Assembly: GCA_011033025.1 (NCBI GenBank)
Contig: WFMF01000467.1
Span: 62,001 to 126,000 of the forward strand
Length of the DNA: 64,000 bases
Source of the DNA: Beroe forskalii
Taxonomy: Eukaryota; Ctenophora; Nuda; Beroida; Beroidae
Direction of reading: 5' to 3'
Shown: positions 1-64,000 of the stretch, one piece after another
How the letters are laid out: the number at the start of each line of letters is the position of its first letter
Position numbering within the stretch: position 1 is the stretch's first letter
Translations under genes and position numbers: made by a program
The notes under the pieces: generated by a model
Database searches by the model: none
Told to the model about the DNA's origin: nothing
Seen by the model: the letters and a program-made list of their open reading frames with translations, nothing else

Positions 1-1090
1 ATCTACCAATCAAATCTCTTCATTTTAATCCCTAGAACATACCTGGAAAGTTTCAGGACGATTCTCCAAAAAATGTAGGAGGAGATTTTTAAGATCATTT
101 TCGGCAAATCGTGATTGAAATTTGCTCGCATACTGTAATTACAGGCAAATTCTGATTTTCAAATTCTGATTTTCAAAAACGTGTTTTCCAAAAAATTTGG
201 CTTGAACCCCCCCCCCCCCCTAATTATGAAGATTTCTTTGTTTTGCGATAAAGCTGGATATCACATTTAACTTCGAGTTCGATAGGTTGCTTTTAGAACT
301 CGATATTTAGCTTTAAAACGAGTTTTAGGGTGATCAGCCGAATAATGTTGTCATTAGAGGTCTCTGGATATTGAACTACATACTGCTTGAAATTATGTTT
401 ATAGGATGGTGAATGAATAAGGGTTTCTCCATGTCTCGCATGGGAAATATACGCAGCACTCATAAAGCATTCGATTCACATGGACGTTTTGTAGAAATAA
501 GGGGTTTGAATCAAATTGATTTTTAAACGCAATTTTCGAATGATTACATTGAAAAAGTTCAAATAGGTACGATAAATACATGTGAAATTGAACCCAGTTG
601 CTGTATTTCTGCACATGAGTTCACATGGGCGATTTGTAGAAATTAGGGAATATGAAGAAACTGATATTTACATGTGATTTTCGACTTGATTACATTGAAA
701 TTAGTCATCCTGGGTCCAATCCCCCCAGAAGTTCTCAACTGCCACCTTGCCAAAAACTTCCCCCTTAAATTTTCAAAATCTCCTATCCCCTTTTTAGCAC
801 CCCACCCCTGAATTTCAAAAATTCGACCAACCCCCCACCAAAAACTTCGAAAATTTTTCTAAGATATCTTCATTGAACTTTTTACAAAAGAATTAACCCA
901 AAGTAGAAACTTATTTCTACCCTGAGTTATGGGATTTTAAAAATCGGAATTTGCCTGTAATTACAGTATGCTCGCAAATTTCTATCGCGATTTGCCAAAA
1001 ATGACCTTAAAAATCTACCTCCTCCTACATTTTTTAGAGAATCGTCCTGAAACTTTCAAAATATGTTCTAAGGATTAAAATGATTTGTTT
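1..1090. repeat. Foldback element with ~170-bp inverted arms
   Basis: The first ~185 bases reappear as an imperfect reverse complement at about 930-1090. For example, CTGTAATTACAGGCAAATTC near 134 pairs with GAATTTGCCTGTAATTACAG near 947, and ATGTAGGAGGAGATTTTTAA near 75 pairs with TTAAAAATCTACCTCCTCCTAC near 1006. The ~740-base loop has no convincing coding sequence; it contains a poly-C run near 210-221. The left arm may begin before the window. A non-autonomous foldback or MITE-like element is the likely identity; the family is not recognised. Confidence 0.7.
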
Positions 1091-1486
1091 GAAAACCCCG
1101 AAGGGCACCACAAAGGGCTTCTAAATATAGTTAAAAATTAACATCAATCTTCACTTTGTATACATCAATCTTAAGTATATAATCCTATCAAAGTCGATGC
1201 TGGGATAATTCCGGCAATGAAAAAGTGTCTGTAGGCCACATCAAAATAAAACCAAATGAAATCAAAACCGCGAAAACTTATCAGTTTTGTGTGGGAAATA
1301 ATTGTCAAAAACTGCTCGATCAGTGATGAAACAAAACACACAATCGACATACACGGAATATTCAACTTGGGCTATACAATACTTTCATATTAATTGCATT
1401 TTTCATACATGTTTGTAATTTAAAGAGCCTTAATAATGTAATTATGTAATTATAATCACAAAGAGAAATAAATTATATGATAACAT
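1091..1486. other. AT-rich stretch, no gene seen
   Basis: No coding sequence is supported. The motif GAAAACCCCGAAGGGCACCA at about 1091-1110 recurs near 4347-4366 (GAAAACCCCGGAGGGGCACCA), where it follows a (GATT)4 tract. This suggests a shared end sequence of a dispersed repeat, possibly the tail of the neighbouring retrotransposon fragments. Confidence 0.4.
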
Positions 1487-2613
1487 CTACTCCTTATCAG
1501 CGCTCAATACGTGGCCTCCTTTAATGAAATGTAACTTGTTTGGTTCAGCAATTCGTTTTGATTTCAGCTGATTGACTAAATTGCGGTGCACTTCACGTTC
1601 CTCTAAAGTCCTATCCGGCAAATGAAAACTTGTTTGTACTCCTCCGAATCCCTCAACATCCTGGCTTTTTTGAAAATCTGCATAACAAAGTCCGAGCAGG
1701 AGAGAGCTACTTTAACCGGACGTGGAGTTTGCTTCTTACCCTTCATTCCGATCCTGCATGCTTCAAACTTCGGCTTCTCTCCGACATTATTCAGAACATC
1801 ACTGACTCTCTCGTTGATATTCTCCTCGGATTCCTCTGCGAGGCCGAATATCACTACATTCCGACTACGGTCCTCCTCTGCAACCACGTTCTTCACCACT
1901 TATTTCAGAATTCTTTGGTCCAATACACTTCCATCAGTCCTTGAGCTTTGCACCGTCTCACTGTAAGACTTTAACTGTGTCTCAACTCTGTCTCCAACTG
2001 AGGTCACCACCGAGTCCTTCAGCTCCTGCAACTGAGAAACCTTTGAAGTTATCAGCTCCGCTTGTAGCTTAAGAACCTGCTCCTCACTGTAAGACTTCAA
2101 CTGTGTCTCAACCCTGTCTCCAACTGAGGTCACCACTGTGTTCAACTGTGTCTCAACTCTGTCTCCAACTGAGGCCACCACCGAGTCCTTTAGCTCCTGC
2201 AACTGAGAGTTCTTTGCATTGATCAACTCCTCTTGTAGCTTGATGATCTGCTCCTGTTTCTTGATCATTTCTGATTTCTGCTGCTGTAAATCGAACTCCA
2301 GATGCTCAACCATTTCCGTTTGTGTGGTGACTATTCTCAAGGCAGTTACCAGTTTTGCAGACATTTGCTCCCGGCTGATCTCTCTTCGTCTGGAATAAGA
2401 TTCTCCGTCCATTCCATTAGGGTGGTTTTCGGACGGAAGAAGATTCTTCATACCCCTTAACCAATCTCTATAGTCGTTTTTCACTCTCTTGAAATCAGTT
2501 CTTTCTCTGTTTCTTCCTGCCATGGCCATGATACACAGTGAGTATACCACAGCGCAGCACGTTGCGATTAACAAGCAGCGATAACGAGCTGATAAGAGAG
2601 GTGAGAAATGCAA
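1487..2613 (-). pseudogene. Non-LTR retrotransposon ORF1 remnant (CR1/L2-like)
   Basis: Reading from 2613 downward, the product starts with basic sequence (MAGRNRERTDFKRVKNDYRD, about 30 residues in), then a long Gln/Glu/Lys-rich coiled coil. Inside the coil the block QLQELKDSVV..SVGDRVETQL repeats about four times. An RRM-like segment follows with RNVVIFGLAEESEE, as in ORF1 proteins of CR1/L2-type elements. An in-frame TAA at 1900-1902 splits the frame. A one-base shift near 1625 then moves the reading to LPDRTLEEREVHRNLV, which runs to a stop at 1487. ORF1 proteins bind element RNA. This copy is broken, and no matching ORF2 lies downstream in the same orientation. Seen: the motifs and both breaks. 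Inferred: clade. Confidence 0.72.
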
Positions 2614-2902
2614 CGTATGTGAAAGTACAAAGCTAGCAATGAAGAGATTTGTTTAGTGGATTTTTGATTTAGGCCTTTAAACCGAAAATATTTGATTTTG
2701 AAATTTCGATTTTTTCATTCCGTAAAGTTTTTCTGATAGCAACGATGCTCCTCTATCATTTCTAGTCAAAAACTCCATTTTGGCCATCAACACCCCGAAT
2801 ACCCCCCCCCCCCTGCCCCCTTAAGTAAAGGCAAAAGTTATGGCATAATCCACGAATTCACCTGAATTCGCTGCGAATTCAGGTGAATTCAGGTGAATTC
2901 AA
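2614..2902. repeat. Short spacer with nested GAATTC palindromes
   Basis: At about 2855-2910 the sequence is a run of near-palindromic units of the form GAATTCACCTGAATTCGC, with six or so GAATTC sites in under 60 bases. It adjoins a poly-C run near 2804-2813. No gene is seen. Confidence 0.5.
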
Positions 2903-3820
2903 GTGAATTCGCAGCGGAGTCCGCTAAAAAATAATTTTTGGCGGACTCGCTGGAGTCCGCCTCGGACTTACTTACTTAGCAAGGGAAGTGACGAGTTTGA
3001 GCAATTGATTTACGAAAGAAACTTGATCCCTACAGTATCCATGGCTACCCAGGAAAGGCCTGGTTGTAAAGCCTATCTCATAGACAATATACGGATCAAC
3101 TCTACTGATAACTTGCTCTTGTCAGGCGTTCTCAAGTCAAGAGTCTCACATCACTTCCCAATTTTCGATATCTTTGAATGCAGCTCCCACAGTGATGCAA
3201 AACCTGAGAAGAGACTCCCAAAATACGATTTTTGTGAAACGAATGTAAATAAATTTGTCTCCGATGTAAAAAACAAATTTGCAACTCGTCACCCTAACTA
3301 TGAGTTCCATGAACACAATTTTAATGGCTTTGTATCGTTCCTCCACAAAAAAATTGACGCCCACTTTTTGATAGATGAAAATGTGTATTCAAACTCAAAA
3401 AGGAACAGATTATTTAACCCCTGGATAACAAATGGAATCATTGCGTCAGTGCAGCGCAAAATTTACTTCTATCAGCAGTGGAAAAAGTCTTGTAACGACC
3501 ATAGCAAACATGGAGATGACGAACTCTATCAACGTTACAAGAACTTTCGATTTGAGCTAAGAAAGGTTATTAAACAGGCCAAGAAAACTTATTACTATAA
3601 GAAATTCGAAAATGTAGAAGGAGACATGAAAAAAACCTGGAAACTGATCAATGAACTGAGGGGGAAATCAAAAGTTAATATTAAAGCATCATTCATAATC
3701 AATGGTGAAATGGTAACAGATAGAAGGGTTATTGCCAAGGAGTTTAATATGTTCTTCTCATCTATCGCTAGGAACCTTAACACAAAGGTATATTCTTCTA
3801 CACCACTGCAGATTTGGTGA
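2903..3820 (+). pseudogene. Non-LTR retrotransposon ORF2 fragment (endonuclease end and linker)
   Basis: The open frame encodes about 305 residues. The ATG-proximal ~30 residues are probably not element sequence. From about residue 30 it reads like the last part of an apurinic-type endonuclease domain: FEQLIYERNLIPTVSMATQE, then a SHHFPIF block in the place of the usual S-D/H-H-x-P-[IL] motif. A basic linker with PWITNGIIASVQRKIYFYQQ and KTWKLINELRGKSK follows, typical of CR1/L2/Jockey ORF2 proteins just before the reverse transcriptase. The frame stops at 3820 before any RT motif, and the N-terminal catalytic part of the endonuclease is absent. It is a fragment truncated at both ends, in the opposite orientation to the ORF1 remnant to its left. 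Confidence 0.75.
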
Positions 3821-4530
3821 CTGGAGGTCCTGACGGGAACTGCAAATTCCCTGAGCAAACTGCAAAATTTCTCAGATTGCAGAGCAAATTTCGTGGATGT
3901 TGCATCAAATCGAAAAATCTGCAGTTTGTTCGAGTGCCATAGCATTCATGACAAGCCTTTCAATAAAGTTATATGATCCAAACTGCAGTTTGTTTCTTCG
4001 TCTTCACAAGAAAATCTGCTTTTTCAGGCATTTCTGGGGTCTTTGGTTTTGTAGTAGAAATTATGGTCCCAGGCAATTTATTCATGCTCGGAACCTCTGG
4101 CTCCTGGGGGCTGCGCCCCCAGACCCCGCCTTTAATTCAGCACCAATATGAATTTTAAATGTTAAGTGAACAATGAAAGTTTTTCTTGCAGAAATATAAC
4201 TTCCACGCAATTTCTAAATGTGTGGAACTTCTGGGGGTTTTGCCCCAAGACCCCTGCCCTGTAGAAGGTGCCAAACCTATTTAAACCTGCTACTAGCTTT
4301 TGCGAACGAGGTGGCGCAAAGCGCCACCGAGATTGATTGATTGATTGAAAACCCCGGAGGGGCACCACTAAGGGCTTTAAAAACTTAATTACATAATGTA
4401 TCAATGAGACCAAACTGCAAGGAATTTCTCGGGAACTGCAAAAAAATATTATCTGCACCTATGTTCTTCTACTCTGTCAACAGAACTTCCAGGACCAGGT
4501 GATAGCTTTTTGTCATTTTTAGATCCCAAA
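3821..4530. other. No gene; short GC hairpins and a (GATT)4 tract
   Basis: Two copies of a snap-back motif are visible: CTGGGGGCTGCGCCCCCAGA near 4105 and a degenerate one near 4228. The same motif recurs four times at 9.8-10.4 kb inside a DNA transposon. A (GATT)4 microsatellite lies at about 4331-4347. No coding sequence is supported. Confidence 0.5.
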
Positions 4531-7500
4531 GGCTGTGTGAGGAGAGCACTAAGAGATACTTCCTATTCAGGCTGTGTGAGGAGAGCACTAAGATTTCAGG
4601 CTGTGTGTGGGAGAGCACTAAGAGATACTTCCTATTCAGGCTGTGTGAGGGAGAGCACTAAGAGATACTTCCTATTCAGGCTGTGTGAGGGAGAGCACTA
4701 AGAGATACTTCCTATTCAGGCTGTGTGAGGGAGAGCACTAAGAGATGCTTCCTATTCAGGCTGTGTGAGGGAGAGCACTAAGAGATACTTCCTATTCAGG
4801 CTGTGTGGGGAGGCACTTAAAGAGATACTTCCTATTCAGGCTGTGTGAGGGAGAGCACTAAGAGATACTTCCTATTCAGGCTGTGTGGGGAAGCACTAGA
4901 GATACTTCCTATTCAGGCTGTGGTAAGAATACTTCCTATTCAGGCTGTGTGAGGGAGAGCACTAAGAGATACTTCCCTATTCAGGCTGTGTGAGGGAGAG
5001 CACTAAGGCTGTGTGAGGAGAGTACTAAGAGATACTTCCTATTCAGGCTGTGTGAGGGAGAGCACTCCTATTCAGGCTGTGTGAGGGAGAGATACTAAGA
5101 GGGAGATACTTCCTATTCAGGCTGTGTGAGGGAGAGCACTAAGAGATACTTCCTATTCAGGCTGTGTGAGGGAGAGCACTAAGAGATACTTCCTATTCAG
5201 GCTGTGTGAGGGAGAGCACTAAGAGATACTTCCTATTCAGGCTGTGTGAGGGAGAGTACTAAGAGATACTTCCTATTCAGGCTGTGTGAGGGAGAGCACT
5301 AAGAGATACTTCCTATTCAGGCTGTGTGAGGGAGAGCACTAAGAGATACTTCCTATTCAGGCTGTTGAGGGAGAGCACTAAGAGATACTTCCTATTCAGG
5401 CTGTGTGAGGGAGAGCACTAAGAGATACTTCCTATTCAGGCTGTGTGAGGGAGAGTACTAAGAGATACTTCCTATTCAGGCTGTGTGGGGAGAGTACTAA
5501 GAGATACTTCCTATTCAGGCTGTGTGAGGGAGAGCACTAAGAGACTTCCTATTCAGGCTTAGGCTGGCTGTGGGGGAGAGCACTAAGAGATACTTCCTAT
5601 TCAGGCTGTGTGAGGGAGAGCACTAAGAGATACTTCCTATTCAGGCTGTGTGAGGAGAGCACTAAGAGATACTTCCTATTCAGGCTGTGAGAGTACTAAG
5701 AGATACTTCCTATTCAGGCTGTGTGAGGGAGAGCACTAAGAGATACTTCCTATTCAGGCTGTGTGAGGGAGAGCACTAAGAGATACTTCCTATTCAGGCT
5801 GTGTGAGGAGAGCACTAAGAGATACTTCCTATTCAGGCTGTGTGAGGAGAGCACTAAGAGATACTTCCTATTCAGGCTGTGTGAGGGAGTACTAAGAGAT
5901 ACTTCCTATTCAGGCTGTGAGGGGAGAGCACTAAGAGATACTTCCTATTCAGGCTGTGTGAGGGAGAGCACTAAGAGGAGAGATACTAAGAGATACTTCC
6001 TATTCAGGCTGTGTGAGGGAGAGCACTAAGAGATACTTCCTATTCAGGCTGTGTGAGGAGAGCACTAAGAGATACTTCCTATTCAGGCTGTGAGGAGAGC
6101 ACTAAGAGATACTTCCTATTCAGGCTGTGTGAGGGAGAGCACTAAGAGATACTTCCTATTCAGGCTGTGTGAGGAGAGCACTAAGAGATACTTCCTATTC
6201 AGGCTGTGTGAGGAGAGCACTAAGAGATACTTCCTATTCAGGCTGTGTGAGGGAGAGCACTAAGAGATACTTCCTATTCAGGCTGTGTGAGGAGAGCACT
6301 AAGAGATACTTCCTATTCAGGCTGTGTGAGGGAGAGCACTAAGAGATACTTCCTATTCAGGCTGTGTGAGGGAGAGCACTAAGAGATACTTCCTATTCAG
6401 GCTGTGTGAGGGAGAGCACTAAGAGATATTCACGCTTCCTATTCAGGCTGTGTGAGGGAGAGCACTAAGAGATACTTCCTATTCTATTGAGGAGAGCACT
6501 AAGAGATACTCTGTGTGAGGGAGAAGCACTAAGAGATAAGATACTTCCTATTCAGGCTGTGTGAGGGAGAGCACTAAGAGATACTTCTATTCAGGCTACT
6601 TCCTATTCAGGCTGTGTGAGGGAGAGCACTAAGAGATACTTCCTATTCAGGCTGTGTGAGGAGAGCACTAAGAGATACTTCCTATTCAGGCTGTGTGAGG
6701 GAGAGTACTAAGAGATACTTCCTATCCAGGCTGTGTGAGGGAGAGCACTAAGAGATACTTCCTATTCAGGCTGTGTGAGGAGAGTACTAAGAGATACTTC
6801 CTATTCAGGCTGTGTGAGGGAGAGCACTAAGAGATACTTCCTATTCAGGCTGTGTGAGGGAGAGCACTAAGAGATACTTCCTATTCAGGCTGTGTGAGGG
6901 AGAGCACTAAGAGATACTTCCTATTCAGGCTGTGTGAGGGAGAGCACTAAGAGATACTTCCTATTCAGGCACTAAGAGATACTTCCTATTCAGGCTGTGA
7001 GGGCACTAAGAGATACTTCCTATTCAGGCTGTGTGAGGGAGAGCACTAAGAGATACTTCCTATTCAGGCTGTGTGAGGGAGAGTACTAAGAGATACTTCC
7101 TATTCAGGCTGTGTGAGGGAGAGTACTAAGAGATAGATACTTCCTATTCAGGCTGTGTGAGGGAGAGCACTAAGAGATACTTCCTATTCAGGCTGTGTGA
7201 GGGAGAGCACTAAGAGATACTTCCTATTCAGGCTGTGTGAGGGAGAGCACTAAGAGATACTTCCTATTCAGGCTGTGTGAGGAGAGTACTAAGAGATACT
7301 TCCTATTCAGGCTGTGTGAGGAGAGTACTAAGAGATACTTCCTATTCAGGCTGTGTGAGGGAGAGCACTAAGAGATACTTCCTATTCAGGCTGTGTGAGG
7401 GAGTCTAAGAGATAGGCCTATTCAGGGAGGACTAACTAAGAGATACTTCCTATTCAGGCTGTGTGAGGGAGAGCACTAAGAGATACTTCCTATTCAGGCT

Positions 7501-8129
7501 GTGTGAGGGAGAGTACTAAGAGATACTTCCTATTCAGGCTGTGTGAGGGAGAGCACTAAGAGATACTTCCTATTCAGGCTGTGTGAGGGAGAGCACTAAG
7601 AGATACTTCCTATTCAGGCTGTGTGAGGGAGAGTACTAAGAGATACTTCCTATTCAGGCTGTGTGAGGGAGAGCACTAAGAGATACTTCCTATTCAGGCT
7701 GTGTGAGGGAGAGCACTAAGAGATACTTCCTATTCAGGCTGTGTGAGGGAGAGCACTAAGAGATACTTCCTATTCAGGCTGTGTGGGGAGAGCACTAAGA
7801 GATACTTCCTATTCAGGCTGTGTGAGGGAGAGCACTAAGAGATACTTCCTATTCAGGCTGTGTGAGGGAGAGCACTAAGAGATACTTCCTATCCAGGCTG
7901 TGTGAGGGAGAGCACTAAGAGATACTTCCTATTCAGGCTGTGTGAGGGAGAGCACTAAGAGATACTTCCTATTCAGGCTGTGTGAGGGAGAGCACTAAGA
8001 GATACTTCCTATTCAGGCTGTGTGAGGAGAGCACTAAGAGATACTTCCTATTCAGGCTGTGTGAGGGAGAGCACTAAGAGATACTTCCTATTCAGGCTGT
8101 GTGAGGGAGAGTACTAAGAGATACTTCCT
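4531..8129 (+). repeat. 40-bp minisatellite built from the start of an SVOP-like exon (~90 units)
   Basis: The unit is GCTGTGTGAGGGAGAGCACT followed by AAGAGATACTTCCTATTCAG. Units vary by small deletions (GAGGG/GAGG), C/T changes (GCACT/GTACT) and a few scrambled copies near 6420-6550, 6960 and 7395-7440. The first 39 bases of the unit match the first 39 bases of the intact TM8 exon of the minus-strand SVOP-like gene (exon start 20614). The final CTATTCAG resembles a 3' splice site formed at each unit junction. The last unit runs directly into the rest of that exon at 8130. Unit length is not a multiple of three, so most short open frames across the array are meaningless. Confidence 0.92.
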
Positions 8130-8197
8130 CCTAGTGCAGTACACCTCCAGGAAAGATGCCTTCATCCACGTAGCCTTCTACATCACCTTTATAAACG
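8096..8197 (+). pseudogene. Duplicated SVOP-like TM8 exon with a 54-base deletion (left arm)
   Basis: This is the left-arm copy of the exon at 20459-20614. It begins in the last minisatellite unit (VRESTKRYF) and ends LLVQYTSRKDAFIHVAFYIT, followed by FING, at the donor G|GTACGT. Compared with the right-arm copy it lacks 54 bases, exactly 18 codons, covering most of TM8. The frame is therefore preserved but the membrane helix is lost. The retained bases after the deletion match the right-arm exon exactly over about 65 nt. Whether it is transcribed is unknown. Confidence 0.8.
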
Positions 8198-8391
8198 GTA
8201 CGTGAACCTTAGCTGTTTTACGGATCTAGCTGCCTTGCAGATACCTTGTGATGTTTTGCTCACTTATATCTAGGTGAAAGTTGCGTATATCATGTCACCT
8301 TCAGTCAAACCAATTTGAAATTTCGGTCATTTGAGACGCTTAAGTTTACTAAATTTTATGTTCGTCCAGCTCACTCGGTGTCATTTTGCAG

Positions 8392-8507
8392 GGTTGCTCT
8401 TTGCAATTTGTAAGTTTACTGGCGGAGTTTGGGTGCTTGTCTTCGCGACTTGTCTAGCGTTCAACACGGCCATAGGAGCAGTTTACTCCATTTCCTGGCT
8501 TTACATG
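8392..8507 (+). pseudogene. Duplicated SVOP-like TM9-TM10 exon (left arm)
   Basis: A 116-base exon lies between TTTTGCAG and ATG|GTTTGT and encodes LLFAICKFTGGVWVLVFATC and then LAFNTAIGAVYSISWLYM, two hydrophobic helices. It differs from the right-arm exon (20149-20264) at four positions, all synonymous (TTT/TTC, ACT/ACG, ATA/ATT, ATT/ATC). Flanking intron sequence is also nearly identical between the arms. It is listed as a pseudogene piece because the remaining exons of the gene are absent from this arm. Confidence 0.85.
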
Positions 8508-8700
8508 GTTTGTTTAACGTGTTTCTCAATTCTATGATGGTTAACTGAATTTAAACTTCGTATGGATCCGACACATACACTATACAGTTATAATAAAGTT
8601 ATGATGGATCAGACTGATAATCTGATATAAATGACTACGATCCTGTTAGATAAATGGGTGTTCAATTTGACGTCAGTTACAAAAGTAAAACTGGAATAGT

Positions 8701-9171
8701 ATTACACCAGCCACCACGTAATCCCTTGTTACCCCCTCAGATAGAGTACCACACCACATAATCCCCTGGTATCATCCACAGATAGAGTAACACCCCATTA
8801 AATCCCCTGGTACCCCCTCGGCCCTCAGATAGATTACTACCCCACGTAATCCCCTGGTATCCTTGAAGATAGATAACTCCTGCATTTATTCCCCTGGTAT
8901 TCCCCTCAGATAGAGTACTGCCCCATTTAATCATTAATCCCCTGGTATCCCCTCAGATGGAGTATTCCCCACGTAATCCCCTGGTTTCCCCCTCAGATAG
9001 AGTACTACCCCACTTCATCCCCTGGTATCCCTTCAGATAGAGTACCACCCCACGTAATCCCCTGGTATCCCCTCAGATAGAGTACTACCCCACTTTATCC
9101 CCTGGTATCCCCTCAGAAAGAGAACTACCCCACTTTATCCCCTGGTATCATCCACAGATAGAGTGCTATCA
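8701..9171 (+). repeat. 40-bp splice-acceptor minisatellite, left arm, part 1 (~11 units)
   Basis: The unit reads TATCCCCTCAG|ATAGAGTACTACCCCACTTTATCCCCTGG in plus orientation, where the bar marks the 3' splice site of the SVOP-like TM11 exon. Each unit therefore holds ~23 bases of intron end and ~17 bases of exon start. The array is continuous with part 2 apart from a transposon inserted at 9180-10641. Confidence 0.9.
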
Positions 9172-9179
9172 CAAGTAAT

Positions 9180-10641
9180 CTTACCTTCCAATAGTGGTCA
9201 GCCTCGTCAGCAGTGCTGACGGGGAAAAATTTTGGTCAAATAGGGGATTTTCAGTCAGTGACTCTCTTTGTGCGCGTAGCACTCAAAGCAAAAAGCTGGG
9301 GAAGTCTGTAGTTTGAGATTTTCAAGGAGGAATTCAGTTTTGGTAGGATATTTGACAGATGGGACATGAATATACAAATATTGAAACTGGGGCAGCCTGG
9401 GAGTTTAGAGGCCTTTAGATTGGTTCTGGGGTAGGAAAGGTGGGGCTTCAAGATTGGGATTGGGGTTGAGAAATTGGGGCTTCAAGATTTGGATTGGGGT
9501 AGGAAAATTAGGGCTTCAAGATTGGGGCTGAACTGTGGTAGGAAAAGTGGGGTTTTACGATTGGGATAGGAAAATGGGGCTTCAAGATTGTAGCCAAAGT
9601 AGGACTTCAAGATTGGGATAGCTCAATCCCAATTTGAAGTCCCACTTTTGCTACAATCTTTAAGGTAAGAACAAGGAAAAGTACTGCTTCATTGTAGGGC
9701 CTGCTTGTCATTTCAAAAACAGTTCATTACAGATTTCCTGTGCCATGCACAATTTTGGCTACAGTTAGTGTAAGAATCTTTATGAGGCGACAATTTCATC
9801 TACTTAAAACGTCTGGCTACTGGGGGCTGCCGCCCCCAGACCCCTGCTTGTCGTTTGAAATACAATTCGTTTCAGGCACCTTGAAATTTCGGCTACATTT
9901 AGGGTAGGAATCATTATGAGCCGACAATTTCATCGACTCAGAACGTCTGGCTTCTGGGGCTGCCCCCGACCCCTGCTCGTCATTTGAAAAACTGTTTGCT
10001 TTAGATTTTCTGTGTCAGTTACCTTGAAATTTCAACTCAAGTTTGGGTAAGAATCATTACGAGGCGACAATTTCATCTACTTAGAACGTCTGGCTTCTGG
10101 GGGCTGCCGCCCCCAGACCCCTGCTTGTCATTAGAACTAAAGTTCCTTACAGATTTCCTGTGCAAAGCACCTCGAAATTTCGACTACAGGTAGGGCAAAT
10201 TTCATTATGAGGCGACAATTTCATCTACTTAGAACGTCTAGCTTCTGGGGGCGGTAGCCCCCAGACCTCTGCTTGTCATTTGAAATACAGTTCGTTGCAG
10301 ATTTACTGTGCCAGGCACCTTGAAATTTCGACTCCATTTAGGATAGGGGTCATTACGAAGCGACGATTTCATCTACTCAGAATTTCTGGTTTCTGGGGGC
10401 TGCCCCTACTTGGTTTAAAGGTATAATTTCTTTTAAGAGATGCAGTCTATTAGAACCGTGGCAAAAATGGTTGTAAAAATTCGTTTGCTAAGCGAGCAGG
10501 CCTGAGAAAGTATAAAATTGGTCTTTAAGGCCGTGCAGCGGCGCTGATTGAGCTGTGTTATTAACTTCCGACCGAAATTTTGGCAAACTGGGGAATTTTC
10601 AAAAGCTGCTGACGGGGGAATTTCCCTTCCTGGAAGGTAAG
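9180..10641. mobile_element. Non-autonomous DNA transposon with perfect 8-bp target duplication
   Basis: The element begins CTTACCTTCCA and ends TGGAAGGTAAG, an 11-base terminal inverted repeat. It is flanked by CAAGTAAT at 9172-9179 and 10642-10649. It interrupts the acceptor minisatellite; the matching array in the right arm has no insertion, which gives an empty site. An 8-bp duplication fits hAT- or P-type elements, although the CTTACC terminus does not point to a specific family. No transposase is visible. Inside are degenerate repeats of CTTCAAGATTGGGATAGG (9430-9660) and four to five ~190-base units holding the hairpin CTGGGGGCTGCCGCCCCCAGA (about 9690-10420). Confidence 0.85.
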
Positions 10642-10649
10642 CAAGTAAT

Positions 10650-11764
10650 CCCCTGGTATCCCCCTCAGATAGAGTACTACCCCACTTTATCCCCTGGTAC
10701 CCCCTCAGATAGAGTACTACCCCACGTAATCCCCTGGTATCCTTGAAGATAGATAACTCCTGCATTTAATCCCCTGGTATTCCCCTCAGATAGAGTACTG
10801 CCCCATTTAATCCCCTTGTATCCCCTCAGATAGAGTACCACCCCATATAATCATTAATCCCCTGGTATCCCCTCAGATGGAGTATTCCCCACGTAATCCC
10901 CTGGTTTCCCCCTCAGATAGAGTACCACCCCATTTAATCCCCTGGTATCCCCTCAGATAGAGTACTACCCCACTTTATCCCCTGGTATCCCCTCAGATAG
11001 AGTACTACCCCACTTTATCCCCTGGTATCCCCTCAGATAGAGTACTACCCCACTTTATCCCCTGGTATCCCCTCAGATAGAGTACTACCGCACTTGATCC
11101 CCTGGTATCCCCTCAGATAGAGTACTAGCCCACTTTATCCCCTGGTATCCCCTCAGATAGAGTACTACCCCATTTAATCCCCTGGTATCCCCTTCAGATA
11201 GAGTAGTAGAGTACCACCCATATAATCCCCTGGTATCCCCTCAGATAGAGTACCACCCCACGTAATCCCTTGGTATCCTCTCAGATAGAGTACCACCCCA
11301 TATAATCCCCTGGTATCCCCTCAGATAGAGTACTACCCCACTTTATCCCCTGTATCCTCAGATAGAGTACTACCCCACTTTATCCCTGGTATCCCTCAGA
11401 TAGAGTACTACTGCACTTGATCCCTGGTATCCCCTCAGATAGAGTAATAGCCCACTTTATCCCCTGGTATCCCCTGATAGAGTACTACCCCATTTAACTC
11501 CTGGTATCCCTTCAGATAGAGTAGTAGAGTACCACCCATATAATCCCTGGTATCCCCTCAGATAGAGTACCACCCCACGTAATCCCTTGGTATCCTCTCA
11601 GATAGAGTACCACCCCATATAATCCCCTGGTAACCCCCTCAGTTAGAGTACCACCCCATTAAATCCCCTGGTATCCCCCTCAGATAGAGTACCACCCCAT
11701 TTAATCCCCTGGTATCCCCTCAGATAGAGTACTACCCCATTTAATCCCCTGGTATCCCCCTCAG
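10650..11764 (+). repeat. 40-bp splice-acceptor minisatellite, left arm, part 2 (~28 units)
   Basis: This has the same unit as part 1 and ends exactly at the 3' splice site of the TM11 exon (CCCCCTCAG|ATAGAGTACTACC at 11765). Nearly every unit keeps a pyrimidine-rich tract, CAG and the first exon bases, so dozens of near-identical candidate acceptors precede the exon. Some units carry one-base differences (CCCCTCAG/CCCCCTCAG, TTTATCC/TTTAATCC) or the variant AGATAGAGTAGTAGAGTACC. Confidence 0.92.
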
Positions 11765-11898
11765 ATAGAGTACTACCCCACCTCTCTGCGCTGTACTGGA
11801 GTAGGATTCCTGGCCGGGGTGGGGCAGCTCGGTAACGCGCTCGGCACCCTCCTCAGCAGGTTCACGCTCAGATACTCCATCGGCGGAGTTTACGGCAG
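11765..11898 (+). pseudogene. Duplicated SVOP-like TM11 exon (left arm)
   Basis: This 134-base exon encodes IEYYPTSLRCTGVGFLAGVG and then QLGNALGTLLSRFTLRYS and IGGVYGR. It has the E-x-(Y/F)-P-T-x-x-R signature that precedes TM11 in SVOP/SV2/SLC22 proteins. The donor is CAG|GTGAGG. One synonymous difference (AGC/AGT) separates it from the right-arm exon 18965-19098. The next exon of the real gene (TM12 and tail) is missing here; the next acceptor downstream belongs to HELLS, and splicing to it would be out of the HELLS frame. Confidence 0.85.
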
Positions 11899-12155
11899 GT
11901 GAGGAGCTATGTTGCCATGACAACCACCTTTGCAACAAGTATAACGTGCTGTGTGGCTGTCATGACAACCGCACTGTATGTGGAGCTGTCTTGTGTAATT
12001 CATTCCAATTGCAAGGCACATGATACTGCTGTGTTTTTTCAGATATTTGTTCTTTTCTATGTCCATGGTCGGCTTATTTTAACATATACTTAATTGTAGT
12101 GGCGAATCGACATATTTCATGTCACTTTTTTTGACCAATGTCTTCTTGGTTTCAG

Positions 12156-12837
12156 AACCCACAGTGTGACTCATACACACAAGATCGAGCCCATAGAATC
12201 GGGCAGCGTAACACAGATGGTATCGGTTCCTTGCTAAGAACACGATGGATCAGAAGATCGTAGAGAGGGGGATCAGCAAAAGATTCTTGGAGAAGATGGT
12301 CATTCACAAGGGTGGGAAATATCTTCTTTGTATTATTGATATTAAGAATGAGCCTTCAAAATTTTATTTAAATGTCACGAAACAGCAGTAAAAGTCAGAG
12401 TTCATATCTCGGAAACCCGTCAGGTAAATTCAAGCGCCTGGACGCCGCTGGTAGCGACCATGTCACTGAGGAGGACCTTAAGGAGCTCTTTGACAGTGAC
12501 GCTCTTAAGGCTCTCAAATCAGGTAATCTCTTCGATATTACGTGTAATCAATATTTTCACTTGTAAATGATGTTTGAAGCAAAGAGCTAATAAGGCTCAA
12601 AGGTCGAAGTGTTTGTTTCACTGGTTCACTGAATGTTTAACTTCCTTGCAGTAATTATATTGTTTGACTGACTTTCTGAATGTTTAACTTCCTTGCAGTC
12701 ATGACATTGTTTCAGACCACCAGCCTCAAGACATCCTATCTGATGCTGATTTGGCAGCTCTGCTTGACAGAGAGAATCCTCTCCCCTCTAGCAATGCTTA
12801 CACTGTAGTCGAGAGCGTTGCGACATCGCAATATTGA
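12156..12837 (+). pseudogene. HELLS: HELLS/LSH-type SNF2 helicase, last three exons (frame-broken)
   Basis: Exon A (12156-12311) encodes NPQCDSYTQDRAHRIGQRNT, which contains SNF2 helicase motif VI. After a one-base loss at about 12207-12212 it continues YRFLAKNTMDQKIVERGISK and RFLEKMVIHK, closely like the C-terminus of HELLS. Exon B (12424-12522) encodes KFKRLDAAGSDHVTEEDLKE, then LFDSDALKALKS. Exon C (12699-12837) encodes SDHQPQDILSDADLAALLDR, then ENPLPSSNAYTVVESVATSQY and a stop; ISDKDLELLLDR is the equivalent in vertebrate HELLS. The B-to-C junction is also off by one base. HELLS remodels nucleosomes to support DNA methylation. Upstream helicase exons are not seen; 7.6 kb of duplicated SVOP-like sequence lies directly upstream. 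It may be a relic, or an intact gene carrying consensus errors and a long intron whose 5' part lies outside the window. Confidence 0.82.
12631..12716 (+). repeat. Two-copy tandem duplication of the HELLS last-exon acceptor
   Basis: GAATGTTTAACTTCCTTGCAG occurs at 12631 and again at 12678, a 47-base period. Each copy is followed by related sequence: TAATTATATTGTTTGAC in copy 1 and TCATGACATTGTTTCAGAC in copy 2, which is the true exon start. The duplicated unit therefore spans the 3' splice site plus about 19 exon bases. Confidence 0.88.
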
Positions 12838-12842
12838 ATAAA
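12837..12842 (+). terminator. Polyadenylation signal AATAAA overlapping the HELLS stop
   Basis: AATAAA begins on the last base of the TGA stop (TATTGAATAAATAG). If it is used, the 3' UTR would be very short. A second AATAAA lies at about 13023. Confidence 0.4.
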
Positions 12843-14552
12843 TAGTTATAATATTCCACTCGATGGCTCGTATTCGCAAACAAGAGGTTCCTTTTAGTAA
12901 TTGGGAATATTTCGAAAGTTTGTGCTCAACTGCTCCATTTCCCTAAAAGTAAAGAAAATTCCTTGATTTGTGCATATGGACCATTGAGTCAGCATTTTTT
13001 AATTTTAACACCATTTTATACACAATAAACTTAGATTATAATTATATTTCGTTAATAATAATCGATAGCATTTTGTTATTTATTGACTATAAATTTCATA
13101 ATTGAATAAGTATTTTTAATTGTCCTTTCATTACCTAATAGTTTGTTATTTATTAAGTATTGTGACCCCCTCAATCGTGACAGTTAACTTAATCACCTTT
13201 TCAGTTTTCAGTTTTCTCATCTTGAACTTTTTCCATAAAATTCTGCTTGATCTGAATCTCTATTATTGTGACCCCAAAGACTCTGGAGATCAAGTTTATT
13301 ACTATCTTTTTATATTACAGTATTTCGTTTTTAATATTTACTAGTTTTGTGTAAGATGCTGCAGGGACTGAAACGTCAGTTTAATATCATTGATTTATGT
13401 TTAACTACGAGATAAACGCCCTGCAAATGTTAATTCAAGATGTCTATCGAGGACTCTTTTGTTTCTAAGATGTTGTTTCTGCTATTCTGTTCGTAACTCC
13501 TTTGTACCCAAGAATGGAGTGTGAACTGATTTTGCAGTCAAATAAACTGGAAATAAATGAAGTGGATTAATTTATTTTTTAAAATTTTGTGGCGAGCTGA
13601 AAATCCATATCTCAGGCCCGACAACTATCACACAAAAGAACAAATCTCCTAATGTGTGACAATCTGAAGCACTGTGTGTGACGGTGCCCATTGTTCTAAA
13701 CGTGCTAATAATTTCATTAAAATTCAAAAGCTCCGTCTCCTGCCCCATCTGTGAGGAGCAGTTGGCACCTCTCCTTCCCTTCTCGTAGATCAACCCATTT
13801 AAAATTAGCAGTACCACTGTAGCAGGGTGTTACTTCGCAGATTTCTGATTTACCACCTGGTTATGATGCTTCTCTGCTGAGATACGCATTCACATGCTGT
13901 CACCACACATCTGGTGATAAACTCGAGGTTCAGTTTATTTCGATACGTTTTCTATCACCTCGCTATGAAGTACAGTGCGAAATTTCTTGACACTTAACAG
14001 AATTGAACCTTCTCCCCCAAGGCTGATAAGGTGATACTTGAGAATGACTATAATACGTAACCTCCAACATCTACCATCATCTTGTGCACTGACTAACTAT
14101 GTCCCCTCACCAATCAATGTCTTCCTCATTACCCTTTTAATGACTCCTCTATTTGCCTAATTCGCAATAAGTTGAATGGTTTTCTCCCTAACTAAGATAT
14201 GTACTCATGGATGATGAAGCCCGCTCCTTTAATTGAATATTGAAATTTAAAAAGCTCCACTGATTGCATAGTTCTGGTAATATTGTGTTTTTATTCATGC
14301 TGAAGCAGCTGAGTATTATGGCATTAAGAAACTCGAAGGCGAGGGCTGAGTTTAGATTTTCTTGTCTGTTTGGCAATATTTTCCCACTTTGCAGTTGGTC
14401 AGGTTATTACGCACTGTTTGCACCATAATTTTAGAAATGTCGGAGCGCACACCCGGTGTATGATAATGTGTTTGTAGGATAGCAGGGTGGGCGTCCCATG
14501 TTTATCGTTTACCTTTTTTGAGAAATGTGAGCACGGTGCAGGAATGTAGGAT
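12843..14552. other. AT-rich intergenic DNA, no gene seen
   Basis: The short open frames in this stretch have no recognisable motifs or splice context. No tandem repeats or terminal inverted repeats were identified. Confidence 0.5.
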
Positions 14553-15386
14553 ATGGGCGCCTGGTTTATCGCTGTTGTGGTTGGTGTTGCAGTTCTTTCC
14601 TTCGACCAAGGTAAGACGGCTCTGCGACAAGTAGCTGCTTTAACTAATGGCATACTGCCAGCCTCTTGAACACCTATTTAGGGGCAGTGAGCGGCTCTTA
14701 CCAAAAATACCCGCTCGCAAACATCCTCATGCCCTTCTCATAGTTTGCTTTAACTGATAGTGAAACCCACTACCATAACAAATCATCATGAAAAATTACG
14801 CATAAAAATCTGCAACGTTTCAGCATCAGCTGACACCAGCATTGCACTGTTTTCTGACGTTTGTTCACCGAAGGATTATCCGGAGGGTACATTCTACGTC
14901 TGTCAAGCGAGTAAAGTACCCCAAGTTTACACCCAATTCCACCTCTACCTCAACAAAACCGACCTCTCACCGGGGGAGACTTGCGCTATGGTTTTCAACC
15001 TTCTTAGAAGTAGAACCCACGAAATAACTGCAGCTTACCAACTCAAGTTCTGGATATCGATCCCTTTCGTCTACAAGGGGAAAATCTCTCAAAGTAACCG
15101 CTATGAGCACGACGCCACTGAGGCCATCCGAGGGGAGTATGGTCGAATGTATGACATGCCGGGACTCCTGATGGACACCGCCAACGTCATCGTCATTGAG
15201 ATACGCTCTCGAAGCATCGGTGTAACGATTAATGGCGTTCCTCTCCTGCCGAGCTTCAAATACGCTCTTCTGGATATCGTGGGTGATCTCGGCAGGGCAT
15301 TTTCCATACGGACAATTGGGCGTTGCGTCACCTACGACATGCAACAGAGCTTCACGCTCTCCTTCGGTGGGTACCACTATACCTAA
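14553..15386 (+). CDS. Small secreted protein, two exons, family not recognised
   Basis: Exon 1 (14553-14610) encodes MGAWFIAVVVVGVAVLSFDQ, a clear signal peptide, and ends at the donor CAAG|GTAAGA in phase 1. Exon 2 starts at 14761 after ACTGATAG and continues VKPTTITNHHEKLRIKICNV in the matching phase, to a stop at 15384-15386. The product is about 228 residues. Beyond the leader it has only four cysteines, the N-glycosylation candidates NVS and NKT, and alternating hydrophobic segments (FHLYLN, LKFWISIPFVY, NVIVIEIRSRSIGVTINGVP) suggestive of a beta-sandwich. The VTING turn loosely resembles galectin-type folds, but the galectin sugar-binding motifs are absent, so no function is claimed. 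The acceptor lacks a strong pyrimidine tract; an alternative at 14743 is possible. Confidence 0.62.
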
Positions 15387-15389
15387 TAC

Positions 15390-15461
15390 CTGAAAATTTG
15401 CATTTTTCCTAGCTGTAGTACCTAGGGAAATTTCAAAAATAGGAAAAATGCAAATTTTCAG
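15390..15461. repeat. Perfect 22-bp inverted repeat just after the secreted-protein stop
   Basis: Bases 15390-15411 (CTGAAAATTTGCATTTTTCC then TA) are exactly complementary to 15440-15461, with a 28-base loop. The hairpin starts four bases after the stop codon. It may be a tiny MITE or a 3' UTR stem-loop. Confidence 0.85.
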
Positions 15462-16189
15462 CCCCCATCCCTTCTCAGACACCTAATGTATATTGAATCT
15501 AAAAATGCAAAACATCAAGGTGATCAGATCAGGTTTGAGGTACCATATAAACTTGAAGAATGGAGACAGGTCTGTAATATAAATAGCCCAAGAAAAATAT
15601 GTTCAACCTAATGCTCTAATGTTATAATTTAGAACTTTGGATTGTTTTGAAGTCAAAAATGTGTAAACTTAACTCAGATATCATATCAGTGCAAACCACA
15701 ATTTTAAGGAACTGTACTATGGATTTTCAGCCCACAACATTACCTGAAATTTAATAGGGTTGGCTAATTAGCCAAGTTATGCATTCTTTCAATTTTGTGT
15801 AAATGCAAATCGGTTGATAACTGATTTTTGGAACATTCTTATTTACAAAAGTGAATTACTGATAAACATTCAACAAATTGTTTCTATAAGTGTTCCTGCA
15901 ATACAACTATAAATGTTGTGATATGATAATCAATTTACCTTTTTAAGTATCACTGAGTTTGCTTTCTTTAATTTCTTGTTAAATAACTTCAAAAGATTAC
16001 TCAAAATCATATCCTTATGTTTTCATGGACAACTTCAAGTTCTACACCAAGCGATTTTGGTTGTTTCCTATAATAGACATGGTTATTCCAGAACTTTCCA
16101 AGTTTCCAGTGTGGGGATTGGGAAAATCAATTTTAAGTTGAGTGGCAGCCGAGTGAAAATGAAATTAACATGAAAATTATCGGTCATGC
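15462..16189. other. AT-rich, no gene seen
   Basis: No supported coding sequence or repeat structure was found. Confidence 0.5.
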
Positions 16190-16720
16190 GAACGAATTAC
16201 TCCGAGAGTCCTCCTTGAGAGTCCTCCGTGAGTACTCCGAGAGTCCTCCCGCAGTACTCCGAGAGTCCTCCGGGAATACCTGAGAGTTCTCCGGAGTACC
16301 TGAGAGTTCTCCGGGAGTACTCCGGCAGTCGAGTCCGAGAGTTCTCTGAGAGTCCTGGGAGTACCTGAGAGTCCGGGAGTACTCTGAGAGTCCTCCTGAG
16401 TACCTGAGAGTCCTACACCGAGAGTACTCGAGAGTTCTCGGGAGTACCTGAGTTCTCCGGGAGTACTCTGAGAATCCTCCCGCAGTACCTGAGAGTCCTA
16501 TGCAGACAGGAGTCCCGGGATCGGGAATACGTGTTTAGCAAGTTGCGCACTGAGAGTCTGGAGTACTCTGAGAGTGCGCAGCCCACGTCTGGCATTGGCA
16601 AGGTTGCGCAGCCCACGTCTGGCAAGGTTTTAAAGTTCTCCGGGAGTACTTCAGCGGTGCCTCCCGCAGTACCTTTGAGAGTCCTCCCGCAGTACTCCGT
16701 GTGCGTCTCCCATGTAAACG
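16190..16720. repeat. Degenerate minisatellite of CCGAGAGTCCTCCGGGAGTA-type units
   Basis: About 20 diverged units of 18-30 bases alternate GAGAGTCCTCC, GGGAGTACTCC and CCTGAGAGTTC. Many contain the palindrome GGAGTACTCC. Near 16576-16625 the 26-base unit GCGCAGCCCACGTCTGGCA is duplicated, and it recurs in altered form at 17110-17160. Confidence 0.7.
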
Positions 16721-16779
16721 GGAGCCTTCATTATCTATGACAATGACGTCACTCAGAAAAATATAATTAAGCGCATCTA

Positions 16780-16990
16780 GCGCTTTAAGCATTAGGTTAG
16801 GGTTCGACTGGTTGGGGTTAGGATTTGTTAGGTTCAGTCTTAGGATTAAGGTTGCTCTAACCAGATCCCTAGTTTTTCGCGCGCGCGCCGCGCCTTGCTC
16901 GTTTCGCGACACCCCTGGTTAGGGGAAGGATTAAGGTTAGGGTTTTGGTTAGGGCAATGGTTTAGGTTAGGTTTAGGATACAGAAAAATT
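16780..16990. repeat. Degenerate TTAGGG-like interstitial repeats
   Basis: TTAGGGTT, GGGGTTAGG, AAGGTTAGGG and GGTTAGGTTTAGG recur on the plus strand, interrupted by a GC-rich block (CGCGCGCGCCGCGCC near 16877). A second small patch is at about 21485-21520. These are imperfect and short, so they are an interstitial telomere-like repeat and not a telomere. Confidence 0.6.
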
Positions 16991-17029
16991 GACGTTTAGA
17001 TCTGTGACGTCACTCAGAGCCGTTCATAT

Positions 17030-18096
17030 GCATGGGAGACATACCGTACTCCGAGGGTCCTATGGGACAGGGAGTACCCCGGGATCGGGAGCACGTGTTT
17101 AGCAAGTTGCGCAGGCAGTACGTCTGGCATAAGCAAGGTTGCGCAGGCAACGTCTGGCGAGGTTTTTAAGTTTTTAGCAATGGGGAAGTTAAGCGGCGCG
17201 AGCCGGCGCAACACTCACACTTCCCTTGCCTGGTGATACCAAGCCCGCTGATGCAGTTGCTAAACACGTATCCTGTTTCATGTTTGCTAAACACGTATCC
17301 TGTTTCATGTTTGCGTCGCGCGCGGCACCACGCTTCCTCAGAAGCGCCGCGCGCGTACACACACCTATGCGGGCTTAGGAACTGATGCAGCTCCGCGAGG
17401 CGGCTGCGTCACCGCTGCGCGGCACGTCGCTCGGGAGGGTCTATCTTCGATGCGATAGACAATTATAATAACAATCTGCCAATCTAACCAAATCCCCAGT
17501 TTTATACGCACGGTAGTGGAACCTTCCGAGCTCAGAGCTGCGCGGCTTGCGTCAGCGGGTCAGACCAGCAAGACCAAGTTTTTAATTTCTATGATTATAC
17601 CGAAATGAAAACCTGGCATTGTAAAACAGGTTTTACATACTCGTAGCAATATCAACATTCAAATTCCATGGCTAACATCAATTTCAAAAATGAAATAGAA
17701 ACTGAAAAATAAAATGGTATTGGTGATGGTCAAATACTCGGGTTTAAATTTAATAATAATATGTCTTGTTTATTATTGTGGCGGCGCTGATTCTCGAGAG
17801 GGTCTGTCAACGTCAGACAAATTACATCAAATAATTATTTAATATTTGCTCATTTTTGGCCGATTTCCCAAATGCCAATTTTAAATAAAAAAGATACTCA
17901 TAATCATAGAATTTACTTATTTTAATTTAGTCTTAAACTTAAAGTTAACGTTACGATGACATAAAACGTGCACTTTTCATATTCTGATTTGGTTTTGGGT
18001 GTGAACTGTGATTGTGAATTGCGAGCCGCGCGGAAAAGAGTGCTGGTATTGGTAACTGAGTAATGTAACTGGTTGTAAATAAACAGACTTTATACC
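17030..18096. other. GC-rich block then AT-rich DNA; 27-bp direct repeat; no gene
   Basis: A direct repeat of GCTAAACACGTATCCTGTTT lies at about 17258 and 17285. GC-rich sequence with many CGCG sites covers 17320-17430 and 17525-17560. No gene is supported. The remainder is AT-rich. Confidence 0.5.
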
Positions 18097-18102
18097 TTTA
18101 TT
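18097..18102 (-). terminator. Candidate polyadenylation signal of the SVOP-like gene
   Basis: TTTATT on the plus strand reads AATAAA on the minus strand, about 250 bases after the stop codon at 18356. Confidence 0.4.
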
Positions 18103-18355
18103 TCAACATGAGCAAGCATCCGCCATGAATATGAAATTAAAATAAATCATAACCAAATACCAATAACAATGTTTTTTAAACCATAACCTGATCATTGTTA
18201 GAGCAAGCAGCAATGCAAATTTAAAAGTTTAACGTACGATTCTTCTAAAAATCGAAAATGCGGGATGAACATCACCATAAATTACAATAATATCATAATT
18301 TCAAATCTGTTATAAAGCTTGAGCAAGGCGAACTAGAACTACAGTTACGACGCTG

Positions 18356-18494
18356 TCAAGTTTTACTATTGCTGAGTTTGTGATCTAAACAGTCAGTCCG
18401 CTTCCGATCGCTCATAGGCAACCGCTTAGTCTCTAGTTCGAGCATGAATGACAATACAGTGAGGAGGTTGGAGAGGAATAGGTGTATCGTCAGC
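18356..18494 (-). CDS. SVOP-like exon 12: TM12 and C-terminus
   Basis: After CACTGTTTCAG the exon encodes LTIHLFLSNLLTVLSFMLEL and then ETKRLPMSDRKRTDCLDHKL, ending SNSKT stop. It joins the TM11 exon in phase 2 (AG|G). The acidic-ETK end of TM12 is the family's usual C-terminal marker. It has no counterpart in the left arm. Confidence 0.8.
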
Positions 18495-21400
18495 CTGAAA
18501 CAGTGAATAAGTTGAGAGTCAGCAATATTTCGATTCGTCACTACTATTAAGTTCCTTAGGGGGTGTATTTATGAAGGTTGTAATTGGGGGATTTTTCGGG
18601 AAAATCCCCATATTTTTACAGACCATGACAGTTCAAAATGACGTCATTATCATATGTTCACTAGAGTAATGACTTGAGATTTGAGAAAGATCCCCAAATT
18701 ACAACCTACCAAATTTGTAAACACCAAAATTTTACTCCACATAAATACACCTCCTAAGGTATGTGTTAAACTAAGCAGACCATGGACATGGGAAAAGGAC
18801 AAATATCTGATTATCTGAAAAAGCACAGCAGTAATTATCATGTGCCAATCGGAATGACTGTCACAAAACAGCTCCACAATCCACATGCGATACAGTGCTG
18901 TTGTCATGACAGCCACACAGCACGTTGTACTTGTTGTCATGGCAACATAGCATATGCTCCTCACCTGCCGTAAACTCCGCCGATGGAGTATCTGAGCGTG
19001 AACCTACTGAGGAGGGTGCCGAGCGCGTTACCGAGCTGCCCCACCCCGGCCAGGAATCCTACTCCAGTACAGCGCAGAGAGGTGGGGTAGTACTCTATCT
19101 GAGGGGGATACCAGGGGATTAAATGGGGAGTACTCTATCTGAGGGGGATACCAGGGGATTAAATGGGGAGTACTCTATCTGAGGGGGATACCAGGGGATT
19201 AAATGGGGAGTACTCTACCTGATGGGAGACCAGGGGATTAAATGGGGAGTACTCTATCTGAGGGGGATACCAGGGGATTACTCTATCTGAGGGGATACCA
19301 GGGGATTAATCTATCTGAGCTGGGGATACCAGATACCAGGGGATTACGTGGGGTAATACTCTATCTGAGGGGGATACCAGGGAATTAAATGGGTGGTACT
19401 ATATCTGAGGGGATACCAGGGGATTGAATGGGGAGTACTCTATCTGAGGGGGATACCAGGGGATTACTCTATCTGAAGGGGATACCAGGGGATTACTCTA
19501 TCTGAGGGGATACCAGGGGATTAATCTATCTGAGCTGGGGATACCAGGGGATTACGTGGGGTAATACTCTATCTGAGGGGATACCAGGGGATTAAATGGG
19601 GAGTACTCTATCTGAGGGGGATACCAGGGGATTACTCTATCTGAGGGGATACCAGGGGATTATATGGGGTGGTATTCTATCTGAAGGGGATACCTGGGGA
19701 TTAAATGGTGTGGAACTCTATCTGAGGGGATACCAGGGGATTAAATGGGGAGTACTCTATCTGAGGGGGATACCAGGGGATTACGTGGGGTAGTACTCTA
19801 TCTGAGGGGGATACCAGGGGATTACTCTATCTGAGGGGATACCAGGGGATCAAATGGGGTGGTACTCTATCTGAGGGGATACCAGGGGATTAAATGGGGC
19901 AGTACTCTATCTGAGGGGAATACCAGGGGATTACGTGGTGGCTGGTGTAATACTATTCCAGTTTGTTTTATTTTTGTAACTGACGTCAAATTGAACACCC
20001 ATTTATCTAACAGGATCGTAGTCATTTATCTCAGATTATCAGTCTGATCCATCATAACTTTATTATAACTGTATAGTGTATGTGTCGGATCCATACGAAG
20101 TTTAAATTCAGTTAACCATCATAGAATTGAGAAATACGTTAAACAAACCATGTAAAGCCAGGAGATGGAGTAAACTGCTCCAATGGCCGTGTTGAACGCT
20201 AGACAAGTCGCGAAGACAAGCACCCAAACTCCGCCCGTAAACTTACAAATTGCGAAGAGCAACCCTGCAAAATGACATTGAGTGAGCTGGACGAACATAA
20301 AATTCAGTAAACTTAAGCGTCTCAAATGACCGAAATTTCAAATTTGTTTGACTGAAAGTGACATGATATACGCAACTTTCACCTAAATATTAGTGAGCAA
20401 AACATCACAAGGTACCAGCAAGGCAGCTAGATCCGTAAAACAGCTAAGGTTCACGTACCGTTTATAAAGGTGATGTAGAAGGCTACGTGGATGAAGGCAT
20501 CTTTCCTGGAGGTGTACTGCACTAGGAGGATGCCAATAACGAAGCCAAGCACGTAGAGGAGGTTCCTCACGGAGTTGAATAGGAAGTATCTCTTAGTGCT
20601 CTCCCTCACACAGCCTGGACAGTGGGTTTTGTGGTGGCCAAAGATTCCTCATCATCTGAATCACTTTCAAATGGTTCGTTAACTTTTCAATTTCATAGCC
20701 CTGATTACTGCAGCTTATAATGATCAAGAATGAAGGTCATTTTTATTGCGACGAATGTGATTATACAGCCAAAATTTAGACACATAACTCTTCCCTCCCG
20801 ACTCACGCGTTGTCTTATCGTCGTCGTAGGACCTGGCGAACTCGCGCAGGCTTTTACACGTGGAGATATCCGTGCAGGAGGCCGGGTTGTCAAGGGTTGC
20901 CGTGGCGTTGACGCAGTGGTTGTCATGACAACAGGTCCGCCCCTGGGAGTCGAGGGGGTTGCAAACTTCCCCATCTGCACTGCATGTCAGATCGTCGCTC
21001 CACTTCACTGGGTTAGGCGGGGGGTTAGGTGGGGGTTGGTCGGCCATTGGGGGTGGTTAGGTCATCACTCCACTTCACTGAGTATGGTGGGCGTTAGTCA
21101 AGGGGGGTATAGTGGGGGGGTTAGGTCGTCACTCCACTTCACTGATGTAGGTGGGCGTTAGTCAAGGGGGGGTGTTGGTGGGCCGTACGGGGGGGTGGTT
21201 AGGTCGCCACTCCACTTCACTGAGTATGGTGGGCGTTAGTCAAGGGGGGGGTATAGGGGGGGTGGTTAGGTCGCCACTCCACTTCACTGAGTTAGGTGGA
21301 GGTCAGTCAAGGGGGGGGTATGTGGGGGGGGGGTTAGGTCGCCACTCCACTTCACTGAGTTAGGTGGGGGTTGGTCAAGGGGGGGGGGGTATGGTGGGGG

Positions 21401-24400
21401 TTTAGGTCATCACTCCACTTCACTGGGTTTGGTGGGGATCAGTTTAGGGGGGTTAGGTGAGAATATTTCACTTCAGGGGGAAAGATTAGGGTCTGGGTAA
21501 GGATTAGGGTTAGAGTTAATAACATTGGGTTATCAATAACATCAGGATTATGGTTCATTGGTTACAGTCAGAACTGGAGATGAAGTTTCGTGAGGTGAAA
21601 TGTGGTGAGGTTAAATTTCAGGCTCCGCAAAACTTAATTTTGAATCAAAATTAAGTTTAGGGAAGCCCAACCATAAGTAGCTAATAAGGAAGCGAAAGAA
21701 TGAATTTAAGAGTACAATAAATCGCAGATTTCCCTAAAGTGAGGCTCATTAGTTTAGTTTGTGAAATAGTTAATTATGGTCATGGAAGTGGTTTTGAGAG
21801 GCTGCATATACCTGAGGAGGTGAGGTCTACCCCGCAATTGCACTGGTTAGTGAGGATCTCCTCAGTCAGGACATGGGAGGCGAAGTACTGAACGTTACAC
21901 ACGACCATGAAGGTAGCCAGCAGGATCGTCGTTCCGCGGTGAGACGTGGCAATCAGTACACGAGTTAATACGCAAGTAGTGATTGTATTGGATTCACTTT
22001 CTCGTTTTCATATGTAAAGGCAATAAGGAAATTTCGAACAAAACCCAGTGGAAATGCAATCAATAGTAAGGGAACTATCATCAAATGCCGGGGTCCTCTG
22101 TGAAAAAATTCGTTCTTAAGGTTTTGATGCTCCAATCGACTCCAATAGGTGTCTAGAGTCACCAAAAAAATTTATTCAATTTTTGGAGTTGCGGAAACCC
22201 AGGGTGACCACGCCCTTTTTGACCGTGGGAATTTTGAGGAAAATCACTAAAATTTAGCTGAATGGCAACTAAGGCATGATTATACTCTAAACCTAGGTTT
22301 TTGATACGAGAAATCCATTGCAACCATTATCTAGACTTCAAATCGCATATTTTGGCCATAATTGGCCACGCCCAGTTTTTGTCATGGCCATTTTGGCTAA
22401 AAATCTCAAAATTTTGACAAGACCATACCATATCAAGATTATACTCTAAACCTACGTTTTTTGGTGCGAGAAATCCATTGAAGCCACTATCTAGACGTCA
22501 ACTCGCATATTTTGGTCATTTCTGACCACGCCCAGTTTTTGTCAAGGCCTTTTTGGCCAAAAATCTCGAAATTTTGATTCGACCATACCATAACATGATT
22601 ATACTCTAAACCTATGTTTTTTCTTTTTTTGATACGAGAAATCGATTAAAGCCACTATCTAAGCGCCAACTCGCATATTTTGGCCACTACTGACCACGCC
22701 CAACTTTGCCAAAATCTTGAAATCTTGATAAGACCGTACCATACCATGATTATAGTCTAAGTCCATGTTTTTCGATGCGAGAAATCGATAGAAGCCCGTA
22801 TCTAGACTCCAAATCGCATATTAAAGCAAAAATTGGTCTCGCCCGCTTTTTACAGCCATTTTGCTAAAAAAATCTGGTAATTACTTAATTAGGGATCGTT
22901 CACATATTACAGAATCACATTGGGGGAGGGGGGAGGTTTCCGAAGGATTACGTTTCATGTTATTGTAACAAATACAACAACTATAAACTTGATTACGAGG
23001 GGAGGGGGATAAAATCGGCCAAAAATTGATTACGTAGTATGACGTGAACGATCCCTTATAACAATTGCGATTTAGAAGGCCATAGCATAAAACATACTCT
23101 AAACGACACGATGAACTGTAAAAGTGTAAAGTCTGACACCCAAAAGTCTGACATTGGCGAGCTTTTGAATGTCTGTTGGCTTCAACCTGTTGAATACTGG
23201 AGGTTCGTAATAAGCCGTCCACCTATTCCTTTCTTAACTTTACTGCAAACTCCAAGGCCAGCCCCTCAAAAGGTCAAAGTATCAGATGAAGTTGCCTTCT
23301 GGTACTTTCATCTTTTCATATGTTTCATTACGGGTGATACCTAACTAAAAAATGGGACTTTTTTGTAACGGTCACTGCAGCCGAACTTGATTGGAAACGT
23401 TTTGAGCTCTGCCTGCCTTATAAGCCTATAGAAACCGAATACTATCGCCCTCACATCCTCAAATTTGATATTATAAAGCAGTGTTGTAAATTAGTGTTGA
23501 TATTATTCAGAAGTTCACTTGATATATTCTGATGATGCATACTCAAGTGCATCGTCAAGGTTTGTGTGAGGCCAAGTCAAGACTGAAGAGTGCGAGTGGT
23601 GTCAAAGGTTAATTGTTGTCAAAGGTAGAGTGTTGTCAAACTCAAGAGAACACTGATGCAGAGAAAAGAGTGTTGCCAAAGGTTGAGTGGTTTCAAAAAG
23701 TCAAGGGTAGAATGCTGTCAAGGAGAAATTGGGAAGACCAATGTCAAGGAAAAGTTGGTATCAAGGTAAGAGTTCTCTCAAAGCTTCAAAGAAAGCGTGC
23801 TGTTACGAATAAATTGCTATCAAGGGAAGAGTGCTGTGAAATGTGGAGTGTTGTCAAATGTATACTGCTGTCAAGGGTACAGTGCCATCAACTTGACTGC
23901 ACTCTACCCTTGACTTAATCTAAGGAAGAGTGATGTCTTGCAGTCTAGAGTAGATTTCTGTCAAGGATAGAGTGCTTCAAAGGGTAAAGTGATGTATAGC
24001 ATCGAAGTGAATGGTGAAGTGTGGAGTGGAGCCAAGGGAAGAGTCCTGTCAAGGATAGAGTGATGTCATGGGTAAAGTGATGTCAGGACTAGTAGAGTGA
24101 TGTCAAGGGTAAACTGTAAAGTGGTGTCATACCCCGTAGAGTGGTGTCTAGGGATGTGTGCTATCAAGGGTAGCTTGGTGTAAAGGTTGAAGTGAGCTGT
24201 GAAGGATATAGTGCTGTCAAGGGAAAGTGCTGTCAAAATTAAGTGCTGTAAAAGCCAAGCGTAGAATGCTATCAAAGGTTCAAGACTAAAATGTGCGATT
24301 GAATAAGTTATTTGTCTGCAGTCAAGTAACGAAAGCTGTTATCGTGAAGTGCAGTCAAAGGTCGATTTTTGTCAAGGATAAACAGTAAAACAGGTTGATG

Positions 24401-27400
24401 CCATGGGTGGGGGGATTCTTCCTCTCTTGGCAAGGAATGATTCTTGCCAAGCGTTGAGTGCTGTTGAGAGTAGAATTCTGTAAGCTGTCAAGAGTCAAGG
24501 ATAAAGTGTGTCAAGGGTAGAGTGCTGTCAGGTGGAGTGTACTGTAAAGTGTCAGTGATGAAGTGTTGTCAAGGGTAGAGTAAAGAATGCTGCCCGGCTC
24601 TCAAGGAATGAGTGTTGTCTTGAGGAATATACTATCAAGGTTGGAGTGCTACCATTAATTAAGTGTTCCCAAAATTGGCATTACAAAAATTGCGTTAATA
24701 CTGGTCTGGATGCTGGTTTCACTGGATGTTTCTTAACAAACCCATCGAAGACATGGGCCTGGAGTATAGTATAATCATGGTATAATGTTATTGCCTCGAA
24801 TCAAAATGTATAATCATTGTTTAATAATGGTATAGTATGGTCTTATCAAATTTTCGAGATTATTGGCCAAAACAATCAGGACAAAAACTGGGCGTGGTCA
24901 GTAGTGGCCAAAATATGCGAGTTGGTGCTTAGATAGTGGCTTGAATCGATTTCTCGTATCAAAAAACATAGGTATAGAGTATAATCATGTTATGGTATGA
25001 TCGAATCAAAATTTCGAGATTTTTGGCCAAAAAGGCCTTGACAAAAACTGGGCGTGGTCAGAAATGACCAAAATATGCGAGTTGACGTCTAGATAGTGGC
25101 TTCAATGGATTCCTCGCGCCAAAAAACGTAGGTTTAGAGTATAATCTTGATATGGTATGGTCTTGTCAAAATTTTGAGATTTTTAGCCAAAATGGCCATG
25201 ACAAAAACTGGGCGTGGCCAATTATGGCCAAAATATGCGATTTGAAGTCTAGGTAATGGTTGCAATGGATTTATCGCATCAAAAAACCTAGGTTTAGAGT
25301 ATAATCATGCCTTAGTTGCCATTCAGCTAAATTCTAGTGATTTTTCTCAAAAATTCCCACGGTCAAAAAAGGGCGTGGTCACCCTGGGTTTTCCGCAACT
25401 CCAAAAATTGAATAAATTTTTTTGGTGACTCTAGACACCTATTGGAGTCGATTGGAGCATCAAAACCTTAAGAACGAATTTTTTCACAGGTATGCTACAC
25501 AGTTCCCTTACTACAAACACCGCGATGTTTTCCCCAGTACTCAGTAGGTGCACTAACCCGCGGATGGGCCGGAAGAAGAGCTTGGGGAGGCTGAGGCCGT
25601 GGATGGCAGGGTCGGAGTAGGGGTACAGCTCGACATTGAGGAGGTCAGGCCTCAGTTTGTCTCCTAGGTTAGTGTCTAGCATCATCATCACCGTCTCTTG
25701 GGCCCGCTTAGTCTGCCCTGAGAAGTGTTTAAATCATTGTTAATTAAACAATATATAACATTTCACGAAAACATCATGATTTCATAGCATAGGAAGCTTT
25801 GGAACAGAAATTCATGACCAACAAATGATTCACCATATTAAGATGTGATATCGACATCACCCCTTTTAAAGTTTTAATACGTCTCTGACCCATCGCCAAG
25901 CATTTGAATTATAACCATCATTTGTAACCATTGAAAAATTTATGTAAATCATAAATGGTAAATTTATCGAGCATATGCCCATAAAACCATTTCTAATATT
26001 CAGCATTTCCCAATAATCCCAACTTGATTATAGGTTAGTTTTCAATTGGTTATCATATCTATTTGAATTGAAGGTTGAGACAATTAGGGAGGAGAATATA
26101 AGGATAAACTGATAACAGGTTAAATTGGTTAAAGTGACTAAGTAGGTTTAGTGGGTTGAATTGGTAAAGGGAGAAATATAGGAAAGGGACTTTAACATCC
26201 AGTTTTAACCGTTTTAACCGTCGCGTTCTTTCTTATATCAATCATGGGTTTAGCAGTAAATCGAACGCCTTAAAACCGCCGCGAACCATCACAACCAAAT
26301 CCTTTTTGGTTTTTGGAAAAATTCATCGGCTCCACTTAGAAGCTATTTATGGATGACTACCAAGTTGGTAAGCAGGAGAAATAAGCTCTTGCTTTACTGA
26401 AAATCAATTGCCTTGGATAGTGGGTACTTCAGTCTTCAAGGCTAATTGTTGGCATTACATCTCGACCATCAGAAGGTTTCAAACGTATTGATTCTGTCAC
26501 AGCACATAAAGTATAGCATATGGACCAACACATGTTAGCCTATACCTATCATGGTGCTGGACAGGAACTCAGTGTAGATCCTTGCTGTACGGCATGTTAA
26601 ACAAGGAATCGAAGCTGAGGGGCTCCGTACTGGACATTGCTATTGCGACGTATGTGATTATAAAGAAAAGATTTAGATTCAATTCCATCCACACAACACA
26701 CATGGTTGAGGAGCATATAAAGTTAAACATCAATTATTTAGATTGATAGATAGTACGGAGGCTCATGAAATCACGGAGCTTAGGTCCGGCATGGATATAC
26801 ACATATTCGTTTGCTGACCTCATGTAATGTTGACTATCAGGTTATCCATTATCTTCAAGTTCAAACTAACTCTTAGTCTTACTTTCAAAGAAAATATCAA
26901 ATAATCGTCTTGAATGCTATGTATTCTGTTTGATGGGCACAGGAACTTCCGAGATTGATAATAATGTTAGCTTCTATCTCAGGTTTAGGTTCTTAGTCAA
27001 GGCCGAGTTTGCATTGTCAAGGCCGCAGCCGAGACCGAGTTCATATAACATTCGTAAAGCTACAATTTTATTTTTCCATGATTTTCTGTATAACTATTTA
27101 TTAAAAGAATCGTTTGCCAATTGAATCAGTTAAATTTGAAAAATTTCTTATTATATATAGTATTATGTCAAATCTTATTAAAATTTTATGTTAAATTTAA
27201 ACCCAGTGAAAATTTCAGTTTGTTAGACCAAAAATTCAGCCTAAGTTGTGAAATAACACGAAAAATTCCGGCAATTAGCTAGGTATCGAACTCAGCAGAA
27301 TGAAGAAAAATTTTGTCGAAGCCGAGTTTGAAAAAGGGGCCGATTTTGGCAGAGGCCGAGTTCTCGGTCGTTTGCTGCCACATGCCCGGTTGCAATCATT

Positions 27401-30400
27401 ATAGTTAATAAGTGCTCCTCCTATGATTATAACCATAATAAACGAGTATCAATATGCTGGATCAATACTCATTGCTACACCCTGAATCCTCATTGAATAT
27501 TCCTTCGCTATCATGTTATCAACATTTATCTATGTTCAGTTGTTTTATTATTTCAATATTATTTCAAGTCTACATTATGCATTTTCGTATGAATCTGAAC
27601 GAATAGAAACCTCATAATATCATTAAAAGCTGGAGATAAGATATAGGTAGATCATGCATCTAACAGTCTCCTTCAGTTCAAAATTGAATAAATTATTCAC
27701 ACTCAATCATTCTCCCGTTATTGCGTCCAAATCACCACCATTCTGTTAAGAAGCTGAGATATCGTAGTTTGAACATATGCACCCATAAGCCTGAGGGAAA
27801 ATCGAAAAAGTCTCAAAGTGGTGTTATTAGTACCTTTAGCGGCGCTGTATCTAGGAGAGTCTCAAAGTGTGGTGTTATTAGTACCTTTAGCGGCGCTGTA
27901 TCTAGGAGAGTCTCAAAGTGTGGTGTTATTAGTACCTTTAGCGGCGCTGTATCTAGGAGAGTCTCAAAGTGTGGTGTTATTAGTACCTTTAGCGGCGCTG
28001 TATCTAGGAGAGTCTCAAAGTGGTGTTATTACCTTTAGCGGCGCTGTATCTAGGAGAGTCTCAAAGTGTGGTGTTATTAGTACCTTTAGCGGCGCTGTAT
28101 CTAGGAGAGTCTCAAAGTGTGGTGTTATTAGTACCTTTAGCGGCGCTGTATCTAGGAGAGTCTCAAAGTGTGGTGTTATTAGTACCTTTAGCGGCGCTGT
28201 ATCTAGGAGAGTCTCAAAGTGTGGTGGTGTTACCTTTAGCGGCGCTGTACCTTTAGCGGTACCGCTGCTGTATCTAGGAGAGTCTCAAAGTGTGGTGTTA
28301 TTAGTACCTTTAGCGGCGCTGTATCTAGGAGAGTCTCAAAGTGTGGTGTTATTAGTACCTTTAGCGGCGCTGTATCTAGGAGAGTCTCAAAGTGTGGTGT
28401 TATTAGTACCTTTAGCGGCGCTGTATCTAGGAGAGTCTCAAAGTGTGGTGTTATTAGTACCTTTAGCGGCGCTGTATCTAGGAGAGTCTCAAAGTGTGGT
28501 GTTATTAGTACCTTTAGCGGCGCTGTATCTAGGAGAGTCTCAAAGTGTGGTGTTATTAGTACCTTTAGCGGCGCTGTATCTAGGAGAGTCTCAAAGTGTG
28601 GTGTTATTAGTACCTTTAGCGGCGCTGTATCTAGGAGAGTCTCAAAGTGTGGTGTTATTAGTACCTTTAGCGGCGCTGTATCTAGGAGAGTCTCAAAGTG
28701 TGGTGTTATTAGTACCTTTAGCGGCGCTGTATCTAGGAGAGTCTCAAAGTGTGGTGTTATTAGTACCTTTAGCGGCGCTGTATCTAGGAGAGTCTCAAAG
28801 TGGTGTTATTATTACCTTTAGCGGCGCTGTATCTAGGAGAGTCTCAAAGTGTGGTGTTATTAGTACCTTAAGCGAGGCTGTACCTAGGAGAGTCTCAAAG
28901 TGTGGTGTTATTAGTACCTTTAGCGGCGCTGTATCTAGGAGAGTCTCAAAGTGTGGTGTTATTAGTACCTTTAGCGGCGCTGTATCTAGGAGAGTCTCAA
29001 AGTGTGGTGTTATTAGTACCTTTTTAGCGGCGCTGTATCTAGGAGAGTCTCAAAGTGTGGTGTTATTAGTACCTTTAGCGGCGCTGTATCTAGGAGAGTC
29101 TCAAAGTGTGGTGTTATTAGTACCTTTAGCGGCGCTGTATCTAGGAGTCTCAAAGTGTGGTGTTATTAGTACCTTTAGCGGCGCTGTATCTAGGAGAGTC
29201 TCAAAGTGTGGTGTTATTAGTACCTTTAGCGGCGCTGTATCTAGGAGAGTCTCAAAGTGTGTTGTTATTAGTACCTTTAGCGGCGCTGTATCTAGGAGAG
29301 TCTCAAAGTGTGGTGTTATTAGTACCTTTAGCGGCGCTGTATCTAGGAGAGTCTCAAAGTGTGGTGTTATTAGTACCTTTAGCGGCGCTGTATCTAGGAG
29401 AGTCTCTAAGTGGTGTTATTAGTACCTTTAGCGGCGCTGTATCTAGGAGAGTCTCAAAGTGTGGTGTTATTAGTACCTTTAGCGGCGCTGTATCTAGGAG
29501 AGTCTCAAAGTGTGGTGTTATTAGTACCTTTAGCGGCGCTGTATCTAGGAGAGTCTCAAAGTGTGGTGTTATTAGTACCTTTACGCTGTTCTAGGAGAGT
29601 CTCAAAGTGTGGTGTTATTAGTACCTTTAGCGGCGCTGTATCTAGGAGAGTCTCAAAGTGTGGTGTTATTAGTACCTTTAGCGGCGCTGTATCTAGGAGA
29701 GTCTCAAAGTGTGGTGTTATTAGTACCTTTAGCGGCGCTGTATCTAGGAGAGTCTCAAAGTGTGGTGTTATTATTACCTTTAGCGGCGCTGTATCTAGGA
29801 GAGTCTCTAAGTGTGGTGTTATTAGTACCTTTAGCGGCGCTGTATCTAGGAGAGTCTCAAAGTGTGGTGTTATTAGTACCTTTAGCGGCGCTGTATCTAG
29901 GAGAGTCTCAAAGTGTGGTGTTATTAGTACCTTTAGCGGCGCTGTATCTAGGAGAGTCACAAAGTGTGGGACCACTAACTATCTTACCTAAAATTGGATG
30001 CCGAGTCGATTCCTGGCATTATCGCACACGTTAGAGCATCCGTATTGCGCCCCTTAAATTGGATTTAAAAGTGGAAAAATTCTACACCAAGCGATTTTGC
30101 ATGGCTTCCATAGTTTTTTGCATGGTTTCCATAGGGTTTTGGACATATCGATATAACAACTTTCCACACCTCTCCGGGGTGTGGAAAGTGTCAAAAATCG
30201 AATTTTGTCATTGAAACGCGCCATTGAAACGGCTCAGGAAGGTTGTAGGGACTTCGTTTCATGCGGAAAATGTTTGCAATAGCTATGTTTATAATCAATC
30301 TAAACAAAAATATGCCCTGAAATGATCAGGAACGGAGTTATTGGCGAAAAACTAAAATTTTGGTACTGGCGAGCCCTGATTAACTATTAAGGCGAATTTT

Positions 30401-33400
30401 GTATCTCAGCCCAGGAAGGCGGTAGATAATTCATCTTGGGTGGAAAATGTGCGCAAGGGCCATGTTTATATACAAATGATCAAGGAAAATGTGCCCTAAA
30501 ATGCTCAGGAAGAAAGTTCTGGGCGACAAACTGATTTTTTTTGGGCAGGCGCAAGACTTTTTTAAATGATGATTTCGGCTCAGGAAGGTCATAGAGACTA
30601 CATATTCTTGGGTGGTATATGTTTATATTCGACTTGTCAACAAACATAATATGCCCTCAAATGCTCAGGAATGGATTTATGAGCGAAAGAATAAAATTTT
30701 GGTACCTGCGAGCCCTTATTAAGGCGATTTTTTTTATCTCAGTCAATGAAGGTCGTAATTTGGGCGGAAAATATGTATTATGGCCATGTTTAAATAAACA
30801 ACTTGTCAAGAACATGCGCCCTTAAATGATCAAGAACAAAGTTATGGGCGAAAAACTGATTTTTTGGGTCGGTGCAAGACCAGATCTATAAGTTTAATAG
30901 CACGCCCATTTTTGAGGAAAAAGTGAGTCAGGTTGACTTATTAGGAACCTAAGAAGCACTGAAAACTTCAAACCCAACCCGGAAAATTTTGTCATTGTGG
31001 AAGCTTGTTTTGCTTAATTCATTGAATTCATTGGTTTATCGCTTTACATTCTAGCTTAAAATGCCCTGAGATGCTTTATGGTCATTGAAAGTCAATATTT
31101 GATTCGTCTAACCACATAAATAATACTTATAGCAGGGATCCGCTATCCAGGCCCGCAGTTGCTTATTTGGCAGCGCCCAGCTTATTTTTGACATGCCACC
31201 GAACTAGGCCTATTTCGGCCCTCTGGTTATTAGGTTATCAATTTCTATTGATAAAAACGTTATCTGATCATTGAAATTCTCTACTTCAGTACTTCTGTAA
31301 TACGAAGCTTGCGTGCGTAGGGTCATACGGTAAATTTTGGCTATTTCTGGGACATACTTCGAAAACGCAGGTTCTAATTATTATCACTCAAGCTCACTTA
31401 GTATATAGGATAAGAGAAGACGGTAAACCGATAGTATGTTCTGTTCTCAGTTTTCTTGATTGTGTCACATGCCACTTTTCCACATCTCACTGTTGGTTCA
31501 AATGTCAGTGCAGTTTTATATTTGAGAAGCACTGAAAGCCATTACGTCACCAATTTTAAAATTTGAGGGTCTGAAAGCGCCGCCATGAAGCTTTATCCAT
31601 GCAGTCACCATCCCCCATGTATTCGTCAGAGCCAAATCATGATAAGATAACTTATTTGAAGTAATTTGGGTAAATTTAAGGGGTTTAAATTTATATGCTG
31701 AAAGTCTTCTTATTGCTCCAAAGGCGGGCCTAATCAGAAGAGCGGACCTAAGGCAGACTCCCAAAAACAAACCCACGTTCAGTGGACAGTGAACACTCCT
31801 AGCGGCAGGATGACATCCCTGATGTCTGGAACCGTATGGTATGTACGAGGGCTACCTTAAGATGCTTTCCCGTCACCCCTCACACGGTGCTGAGGCATCA
31901 TAACGGTCCCAAGTGGACTGATGTCTTGGCATGCTGAATATACCACACGGAGACGACCCAATAAATATTAACTTTTTTGGCCATCGTAGCAAAATCCCCG
32001 GTGATTTTTGCTCCAATGGCCGCAAAAAACTTTTCGGGGGCCAAATACAAAATTTCGGTCAATAGCAAAGGTACGAAATTAAGTTTCAAAGCGATTCTGA
32101 AAATTTCATGCAGATACATCGAAAAATGGTAAGTTACAAAGAAAAGTGTTAAATTGTTAAGTCCACTTGGGCAAAATCACAAACTGAGTTATGAGGCATA
32201 AGCGCTTTTGTGGATTTTTAAAGATTTTTATAGGCTAGAATGGTCAAATAAGGTTCAATCAAAAATGGTTATCATGGTTAGCAGTGCTAATGGGAGGAAT
32301 TTTTGATACTGGGAGGATTTTGTGAAACCTAAAACTTCACGGACATTGATATTCACGCTTGATCATGCCACTTCAAATCTTCAAGAGAAATTAGAAATTT
32401 TACTCATTTTCTTCCACGATTTGAATTGGAGATTTTTCATTTTTCAATATTATTTCCTAATTTATGATTAATTTCCATATTTTCGCTTTTCGCTAATCGC
32501 CACATGAAGAAAAAGTAACCACAAGAATCTTATTATTTGTACGTATAAAGAGATGAAGTCAGAAAATTCGCGTCTGTACCCAATAAATTTTAAGAGAAAA
32601 AACTGGACATTTATATTCACGTACGTTTAAATTCACGCTGAGATGGTCAGCGTGACGCTAATGTCCATAATAATCATGTCCGATAAAGTAGGATATCAGC
32701 TCTGAGATGAGAAGTGCGTTTACACTTTTATGAAGGTTTATTAAAAGCGAAGTGTACTCAACTTCAAGTATTCCCTGGGCATGGTAACCAGGGAATATTA
32801 TTTGAATGTATTGAAAATTTAACATATACAAACAGATACAAACAGATATACAAACATATACAAACTTGAGACATGAGGCAATTCAAAATTCTTCATTTCT
32901 ATCTATCGTACTATCGTACTATCACAACAATTGTGAATGTTTTTTTTGTTTTTTTTCAATCAGACTGTGGCAAGTGAATGTGATGTTGACTCAACATCAC
33001 CAGACTCCCATATAATGATCACTGGATTTTATTTTCATGTTATTGCTTTATTGTATACGTAATAATATCAAATAGTAATTTTAGCCGAAGTTTTTCGAAA
33101 CCATCAGTGCATCTTTAATAGAATATGGCGTATATAAAGAACCATTTTATGGAAGTATTCACAGTTTTTACCCGCTTTTTTGGTGCTGTATTTTCTATTA
33201 GGTTTGTTTTCTATTAATTTTATTCTTGAAACGGAGCGAATTTAAATTATGATTCACATTTTTCAAGCTTGTATGATCTTACTTCAAGGTTTTCAAATAC
33301 GTTATTTTAATTAAAAAATACGGCAAAAACACGATACGATTTCTGCCAAAAAATGTCATATATTTCTGTCGCCAATATTGGAATTTTCCTTAAATTGTGC

Positions 33401-36400
33401 TATTGTGAAACCATCTTATTACAACAACCAGGACTTCTTTTAAATCGCAGTTTAGAATTTCTGCATTATAACCTCGTGATGTAATAATTTGAATGTAATT
33501 GACCTTTCATAGAAATTAGAAAATATAATGCTGCGACTTTTAAACATAAAATCAATGTTAAATAAACAACTCAGTACTCATAATTTTTCTTTAACTCCTC
33601 GGTTTGCTTGCCAGATTAATAAAATTGTTCAATATACTCCAAACCTGAAATCTTCGCGACATATTCGGATTTTCCTTTACACGGAGATAAGATTGAATTT
33701 AAAATGCAGCTTTTGTTTAGACAATAGAGGCAGCGCACCACGAAGTGCCAAACTACTCATGTCTCTAAATAATGCGAAAGAACGCTACTTCGTTCACACC
33801 ACTAACACATGCATTGAGTTGTCAACCCAAGAAGAGGCAATGACGCGTATAGCACTCTCTAAAGAGCTTGAGTTCTTGCGTCTGTCCCTCACATTCGTGC
33901 TCCTGGACCTCACGGAGCAACTCTCAGCCTTCATCTCACTCGCCTTCGCAGGGCGCCTCTCCGCCGCCCACCTGGAGGGCGTGGGGCTGGCTAACACCAT
34001 CTTCAACCTGGTGGTGGTGCCCTTGTCAGCAGGGTACGCTTCTGTGTTCGACACTTACTGCCCCCAAGTCCTGGGGTCTAAGCGGGACCTGGGCACAGTG
34101 TTCCTGAGGTGCATGTTTCAGGGATGGGCGTTGCTTTTGCTCGTGTTGGGACCGTACCTCAACATCGTTTTCATCGTGGATGTCCTTCCAGATTCGGTGA
34201 TATCAACCAATAACACGGCTGAAGAAATCACATCTGATGGTTCGAATGAAGACAGTGGTAATTTCAAGGACTTCGCCGTAACTTACATCAGGATCACAGC
34301 AGTAGTCGAGTTTTTGTACTTCTCTTTCACGCTTATCTGTAAAAACCTTGCCATTCAGAAGTACAGTAAGTTCGTCAACTTCCTGTCCTGCGTGATGGTA
34401 GCTTCCCACTTTCTTTCGAATTACATCCTTGTGAGCTTGCTGGACCTGGGGCTGGACGGTCTAGCGCTGGCTAATATCCTGGCCATGGTACTTCCTCTTA
34501 GCATGGCACTGCTCATCTGTTGCTTCATGAGTCAGCGAGATAAGTTCGCGTGGAATGGTTTCTCCTGGAGCTGCATGGTCGGGTGGGGACCCATGGTAAC
34601 CCTCGGTGTAGCGGGGGCACTCAACGTGTTCGCTGAAATGGCTCTCTACGAGCTGACCACGTTCTGCAGTCAGTTCGACGGGGCAGCTGCGTTTTCTGTG
34701 GTGATCATCACTCACCAGTTAGTGGGTCTGTGGTGGTCGGTAGCCCTGGGCATGTCGAGAGCAGGGGCTACTCTCATTGGCGCGGCTCTGGGGGAAGCTG
34801 ATCCGGCCAAGACACGGCTCTGTGTCCGGCTGACTCTCTTAAACTCTGTGGTGGTCTCCTGTTCGCTGGCACTGGTGGCTTATGCCACCATGAATTACCA
34901 AGTGCAGCTCTTCTCATCCGATAAACGTGTCATTGACTTGTTCACGACCAACTTCTGGATTATTTGTCTAGGGATTCCCATTGATCACATCCAAACTGCA
35001 ATTAATCAAGGCATTCTGGTGGCATTTGGGGCACAGGTTTTCACGGCTTGGTCCATGAGCATATCCTGTTACGTCATTGGACTTCCAATAATCCTGCTTA
35101 GCATATTCTTCACGGATCTTTCAGTAACTGGAATCTTCCTAGGCCTGGTGGCATCCGGCTTGGGCATGCTGGTATCGGGGGTTTGGAAGCTGTGGAGGGT
35201 GGACATTGAGACGGAAGTGGAACACTCTAAGGAACGGACTGGTGAAGTGACGATTGAGAGTGAAGTTGAGGTGACCGGACAAGAAGCCCATGCAGGGAGC
35301 GAGGGTGTAGAAATGAGACGAAGAAGTCTTATTTCTGTTGAAGAAAGCCATCTAGATTACGAGTCAACTGCACGTCTTGCAGTAGAGGAGGACACAACAG
35401 CATCATTGTCAGTCGATGAACAGAAGGAAGCCCACAGAAACCTTGCTCTCGTCGGTCTGGCAGCAGTGGTTTGTGTGGTTTTTATGGGCGTGTCTCTGAT
35501 ACGCAAGTAGTATTCCTGACTAGCGTGAGTGGTTTACGGTGACATGTCGAACTTCTGCGTGCGCGCAACGCGGCTTTTTCGAGCGCAGCTCACTGGCTGT
35601 TTATAACAGGCATTGAGCTGCGCACGATAACGCCGCGCACGTTTGACGTGTCCCCATTATCATTATGATTACTGTGTATATCATCTATGTACAGATTTTA
35701 ATGCTTTACCTATTATGATAATATTAAATTCGATTCAATCACCACAGCGCATGCTATAAGTAAGTAGAAATATTGGCAACTAGAAAAGTAGAAAACCCAC
35801 AGCACCCACTTTGCGCGACCAGTGCGCTGTATCAAACAAATCCCGTATTTTCGTGCCATCCTCAGTGGAATTTTTTTGAAAATTGGCTGGGAATTAGAGT
35901 AAAAAGTGGCATTCTTCGCTTGGGGTAAAGACCAGCTGGTTTTGGCATGTTTTCACTGAAATGACCTAAATCTAAAGAATAGGCTCGATTGCTAGCTGGA
36001 GAAACAATAGAAACGTGCAAAAATGTTTTTCATTGAATAGGTATGATAATGATTTTAAGATGTTTATGATGGCCATTTTGATTGTTTTCACTAAAATTTT
36101 TCGACCAAAGTCAAACACAAGGAAATATCGCGGCTGGTTTGGGAATGCGGTGGCTGGTTTGGGAATGCGATGGGAATCCAGCGGCTGGATTCGGATTTAA
36201 CACCAGGAAAGATCGATTATGGTATTCAAATCTATGAATTTCATGATTTTGAGTTCATCATTTATGAAACGTATCCAGAAATGTTTATTTCGTTCGAAAT
36301 TAAGCTTATTTCGTTTGAATTTAAGCTTTTTTTAACTTCATATTTGGAAATTTGACTGGGAAATTGATTCCCACATTCCCCATGTTGTGCCACTGGGGTG

Positions 36401-38414
36401 CCATCATTGGTCAAACACTCATACCCACAAGCACTGTCGGTAAATTAATATCATGTCAATAATAATAATATTCCAAATTAGGGTTTATAGTGATTTTCTT
36501 GAAGGGAGCTAAAAAATTTAGAGACGTTAGGGGACAAGAACCAATCTCTAATGGAACATGAAATGCAATAAATATTTCAATCAATCTTTTCTAAGATAAT
36601 ATGTAAAAGTTTTACTGTCATCAGGAGCCTCTTTAGGGTAGAGCGGTATCATGATAAGGGGCAGGATGAAAGAGACGAAGGAGTAACAGATTTTACAAAG
36701 GAGCATGGTGAGGAAGCGCAGCTTGGTGGGGCTCAGTTCCATGACGTACACCAGCATCACCTGGTGAGAAGGAGATAAGTGGAGGCTATCCAGGGAGATT
36801 ATGGATAAATGAAAATGATCATAAAAACGATCAAATAGATGTAGAAATGCGGGTGATTTTGAGTGACGGGTGGCACTATGATTTCAGAGATAACTCACCG
36901 GATGGATGGCACTTGTGAAGAGGGCGAACACAATGTAGAAAGTCTGAAGAACTATAGCGTTAGTTGCGCCAGTGAGCACAGCAGTGATAAATACCAGCAC
37001 GACCAGACTGACACCCATGAAGACCCGTCTCCCAAACCTGTCAGCTAAAACACCTGGTATGGTGTCGGCGGTTATTTGCTCGAAGAGGGCTGAAATTTCA
37101 TCAACATTGAGCTATTTTAAGGCTACGTATAACGAGAAATTTATCGGACGGGATGCTAGTTCGTACTGACAACAGAAAATTATTTACGGATTACTTATGT
37201 ACGGATTTTTGAAGGATATAGCAATAATTAGAGAATCAGTTAACTAAGTACACGCTACTCAGAACTGAGACATACGTTTCATAGAATGTCTGGTGATTCC
37301 AAAATGCCCAAATATGGTCGAAGATCAAGGTATTGCTTTGGAGCAGGAAATTACTTGCCTCCTACAGGAGCTCCTATTATGGATCCAACCAGTCCGAGGA
37401 ACACCAGACTATTGATTTCTTCTGATTTCATCGAAAACATGCGATAGTAACATTCCACATATCATTGCAAATGTTCATTAAAATCTTCACAATTCGAACT
37501 TGCGATGTAATGGCAAAGATCACCTCGTACAACACTCATGTCATTATTAAATGATTTGCACTGGCAGTGATTAGTGGAACTACTCACATGCATAATAGCA
37601 TATTGCCGAAGTTGTCCGGGACCCCGTCCACGAAGCACTTGATGGCGATCACCATGACGGCGGCGAGGAAAGGCAGGGCGTGGCACCGGCCCAGCCAGCG
37701 GTCTGGATGGCCCAGTTGACGGTCACGTAGCCCTCCCCGTCCCCGGGCACTGTCTCCGAGCAGTTGCTGACTGTGGAGCTGCTGACCCCCAACAACTGGT
37801 GCTCCACGCTGAGGCGACTGCTCGGCTTCTTCCCCACCTTCTCCCCCTCCTTCTCCGCATGGGGAGACCACGGCGGACTCTGTCAGTTCGGAGTTGTTGG
37901 TGAGCGGGATCTTGTCCTCAGACTTGGAGCTGGGTTTGCGTTGGAGGGGTGGCTCTGTGCTGTCCTTGGTGGGGGTGGGGGTCTGTACGGTGATGCTTGG
38001 GTGGAGTCCGGGAAGGCAGTTCGGGGTCAGACTCCGCAGGTCAGTGTGGTTGGGCTGGTTGGTGGTGGGTAGGGTCTTGCCCCCGGGGGCTGCTGAGCGA
38101 CCCCGGGGCGGGGGAGGGGGCGGGGCGCTGTTCTCGGATCCATTGCATGGCACCCCATCCCCGGCTAACGAGGTGGTCTGTCTGCGTTTCTGGAGGGGCG
38201 TGAGGGGCAGGACCCGTAGAGCCCCCGAGGGGGCGGGGGAGGCTCCCCCTCCCGTCTTGCATCTCTGATGCGGGCAGCGGGGGGATGGGGCGCGAGGAGA
38301 GGGGCGCAGTGAGGGACGAGGCCGGGACAGTTGACTGCAACGAGGGAGAGACTCTTCCGATGGTGCGTACTACAGTGAGCTCTGGCGGCTCTTCCATCAC
38401 ATTCTCTAGAGCAT
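18356..38414 (-). CDS. SVOP/SV2-like major facilitator transporter, ~12 exons
   Basis: The exons below join in consistent phase to about 780 residues. Order: a long Pro/Ser-rich cytosolic N-terminus; TM1; TM2 and a loop with LADRFGRR, the MFS loop 2-3 signature; TM3-4; TM5 after YVMELSPTKLR; a cytosolic loop; TM7; a Cys-rich domain between TM7 and TM8; TM8; TM9-10; IEYYPTSLRCTGVGF and TM11; and TM12 ending in ELETKRLP, like the PIETKG/PETKG motif. VTVNWAIQTAGWG before TM1 resembles the start of SVOP and SV2 proteins. A large luminal domain between TM7 and TM8 is an SV2 trait. TM6 was not found, perhaps in an unseen exon at 27-36 kb. The substrate is unknown. Its introns host a MATE gene, a foldback, MITEs and minisatellites, and three exons are duplicated in inverse orientation at 8096-11898. 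Several single-base frame breaks occur. Confidence 0.83.
18554..18759. mobile_element. Mariner-type MITE, copy A (TA target)
   Basis: The termini are CCTTAGGGGGTGTATTTATG and CACATAAATACACCTCCTAA then GG. TA follows the right end; the left TA has become TT. The homologous left-arm sequence near 12090 (TTAACATATACTTAATTG) is the empty site, so the insertion postdates the inverted duplication or was lost from the other arm. Copies B and C lie at 53344 and 62104. A TGACGTCA octamer sits in the centre of all three copies. Confidence 0.88.
18965..19098 (-). CDS. SVOP-like exon 11: TM11
   Basis: This is the right-arm copy of 11765-11898, encoding IEYYPTSLRCTGVGFLAGVG and onward to GGVYGR. Its 3' splice site CCCCCTCAG|ATAGAG is the last of a ~21-copy tandem array lying immediately upstream on the minus strand. 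Donor: CAG|GTGAGG. Confidence 0.86.
19099..19930 (-). repeat. Splice-acceptor minisatellite, right arm (~21 units)
   Basis: These are minus-strand units of CCCCTCAG|ATAGAGTA with ATCCCCTGGTATCC spacers, the same family as the left-arm arrays. Units range from about 26 to 41 bases because some copies lack the CTCCCCATTTA segment. No transposon interrupts the array, unlike the left arm. Confidence 0.9.
20149..20264 (-). CDS. SVOP-like exon 10: TM9-TM10
   Basis: This encodes LLFAICKFTGGVWVLVFATC and then LAFNTAIGAVYSISWLYM between TTTTGCAG and ATG|GTTTGT. It joins exon 9 through a split Gly codon (G|GG). The protein is identical to the left-arm copy. Confidence 0.86.
20459..20614 (-). CDS. SVOP-like exon 9: TM8
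   Basis: This encodes CVRESTKRYFLFNSVRNLLY, then VLGFVIGILLVQYTSRKDAF and IHVAFYITFING. The acceptor is CACTGTCCAG|GCTGTGTGAG and the donor ACG|GTACGT. Its first 39 bases are the seed of the 3.6 kb minisatellite at 4531-8129. In this arm that segment is single-copy, so this is the intact form. Confidence 0.86.
20720..20785 (+). other. C2H2 zinc-finger-like fragment, copy 1
   Basis: The plus-strand reading GHFYCDECDYTAK holds a Cys-x2-Cys finger half typical of C2H2 proteins, preceded by an open frame from 20720. A related sequence, GHCYCDVCDYKEK, lies at about 26634-26680. Both are in introns of the opposite-strand SVOP-like gene. They are probably fragments of one dispersed element or gene family. 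Confidence 0.4.
20807..21007 (-). CDS. SVOP-like exon 8: Cys-rich luminal domain
   Basis: This encodes VKWSDDLTCSADGEVCNPLD, SQGRTCCHDNHCVNATATLD, NPASCTDISTCKSLREFARS and YDDDKTTR. It has eight cysteines in about 65 residues and one NAT glycosylation site. The donor chosen is CGC|GTGAGT, which is strong and gives the phase required by exon 9; a weaker CAG|GTCCTA at 20833 would break the frame. Its 3' splice site CTAACCCAG|TGAAGTGGAG is the last of seven tandem copies lying upstream on the minus strand. Confidence 0.82.
21008..21470 (-). repeat. ~69-bp minisatellite spanning the exon 8 acceptor (6 extra copies)
   Basis: CACTTCACTG (minus CAG|TGAAGTG) recurs at about 21071, 21134, 21212, 21280, 21348 and 21414, in addition to the true site at 21001. 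Each copy keeps the intron end CTAACTCAG or similar plus the exon start TGAAGTGGAGTGGCGACCT, then degenerates into C-rich intron (G runs on the plus strand). The exon-derived part matches the true exon at most of 19 positions. Confidence 0.88.
21812..21933 (-). CDS. SVOP-like exon 7: TM7
   Basis: This encodes TTILLATFMVVCNVQYFASH, then VLTEEILTNQCNCGVDLTSS, with donor CAG|GTATAT in phase 1. The upstream boundary is uncertain. A start at 21933, directly after CCGCGG, joins exon 6 seamlessly (RPIRG-TTILL) but has no AG acceptor. A start after GAGAAAG near 21996 would add about 21 residues and uses a weak AG without a pyrimidine tract. Confidence 0.65.
22892..23055. mobile_element. Harbinger-type MITE with TTA duplication
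   Basis: The 164-base element starts GGGATCGTTCACATATTAC and ends GACGTGAACGATCCC. It is flanked by TTA at 22889-22891 and 23056-23058. A 12-base terminal repeat plus a TTA target matches PIF/Harbinger elements. It is nested in the loop of the foldback. Confidence 0.8.
23580..24650. repeat. Degenerate tandem repeat of GTCAAGGGTAGAGTGCTGTC
   Basis: Some 40 diverged ~20-base units (AGTGTTGTCAAAGG, GAGTGCTGTCAAGG and variants) fill the loop of the foldback. No coding sequence is supported. Confidence 0.75.
25558..25717 (-). CDS. SVOP-like exon 6: cytosolic loop before TM7
   Basis: This encodes QTKRAQETVMMMLDTNLGDK, then LRPDLLNVELYPYSDPAIHG and LSLPKLFFRPIRG. The position and content match the MFS central loop (RAQE.. 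helix, then a LxxLF.P.R box). Acceptor: ACTTCTCAG|GGCAGAC. Donor: GCGG|GTTAGT. Confidence 0.8.
25718..26545. other. Intron 5 of the SVOP-like gene, no other feature seen
   Basis: AT-rich intron with no repeats or open frames of note. Confidence 0.5.
26546..26639 (-). CDS. SVOP-like exon 5 (tentative; one-base frame problem)
   Basis: The 94-base candidate lies between CGCAATAG and ATAG|GTATAG. Its start reads MSSTEPLSFDSLFNMPYSK in the phase left by exon 4, and its end reads YTEFLSSTMIG in the phase required by exon 6. The two frames differ by one base near 26580. It sits where the family has the post-TM6 segment. TM6 itself is not in it. Confidence 0.5.
26640..27809. other. Intron sequence; second zinc-finger-like fragment; no gene
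   Basis: Plus-strand GHCYCDVCDYKEK (about 26634-26680) resembles the fragment at 20720-20785. Around 26995-27060 and 27315-27370 the motif GGCCGAGTT recurs. Near 27800 the minus strand offers a good acceptor (CGATTTTCCCTCAG|GCTTATG), but no convincing exon follows it. Confidence 0.4.
27810..29970. repeat. 51-bp minisatellite (~42 units)
   Basis: The plus-strand unit is TACCTTTAGCGGCGCTGTAT, CTAGGAGAGTCTCAAAGTGT, GGTGTTATTAG. Units are highly uniform; a few lose two to four bases (28020, 28225, 29585). Because 51 is divisible by three, long open frames appear on both strands; these are repeat artefacts. On the minus strand every unit holds CTCCTAG|ATACAGCGCCGCTAAAG|GTACTAATAAC, that is an AG, 17 bases and a GT with a TACTAAT-like branch motif. 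It lies in the SVOP-like intron between exons 4 and 5. Confidence 0.92.
30190..30880. repeat. Four diverged ~170-bp tandem units
   Basis: Each unit contains CTCAGGAAGGT or a variant, GGCGGAAAATGT, GCCATGTTTATA, ATGCCCTNAAATGATCAGGA and GGCGAAAAACT. No coding sequence is supported. Confidence 0.65.
30881..33527. other. AT-rich intronic DNA, no gene seen
   Basis: No coding sequence is supported. Minor simple repeats (ACAAACATATACAAAC near 32825-32870) are present. The missing TM6 exon of the SVOP-like gene might lie in this or the adjacent intron DNA but was not identified. Confidence 0.45.
33528..35510 (+). CDS. MATE-family multidrug/toxin extrusion transporter, intronless
   Basis: MATE (SLC47-type) proteins exchange protons or sodium for organic cations across the plasma membrane. 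The frame gives 660 residues. The transporter begins at about residue 108 (SKELEFLRLSLTFVLLDLTE). It carries GVGLANTIFNLVVVPLSAGY, then ASVFDTYCPQVLGS, matching the conserved MATE N-lobe. LGLDGLALANILA, FAEMALYELTTF, the C-lobe GMSRAGATLIGAALGE and a short C-terminal helix after an acidic tail (LVGLAAVVCVVFMGVSLIRK) follow, as in animal MATE1. An acidic, glycosylatable loop lies between the third and fourth helices. The first ~100 residues are AT-rich and unlike the family. Starts at 33759 (583 residues) or 33840 (556 residues) are more plausible, the latter close to the usual ~570. The gene has no introns and is nested antisense in an SVOP-like intron, suggesting a retrocopy or a naturally intronless gene. 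Confidence 0.88.
   Translation: MLRLLNIKSMLNKQLSTHNFSLTPRFACQINKIVQYTPNLKSSRHIRIFLYTEIRLNLKCSFCLDNRGSAPRSAKLLMSLNNAKERYFVHTTNTCIELSTQEEAMTRIALSKELEFLRLSLTFVLLDLTEQLSAFISLAFAGRLSAAHLEGVGLANTIFNLVVVPLSAGYASVFDTYCPQVLGSKRDLGTVFLRCMFQGWALLLLVLGPYLNIVFIVDVLPDSVISTNNTAEEITSDGSNEDSGNFKDFAVTYIRITAVVEFLYFSFTLICKNLAIQKYSKFVNFLSCVMVASHFLSNYILVSLLDLGLDGLALANILAMVLPLSMALLICCFMSQRDKFAWNGFSWSCMVGWGPMVTLGVAGALNVFAEMALYELTTFCSQFDGAAAFSVVIITHQLVGLWWSVALGMSRAGATLIGAALGEADPAKTRLCVRLTLLNSVVVSCSLALVAYATMNYQVQLFSSDKRVIDLFTTNFWIICLGIPIDHIQTAINQGILVAFGAQVFTAWSMSISCYVIGLPIILLSIFFTDLSVTGIFLGLVASGLGMLVSGVWKLWRVDIETEVEHSKERTGEVTIESEVEVTGQEAHAGSEGVEMRRRSLISVEESHLDYESTARLAVEEDTTASLSVDEQKEAHRNLALVGLAAVVCVVFMGVSLIRK
35538..35655. 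repeat. GC-rich imperfect hairpin downstream of the MATE gene
   Basis: Outer arms GGTGACATGTCGAAC and GTTTGACGTGTCCCC, and inner arms GCGCAGCTCA and TGAGCTGCGC, fold into a ~118-base palindrome 28 bases after the stop. It may be a small MITE. Confidence 0.65.
35656..36615. other. No gene; a short direct repeat
   Basis: GGCTGGTTTGGGAATGCG is directly repeated at about 36131 and 36152. The rest is AT-rich intron of the minus-strand gene. Confidence 0.5.
36616..36760 (-). CDS. SVOP-like exon 4: TM4 end and TM5
   Basis: This encodes VMLVYVMELSPTKLRFLTML, then LCKICYSFVSFILPLIMIPL and YPKEAPDD. The Y-x-x-E-x-x-P-T-x-x-R motif marks the N-half loop 4-5 of SVOP/SLC22 proteins. Acceptor: TCTCACCAG|GTGATG. 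Donor: GACA|GTAAAA, phase 1. Confidence 0.83.
36899..37089 (-). CDS. SVOP-like exon 3: TM2 end, LADRFGRR loop, TM3-TM4
   Basis: This encodes LFEQITADTIPGVLADRFGR, RVFMGVSLVVLVFITAVLTG and ATNAIVLQTFYIVFALFTSA, then IHP. The DRFGRR loop is the MFS signature. It joins exon 2 to give PVGALFEQ. Confidence 0.88.
37359..37408 (-). CDS. SVOP-like exon 2: TM2 (50 bases, GC donor)
   Basis: This encodes LVFLGLVGSIIGAPVGG. The acceptor is ATCAATAG|TCTGG. The 3' boundary that keeps phase with exon 3 is GGAG|GCAAGT, a GC-AG intron. Confidence 0.8.
37588..38414 (-). CDS. SVOP-like exon 1: Pro-rich cytosolic N-terminus and TM1
   Basis: The acceptor CCCCCACCTCCCCAG|ATGCTC opens the exon and CAT|GTGAGT closes it in phase 2. 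Content: MEEPPELTVVRTIGRVSPSL, a Pro/Ser/Gly-rich stretch, KKPSSRLSVEHQLLGVSSST, NCSETVPGDGEGYVTVNWAI, then CHALPFLAAVMVIAIKCFVD as TM1. These blocks lie in three different frames. Each change falls near a G or C run (about 38150, 37850 and 37690), consistent with one-base consensus errors or with true lesions. GC content is much higher than in neighbouring DNA. A further upstream exon is likely, because no start codon in good context is seen. Confidence 0.72.
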
Positions 38415-39267
38415 CTGGGGAGGTGGGGGGGTTACACGGCACAACCAGAGGGTTTTGGTTAATGGAAAACACTTAATTTAAGTAAGCTAAATAGAATAAT
38501 GACGCATAGTGAGCTAGAATGATATGTGTTATATAGCAACGACTCAAGATGAATATTGGAAATATTTTGTGCGAACTTATCAAGATTCTATAGCCTACAA
38601 TTTTTCAGCAGAATGATACTGTAATTTCAAAGAGAAGAATTTCTAATGTTCACTGTCTTCATAATACAAAAGGTTTAGATTCCTACATTCCATGACACAG
38701 AAAGCGAATAAGACTTATACAAATACTCCAAACTATGTGCCGAGCAAAATATTTATAATCGGAAAAGCCAACAAATCACCAATAGGTTCAGTAATGAAAA
38801 GAAATTTACCAATAATAAAAAATGTTATAGAAAAGCGTTAACATATAATAAATAAGCGTGAGAGGGGAATAATCACTGGCAATAGAACGTGCAGCTGTCA
38901 ACGATTATCAATACAATGCCACGAGAATAAAATGGGTCTTTATCTACTTATATAGTCTTCAGGTGTTCTCATAATTTTGTGCAGTAACTCATTATTGACA
39001 CTCAATTCCAAACTTAGTCTTTCACATCGGATTGTATTTGACACCATTGAACCCGCTCGATTACTCGATTCAAGCATTGATCGCATAACACAAACATTCC
39101 TACACCTAAGGAGACTGTAACAGTGTAAACGTCGATAGGAAGCTCGCACACGCGTGTCAACACTATCTTAGTCTTAAAGCTCTATGCTCCTGAAACTACG
39201 AAAACCCCATGTCACGAGGCGTGACTAAAATGTGCATAGTCTAACGGATACTGTGTGAGGGACAGAC
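38415..39267. other. AT-rich, no gene seen
   Basis: Probably intron or 5' flank of the SVOP-like gene. The open frame at 38940-39149 (-) has no recognisable content or splice context. Confidence 0.45.
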
Positions 39268-39309
39268 CTCCAAGAATTCCGACTTCCGGGCAGCCACCCA
39301 GTGTTGGAG
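39268..39309 (-). CDS. Possible upstream 42-base exon of the SVOP-like gene
   Basis: Between CCACAG and GAG|GTCTGT lies a 42-base segment that in the phase needed by exon 1 encodes PTLGGCPEVGILG, joining to DALENVMEEPP. It begins in the last unit of the 25-bp minisatellite to its right, the same arrangement as at other exons of this gene. The coding status is not proven. Confidence 0.35.
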
Positions 39310-40752
39310 CTGTGGTAGCCACCCTGTGTTGGAGCTGTGGTAGCCACCTAGTGTTTGAGCTGTGGCAGCCACCCAGTGTTAGAGCTGTGGCAGCCACCCA
39401 GTGTTAGGGCTGTGGTAGCCACCCAGTGTTGGAGCTGTGGTAGCCTACCAGTGTTGGAGCTGTGGTAGCCACCCAGTGTTTGAGCTGTGGTAGCCACCCA
39501 GTGTTGGAGCTGTGGTAGCCACACAGTGTTGGAGCTGTGGTAGCCACCCAGTGTTGCAGCTGTGGCAGCCACCCAGTGTTAGAGCTTTGGCAGCCACCCA
39601 GTGTTGGAGCTGTGGTAGCCACCCAGTGTTGGAGCTGTGGCAGCCACCCAGTGTTAGAGCTTTGGCAGCCACCCAGTGTTGGAGCTGTGGTAGCCACCCA
39701 GTGTTGGGGCTGTGGTAGCCACCCAGTGTTGGAGCTGTGGCAGCCACCCAGTGTTAGAGCTGTGGTAGCCACCCAGTGTTGGAGCTGTGGTAGCCACCCA
39801 GTGTTGAAGCTGTGGCAGCCACCCAGTGTTAGAGCTTTGGCAGCCACCCAGTGTTGGAGCTGTGGTAGCCACCCAGTGTTGGAGCTGTGGCAGCCACCCA
39901 GTGTTGGAGCTGTGGTAGCCACCCAGTGTTGGAGCTGTGGTAGCCACCCAGTGCTAGAGCTGTGGCAGCCACCCAGTGTTGAAGCTGTGGTAGCCACCCA
40001 GTGTTGGAGCTTTGGCAGCCACCCAGTGTTGGAGCTGTGGTAGCCACCCAGTGTTGGAGCTGTGGTAGCCACCCAGTGTTGGAGCTGTGGTAGCCACCCA
40101 GTGCTAGAGCTGTGGCAGCCACCCAGTGTTGAAGCTGTGGTAGCCACCCAGTGTTGGAGCTGTGGCAGCCAACCAGTGTTGGAGCTGTGGCAGCCACCCA
40201 GTGTTGGAGCTGTGGCAGCCACCCAGTGTTAGAGCTGTGGTAACCACCCAGTGTTGGAGCTGTGGCAGCCACCCAGTGTTGGAGCTGTGGCAGCCACCCA
40301 GTGTTAGAGCTTTGGCAGCCACCCAGTGTTGGAGCTGTGGCAGCCACCCAGTGTTAGAGCTTTGGCAGCCACCCAGTGTTGGAGCTGTGGTAGCCACCCA
40401 GTGTTGGAGCTGTGGCAGCCACCCAGTGTTAGAGCTTTGGCAGCCACCCAGTGTTGGAGCTGTGGTAGCCACCCAGTGTTTGAGCTGTGGTAGCCACCCA
40501 GTGTTGGAGCTGTGGTAGCCACACAGTGTTGGAGCTGTGGTAGCCACCCAGTGTTGCAGCTGTGGCAGCCACCCAGTGTTGGAGCTGTGGTAGCCACCCA
40601 GTGTTAGAGCTGTGGCAGCCACCCAGTGTTGGAGCTGTGGTAGCCACACAGTGTTGGAGCTGTGGCTGCCACCCAGTGTTTGAGCTGTGGTAGCCACCCA
40701 GTGTTGGAGCTGTGGTAGCCACCCAGTGTTAGAGCTGTGGCAGCCACCCAGT
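39290..40752. repeat. 25-bp minisatellite (~58 units)
   Basis: The unit is CAGCCACCCAGTGTTGGAGC followed by TGTGG, with variable positions (CAGCC/TAGCC, TTGGAG/TTAGAG, CTGTGG/CTTTGG). Three units make 75 bases, so all frames stay open and give spurious 25-residue-repeat proteins on both strands. Each unit reads CCACAG|CTCCAACACTGGGTGGC on the minus strand. Confidence 0.93.
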
Positions 40753-43664
40753 GCTATTAGAGCTCGGTCTGTAGATGGAAAAGCTTTCCACTCCAGAATA
40801 TATACAACAGAACGGCTACAAATTCCTCTGACATCAAATGAACTTTAATTTAAATAGCTCCATGACGATATACTAGGTGATAAGTAGACTCTAAAAGCAT
40901 ATACGTATTATGTAATCACCGTACTATCGTATATTCAGTTTTTAATATCTATAATGACATCGGAAATACTCGTACGCACACAAAAAGGTACATCAATCAA
41001 ACGATATAGATAAAGTTCATACGCAAAGAATGCTAGGGTGTGGAATAGAGACCTCATATGAAACCATAGCAGTTGTTTAAATATTTCGGGGAGATGTGTG
41101 TTGGATGATTGTTGCTTAGCGTAATACGTGGGGAACAAATCGATTATTGCTAAGTGAATACCAGATGTTTCTCCTTGATTGTTGCTCGGCGGTTATCACT
41201 CGTCATGATATTTCATAATTTCAGCCTGTCACACTGACACAACAACACGGAAGAGACCTTCAGAGAAGTGAATGACTATTGCAGGGCAAACGATAATAAT
41301 AATTATACCTATATTTGTCTACCCCTTTATAAGACAGGAATCAGACAAATCGTTTACGTGACAGCACGACGCGTAGCAGCTGAAAGACATTAATGAGGCT
41401 CCCAGTTCCAGGCGGAATTTGGCAAGAAATGCGTTGCTGAGAACGCGCGATAAAATTAAAGGGTGGACAACGCTTTAAACTAATGGGCTTGTGGCAGCTG
41501 GGCGTTAAAATTGAAGAATGAGCTATCGAGGCAATGAATTGATGGAATGCATAATGCCGAGTAAAAACGATTTAAAAAGAAGTGTTGATGTCGGTGAGTG
41601 TGCATGCTATAATATACTGGACGTTTGGACCCGCAGACGCAGTGTAGACGACATGACGTCACTACTTCACTGTTACGAGGGAGGGTTAAAACGTCACTCC
41701 TAGCAGCTGAAAGCAGTGCGTTATGGAATTCATGTTCAATGTTAGCACGCACTGGGCACGCGGGGAGTTGATTGACTGTCAGACGAATTTTATTTATCCA
41801 TCTGTTTTTTACTTATTGACAGTATTTAGAATATTTTATGTCCACCCAAACCGGTATTAATAAATTGCAATAAAAACACAAGTGAGAACTTGACATCAGC
41901 TGCAGTTGAAGGCCTCAGCGAATACCTTTCTTATGTCTCTATGTAACGAAAAGAGAGTACATTCCAATTTTCACGCAATTTCAAAATGCCGGGTTGATCA
42001 CAAAATGTCAAATTAAGTCATAAATATTTATTCGCGTTCTTACAAAATGTCACACACACATGGATGCAATATGCATTAATATACGGTTACGATTATCAAT
42101 TTGAAGCCATATAATCAGCAAAACGATAATTACTCCCATAAGTCAGAGTAACGCAATTGCAAATATTTCATTTTCAAGTAAGTACTCATAAGCTCATAGC
42201 TTCATAGGTAAAACTACGCCAATAAGTTTGATTTAGCAAACAAAAATATTACATATTTTCAGTAAGGGCACTATCTTCAGTTTCCCTGCTAAGGCCAGGG
42301 AATCATTAAAAGACTAAGAGAATAAGTTTCCTACTAAATTAATGAATCCAAAGAACGTGTGATGACGTCACACGTTAAGTTTTTTGAGAAATGCCTCACA
42401 CACTACCCCGACTACAGCCCCCCCCCCCCCCCCCGATTACACCCATCGGCTCCTGCTCCCCAAGACTGTTAAACAATTTTTTCACGCATTTAACAACCCT
42501 GCCGCTGTCAAGGTGATTTAGATAAGGAAAATTGCGACCCAATTGGTACAAGCGATACGGGGCAAATCCCCAAGTCTGTTAGTTTTTCAAAATAAAAATT
42601 TTTATCGACTTTCGATTGAAATGAAATAAAATAACTGGAAATCAAGGTATCTATTTTGTTTTCCCGAAAGAAAGGAGGGCAAGGAAAGTAACAATTAAAA
42701 ATAAATTGCAACTCAAATATCAATAGATTGTGTACGGATCATTGAAAGGGGACCATTAATTTAGTAAAGTAGTAATTTCATGGTATTGTGAGCTAGTGGT
42801 GTGGATTGACCAATAAAAATCAAGGATCCACCTATTCTAATGCATAACCCGTATCAAAGAGTCCTAATTCCTGATGCACACAATTAACGGCCGCTCTTAA
42901 GAATAAAATGCATGATTTAATGAGAAACACCGTAGGTTTGTAATTGTATATTACAACACACAAAGTGCTAATTAAATGAACATCTAATGGGTCCATCATC
43001 ATGTGTATTATGGTGAGCCATGAATGGAAAATGTAACAAACGTCCGGAAGGAAGTTATGAACAGCAATCCTGATAACAAAAATTATATGCAAATGATGTG
43101 ATAACAACAGACTACCTGTAATTTTATATTCGACAATTATTACAGAAATCTATTACACCATTTCATCACTGCGCTCCCACTAAATCCCTGTCGTTTGTGT
43201 GACTCATGGCACACACTGAGTTCCCGGAGCGCAGGTACAATTAATTAATCATCATACAGCGCCACATGGCATCGGCAGGCACGTGCGACCACTAGTGAGT
43301 TTTAGCTTACAGGTGTCACCTAGATTAGCACACGATTTTTCTCACCTCCCTACCATCGCGGTCAGGTATATACGATCACGAAACTGCAGAGGCAAAAAGG
43401 AGGAACTTTACAAACACTTCACACACACACGGCACCAGAACCCAGCTACTCAGATCATCCCAAAATAGCTCAGCAATTACCAATGACTTTATAAATCACG
43501 ATGATGGTTTACCAGTAAAAATCATACCAGAAGCTACGCATACTATGTAATTATATAAATTTGAAATTTAAAATATAATTTCGCTGATAAACTGCAGAAA
43601 GGTAATGACTCTTCACACTTCAAGGGATATAGAGTTACAGTAATTGCAGTGCGAGTTTCGGCAG
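40753..43664. other. Intergenic, no gene seen; poly-C tract
   Basis: A run of about 17 C lies at 42418-42434. TGACGTCA octamers are at 41654 and 42363. No coding sequence is supported. Confidence 0.5.
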
Positions 43665-45690
43665 GGATCAGCAATATATCTGTCATAAGCCTAGTCAGCC
43701 CGGTCAGACCTATATCAGTCATAAGCCTGCTAGCCTGGTCAGTCAGGAGAATCACAAGCCTGGTCAGCTAGGTCATTCATAAGCCTAGTCACCTATGAGC
43801 CTAGTCAGCTATGAGCCTAGTCAGCCATGAGCCTAGGCAGTCATGAGCCTGGACAGTCATAAGCCAGGGGGTCTTCCATGAAACAATCGTCTAAGAGTAC
43901 TCGTAGCACTTACGAATAAGGTACCAATTTTACGAGTACTCTCCAAGAGTGTACATGAAACATTCGGACCGTGTTTGGACGATCCGGAAATATCACGCGC
44001 ACTGTCCACGAACACTGATTTACGAATACTCTCTGATTTACGAATACTCTCTCATATAGTCACGTGTAATGAACACCAACCAATAGGGTTCGAGTATTTC
44101 TCACGCACTTACGCAGTCTCTGCATTTGAGAGCGGGAGAGTACACTCATTATTCCTTATATGGAAAGTTGTTGTGGTATGAGTGTTACATGTTTTGAGTA
44201 TGGCCATTTCATGTACCTATTTGTAGTGTTGCCTATTAGTTTGCTGCTTCTTTCACTGTTCAGCGTTTTCTGGTTCTACTGTCGACTGTCTTCATCAGGT
44301 TCATGCTTTTATGCTGTTAAATTTTGAATTTTCCATTCAGCTGTCAATTCTTTATTACCAATATTTGTTCAATTTCTGCGTTCACCGTCTAAATTTAGCT
44401 GAATTTGCATAATGGTGTCTACCGTGATGTACCTACCTAGATTCTAAAATACATCTTGATTTTGGAAACGTTCGGTTCTGTAATAGGTAGGTCTAGGTCC
44501 AGTTTGAGTTGTCCATGATATTGGCTATTTCCGATTGATAACATGAAACATGCGTGATTATGACATTGCCTCGATTGTTTTTTATAGCCCGTGTACCTTC
44601 CTATTTGATCTAAATGTGATGTTATGCGTACCTAATATGTTTTTGTTTGATTTTAGAGGCAATGGTAAAGGCACAGTTTTTGCTTGAGCAATGATGTACA
44701 TTGTACAGACTACACACTACAGTTTCAGTGAAGTGTGAACGCAGCTCGATTCTTTTATTCATTTTCAATCGCAGGGTTGAAAAATTCATGCTCCTGAGAC
44801 CTTAACCTGTACAGTATTTGGTCGTAGATGTATGAACTACCCATTCAAGTTCAATAATGATCACTGTCTTGATAGTCCAGTAGTTCACAAAGGCACTTGA
44901 CAACTGATCCATATTACTCGTGATCGTTTACAGATGACTTTACAGATGACTACCCTGATCATTATAGAATAGAAATGAAAGGCGATCATTGTGACTTGAT
45001 AGATAAAACCATATCGAGGGCAGGTCATTTTGTCAACAATCATCGTTTCAAGTCACGCAGGAGGCTGTCATTTCACGTTTTATCATCATTTCCAAATCAT
45101 TTTGCTTTGAATAAAATCATTCAATGTGGATGATGTGGTAAATTTGGAGGTTGGACTTGGGAGCCGGACTGCTCTATGCCACTAAACTCAAAATGTGTCA
45201 TGAAATACCGTGCCGAAGTCCAACGCTTCCATCAGCTCATTAAGGAGAAATGGGTCAAGAGTATTCGTAAGACCCCTCCAGAGTGGTCGTAGGATTTTTC
45301 GTAACTTGGCATAATTTACGAACTGACTTAGGAGCATTCTTTGACTTACGCACCCTCTTATTAGGGTCACGCACCCTCACGCAGTGAATCACGCACACTT
45401 AAGAAGGATTTTAGGGAGTACTCGTAAATGTCCAAGAGTAATCGCAAATCGCTTCACTTAAGAAGAAGGGCCCGAGTTTCATGGACAAAATTCTTGTAGA
45501 GTATTCGTAAATGTCACGTGACAGTGTTCGTAAGTGTATCAAAATGCGTTCATGGAAGACCCCCTGGTCAGCTAGGCCAGTCATAAGCCTGTTCAGCCAA
45601 AAGGCTGGTCAGTGGTCAGCTAGGTCAGTCAGTTAAGTCGGAAGCCTGGCCAGCCAGGTGAGTCATAGGCCTGGTCATAAACCTATGCGC
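43665..45690. repeat. CAGTCATAAGCCTGGTCAGC tandem repeat split by an inserted element
   Basis: About ten ~20-base units (AGTCATAAGCCTAGTCAGCC and variants) run from 43675 to 43864 and resume at 45567-45680. The interruption is the element at 43865-45566. Confidence 0.8.
43865..45566. mobile_element. 1.7-kb terminal-inverted-repeat element without transposase
   Basis: The ends CAGGGGGTCTTCCATGAA and TTCATGGAAGACCCCCTG are perfect 18-base inverted repeats. Subterminal copies of TTACGAATACTCTC and its complement AGAGTATTCGTAA lie within 200 bases of each end. The 5'-CAGGG terminus resembles hAT elements, but no 8-bp target duplication is visible, perhaps obscured by the tandem-repeat target. 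No transposase reading frame is recognised in the interior. Confidence 0.8.
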
Positions 45691-48600
45691 TACATCTGTT
45701 CGTCAAAATCAGATAATCAGATAATTCTCATCTTATATCCAGATTTCCGGTGTCCACAGCAAAAAATTATCGGCCAGATTATTATCGTACGGGCAGACAT
45801 AATCATGAGCTTTATAACGGGGTGGAAATTTTGAGCAATTGCCGGAAAAGTTTTAAGTAAACCATTTAAAAAAGGATAAGTGCGCTATATTGCTGAAAAA
45901 AGACGGATAAAAAATTATGAGAAATGGAGAATGTTTTAATAGTTTTGCTGAGGCTTGGAGCCAAGCCATTGGCTAAGAAGAAGTTCCTGTAAGAGAACAC
46001 TAAACAAATTAACACATTACTAATAACTTGCAGGACTAACAGAAAGCAGAAATATCATGTACCTATACAATTATCTCTAACAATAGGAATATTATTCTTT
46101 GTTGGACGGAATACATCAGGATTATGCTGGGGAAAATGAAGTGAAATCTCCAAACAGGGTTAGTATAATTAGTTGGCAATTATAATGACAGTTGGATTAA
46201 TATCCACCAGACACGGAGGTAGTAGTGAATGGTCGGAACACTTTTTAATCAGTCATAATATGTCAACTGTCATGTCAGCCTCTCAATGAGGCTGACCTCC
46301 AATATATTATGGAAAATCAACGAAAAATTACGTAACTGAAAATCGCACTGAACCGATTTTTGCTGCAGGTGACTGGGTCTCCAAATTTGCTTAAAAGTGG
46401 CGAACAAGTTAAAATGAGGATGATAGCCGTTTGAACCCAGCACTCTCAGCCTTACTGGCTAAGACACAACTACGTTAGCTTAGGTGTTCTAATTAACTTT
46501 TAATGGTGTATCCTCGGTCAATAACAACTCCATTTTCAATAACAAAGAAGTTCATGGGATCAAAGGATATTTTATGTCCCTCCTACTTGTGTCTCGGAAA
46601 CATACTTTACAACTTTACACGGGAAAATAATTACCTGAAAACAATGGCATTTCAATGATGATAACAAGCAACAATAACACGTTATGTTAATACGAACGGC
46701 TATATAACAACCACACAACAAAGTATCATAGAGAAAAGTTCTTGGAAAAATGATGAATGGCACCATCAGATCCTCACTATAAACCCAAGTAAGGACATCA
46801 ATCAAGGCAGCCCTTTCATTCATGATCAGCCCTTATTCTGACAAACGTTACGGCTCCGTCATAAAGTAATAACTCTCACACACATAGAGTACACTGGAGA
46901 GGTCCAAACAATCAAAAGAAGGGGAAGGGGATAACTACTCTTTGAATGAAACAAGTAATTTAAAGAAAACAAGTAATTAACATTTCCTGCAATTTTGGCA
47001 CTCCATCACTGTATTACAGACACAATATCGGCTGAGGGGGTATACTGAGGGTTTAAACATGGGACAATATAGAACCACTGCACGTTAGAGTACATTGACA
47101 CGTGACTTGGACCTGATCAATATTGGCACACAGAATACAATATATGAGTGACCCCACGTCGTGATGTGTATTAGGGGCAAAGCTGGCGCTGATCAATAAG
47201 TGACCGAGTAACTGTGTGAGGGCTCCATGTTACTTCAGGTGAATCGACGCGAAACCACTTGATGGGCTCGAACCCGCTCCAAACCCAACCGTTTAGGAGT
47301 GAAAGGAGTCCAAAACAGCGCCTGTTCGGGTTGTTTCAGTGCTTCAACAGCTTCATTTTCTGCAAAATGCGAAGCCAGTCCGAAAGCAGCCGGAAAATTG
47401 CTATAATTTGGAAGAACGCGTAACCTGGATCAGGTTTGAGGGTTAGGACAAGGGCTCATAGAAAAATTTGGCAAAAAATCAATTCTAACTTTCTAAGTGT
47501 TTTCGCTCCGAAACGTGGCGTTTCGGATCGTTCCACCTTTCCTATTCTCAGGTTCAACACATTTTGCTGAAGATTCTTATAACGGCAGCAATTAAACGCA
47601 CAATCGAGTATTGAAGCCGCGCAATTGAAATGAGCTTATGCCAAATAAATAATGTTGGAAATGTTTTTTGGGATGCGAGGGGGCCTTATTAAATCATAGA
47701 ACCATAATCTGCCATCTAGATGCTTTTATATTATGATCTAGATGCTTTCATATGACCGCAGAAGAGGTCACAAGTAATAAACTTGAGAAAATAACCCAGT
47801 TCAATCTACCCGAAATAAGCATTGATTACTTGAGCTGGTATTCAATAAATTTGATTTGGAAGGGGCTTCACGCAGATGTGAGGTGTAGAAACTACCACTT
47901 TATTACTGGGTTTAACTACTCAAATTTATAGATCGCATAGCTATCTCCAGCTATTTAATGAAAAATATCAGTTTAATATTATTAAATAAAATCTTGAAAG
48001 TAATATCTCCGAATCCGAACTCAAAGCAATTTTCATAAACCAGCTTCCTATATTTCATAAGCAAATAAAAGATATCCATTATCCATCATATCAGACATTC
48101 CGTAACAACCTAACTTCCAGGGCATTTAGATCTGAACATCGTCAATTTAATAACGTGTGGTATAATATTGAATGATGGATCTAGACAAGGCAGTGTAGGT
48201 ATTTTGCCGAATGAAAGGCGCGCATCAGTCAAAAGCATATTGTTCTAAGACCCAAACAAAGACAGTTTTCCCGCCAGGAAGAATATTCCCTATCAATCTT
48301 GGGTCCGAAAACACCAAATCCAATATAAGAATTTTAGATCATAATTTTAAGTTTACTAGACGTAAAAAGTAGGATTGAGTTATGAAAGTATCACGGTGTA
48401 AACTGATGCCATTAAGCGAGGAAGTTTTACTAATTAAATTCCTAGTTCATACTTTACCGTTGGCAACAAATTTAAGTCACCAAATTTCGCAAGTTCAACT
48501 TTTAGGCACTTGTCAGAGCGATCGGAAATTTATGTCTTATGAATTTATGTAATATCATGAAGCAGAATTGCGACAAATCCTTAAATGAATGCTTACTGAG

Positions 48601-50274
48601 CTGCTAAAATATCTTAAGATTCATCAATAATCAGCAGAATCAATTCCATACCAAAATATTTAACAAGCACTGTTTGGGCTCTCTACTTTGAAAAAATCGC
48701 AGTGAGGAACATCATCTGAATATATTGTGCATCTTGAGAAATTTCCTTGTGTTCGGCGGTAATAGTGAAATCACATGACTAGTCACGTGACTTTGAGAAC
48801 TCCTTAGTACTTACTGTAGTGTTATACTGGCAGTGCTTGGCATCACGTGGATGGTCACGTGGGTTGGTTAAATGTTGGTTCAATTTTATTGAAAATCCAT
48901 TTTATTGAAAATCAGTGAAATGTTTTAAGATGGAAAGTAAATGTATATGATTGTGGGGATCGAAATTCTGCCGGGATCGAGATTTTGGGGGTTCGAACAA
49001 GTGGAGTTTTATTCAATATGAAACACCCATGTTAACGCATGATGACGATAATTATGATACCATATTGAAATTTTTTGGCGTAAAAATGGGATTTTTTATT
49101 TCTCAAAATCGCCAAATTTCGTTCCACGTAATTAAGTCTAGTAAAGCAGATACATTTTGTCAAATTGAAAACTGAGTACTGTTGTAAGCCAGTTAGTATA
49201 TTGGAACTGGAAAGCATCAACATTGGACAAAGTCAACCGACAAACAAAAAGCATCCAAATTTTGCCACGGTAACAATAACCAGTGCAAAAGTAATACCTT
49301 CGATCAGTGTTAAAACTTTAAACCTGCAATTGGCCTGAGAGGGAATTGGAGCACCCGTACCAAATAAGCCGCTGCGACGTTACGACACAACCGTGGGAAT
49401 TCAGAAAAAAATGCACATTGCAATTTGACGATATAAAGAGTGATGTCAGTATAATGTTTTGCGATAGTGAATTGATGAAGTTTGTAAACCGCATGCTGGC
49501 TTTGCAGGCGAGTGAAATCCCTGGATTACGTACTGTTTTAAGGGTATCTAGGAACTTTTGCAAACCCATATCTAATCCAGTACTGCCAAGAAGATGCTAT
49601 CGGACACAGTATACACTCTAAGTCAACTGTATGACAAAGCGCACGATAAAACAATAACACTATGAATAGTTTATAAAACTTCGAGATAGAGCCCTACACC
49701 TATTTCAAAAGGCTCCAAGATCGCACGTGTGTTAAACACATAAATGCTAATAGAATATGCGAAAGGGTGCAGTGAGCAATAGGCGGTGTGACGTCATCAA
49801 CACGCACTGTAACACCTGATGATGAGTCTCTCTTCAGGGTCAGATAGTGTTGTGTGAGATGTGTAACAGCTGATGATCAAGGGTAAACCTGATCTGACCA
49901 CCATTTACCAACAGAGAACTAGTGGGAGCTGGTGACGTCATTACCAAGCCACGGAGTGGTGACTTGGTGACGTGATTTAAACAAGTGAAACCCCCGGGTA
50001 AGTACATATGGCACGATGTCTGACATTGTGTGAGCTCAGAGAAAATGATAATAATATCATGATATCAAAACTATTAACTACAGGCGCCTTGATCCTTGCT
50101 CCCCATTTCGCTTATCTGGGGTCGTGGACCGTGGGTAAAAAGGGGGTCACACATGGGTAAAACACAGGTTTCACATGGGTAAAACACAGGTCACCCATGG
50201 GTAAGACATAGGTCACACAAATTTATGTGTTTGACCCAAGTGTGACACACATGGGTCAAACGCAAAAATAATAA
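45691..50274. other. Intergenic, no gene seen
   Basis: No supported coding sequence. The open frame at 49346-49621 (+) is free of repeats but has no recognisable motif or splice context. Short CACATGGGTAAAACACAGGT repeats occur at 50140-50220. TGACGTCA lies at 49789 and 49933. Confidence 0.45.
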
Positions 50275-50275
50275 C

Positions 50276-50374
50276 CTTATTGGCCCTTATTTAACCGACC
50301 TTAATAAGGAAAAAACGATTTATTTGTCCATAGGGCCGGTTTAACAAAAGGCCGGTTAAATAAGGGCCAATAAG
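50276..50374. mobile_element. 99-bp palindromic MITE
   Basis: CTTATTGGCCCTTATTTAAC then CG (50276-50297) is perfectly complementary to 50353-50374. The loop contains further GGCCGGTT and CCGACC pairing. Target duplication is not clear. Confidence 0.8.
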
Positions 50375-53343
50375 TTAGGCGTCAAGGTTCAAGTGCTGAA
50401 TTGCTTCAATAACACCAGTTTCATGTGTGACCTACACTAGCATAGTAGCATGGGTAACGATAACATGGCCACCTCAGTTACATATCAGAGGGTAAAACAT
50501 GGGTAACAATGCACCACAGCCCCATAAGGATAGTACCAAATACAATATAATCATTGATCATAAGATATACCTTATCACAACACCAGCAGGACTTGGACCT
50601 GCGCCAGATGCACCCCGTGCAAACAGCAGCTGTGTAGCAAAGCCACCGGACGTAGGGACAACACGGGCACCGCCTTTATGCTCCACAAACGATCTAATAA
50701 TGGGTTAGATGACGTCATCGTCACTATATTTGGTAGAATGGTGCAGAGATAACGTTATATGTCCCCTGCTTCTTTCATTGGTGCAGTGTCATGGTCAGTG
50801 AAAGCGGAACAATCCTATGATAAACAGATCCGGCTAACTGCACCATCAAATAAAACAAATCGCACTAACAACAAATAGCAAGACGGCACGAATAGGAAAG
50901 AAGAAAACAAAAAGGAAATGATGGGGGTAAGGAAATAGGAGAAGCCACGTGCCAGATTCTCCCAAGTAAGTAAGTACCATTCAGTATTCAGTATATGATA
51001 GGCTGATTCATGCACCGTTCAGTACAATACGCAAGGCTGCTGCAGTACCAACTGTACTTTGTTCCTACCTGTAACTCAGGTAGCCTGGAGCCCTTTCAAA
51101 CAAATCGATTACTCAAGGCAAAATACCGAGTTTTATCTGTCTCACCAAATTAAGGCAAGCTCGATAAAATAATTCTGTGGATGCATCCTAAAGTTTAAAT
51201 CTTACAGGGGTTCCAAAAACGGTTTGATCCTATTTGAAGGATTTACCTATCCTTTCATGGGCATGAGGACAACTCCGATGCCAGAAGCCATAGAATTTCG
51301 AGGAATAAATTTTACTAGGGAAAGCAATAAAATAAGGAAATGAAATATTAATGCACAAATAAATGAATCACATTTTAATCTATGCGATGGCTACTGGAAT
51401 ATACACCCATATCTCATAGCTGGGTAGGGGTTTGGTGGTTTCAGCCCCAAGGAGCAAGGGTCACAGAAGATATTCAGGTTATAAGTCTTTTATTTACAAA
51501 AACAAGGCTGAAGTGAATAAATTTAATGTTAATCATGGAACATGGTTGATCAAGATTATTATTAATTAATCATTGAACATGGTTACTGAAGCAGTAGGTT
51601 AATATGGAAATAAGATGACTTCCCACAAACCTTAAAAATTTTGATAACGCAGAAATCTTTTTGCGTAGATCGTGCACAGGTGATTAAATTGCTCAGGATA
51701 CAAAAACAAAAGCTACGATAAGGAAATATTCTCCGTGATCAGAAAATAGCGAGCTGAATGATTTGCAAACTAACGCTAATATTTTCAGGATGATGACTTT
51801 GAGAATACGCCGTCCAGCATTAACTTATTAAACCCTCTGTTCAAAGCAATATGTGATAAACCGGGCAGTAGACACAGTGGTATGATGCTCGGTTAATTAG
51901 ACCTCAGCCAGGGCCTGAACGGTGTTTGCTCGCTCTATAATAGGGCAAGCACAGGTCCTTCATGACGATTAGGCGGTATTGAGTGACGTCATTATCAGAA
52001 AGCAGACTGGTGAGTTGCTGAGGACCGCATACTTCCTCAAAAAGTAAACTTTGGAGGATAGAATGTGGGGGAACGTTACCGTACCCATGAATTGAATATA
52101 GAGTTCATTATCAAACATTTAATGCTATAATGGTTTCTGCAGTGAATAAAAATAACTAATCCACGAAGTTCAAGATTCATAATTTCATCCTAAATTCATT
52201 ATGGGTAATCTAGGTTTCAATCAAGTAAAATCGGCTACTCGATTAATCAGGGCAGCATGGGAGCCTCAGTAAGTAATTTGATGATAAATTAATAACGAAA
52301 ATAAATTATAATACCGCATAAGATATTTGCCTAATGTATGCAGAATACCATGATTAATTACGGTCATTTCAATGGTTTCCGCAGCGTATAGTCTACACGG
52401 AAACACTCTCCAGTCAGTATTAGCGACAGAGGAAAAATAGGGGCAAAGAATGATAAAGTTTAACAATTTTCTGAAAGTTTTAATTCATTGAACATGTGTT
52501 TAAGCGTAGTCTAAGAACCGTGCTTACACAGTCAAGGCCTTATTCAAGTCTTAGAGAAAACGTAACAATTCGTTCCATAATGTGATGACTAACTAAGAAC
52601 AGAATTCCGCAATTTCTCTAACATTCAATAATCCAGCAACATATAATTACAGCTGAGAAAAGCGCATTATTCAATGATTTAATGCTACTCAGACTGCAGG
52701 GTATTGTACGCGTTGGAGAATGACGTCATCAGCAGTGCTGTGAGGGGGAAGAGATGACGTGTATCTGGCCTACTTAATGCATGGCACAACGCGTGTGCTA
52801 TAACAAGAGGCTTCAAGTTGGACTTTGAGTAGGAGCAGCAGAACAGCGTTTATACAGCGTGTTATGTACGTGCAGTAACACTAGGGAAACACGTCCTTTT
52901 CATAGCTCACAGTAGGCAGCTGGTCTTTTCAAAGTGCCTATTGACTTTGTAAGGCAGCAACCATTGGAAAGTTGTAAGTTGGCCTTAATTTTTAACCCTT
53001 TGAAAATAACAAAGAAGAATAAATAAAGGGAATAATGAAGCTTATGATAAAGCTAAGAATGAAGGTAATATAGGGAATAATAAAGTTAATAAAGGTCAAT
53101 AAGAAAAGCAGTAAACGCACACAGAGTTGTATGTCACAAAAGTACCTTAGTCGCACTTATTAAGATGGTACCAATAAGACGAGTACAAACTACAATTTAT
53201 GATCTGTACTATTCAAGAAACTTTTCAAAATGAGCATAAATTGGCAATTTTGTTGCAAAGTGCCCCGATATAAGAAAAGTTTGAAATGATTCTGTGCCCG
53301 TTAATTTCTTAATTGCTCCCAAATAGGAGTGAAATGCAAGGTA
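50375..53343. other. Intergenic, no gene seen
   Basis: No supported coding sequence. TGACGTCA octamers are at 50710, 51984 and 52721. Confidence 0.45.
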
Positions 53344-53551
53344 CCTTAGCAGGTGTATTTATGTGGGATAAAATTTCGGTGTTTCAAATTTTGGTAAGTG
53401 GAAAATATGGGGATTTTTCAAGTCATTACTCTTTGTAACATAATATGATGATGACGTCATTTTGAAATTTCATGGTGGGTGAAAAAATGGGGATTTTTCC
53501 GAAAAATCCCCAAATTACAATTTACAACCTTTATAAATAAACCTCGTAAGG
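53344..53551. mobile_element. Mariner-type MITE, copy B
   Basis: CCTTAGCAGGTGTATTTATG at the left and TTTATAAATAAACCTCGTAA then GG at the right, with TA on both sides. About 85-90% like copy C by eye, including the block GGGGATTTTTCAAGTCATTA. Confidence 0.88.
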
Positions 53552-56500
53552 TATCCGACTCTTGACGGCTTGATGGAATGTAGGTATACGCCTCTTGATG
53601 TAATAACACAAAGTTTAGCATTTTGCGACAGTTACATTCACAAGACCCGATTCAGATATTTTTGCCTCGAATATAGAGCTTATCGGATTCTGTGACTTTT
53701 CAAAGTTACGATGCTGTCATCCAGCCTTGAGGAACGCCTTTCAAGTACTTATGTGCTAAAAGATACATACCTAATAGAAAAAAGGTGATTTTGACTAGAA
53801 TCTGTTAATAAACAAATGCCATAAAAAATCTTTTGTAAAATTTAAGATGTGTAGGGATCTACTACTACTAAACGGGGGATGGATCTACAAGATTATTTTT
53901 CGCACGGGAAGGTTTGCCAACAGTCCCGTACCTCCCCAGGAGGACCAATTATTTTTCGCAAGTTTCATATTTAATATACGTCTTCCTTTGTTACAAGTTG
54001 TACAAAGGTTATAAGTATCATCAGTTATAAAAGTGATCAAAGTACATGACGTGATCAATGTGCAATTCTTAGCAGCTAAGTAGACCTTAGCAGCTGTTAC
54101 ACTAGACGGGAACAAACACAAAAACCTTGTGGGAGTCTCAGCATCGCAAAACACACATCAAACTACAAACCCCGTGCGCGAAAGAGGTGGTTCAACGTCA
54201 TCAACTCACCACTTTGAGGACTAATAATGACGTCATATTAAGCCGGCTTTACTCGTACGCATCAGTACTATGTTCATGGGAAGCTACATGGTGTGTAAAT
54301 GGTCAGAAAGTTGCTGAAGCTACATCCCTCAGCTCATTACTTCCACCCATTCACTGATACGATAACACCCCACGAGCTTTTACAAACAGGAGCTTGTAAC
54401 GATTTGAAGTGTTGAGAGTGAGGAATCGTCTCAGACAGACTCGTAATCTGCTTTTAATCACGAGTCTGTGTTTATAGCTCAGAGAATCGTTCCATCAGAA
54501 ATGCGCAGAATATGCAGTAGCGTGAATCGTGATGGATTGAATTTTGGCGATAAAAATGAAAATAGAAAAAGGGTAACCAAAAGAACAAGGAATGTTTGAT
54601 AAAAGTATAAAGTAACATGGAAAATACACGATACAGCTTAGCAAACTCCAGGTAACGTCTTAACGTCCTCCAATGCACGTCCTTATCCACACATACTGTC
54701 AGCAACTACTTGATGAAGTGAGAAGTTACTTGATGAAGTGAGAAGTGCCGATCACTTTAAACAACCTGTTGATCTGTCAAAAGAGGTGGGAAAGCGATGA
54801 TATGCACTGATTTACATTCTTCATGAACTCAATAGTCGATTCTTTGATCTTGACATCTACCCAACATCTTATAATTTATCCTACTCACAGGTTAATCAAA
54901 TCTAATTCTGAAATAAAAAATAGTATGAAGAGAAAACTCAAAAATTTGAGGGCGATCACAATATACGCGACTACGCGAGGTATGAACATCTGCTGGAATC
55001 TGGAACAGAAAACTCCTTCTTTGTTTTTGATTTGTTATAAAGCTGCCAGCGGCAGCTTTATAAATGAATTTCTGGGCCTAAATTAAAGATCGGCTCGCAT
55101 GAATGTTTTGTTTTATCCCCGGGCATAAACTAAGTTTTAACTTCAAGGGTTTTGCTCTAAAACTGTTGGAGAAGATAGGTTTTAAAGTTTAGTTTCAGCA
55201 AATCGTTATAAAAGTTCGCACAGTAATCAGTAATCACAGAAATCACAATTTCAAAATTCCTTACTTCGGCTAGGAAGGTTTTTTTGATGCGGTAAGAAAC
55301 CTACTGGTATACCTGACGCTCTCTTTGTCGGAAACAACAAAAACCTAAAAATCGACGTCAGACCCTTGGCCCCTAAAATGATCATTGCAAGATATCGATT
55401 TATCGAATTTTAAGATCACGATATCTCGTTTAAAATATCTGCAGCATTGAAATCTAAGCTTGGTGTCCTGAAGACTGCATATACTTGAGATTATAGTTCG
55501 TATAGGAGCATCAGTTTCAGCGTTTGCATTTCAACACGACCACGAATCAGGGAACAATTTAATCAGGTATAAGTCGGGGCAGATTAGAAACTAAATACAT
55601 ATGATAGGTGCAATAAAGTAACGGATTAAACTATGTTTGGAATACTTGAAGAAGAAGCTTCCTTCGCTGCAAGGGTATGTTTTGTCTCACAAGGAACAAT
55701 AGAGAATAATATGTTATTAATCAACAACCAGCTGGGCAGGCCATCACATAGAACTCCTCGCAATTTGATAGAACAAATTAATACTACAATAACTTTCTTA
55801 ATCTCTCTCACATTTCTATGTGGCACAATGGCATGGAATGGTTTATGATAATTGAGTACATTATTCTCCTTCGATCTAAGCAAATACCATCATTATGAGG
55901 TGTATTCAGAAAACACACAAACCAAATGGCCGTTATCAAGCACAGGCCAAAGTGGATCATACCAGGGTGGTGGATCATACCTGGGGGATAGTAAGGGTGG
56001 ATTATATGGCGTGGTTAGTCCTGGCAGAGAGTAAATGTATTATGAAAGAGCGAGTCATGGAAGAGTGGTTATCATTGCTACGTACACTCCACTCCACTGC
56101 ACTATCCCTAAGATGTTCTGCAATACAATAGAAAATAACATGAGTTATAGAGTTTTAGGCGGGACACAGATAGATGATAATGCTCGTCGTCAAATAATGG
56201 CAATAAAACTCGTGTATAATGCACTGGTCAAATGTTAATTCCTCTGCCGCAGGAGAGTAATATCACACCACAGATTACAGGCGATCCAACGTCACTAACT
56301 CTGTATCCTAGACCAGGACAATGTCGTCATGACTTAGCGCTAATTAGAGGAGAATAAGTTAAACAGGTTCTCAGTACACAGAAGAAATTTTACACAAAAT
56401 CAAACAAAACCCATTAACAAAGCAGTGAAATGGAGTCTTTTAATTTATCATCATTAGTTTAGTAAACAATAGGTAATATAGGTAGCGAGCAGACTGGATA

Positions 56501-57499
56501 TTCTATTATAATGCACATATACGACTTTGTTTTCAAGGAAGTTGGAGTAATACAAGAACATAACACATCACAATAGAACGACAAAAGATGTTAATAAACA
56601 ATGATTCCTTTTCAAGTCTCCAATTTTTGGTCAACTAAGTCCAACATAATCGAACAAAACCTTTAGGTCAGGACTCCAATATTGCTTATCAAGAGCCTTC
56701 CTTTGTTCGGTTAATATGAATAACTAGTGAACAAGGTCCTTGATCACGGGTACGCTACACTTGAGTTGGGCTACCCAGAAGAAGGTCAATTGAAGGAATT
56801 GAAGGGTGCCCAACGATCCTCCTCCCGTATCAGATAGATAAATTATGATTTAATGTTAATTTAATATCAATATACAATATTAAATATTTAATATAACAGA
56901 CTACAGAGTACAAGAAGAACAAGAAGACGAACGTGAAAGTTTCCACTCATGGTATTAAAGTTGGAACTCAAGTCAAAAAAGGAAAGTCCGAACTTTGATA
57001 AATTTAGCAACTGCCAGATGCAAACTAAGCTACGCGCACCACATCAGTATTCCTGGCATTGGTATGTGTTGAAGCCTCTTATGTATCATGGCGAATCAGT
57101 ATAATCACGTGATTAAAAGAAAATTATCGTGACTGTATTCAGAAATATGCAGCATTAAAGGAAACTTTTCTAAGGCGTTTATACAACCACAGAAATAATT
57201 TTGAAAAGCTGAAAGCTATTGATAGGTTGCTGGTCAGTAATAATTAGGGAAATACCTTCGTTAGGGTCCTCGATAGATGAAAGTCAGTGAAATTTCAACA
57301 GAATTACAACTATTGAAGACAATACTACAATAGATAAAGCACTATGAAAGCATCAAATGAAAGAAGCCCAAGTCTCATTTATGATTTACATTCCTGTAAG
57401 TGAGATTTATTTCTGCTGCATCTTTAAGGTTAGCTTACTCTTAGACGCCTTAAATTTTTTTCGATTCACCTATAAAAAGGAGTGGGGATCTGTCGGAGA
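53552..57499. other. Intergenic, no gene seen
   Basis: No supported coding sequence. A small direct repeat, GTGGATCATACCAGGGTG and GTGGATCATACCTGGGGG, lies near 55950-55985. TGACGTCA is at 54228. Confidence 0.45.
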
Positions 57500-57940
57500 G
57501 GTAAGACGACCCCTATTCATAGTGCGGCATAGAGAGGGTATGAGATATCGCATCAGCGTGACAGGGAGGGGCAATGAGATGTCGCATCAGCTCGGCATGG
57601 AGGAGGTGAGATGTCGCATCAGCGCGAGATGGAGAGGGCATGAGATATCGCATAAGATTAAGCGCGAGAGGGAGGGGGGATCAGATGTGGCATTAGCGCC
57701 AGAGGGAGGGGGAAATGGGGAATGTGATATCGCATCAGCGCGACATGGAAGGGGGCATGAGATGTCGCATCAGCCTGACAGGGAGGGGGAATGAGATGTC
57801 GCATCAGCGCGAGAGGGAGGGTATGAGATATCGCATCAGCGCGGCAGGGAGGGGGTATGAGATGTCGCATCAGCGAGACAGGGAGGGGGATGAAACGTCG
57901 CATCAGCGCGACAGGGAGAGGATATGCGATATCGCACTAA
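57500..57940. repeat. ~33-bp minisatellite (~13 units)
   Basis: The unit is GAGATGTCGCATCAGCGCGA then CAGGGAGGGGGAAT, with variants (GATATCGCATCAG, GGCATGGAGGAG). The open frames across it on both strands are repeat artefacts. Confidence 0.85.
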
Positions 57941-60299
57941 TAGCGATAGGACATTTCACTCGAGTAGATGTTGACCTACGCACTACATATAAACATAAAA
58001 TTTTGAAAATCCATGACTCTCGTTACATACGAATTATCCTATATAAGGTTAATGAATAAGGTTTTCAAGAGGTCCTCCTGAGCTATAAAAGCTGTGACAT
58101 CTAATAAACTCAGCGGGAGGTTCAGCTACCGCACATTACAAGCACCGTGTGCACACATGGGCAGATCGTTGTCACTGAGTTACCATTCTTAACTCTGGTA
58201 ATGGCGTCACTCTGGGTTGCCTTTTTCCAGGCTCATAGTTCATATTATGAGACTCACGTTGCTCAAGAAAATGCATGTGAGGATGGGAGAACCTGCTCAT
58301 TTTTACACGAAATAACAAATAAATCTATACATACATGAAACCATGATCGCAGTATCTACGAAATTAGGAACTGAACAAATGCCACTACCAAACCAATTTT
58401 TGGAAATTTTGCCGAGATAAATAATATTTCATCGTCAGCCACAAGCTGGACGTATTTTCAGTTTTAAAGTGCACTGTCGTCAGGTCAATTCTCATGAAGT
58501 GGAAAAGAACGTTCCCCACGTCTTACCATACGTCTGACGTCAAGTATATGTATTTAGGGGAACAAACATATTACCTCAAAAAATTTTACTCACGAAACTT
58601 TTCCACAAGATATTTCAACTAGATAGGCTAAGGTTATGGTATGGGAGCGGCGTCAAGGGTTTCAGTTAGGTTATGGTTAGGCTATGGTTAGGCTCAGGAG
58701 TCAGTCAGTCAGGGGAGAGAACAAATTACTGTGAGGTAAAATGTCTGAGGTTATATATCGGGCTCCCATGCGTTTATAAATAACCTGGGACATATCGAAT
58801 CGATATTATACCCAACTTGTCGACAATCTACCCTACTTGCATACTCCTAATCATTTTCATTCTCCATATTTTCCAAATAATAACTTCAAAACATGACACT
58901 GTGGTAGAATGAAGATAAGCTTTATTCATCAAAAAGCCCGCAATTTCTGAATCCTGGGACAGGGGGGACATCCCCCTCAGTTTTTGGGTAGACGCTGGGA
59001 AAGTTGTCAAAATTCAAGGATAAATCTAAAATTTGTTAAAATTTCACTTGCGGTGGGCACTTCTGCCACTTTAAATCAAGTTACTATTTTAATCAAAAAG
59101 TATTTCAATTTCTGAACGTAACATAAGGGGGCTGCATTGAGCAGTTTTAGAACAGTTCTGTATTATCCGAGACAAAAAAATTCATCCTGGAAATTCAACT
59201 TAACTTCCCTACACCTGATTTAGAATCAATTATATTTAAGATAAAATTGCTTTTAAGTTTAAACGTAACACAACCCGTGCTTCGATGAGCGTGATTCTAG
59301 AACAGTTCTGTATTATCCTTTAAAATTCCTATGAAATTCAAAAATAATATCAATGGTAATTGTGGCGGTTTAACCTAGGTGCACGAACTGTTCAAAACGC
59401 TTTCAGGCTTCACCATTGATTTAGAATATTATAATTTAAGATAAAAGTGTGATTATCGTACGCCTGTTTGCCTTGCTTGTGTGGAATACCTGCTCAAATT
59501 ATTAACTCTTATCATTTCTCATTATCATTCTTTTGTTTTGATGAACACGTCCGTTATTGATATCATACCATTCATTTTATGTAACCATTCAGGATATAAT
59601 AGTGAAAATGGTGATTGGAAACCTAGGTACGATTTGTTCAAAACGTTTGAGCCCATTTGGTCACCATTGATGTTCTGTCAACTTTAATATACAGGCTGCG
59701 TTTCACTTTAAATTTAACCTAGTGCGTTGACAGCTGGTGTATCGTACGCCTGTTTGCGTTGCTTGTGTGGAAGACTTGAACAAATTATTAACTCTTTTCA
59801 TTTCTCACTGAATGTATCATTCTTGGGGGTGTTGATGAACACGTGATTAGAAAAACCAACAAAAGTCGTCAATATGATAGTGAGCATCATGGATTTAGGA
59901 GTGTGTAATGTGTTCTACTTGAGAGTTGACCCTGTAATACACAGTGGGAGCTTGAGATATACGAGAAATTAGACTTCATGCATGGTACAAATTGAAGGGA
60001 GTTTTAATTAGGGAAAAGAAATGTCTTGTGATATTTACCAGTAAAAACACCACATTGAAATCTTAAATCATCACATAAACCCATCTCATCACAAAAACCC
60101 ATCTCGCTCTTCGATTAAATTGTAAATTGAGTAGTATAACAGCAAAGCTGAGTACGATTTTTGATCCAACATTCGAGTATTTAGAGTTGTCGAGGTTGAT
60201 ATTACAATTTTGAACTCTCAAGCAGACATGCATCACAATCATTCCATAGCACTGGAATCTTATAGCTGATCTATCCATTACTAAGGGTAAAGAAAGGCC
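57941..60299. other. No gene recognised; upstream of the thioredoxin-fold gene
   Basis: Two related ~190-base segments, near 59440-59660 and 59740-59850, share ATCGTACGCCTGTTTGC and GCTTGTGTGGAA. TGACGTCA is at 58535. No upstream exon could be identified. Confidence 0.45.
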
Positions 60300-62563
60300 A
60301 TGTCTCGACTGGATCCAATAGATTTCCACGTGGTGTGTGCCCCTGATGGTTGTTCCTTCGAAATCCAGCCCCGAAACAGCAGCAGTGGATTCCAACCCAT
60401 CAAGGTGGAGTCCTTCCACCTGAGCTGTCAGTCGGATGTTGGGCCCTGCCGTGCGGGCCGGGCCTGGGAAAACAAGAAATACGGAGGAATCATCATCTAC
60501 TCCTTGGGAAAACTTGCAGACAAAGTTCGAGAAACCAAAGGACTGAGGATAAAACCGGGTTATGTCTACATCCGAGATTCTAGGAATATGTCGTGTACGA
60601 CAGGAGATGAGGGGATGGTCCATGGCTGTCTGGCCCGTGTCTTGCTGGGCTTCCAGCCAGGGGAGTTAGTCAAGGCTGGGGGACTGCTTAGCGGCTTCTC
60701 AATTGACGCTAACGGAACCCCGACGTTCAATTCGTCGGCAACGAACGCCGCATGTGGGGATTACAAGTGCACGAACGACAGGAAGATGGGGCTCCCGGAA
60801 CAGAGAGCGTTGCGAAATGCGGTACGAATGTGGAGGAGCGGGGAAGCGCGCGGACAGAACATTCCTGTGGAACGCCTCGCGATCAGTTGCATTCCTACGA
60901 TCAGGTACATTCCTACTACCAGGTACATTCCTACGATCAGGTACATTCCTACAATCAGGTACATTCCTACGATCAGGTACATTCCTACGATCAGGTACAT
61001 TCCTACGATCAGGTACATTCCTACGATCAGGTACATTCCTACGATCAGGTACATTCCTACGATCAGGTACATTCCTACGATCAGGTACATTCCTACGATC
61101 AGGTACATTCCTACGATCAGGTACATTCCTACGATCAGGTACATTCCTACGATCAGGTACATTCCTACGATCAGGTACATTACTACGATCAGGTACATTC
61201 CTACGATCAGGTACATTCCTACGATCAGGTACATTCCTACGATCAGGTACATTCCTACGATCAGGTACATTCCTACGATCAGGTACATTCCTACGATCAG
61301 GTACATTCCTACGATCAGGTACATTCCTACGATCAGGTACATTCCTACTACCAGGAAAATTCCTACGATCAGGTACATTCCTACGATCAGGTACATTCCT
61401 ACGATCAGGTACATTCCTACTACCAGGTACATTCCTACGATCAGGTACATTCCTACGATCTGTTACATTCCTACGATCAGGTACATTCCTACGATCAGGT
61501 TCATTCTTACTATTATTATTTACACATTATTTACACACTATTCACACAGATTATTTACAAACTTCATTTCCACATTATTTGCAGTTGCATAGAAGATCCA
61601 GACCGCCCTTCATCCTCATCCGGAGGCCAGGTCTCCGGTTCCAGTGCAATAAGCGAGATAACCACACTCCTAGAGTACAATGACATGGTCCAGAAAGCGG
61701 CGATAAACACCCCCAACAGACTGGTAGTGGTGCAGTTCCATGCGGTTTGGTGTGGGCCCTGTCAAGAGTGAGTACTTGCAGATACCCTCTGAAGTTTTCA
61801 TTGTTTCTGATCACAAACTTACATGATCGGGTTAGACCCTCACTCTTCGTGCTTAAGGCCTATGGGCTATGTTTTATTTATTTTTTTATGTATTTCAATA
61901 TCATTCCAGCATCACCCCGGTAGTCGAGGAACTAGCACGCAATGAACAACAAGTGAGTTTCTACAAAGTGAATGTGGATGAAGCAGACGAGGTCACAGCG
62001 AAACTCAGAGTCAAGTAAGTCCTCTGAATTTACAAATTTAACGATCTTACTATCTTAGGTCTACTGCAGGAATGAATTAGAAAGCTACCAAACAAATAGA
62101 CTACCTTAGGAGGTGTATTTATTTGGGATAAAATTTCGGTTTTTCAAATTTTGGTAGGTTGAAAATATGGGGATTTTTCAAGTCATTACTCTTGTTAACA
62201 TATGATAATGACGTCATTTCGAAATTTCATGGTGGGTGAAAAAATGGGGATTTTTCTGAAAAATCCCCAAATTACAACTTTTATAAATAAACCTCCTAAG
62301 GTATATAGGTAAAACCTGCCAAGAAAGAGGCTTGTTCAGTAACACTTCGATTGCCTTTTTAATAACAATCCATTTTCAACCAACCCAATGGGTCGGTTAA
62401 CACTGGTAAGGGTCAGGAGAGAGATAAATTCAAAATTTTGTGACTTTTAGGGGTTAGGCAAAATGTCCAGTTAGGCTAAATGATCTATAACCGGATTGTA
62501 CAAACTTCTCCCAGGTCAATGCCAACCTTCCTGTTCATCAAAGGAGGGGAAATTATAGAGCTT
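60300..62563 (+). CDS. Thioredoxin-fold protein with a novel N-terminal domain (4 exons seen)
   Basis: Exon 1 (60300 to 60904 or a later repeat donor) encodes about 200 residues I do not recognise: MSRLDPIDFHVVCAPDGCSF, then a Cys-containing globular region ending VERLAIS. Exon 2 (61585-61767) begins CIEDPDRPSSSSGGQVSGSS, a linker, then LVVVQFHAVWCGPCQ, the thioredoxin strand and redox motif CGPC. Exon 3 (61910-62014) encodes ITPVVEELARNEQQVSFYKV and NVDEADEVTAKLRVK. Exon 4 starts at 62515 with SMPTFLFIKGGEIIEL, including the cis-Pro of the fold. All phases agree (2, 2, 2). Thioredoxins reduce disulfides. After GEIIEL the sequence switches to an antisense reverse transcriptase fragment, so the last strand and helix are missing unless supplied beyond the window. 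Confidence 0.8.
60887..61508 (+). repeat. 18-bp minisatellite carrying the exon 1 donor (~34 units)
   Basis: The unit ATTCCTACGATCAGGTAC is repeated almost perfectly; variants are CTACTACCAG (four times), one ACTACG, one GAAAATTCC and one CTGTTAC. Every standard unit holds CAG|GTAC, a fair 5' splice site, and also AG, a potential acceptor. Being 18 bases long, any donor choice keeps the reading frame and adds six residues per unit (IPTIRY). All three plus-strand frames stay open across the array. Confidence 0.94.
62104..62301. mobile_element. Mariner-type MITE, copy C
   Basis: CCTTAGGAGGTGTATTTATT at the left and TTTATAAATAAACCTCCTAA then GG at the right, flanked by TA on each side. It lies in intron 3 of the thioredoxin-fold gene and is the best-preserved copy. 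Confidence 0.9.
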
Positions 62564-63290
62564 CGGGATCTGTGTGAGAAGACTCTTAGCACCCAATTGG
62601 CCTTTTTTGCACTTCCGACAGCAGTTTTGACCTTAGTCGACCATTTCATGTCAGGGGTGAGCATTATGCCAAGGTCTTAATTAACATTTGGTGCCGGGAG
62701 GATTTCCTGACCAGATGAAGTGGTGTTCTTGGTCCACTGGGTGTGAATGGAAGCTGCTGGAAAAGGTGGCTTCTAGTTCTAGTTGTTCTGTAGGTGAGGA
62801 TCTCGAACTTGTTTTCATGTAGTAGCGTGTTTTTTGCTACTACTTGAAGTACGGACCAGTCGAGGTCTTGTTGGAGGATAGACCGGTCTTCACAGCAGCT
62901 AATATGGATTACTGAGACGTGTGTCGTCAGCAATGCTTCCGGAAGTTTACCCGGAACCGAACAGTTTTCTAGGTCATCGATGTAGATGATGATGAGAATA
63001 GGACCAAGCACAGAGCCTTTTGGAACGCTTCCATTAATGCCGAACTTCTGGAGCTTGTGAATAAGGATCTCATGATCAACTTTACCGAACGCTTTAGCGA
63101 AGTCAAGATATGTTCGTTGCCGTCAAGGATACTCGGGATTACAGTGTCGATGTGTTTGAGGAGGTGCGTGACACAGCTTCTTCGTTTTTCGAATCCATGT
63201 TGATTCCTGGACAGTAAACTGTTTATTTTCAGGTGGTGTTTCTGATTACTCTGTCAAAGATGCATCTAAAAATGCTCGAAGCCTCTTATT
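62561..63290 (-). pseudogene. CR1/Jockey-like reverse transcriptase fragment
   Basis: On the minus strand the sequence reads SLLSRNQHGFEKRRSCVTHL, a finger-palm block. After a one-base shift it continues YLDFAKAFGKVDHEILIHKL, with catalytic motif A containing D-F-x-K-A-F. It then reads GSVPKGSVLGPILIIIYIDD, where motif B-like sequence is followed by the YIDD catalytic box, and near 62600-62680 LGIMLTPDMKWSTKV and a thumb region. Frameshifts and missing ends make it a dead fragment. Its 3' side abuts the thioredoxin exon 4 at about 62561-62563. Confidence 0.82.
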
Positions 63291-64000
63291 AAAAGCGCAA
63301 TTTGGATTATTTCGTGCAGCATTTAATAGATCTCAGCGTCTTTATTTGCAAATACTGTGACATCCATTTAAGGGGGGTCACTCCTGATACTTTATAAATA
63401 CATGATTTTAGGATAGGAGTTGGCGAGAATGGCCTGGACATTTCCCAACCTTTTGGTGGTGGTCTCGAATCCATAGGTTCGACATTGCCCATGTGGCTTG
63501 AGACCACCACTGGCAACTCCTAGACAAAAATCGTGCTTTTCAAAATATCGTGGGTGAACTCTTCGCCCCCCCCCCCCCTAAATAATGCATATTGACTCTG
63601 CGAATGCTCAGGTCTCGGCAGTTTAATCATGAAGGGAATGAGTTAATGTCACTAGCGTGGTGGATGCCACTTCAAGGATTTAATTCCTCCCCCAGCCACC
63701 TACCTAATGTTTTCCTTTTATTTGCTAACAGTGTGTATTCTCTCTGCCCATTCCTCTGTGATTGTTGCAATGTATACGCCTTTTGTTTTAATCAATCATG
63801 TTTTTAATTGCATTGAACAGAGTTGGTTCAATCAAATAATAAATGAGTAAATATTCAAGGTTAAGTATGTGTGTTAACATTGATAATTACTCATTATTCA
63901 ATTAGTAAAAAAATCAATTTTTTGTAAAAACTTCCTGACTCCTTACCCTTTCGACTTCCGTGTCTCTCAAGTCTCCCACTCACCTGATCACTGTCTGAGG
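63291..64000. other. No gene seen; imperfect hairpin and poly-C tract
   Basis: GGATAGGAGTTGG and GGTGGTGGTCTCGAA near 63412-63470 pair with CTTGAGACCACCAC and CAACTCCTAG near 63497-63523, an imperfect ~110-base hairpin. A poly-C run follows at about 63566-63576. Confidence 0.5.

Follow-up and report, generated by a model that had tools for sequence, protein, structure and literature searches.

Minisatellites built from exon-intron boundaries in the ctenophore Beroe forskalii are probably of the mirage type

A 64,000-nucleotide stretch of Beroe forskalii DNA (contig WFMF01000467.1; hereafter the window) carries tandem arrays whose repeat unit combines exon and intron sequence at three splice junctions, namely a TM11 acceptor, a Cys-rich exon acceptor, and a thioredoxin exon 1 donor. 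The arrays are real and were born locally: the TM8, TM11, and thioredoxin units are absent elsewhere in 216 Mb. We suggest that they are probably mirage-type minisatellites, that is, the tolerated products of neutral tandem duplication, with the exon-proximal copy being the one that is spliced. A preference of the arrays for splice sites over other DNA is not supported, although there is room for a modest bias.

Arrays at exon boundaries in the window

The original prediction was that five independent exon boundaries in the window bear a repeat made from the splice junction itself. Three of them do (TM11, Cys-rich, and thioredoxin), at the following positions:

8714..9164, + strand: TM11-acceptor array of gene copy A, 5' portion, separated from the rest by other repeats (TRF)
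10646..11781, + strand: TM11-acceptor array, copy A (TRF); exon start 11765
11765..11898, + strand: TM11 exon, copy A (IEYYPTSLRCTGVGFLAG...), a predicted exon with a weak SLC22/MFS alignment
19083..19937, - strand: TM11-acceptor array, copy B (TRF); exon 19098 to 18965
20807..21007, - strand: Cys-rich exon (VKWSDDLTCSADGEVCNPLDSQGRTCC...), a predicted exon starting at 21007
21008..21470, - strand: Cys-rich acceptor array (TRF), with six copies of a unit of about 68 bp upstream of the exon
60300..60904, + strand: exon 1 of the thioredoxin gene (start MSRLDPIDFHVV)
60880..61510, + strand: donor array, 18-bp unit GATCAG|GTACATTCCTAC, about 35 copies, first donor after 60904 (TRF)
61585-61767 and 61910-62014, + strand: exons 2 and 3 of the thioredoxin gene, with thioredoxin homology; exon 4 start 62515

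The TM11 unit (~40 bp, ...cccctggtatcccctcag|ATAGAGTACTACCCCAC) consists of the acceptor and the exon tip, and its exon-side homology covers as much as 17 nt of the exon (IEYYPTSLRCTGVG). The SLC22/MFS alignment is weak but gap-free across this junction (SWLYM|IEYYPT; PDB E=0.027), and all 32 genome matches to the unit, at up to 2 mismatches, lie on this contig. The arrays in copies A and B are one array copied by inverted duplication and are therefore counted once. Similarly, the Cys-rich unit joins the acceptor to as much as 16 nt of the exon tip, and the phases of this exon agree with those of the adjacent exons by hand arithmetic on the coordinates. The thioredoxin unit is made of the exon 1 end plus the donor, and 34 of 34 genome matches (at most 2 mismatches) fall on this contig. 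Exon 1 alone has no Pfam match; the joined exons match Pfam PF00085 (E=3.1e-21) as well as PDB thioredoxins.

The fourth repeat was placed at a TM8 junction (4531-8129), where the following features are found:

4566..8129, + strand: TM8-tip array, copy A, ~40-bp unit, about 89 copies (TRF and sequence reading)
20459..20614, - strand: intact TM8 exon, copy B, with the array unit present once

This repeat is indeed derived from the exon: the unit corresponds to the ~39 nt at the start of the TM8 exon, with no intron part, and all 56 whole-genome matches at up to 1 mismatch lie on this contig (55 in the array and one in the intact copy-B exon). Copy number thus goes from 1 (copy B, at 20614) to ~89 (copy A) between gene copies whose flanks outside the arrays show 97.2% identity across 569 bases and 94.7% across 304. 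The array is located at the broken 5' end of copy A, a partial, inverted gene copy. Since the TM8 exon of copy A has lost 54 nt by deletion and blastn searches of the window and its flanks did not recover the two exons upstream of TM8, the array is not at a demonstrably working junction.

The fifth repeat, assigned to the last acceptor of 'HELLS' (12631-12716), and a possible sixth (39290-40752) did not hold up as junction arrays:

12630..12715, + strand: 'HELLS' intronic duplication, two copies of a ~47-bp unit, 47 bp apart
39292..40753, no strand assigned: 25-bp array, 58 copies (TRF)

An acceptor at 12716 is phase-consistent and gives the more protein-like reading (KS-DHQPQDILSDADLAALLDR). 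With the exon starting there, the 'HELLS' repeat stops at the acceptor without an exon tip, and we rejected it as junction-spanning; the alternative acceptor at 12699 also leaves the frame open but is unlikely. Neither the gene name nor the exon found support in Pfam or PDB, with queries that took the frame of 12715 in a rougher join and, separately, the frame of the 12699 acceptor. The flanks of the array at 39292-40753 show no exon or splice context.

Further cases elsewhere in the genome

Another 250 kb, from other contigs, yielded seven more junction-spanning arrays, three of them in recognisable genes and the other four at predicted exons. These seven, kept from 41 candidates (window included) plus 38 more, are a lower bound. 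The recognisable cases are an acceptor array at exon 3 of CHMP4 (PDB CHMP4B, E=6.6e-17), a donor array in PLOD (PDB PLOD3, E=1.5e-16), and an acceptor array in an MFS transporter (Pfam Sugar_tr, E=1.2e-24), and each of their units contains both exon and intron sequence. Several units have an AG|GT core; in CHMP4, AAG|GTTC stands at the end of exon 2 and CAG|GTTC at the start of exon 3. Locus L031 has two copies, with neither offset divisible by three. We did not count the arrays at a Kelch exon (L032) and at CHMP4 exon 2, which adjoin the acceptor without exon sequence, nor a diverged copy of the CHMP4 exon-2 donor that is visible by eye but scored 'none' in the scan. A fixed exon-tip length of ~17 nt was also rejected: the longest exon-side homology ranged from 8 to 28 nt over ten acceptor rows, 'HELLS' included.

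These additional cases bear on whether the arrays are artefacts, either repeat assembly errors or wrong exon calls. An artefact would suit the TM8 array, which sits where an inverted partial copy breaks off, and the 'HELLS' case, which vanishes under the phase-consistent acceptor. However, the CHMP4, PLOD, and MFS-transporter arrays are on other contigs in recognisable genes, and the short cases with two or three copies are independent of array assembly. We therefore regard an artefact as extremely improbable. As for the proposal of a general process acting on many junctions and genes, the recurrence of junction-spanning arrays in many genes is supported, with three genes and four predicted exons in 250 kb besides the window; preferential seeding on junctions is not.

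Frequency of arrays at splice junctions

TRF arrays make up 20.7% of the window. Three of its 24 junctions (TM11 A, TM11 B, and the thioredoxin donor) lie inside arrays, compared with 4.96 expected from circular shifts (P=0.69; P=0.63-0.79 across eight settings), so the earlier argument that a chance association is unlikely fails within the window. The circular-shift null may overstate the chance expectation, as it lets arrays land on exons, which selection would not allow. Among 86 sampled array units, acceptor motifs were not enriched, and a slight excess of donor motifs (z=2.4) was equalled by the reversed control; coding sequence was not enriched in the flanks of sampled arrays. In six sampled genes, an intron-side copy accompanied 2 of 21 acceptors and none of 23 donors, as against 281 of 5262 acceptor-like (5.3%) and 118 of 1170 donor-like (10.1%) arbitrary sites. 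Both acceptor matches come from genes already known to carry a repeat. Eight loci had been modelled for this comparison, from which PLOD (found via its repeat) and a short-chain dehydrogenase (unclear boundaries) were left out, and a few model exons were dropped or set by hand.

Other comparisons were more mixed. Window acceptors have an intron-side copy in 3 of 12 cases, above the 5.3% background (post hoc, uncorrected P=0.023); without the duplicated gene copy the count is 2 of 9 (P=0.08), and placing the 'HELLS' junction at 12699 rather than at 12716 turns 3/12 into 4/12. In an ab initio exon-at-array test, the null 95th percentile was exceeded at 5 of 178 acceptor ends and at 10 of 178 donor ends; the scorer has low power, with known window exons at 12-17 where the null 90th percentiles are 16.7 and 13.5. 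The exon models are themselves ab initio in part. For predicted exons, up-only copies outnumbered down-only copies at scores of 8-25 (18/821 vs 6/821), and the reverse held at scores above 25 (1/326 vs 4/326).

The main competing explanation is that transcription-coupled breaks, R-loops, or AG|GT microhomology start duplication preferentially at junctions. The post hoc excess at window acceptors, the recurrence in unrelated genes, and the AG|GT core of several units would all be expected under such a bias, but the window permutation, the motif content of array units, the lack of coding enrichment in array flanks, and the counts in the six sampled genes speak against it, and we consider it unlikely. 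The number of junction arrays fits a minisatellite-dense genome with no splice-site preference. We find it rather doubtful that a genome-wide process in ctenophores starts tandem duplications at the boundaries of exons and introns, leaving thousands of junctions with growing arrays, some of which would lengthen introns, create introns through AG|GT units, or vary protein length by in-frame donor choice, as in the thioredoxin gene.

Usability of the splice-site copies and relation to lancelet mirages

Redundant splice sites had been proposed as one outcome of such arrays. For acceptors the copies themselves speak against it: none of 88 upstream acceptor copies would yield an open, in-frame product. 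The thioredoxin donors differ, as all 31 GT-bearing copies (of 33) would keep exon 1 open and in frame, and this array is the best functional candidate, since every donor would add six in-frame residues. The splice dinucleotide is also retained in 0.96-1.00 of copies in six arrays, compared with a mean of 0.80-0.95 at other positions. Nevertheless, the bases beside the dinucleotide are equally well kept, a stop-free 18-bp unit is open by construction, and the thioredoxin paralogue has only three units where this gene has ~35 (the three were read by eye; a scan at one position scored 'none'). Taken with the unproductive acceptors, these points make it very unlikely that the arrays function as redundant splice sites or as modulators of intron or protein length.

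We favour neutral duplication instead. A short tandem duplication would straddle an exon-intron boundary by chance, and the array would then grow and shrink as any minisatellite does. A duplication spanning an acceptor would leave one complete acceptor-plus-exon at the 3' end, and one spanning a donor would leave one complete exon-plus-donor at the 5' end. Given such an intact end copy, the gene would survive as long as splicing uses the exon-proximal copy and the remainder is treated as intron. We infer both the identity of the spliced copy and the neutrality of the process.

Junction-spanning minisatellites have been reported in amphioxus, as the original prediction stated; they are described as mirages in the cephalochordate genes Adh3, troponin C, globin BflGb6/BflGb9, and PGBD5, with a copy number that is unstable between alleles and somatically and with regular splicing undisturbed (PMC3087553; PMC3902484). 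The Beroe arrays share with them a boundary-spanning unit, at an acceptor or a donor, a variable copy number, and AG/GT kept in many copies. They differ from the mirages of these reports in their host, a ctenophore rather than a cephalochordate, which is a matter of distribution and not a defining trait, and in size, with about 35 units in the thioredoxin array vs 3 and 6 in two BflGb6 haplotypes. Amphioxus was rejected as the source of the window: COX1 from this assembly matches Beroe forskalii at 100% identity, and Gemin5 matches Mnemiopsis leidyi at 63%. The lancelet mirages also come with reports on splicing, whereas the Beroe arrays are known from DNA sequence alone. Array structure and large copy-number differences are shared with ordinary dispersed minisatellites and satellites; unlike these, the TM8, TM11, and thioredoxin units are each private to one locus and derive from the neighbouring exon. 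In the Rogers model, as cited in PMC3087553, introns are gained when an exon segment bearing AGGT is duplicated in tandem. Several Beroe units likewise carry AG|GT, so that a duplicate supplies both donor and acceptor; the model calls for an intron that lies between two copies of one exonic segment and is absent in relatives, and the observation in Beroe is of AG|GT cores.

Mirages were described in lancelet genes and put forward there as a possible source of new introns. Their presence in several comb jelly genes suggests that they are not peculiar to lancelets and arise instead as a by-product of a minisatellite- and intron-dense genome. The ctenophore lineage splits off at or close to the base of the animal tree. 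Beroe would be a second, independent system in which to study how introns are lengthened and gained through tandem duplication, and it offers two near-identical gene copies, with 1 and about 89 units, as a natural pair.

Arrays at the junctions of two genes

The assembly holding the window comprises 216 Mb in 1134 contigs. Its COX1 (contig C1134, translated with mitochondrial code 4) matches that of Beroe forskalii at 100% identity across 507 residues; together with the Gemin5 comparison given below, this assigns the genome to a ctenophore, very probably B. forskalii, rather than to an amphioxus. The genes discussed first are listed here, copies A and B being two copies of one transporter gene in opposite orientation.

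Transporter and thioredoxin-domain gene copies
In the window, minus strand: transporter gene copy B; weak MFS_1 (Pfam) and SLC22 (PDB) matches
In the window, plus strand: transporter gene copy A, inverted and partial, from TM8 to the last exon
Right end of the window: thioredoxin-domain gene, Pfam E=3.1e-21
L030 (outside the window, contig C544), ~7001-7677: thioredoxin exon 1 paralogue, inverted, partial, ~10 kb right of the window's gene

The transporter gene had been named SVOP-like. Copy B matches MFS_1 only weakly in a Pfam search (E=0.0036, under Pfam's cut-off) and SLC22 proteins weakly in a PDB search (best E=0.027), and the gene is therefore better read as SLC22/MFS-like. Outside the arrays, alignments of copies A and B show 97.2% identity across 569 bases and 94.7% across 304. 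The TM8 exon of copy A lacks 54 nt, and no copy-A counterpart of the two exons upstream of TM8 was found by blastn in the window or its flanks (10 kb and 7.7 kb).

Two predicted acceptor arrays of this gene were confirmed. First, the TM11 array has a unit of ~40 bp that joins a polypyrimidine tract and the AG to as much as 17 nt of exon, with 25 copies in copy A and 22 in copy B within ~1.6 kb upstream; a weak SLC22 alignment crosses the TM11 junction gap-free. Second, the Cys-rich acceptor array consists of six copies at a spacing of ~68 bp that include up to 16 nt of exon. The TM8 unit, also thought to be made from a junction, does derive from its exon, but it is purely exonic. Across the genome it has 55 close matches within the array, and one more at copy B's intact exon. 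Given 1 versus about 89 units in copies that are about 97% identical, array growth can be fast.

The predicted donor array of the thioredoxin-domain gene was upheld as well: an 18-bp unit is followed by 33 more copies. GT is present in 31 of these, and all 31 GT-bearing donors keep exon 1 open and in frame (window 60880-61510), so that donor choice would alter only the number of six-residue repeats. Judging from the sequence, the protein could thereby differ in length by six residues for each unit. Only three 18-bp units were read in the paralogue, where an identical CTTAAAACCAG string stands at the exon-1 end and at the acceptor, as if one had been copied onto the other.

At the gene called HELLS, an acceptor at 12716 suits the reading phase better than one at 12699, and with that choice the repeat ends at the acceptor rather than spanning it. 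A possible sixth site, the 25-bp array at 39292-40753, has flanks without splice context. Elsewhere in the window, a 51-bp array (27809-29969) holds ~42 copies that are 95-97% alike, its source sequence not being found, and tandem units of 148 and 160 bp (9873-10404, 22278-22702, and 24822-25309) appear to resemble parts of dispersed elements more than local minisatellites. Open frames at 2897-3817 and 62667-63122 resemble retroelement fragments.

Local origin and predicted splicing

We searched the genome for three units, tolerating two mismatches in those of TM11 and thioredoxin and one in that of TM8. Their respective 32, 34, and 56 matches all lie on the window's contig, at these genes (one of the 34 is the paralogue ~10 kb downstream), and the reversed control patterns gave 0 matches in the whole genome. 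Hence, these three arrays are locally born.

Tandem duplication across an acceptor would leave an intact acceptor and exon at the 3' end. In eight acceptor arrays, AG is kept in 88 of 90 upstream copies; 31 of these 88 have offsets divisible by three and 0 give an open frame into the exon, a count that includes the two related TM11 arrays (A and B) and uses model-based phases for predicted exons. Since no upstream copy would be productive, the acceptor directly at the exon should be the only one able to yield the protein, and its use would be expected to be under selection. In six arrays, 96-100% of copies retain the splice dinucleotide versus a mean of 80-95% at other positions; the adjoining bases are also kept, so this retention is no demonstration of special selection on the copies.

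Cases elsewhere and comparison with chance

We sampled 25 pieces of 10 kb (L009-L028 and L031-L035) from nine contigs, excluding the window's; they were chosen by position from contigs already listed and are not strictly random. A scan for intron-side splice-site copies gave 41 candidates in one list, which also covered the window, and 38 in another; seven cases outside the window were kept after sequence reading (250 kb sampled).

Cases outside the window
L011:3858: MFS-transporter acceptor, Pfam Sugar_tr E=1.2e-24
L013:3955: CHMP4 exon 3 acceptor, E=6.6e-17
L034:8993: PLOD donor, E=1.5e-16
L013:6759, L013:8464, L022:784, L031:3101: four predicted exons, no family match or family assigned

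At three to seven cases per 250 kb, the whole genome would hold a few thousand, with wide error.

In CHMP4, exon 2 ends AAG/GTTC and exon 3 starts CAG/GTTC. A 10-bp ATAACATGAC array of 221 copies (L013:627-2810) adjoins exon 2 without containing exon sequence, and the next intron holds a diverged copy of the exon-2 donor region (L013:2977-3092). Gemin5 (L017:4051-7365) reads as a single intronless open frame of 1105 codons; its identity is 63% to Mnemiopsis leidyi, with 99% of the length aligned, and ~30% to vertebrates.

The original prediction held a chance association to be unlikely, which our counts do not support. Arrays (score at least 100) cover 20.7% of the window versus 6.5% of the sample's initial 200 kb, and 1.5% to 25.7% of five later pieces. 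Reading frames and homology define 24 window junctions, of which 3 are inside arrays versus 4.96 expected from random circular shifts (P=0.69), a null that permits arrays on exons. Without copy A, the count is 2/18 versus 3.72 (P=0.73), and P ranges from 0.63 to 0.79 over eight settings. We also scored six sampled genes: CHMP4, the L011 transporter, an SH3/PDZ gene, a TPR gene, and two KLHL-like genes.

KLHL-like genes of the junction set (numerous small exons; identified by eye in the translations)
L032:4989-7607, minus strand
L033:2074-5328, plus strand

Intron-side copies were present at 2/21 acceptors and 0/23 donors, both matches being in CHMP4 and L011, genes already known to carry a copy. 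Among arbitrary splice-like sites in the sample, 281/5262 acceptor-like and 118/1170 donor-like sites have such a copy, as do 541/1936 AG sites in the window, arrays included. In the units of 86 of 89 sampled arrays (units >150 bp left out), acceptor motifs are not enriched (z=-2.3) and donor motifs are slightly enriched (z=2.4), with reversed units scoring equal; array flanks in the sample show no enrichment of coding sequence. Window acceptors carry copies in 3/12 cases versus a 5.3% background (uncorrected P=0.023), or 2/9 without the duplicate (P=0.08). Arrays may thus have a modest bias toward splice junctions. Present numbers lean against a general process acting on junctions.

Relation to known minisatellites

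No title or abstract opening among the matches listed, mostly from open-access literature, describes a junction-spanning minisatellite outside lancelets. The nearest of these matches reportedly concern tandem repeats inside duplicated human genes (PMC2812944) and, in a potato gene, an intron gained through tandem duplication (PMC4974935).

In the excerpted text on lancelets, junction-spanning minisatellites termed mirages occur in the Adh3 and globin genes, with splicing apparently undisturbed and somatic instability at Adh3 (PMC3087553); excerpts of a second paper add PGBD5 and cite troponin C (PMC3902484). The terms 'tandem repeat', 'minisatellite', and 'intron' are absent from the Beroe ovata genome paper (PMC11184263), and excerpts of the Hormiphora genome paper give 13% repeats by TRF and make no mention of junctions (PMC8527503). 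The junction-spanning minisatellites of Beroe forskalii are real and recurrent and, as far as the literature matches listed show, they extend a known kind to another phylum of animals.
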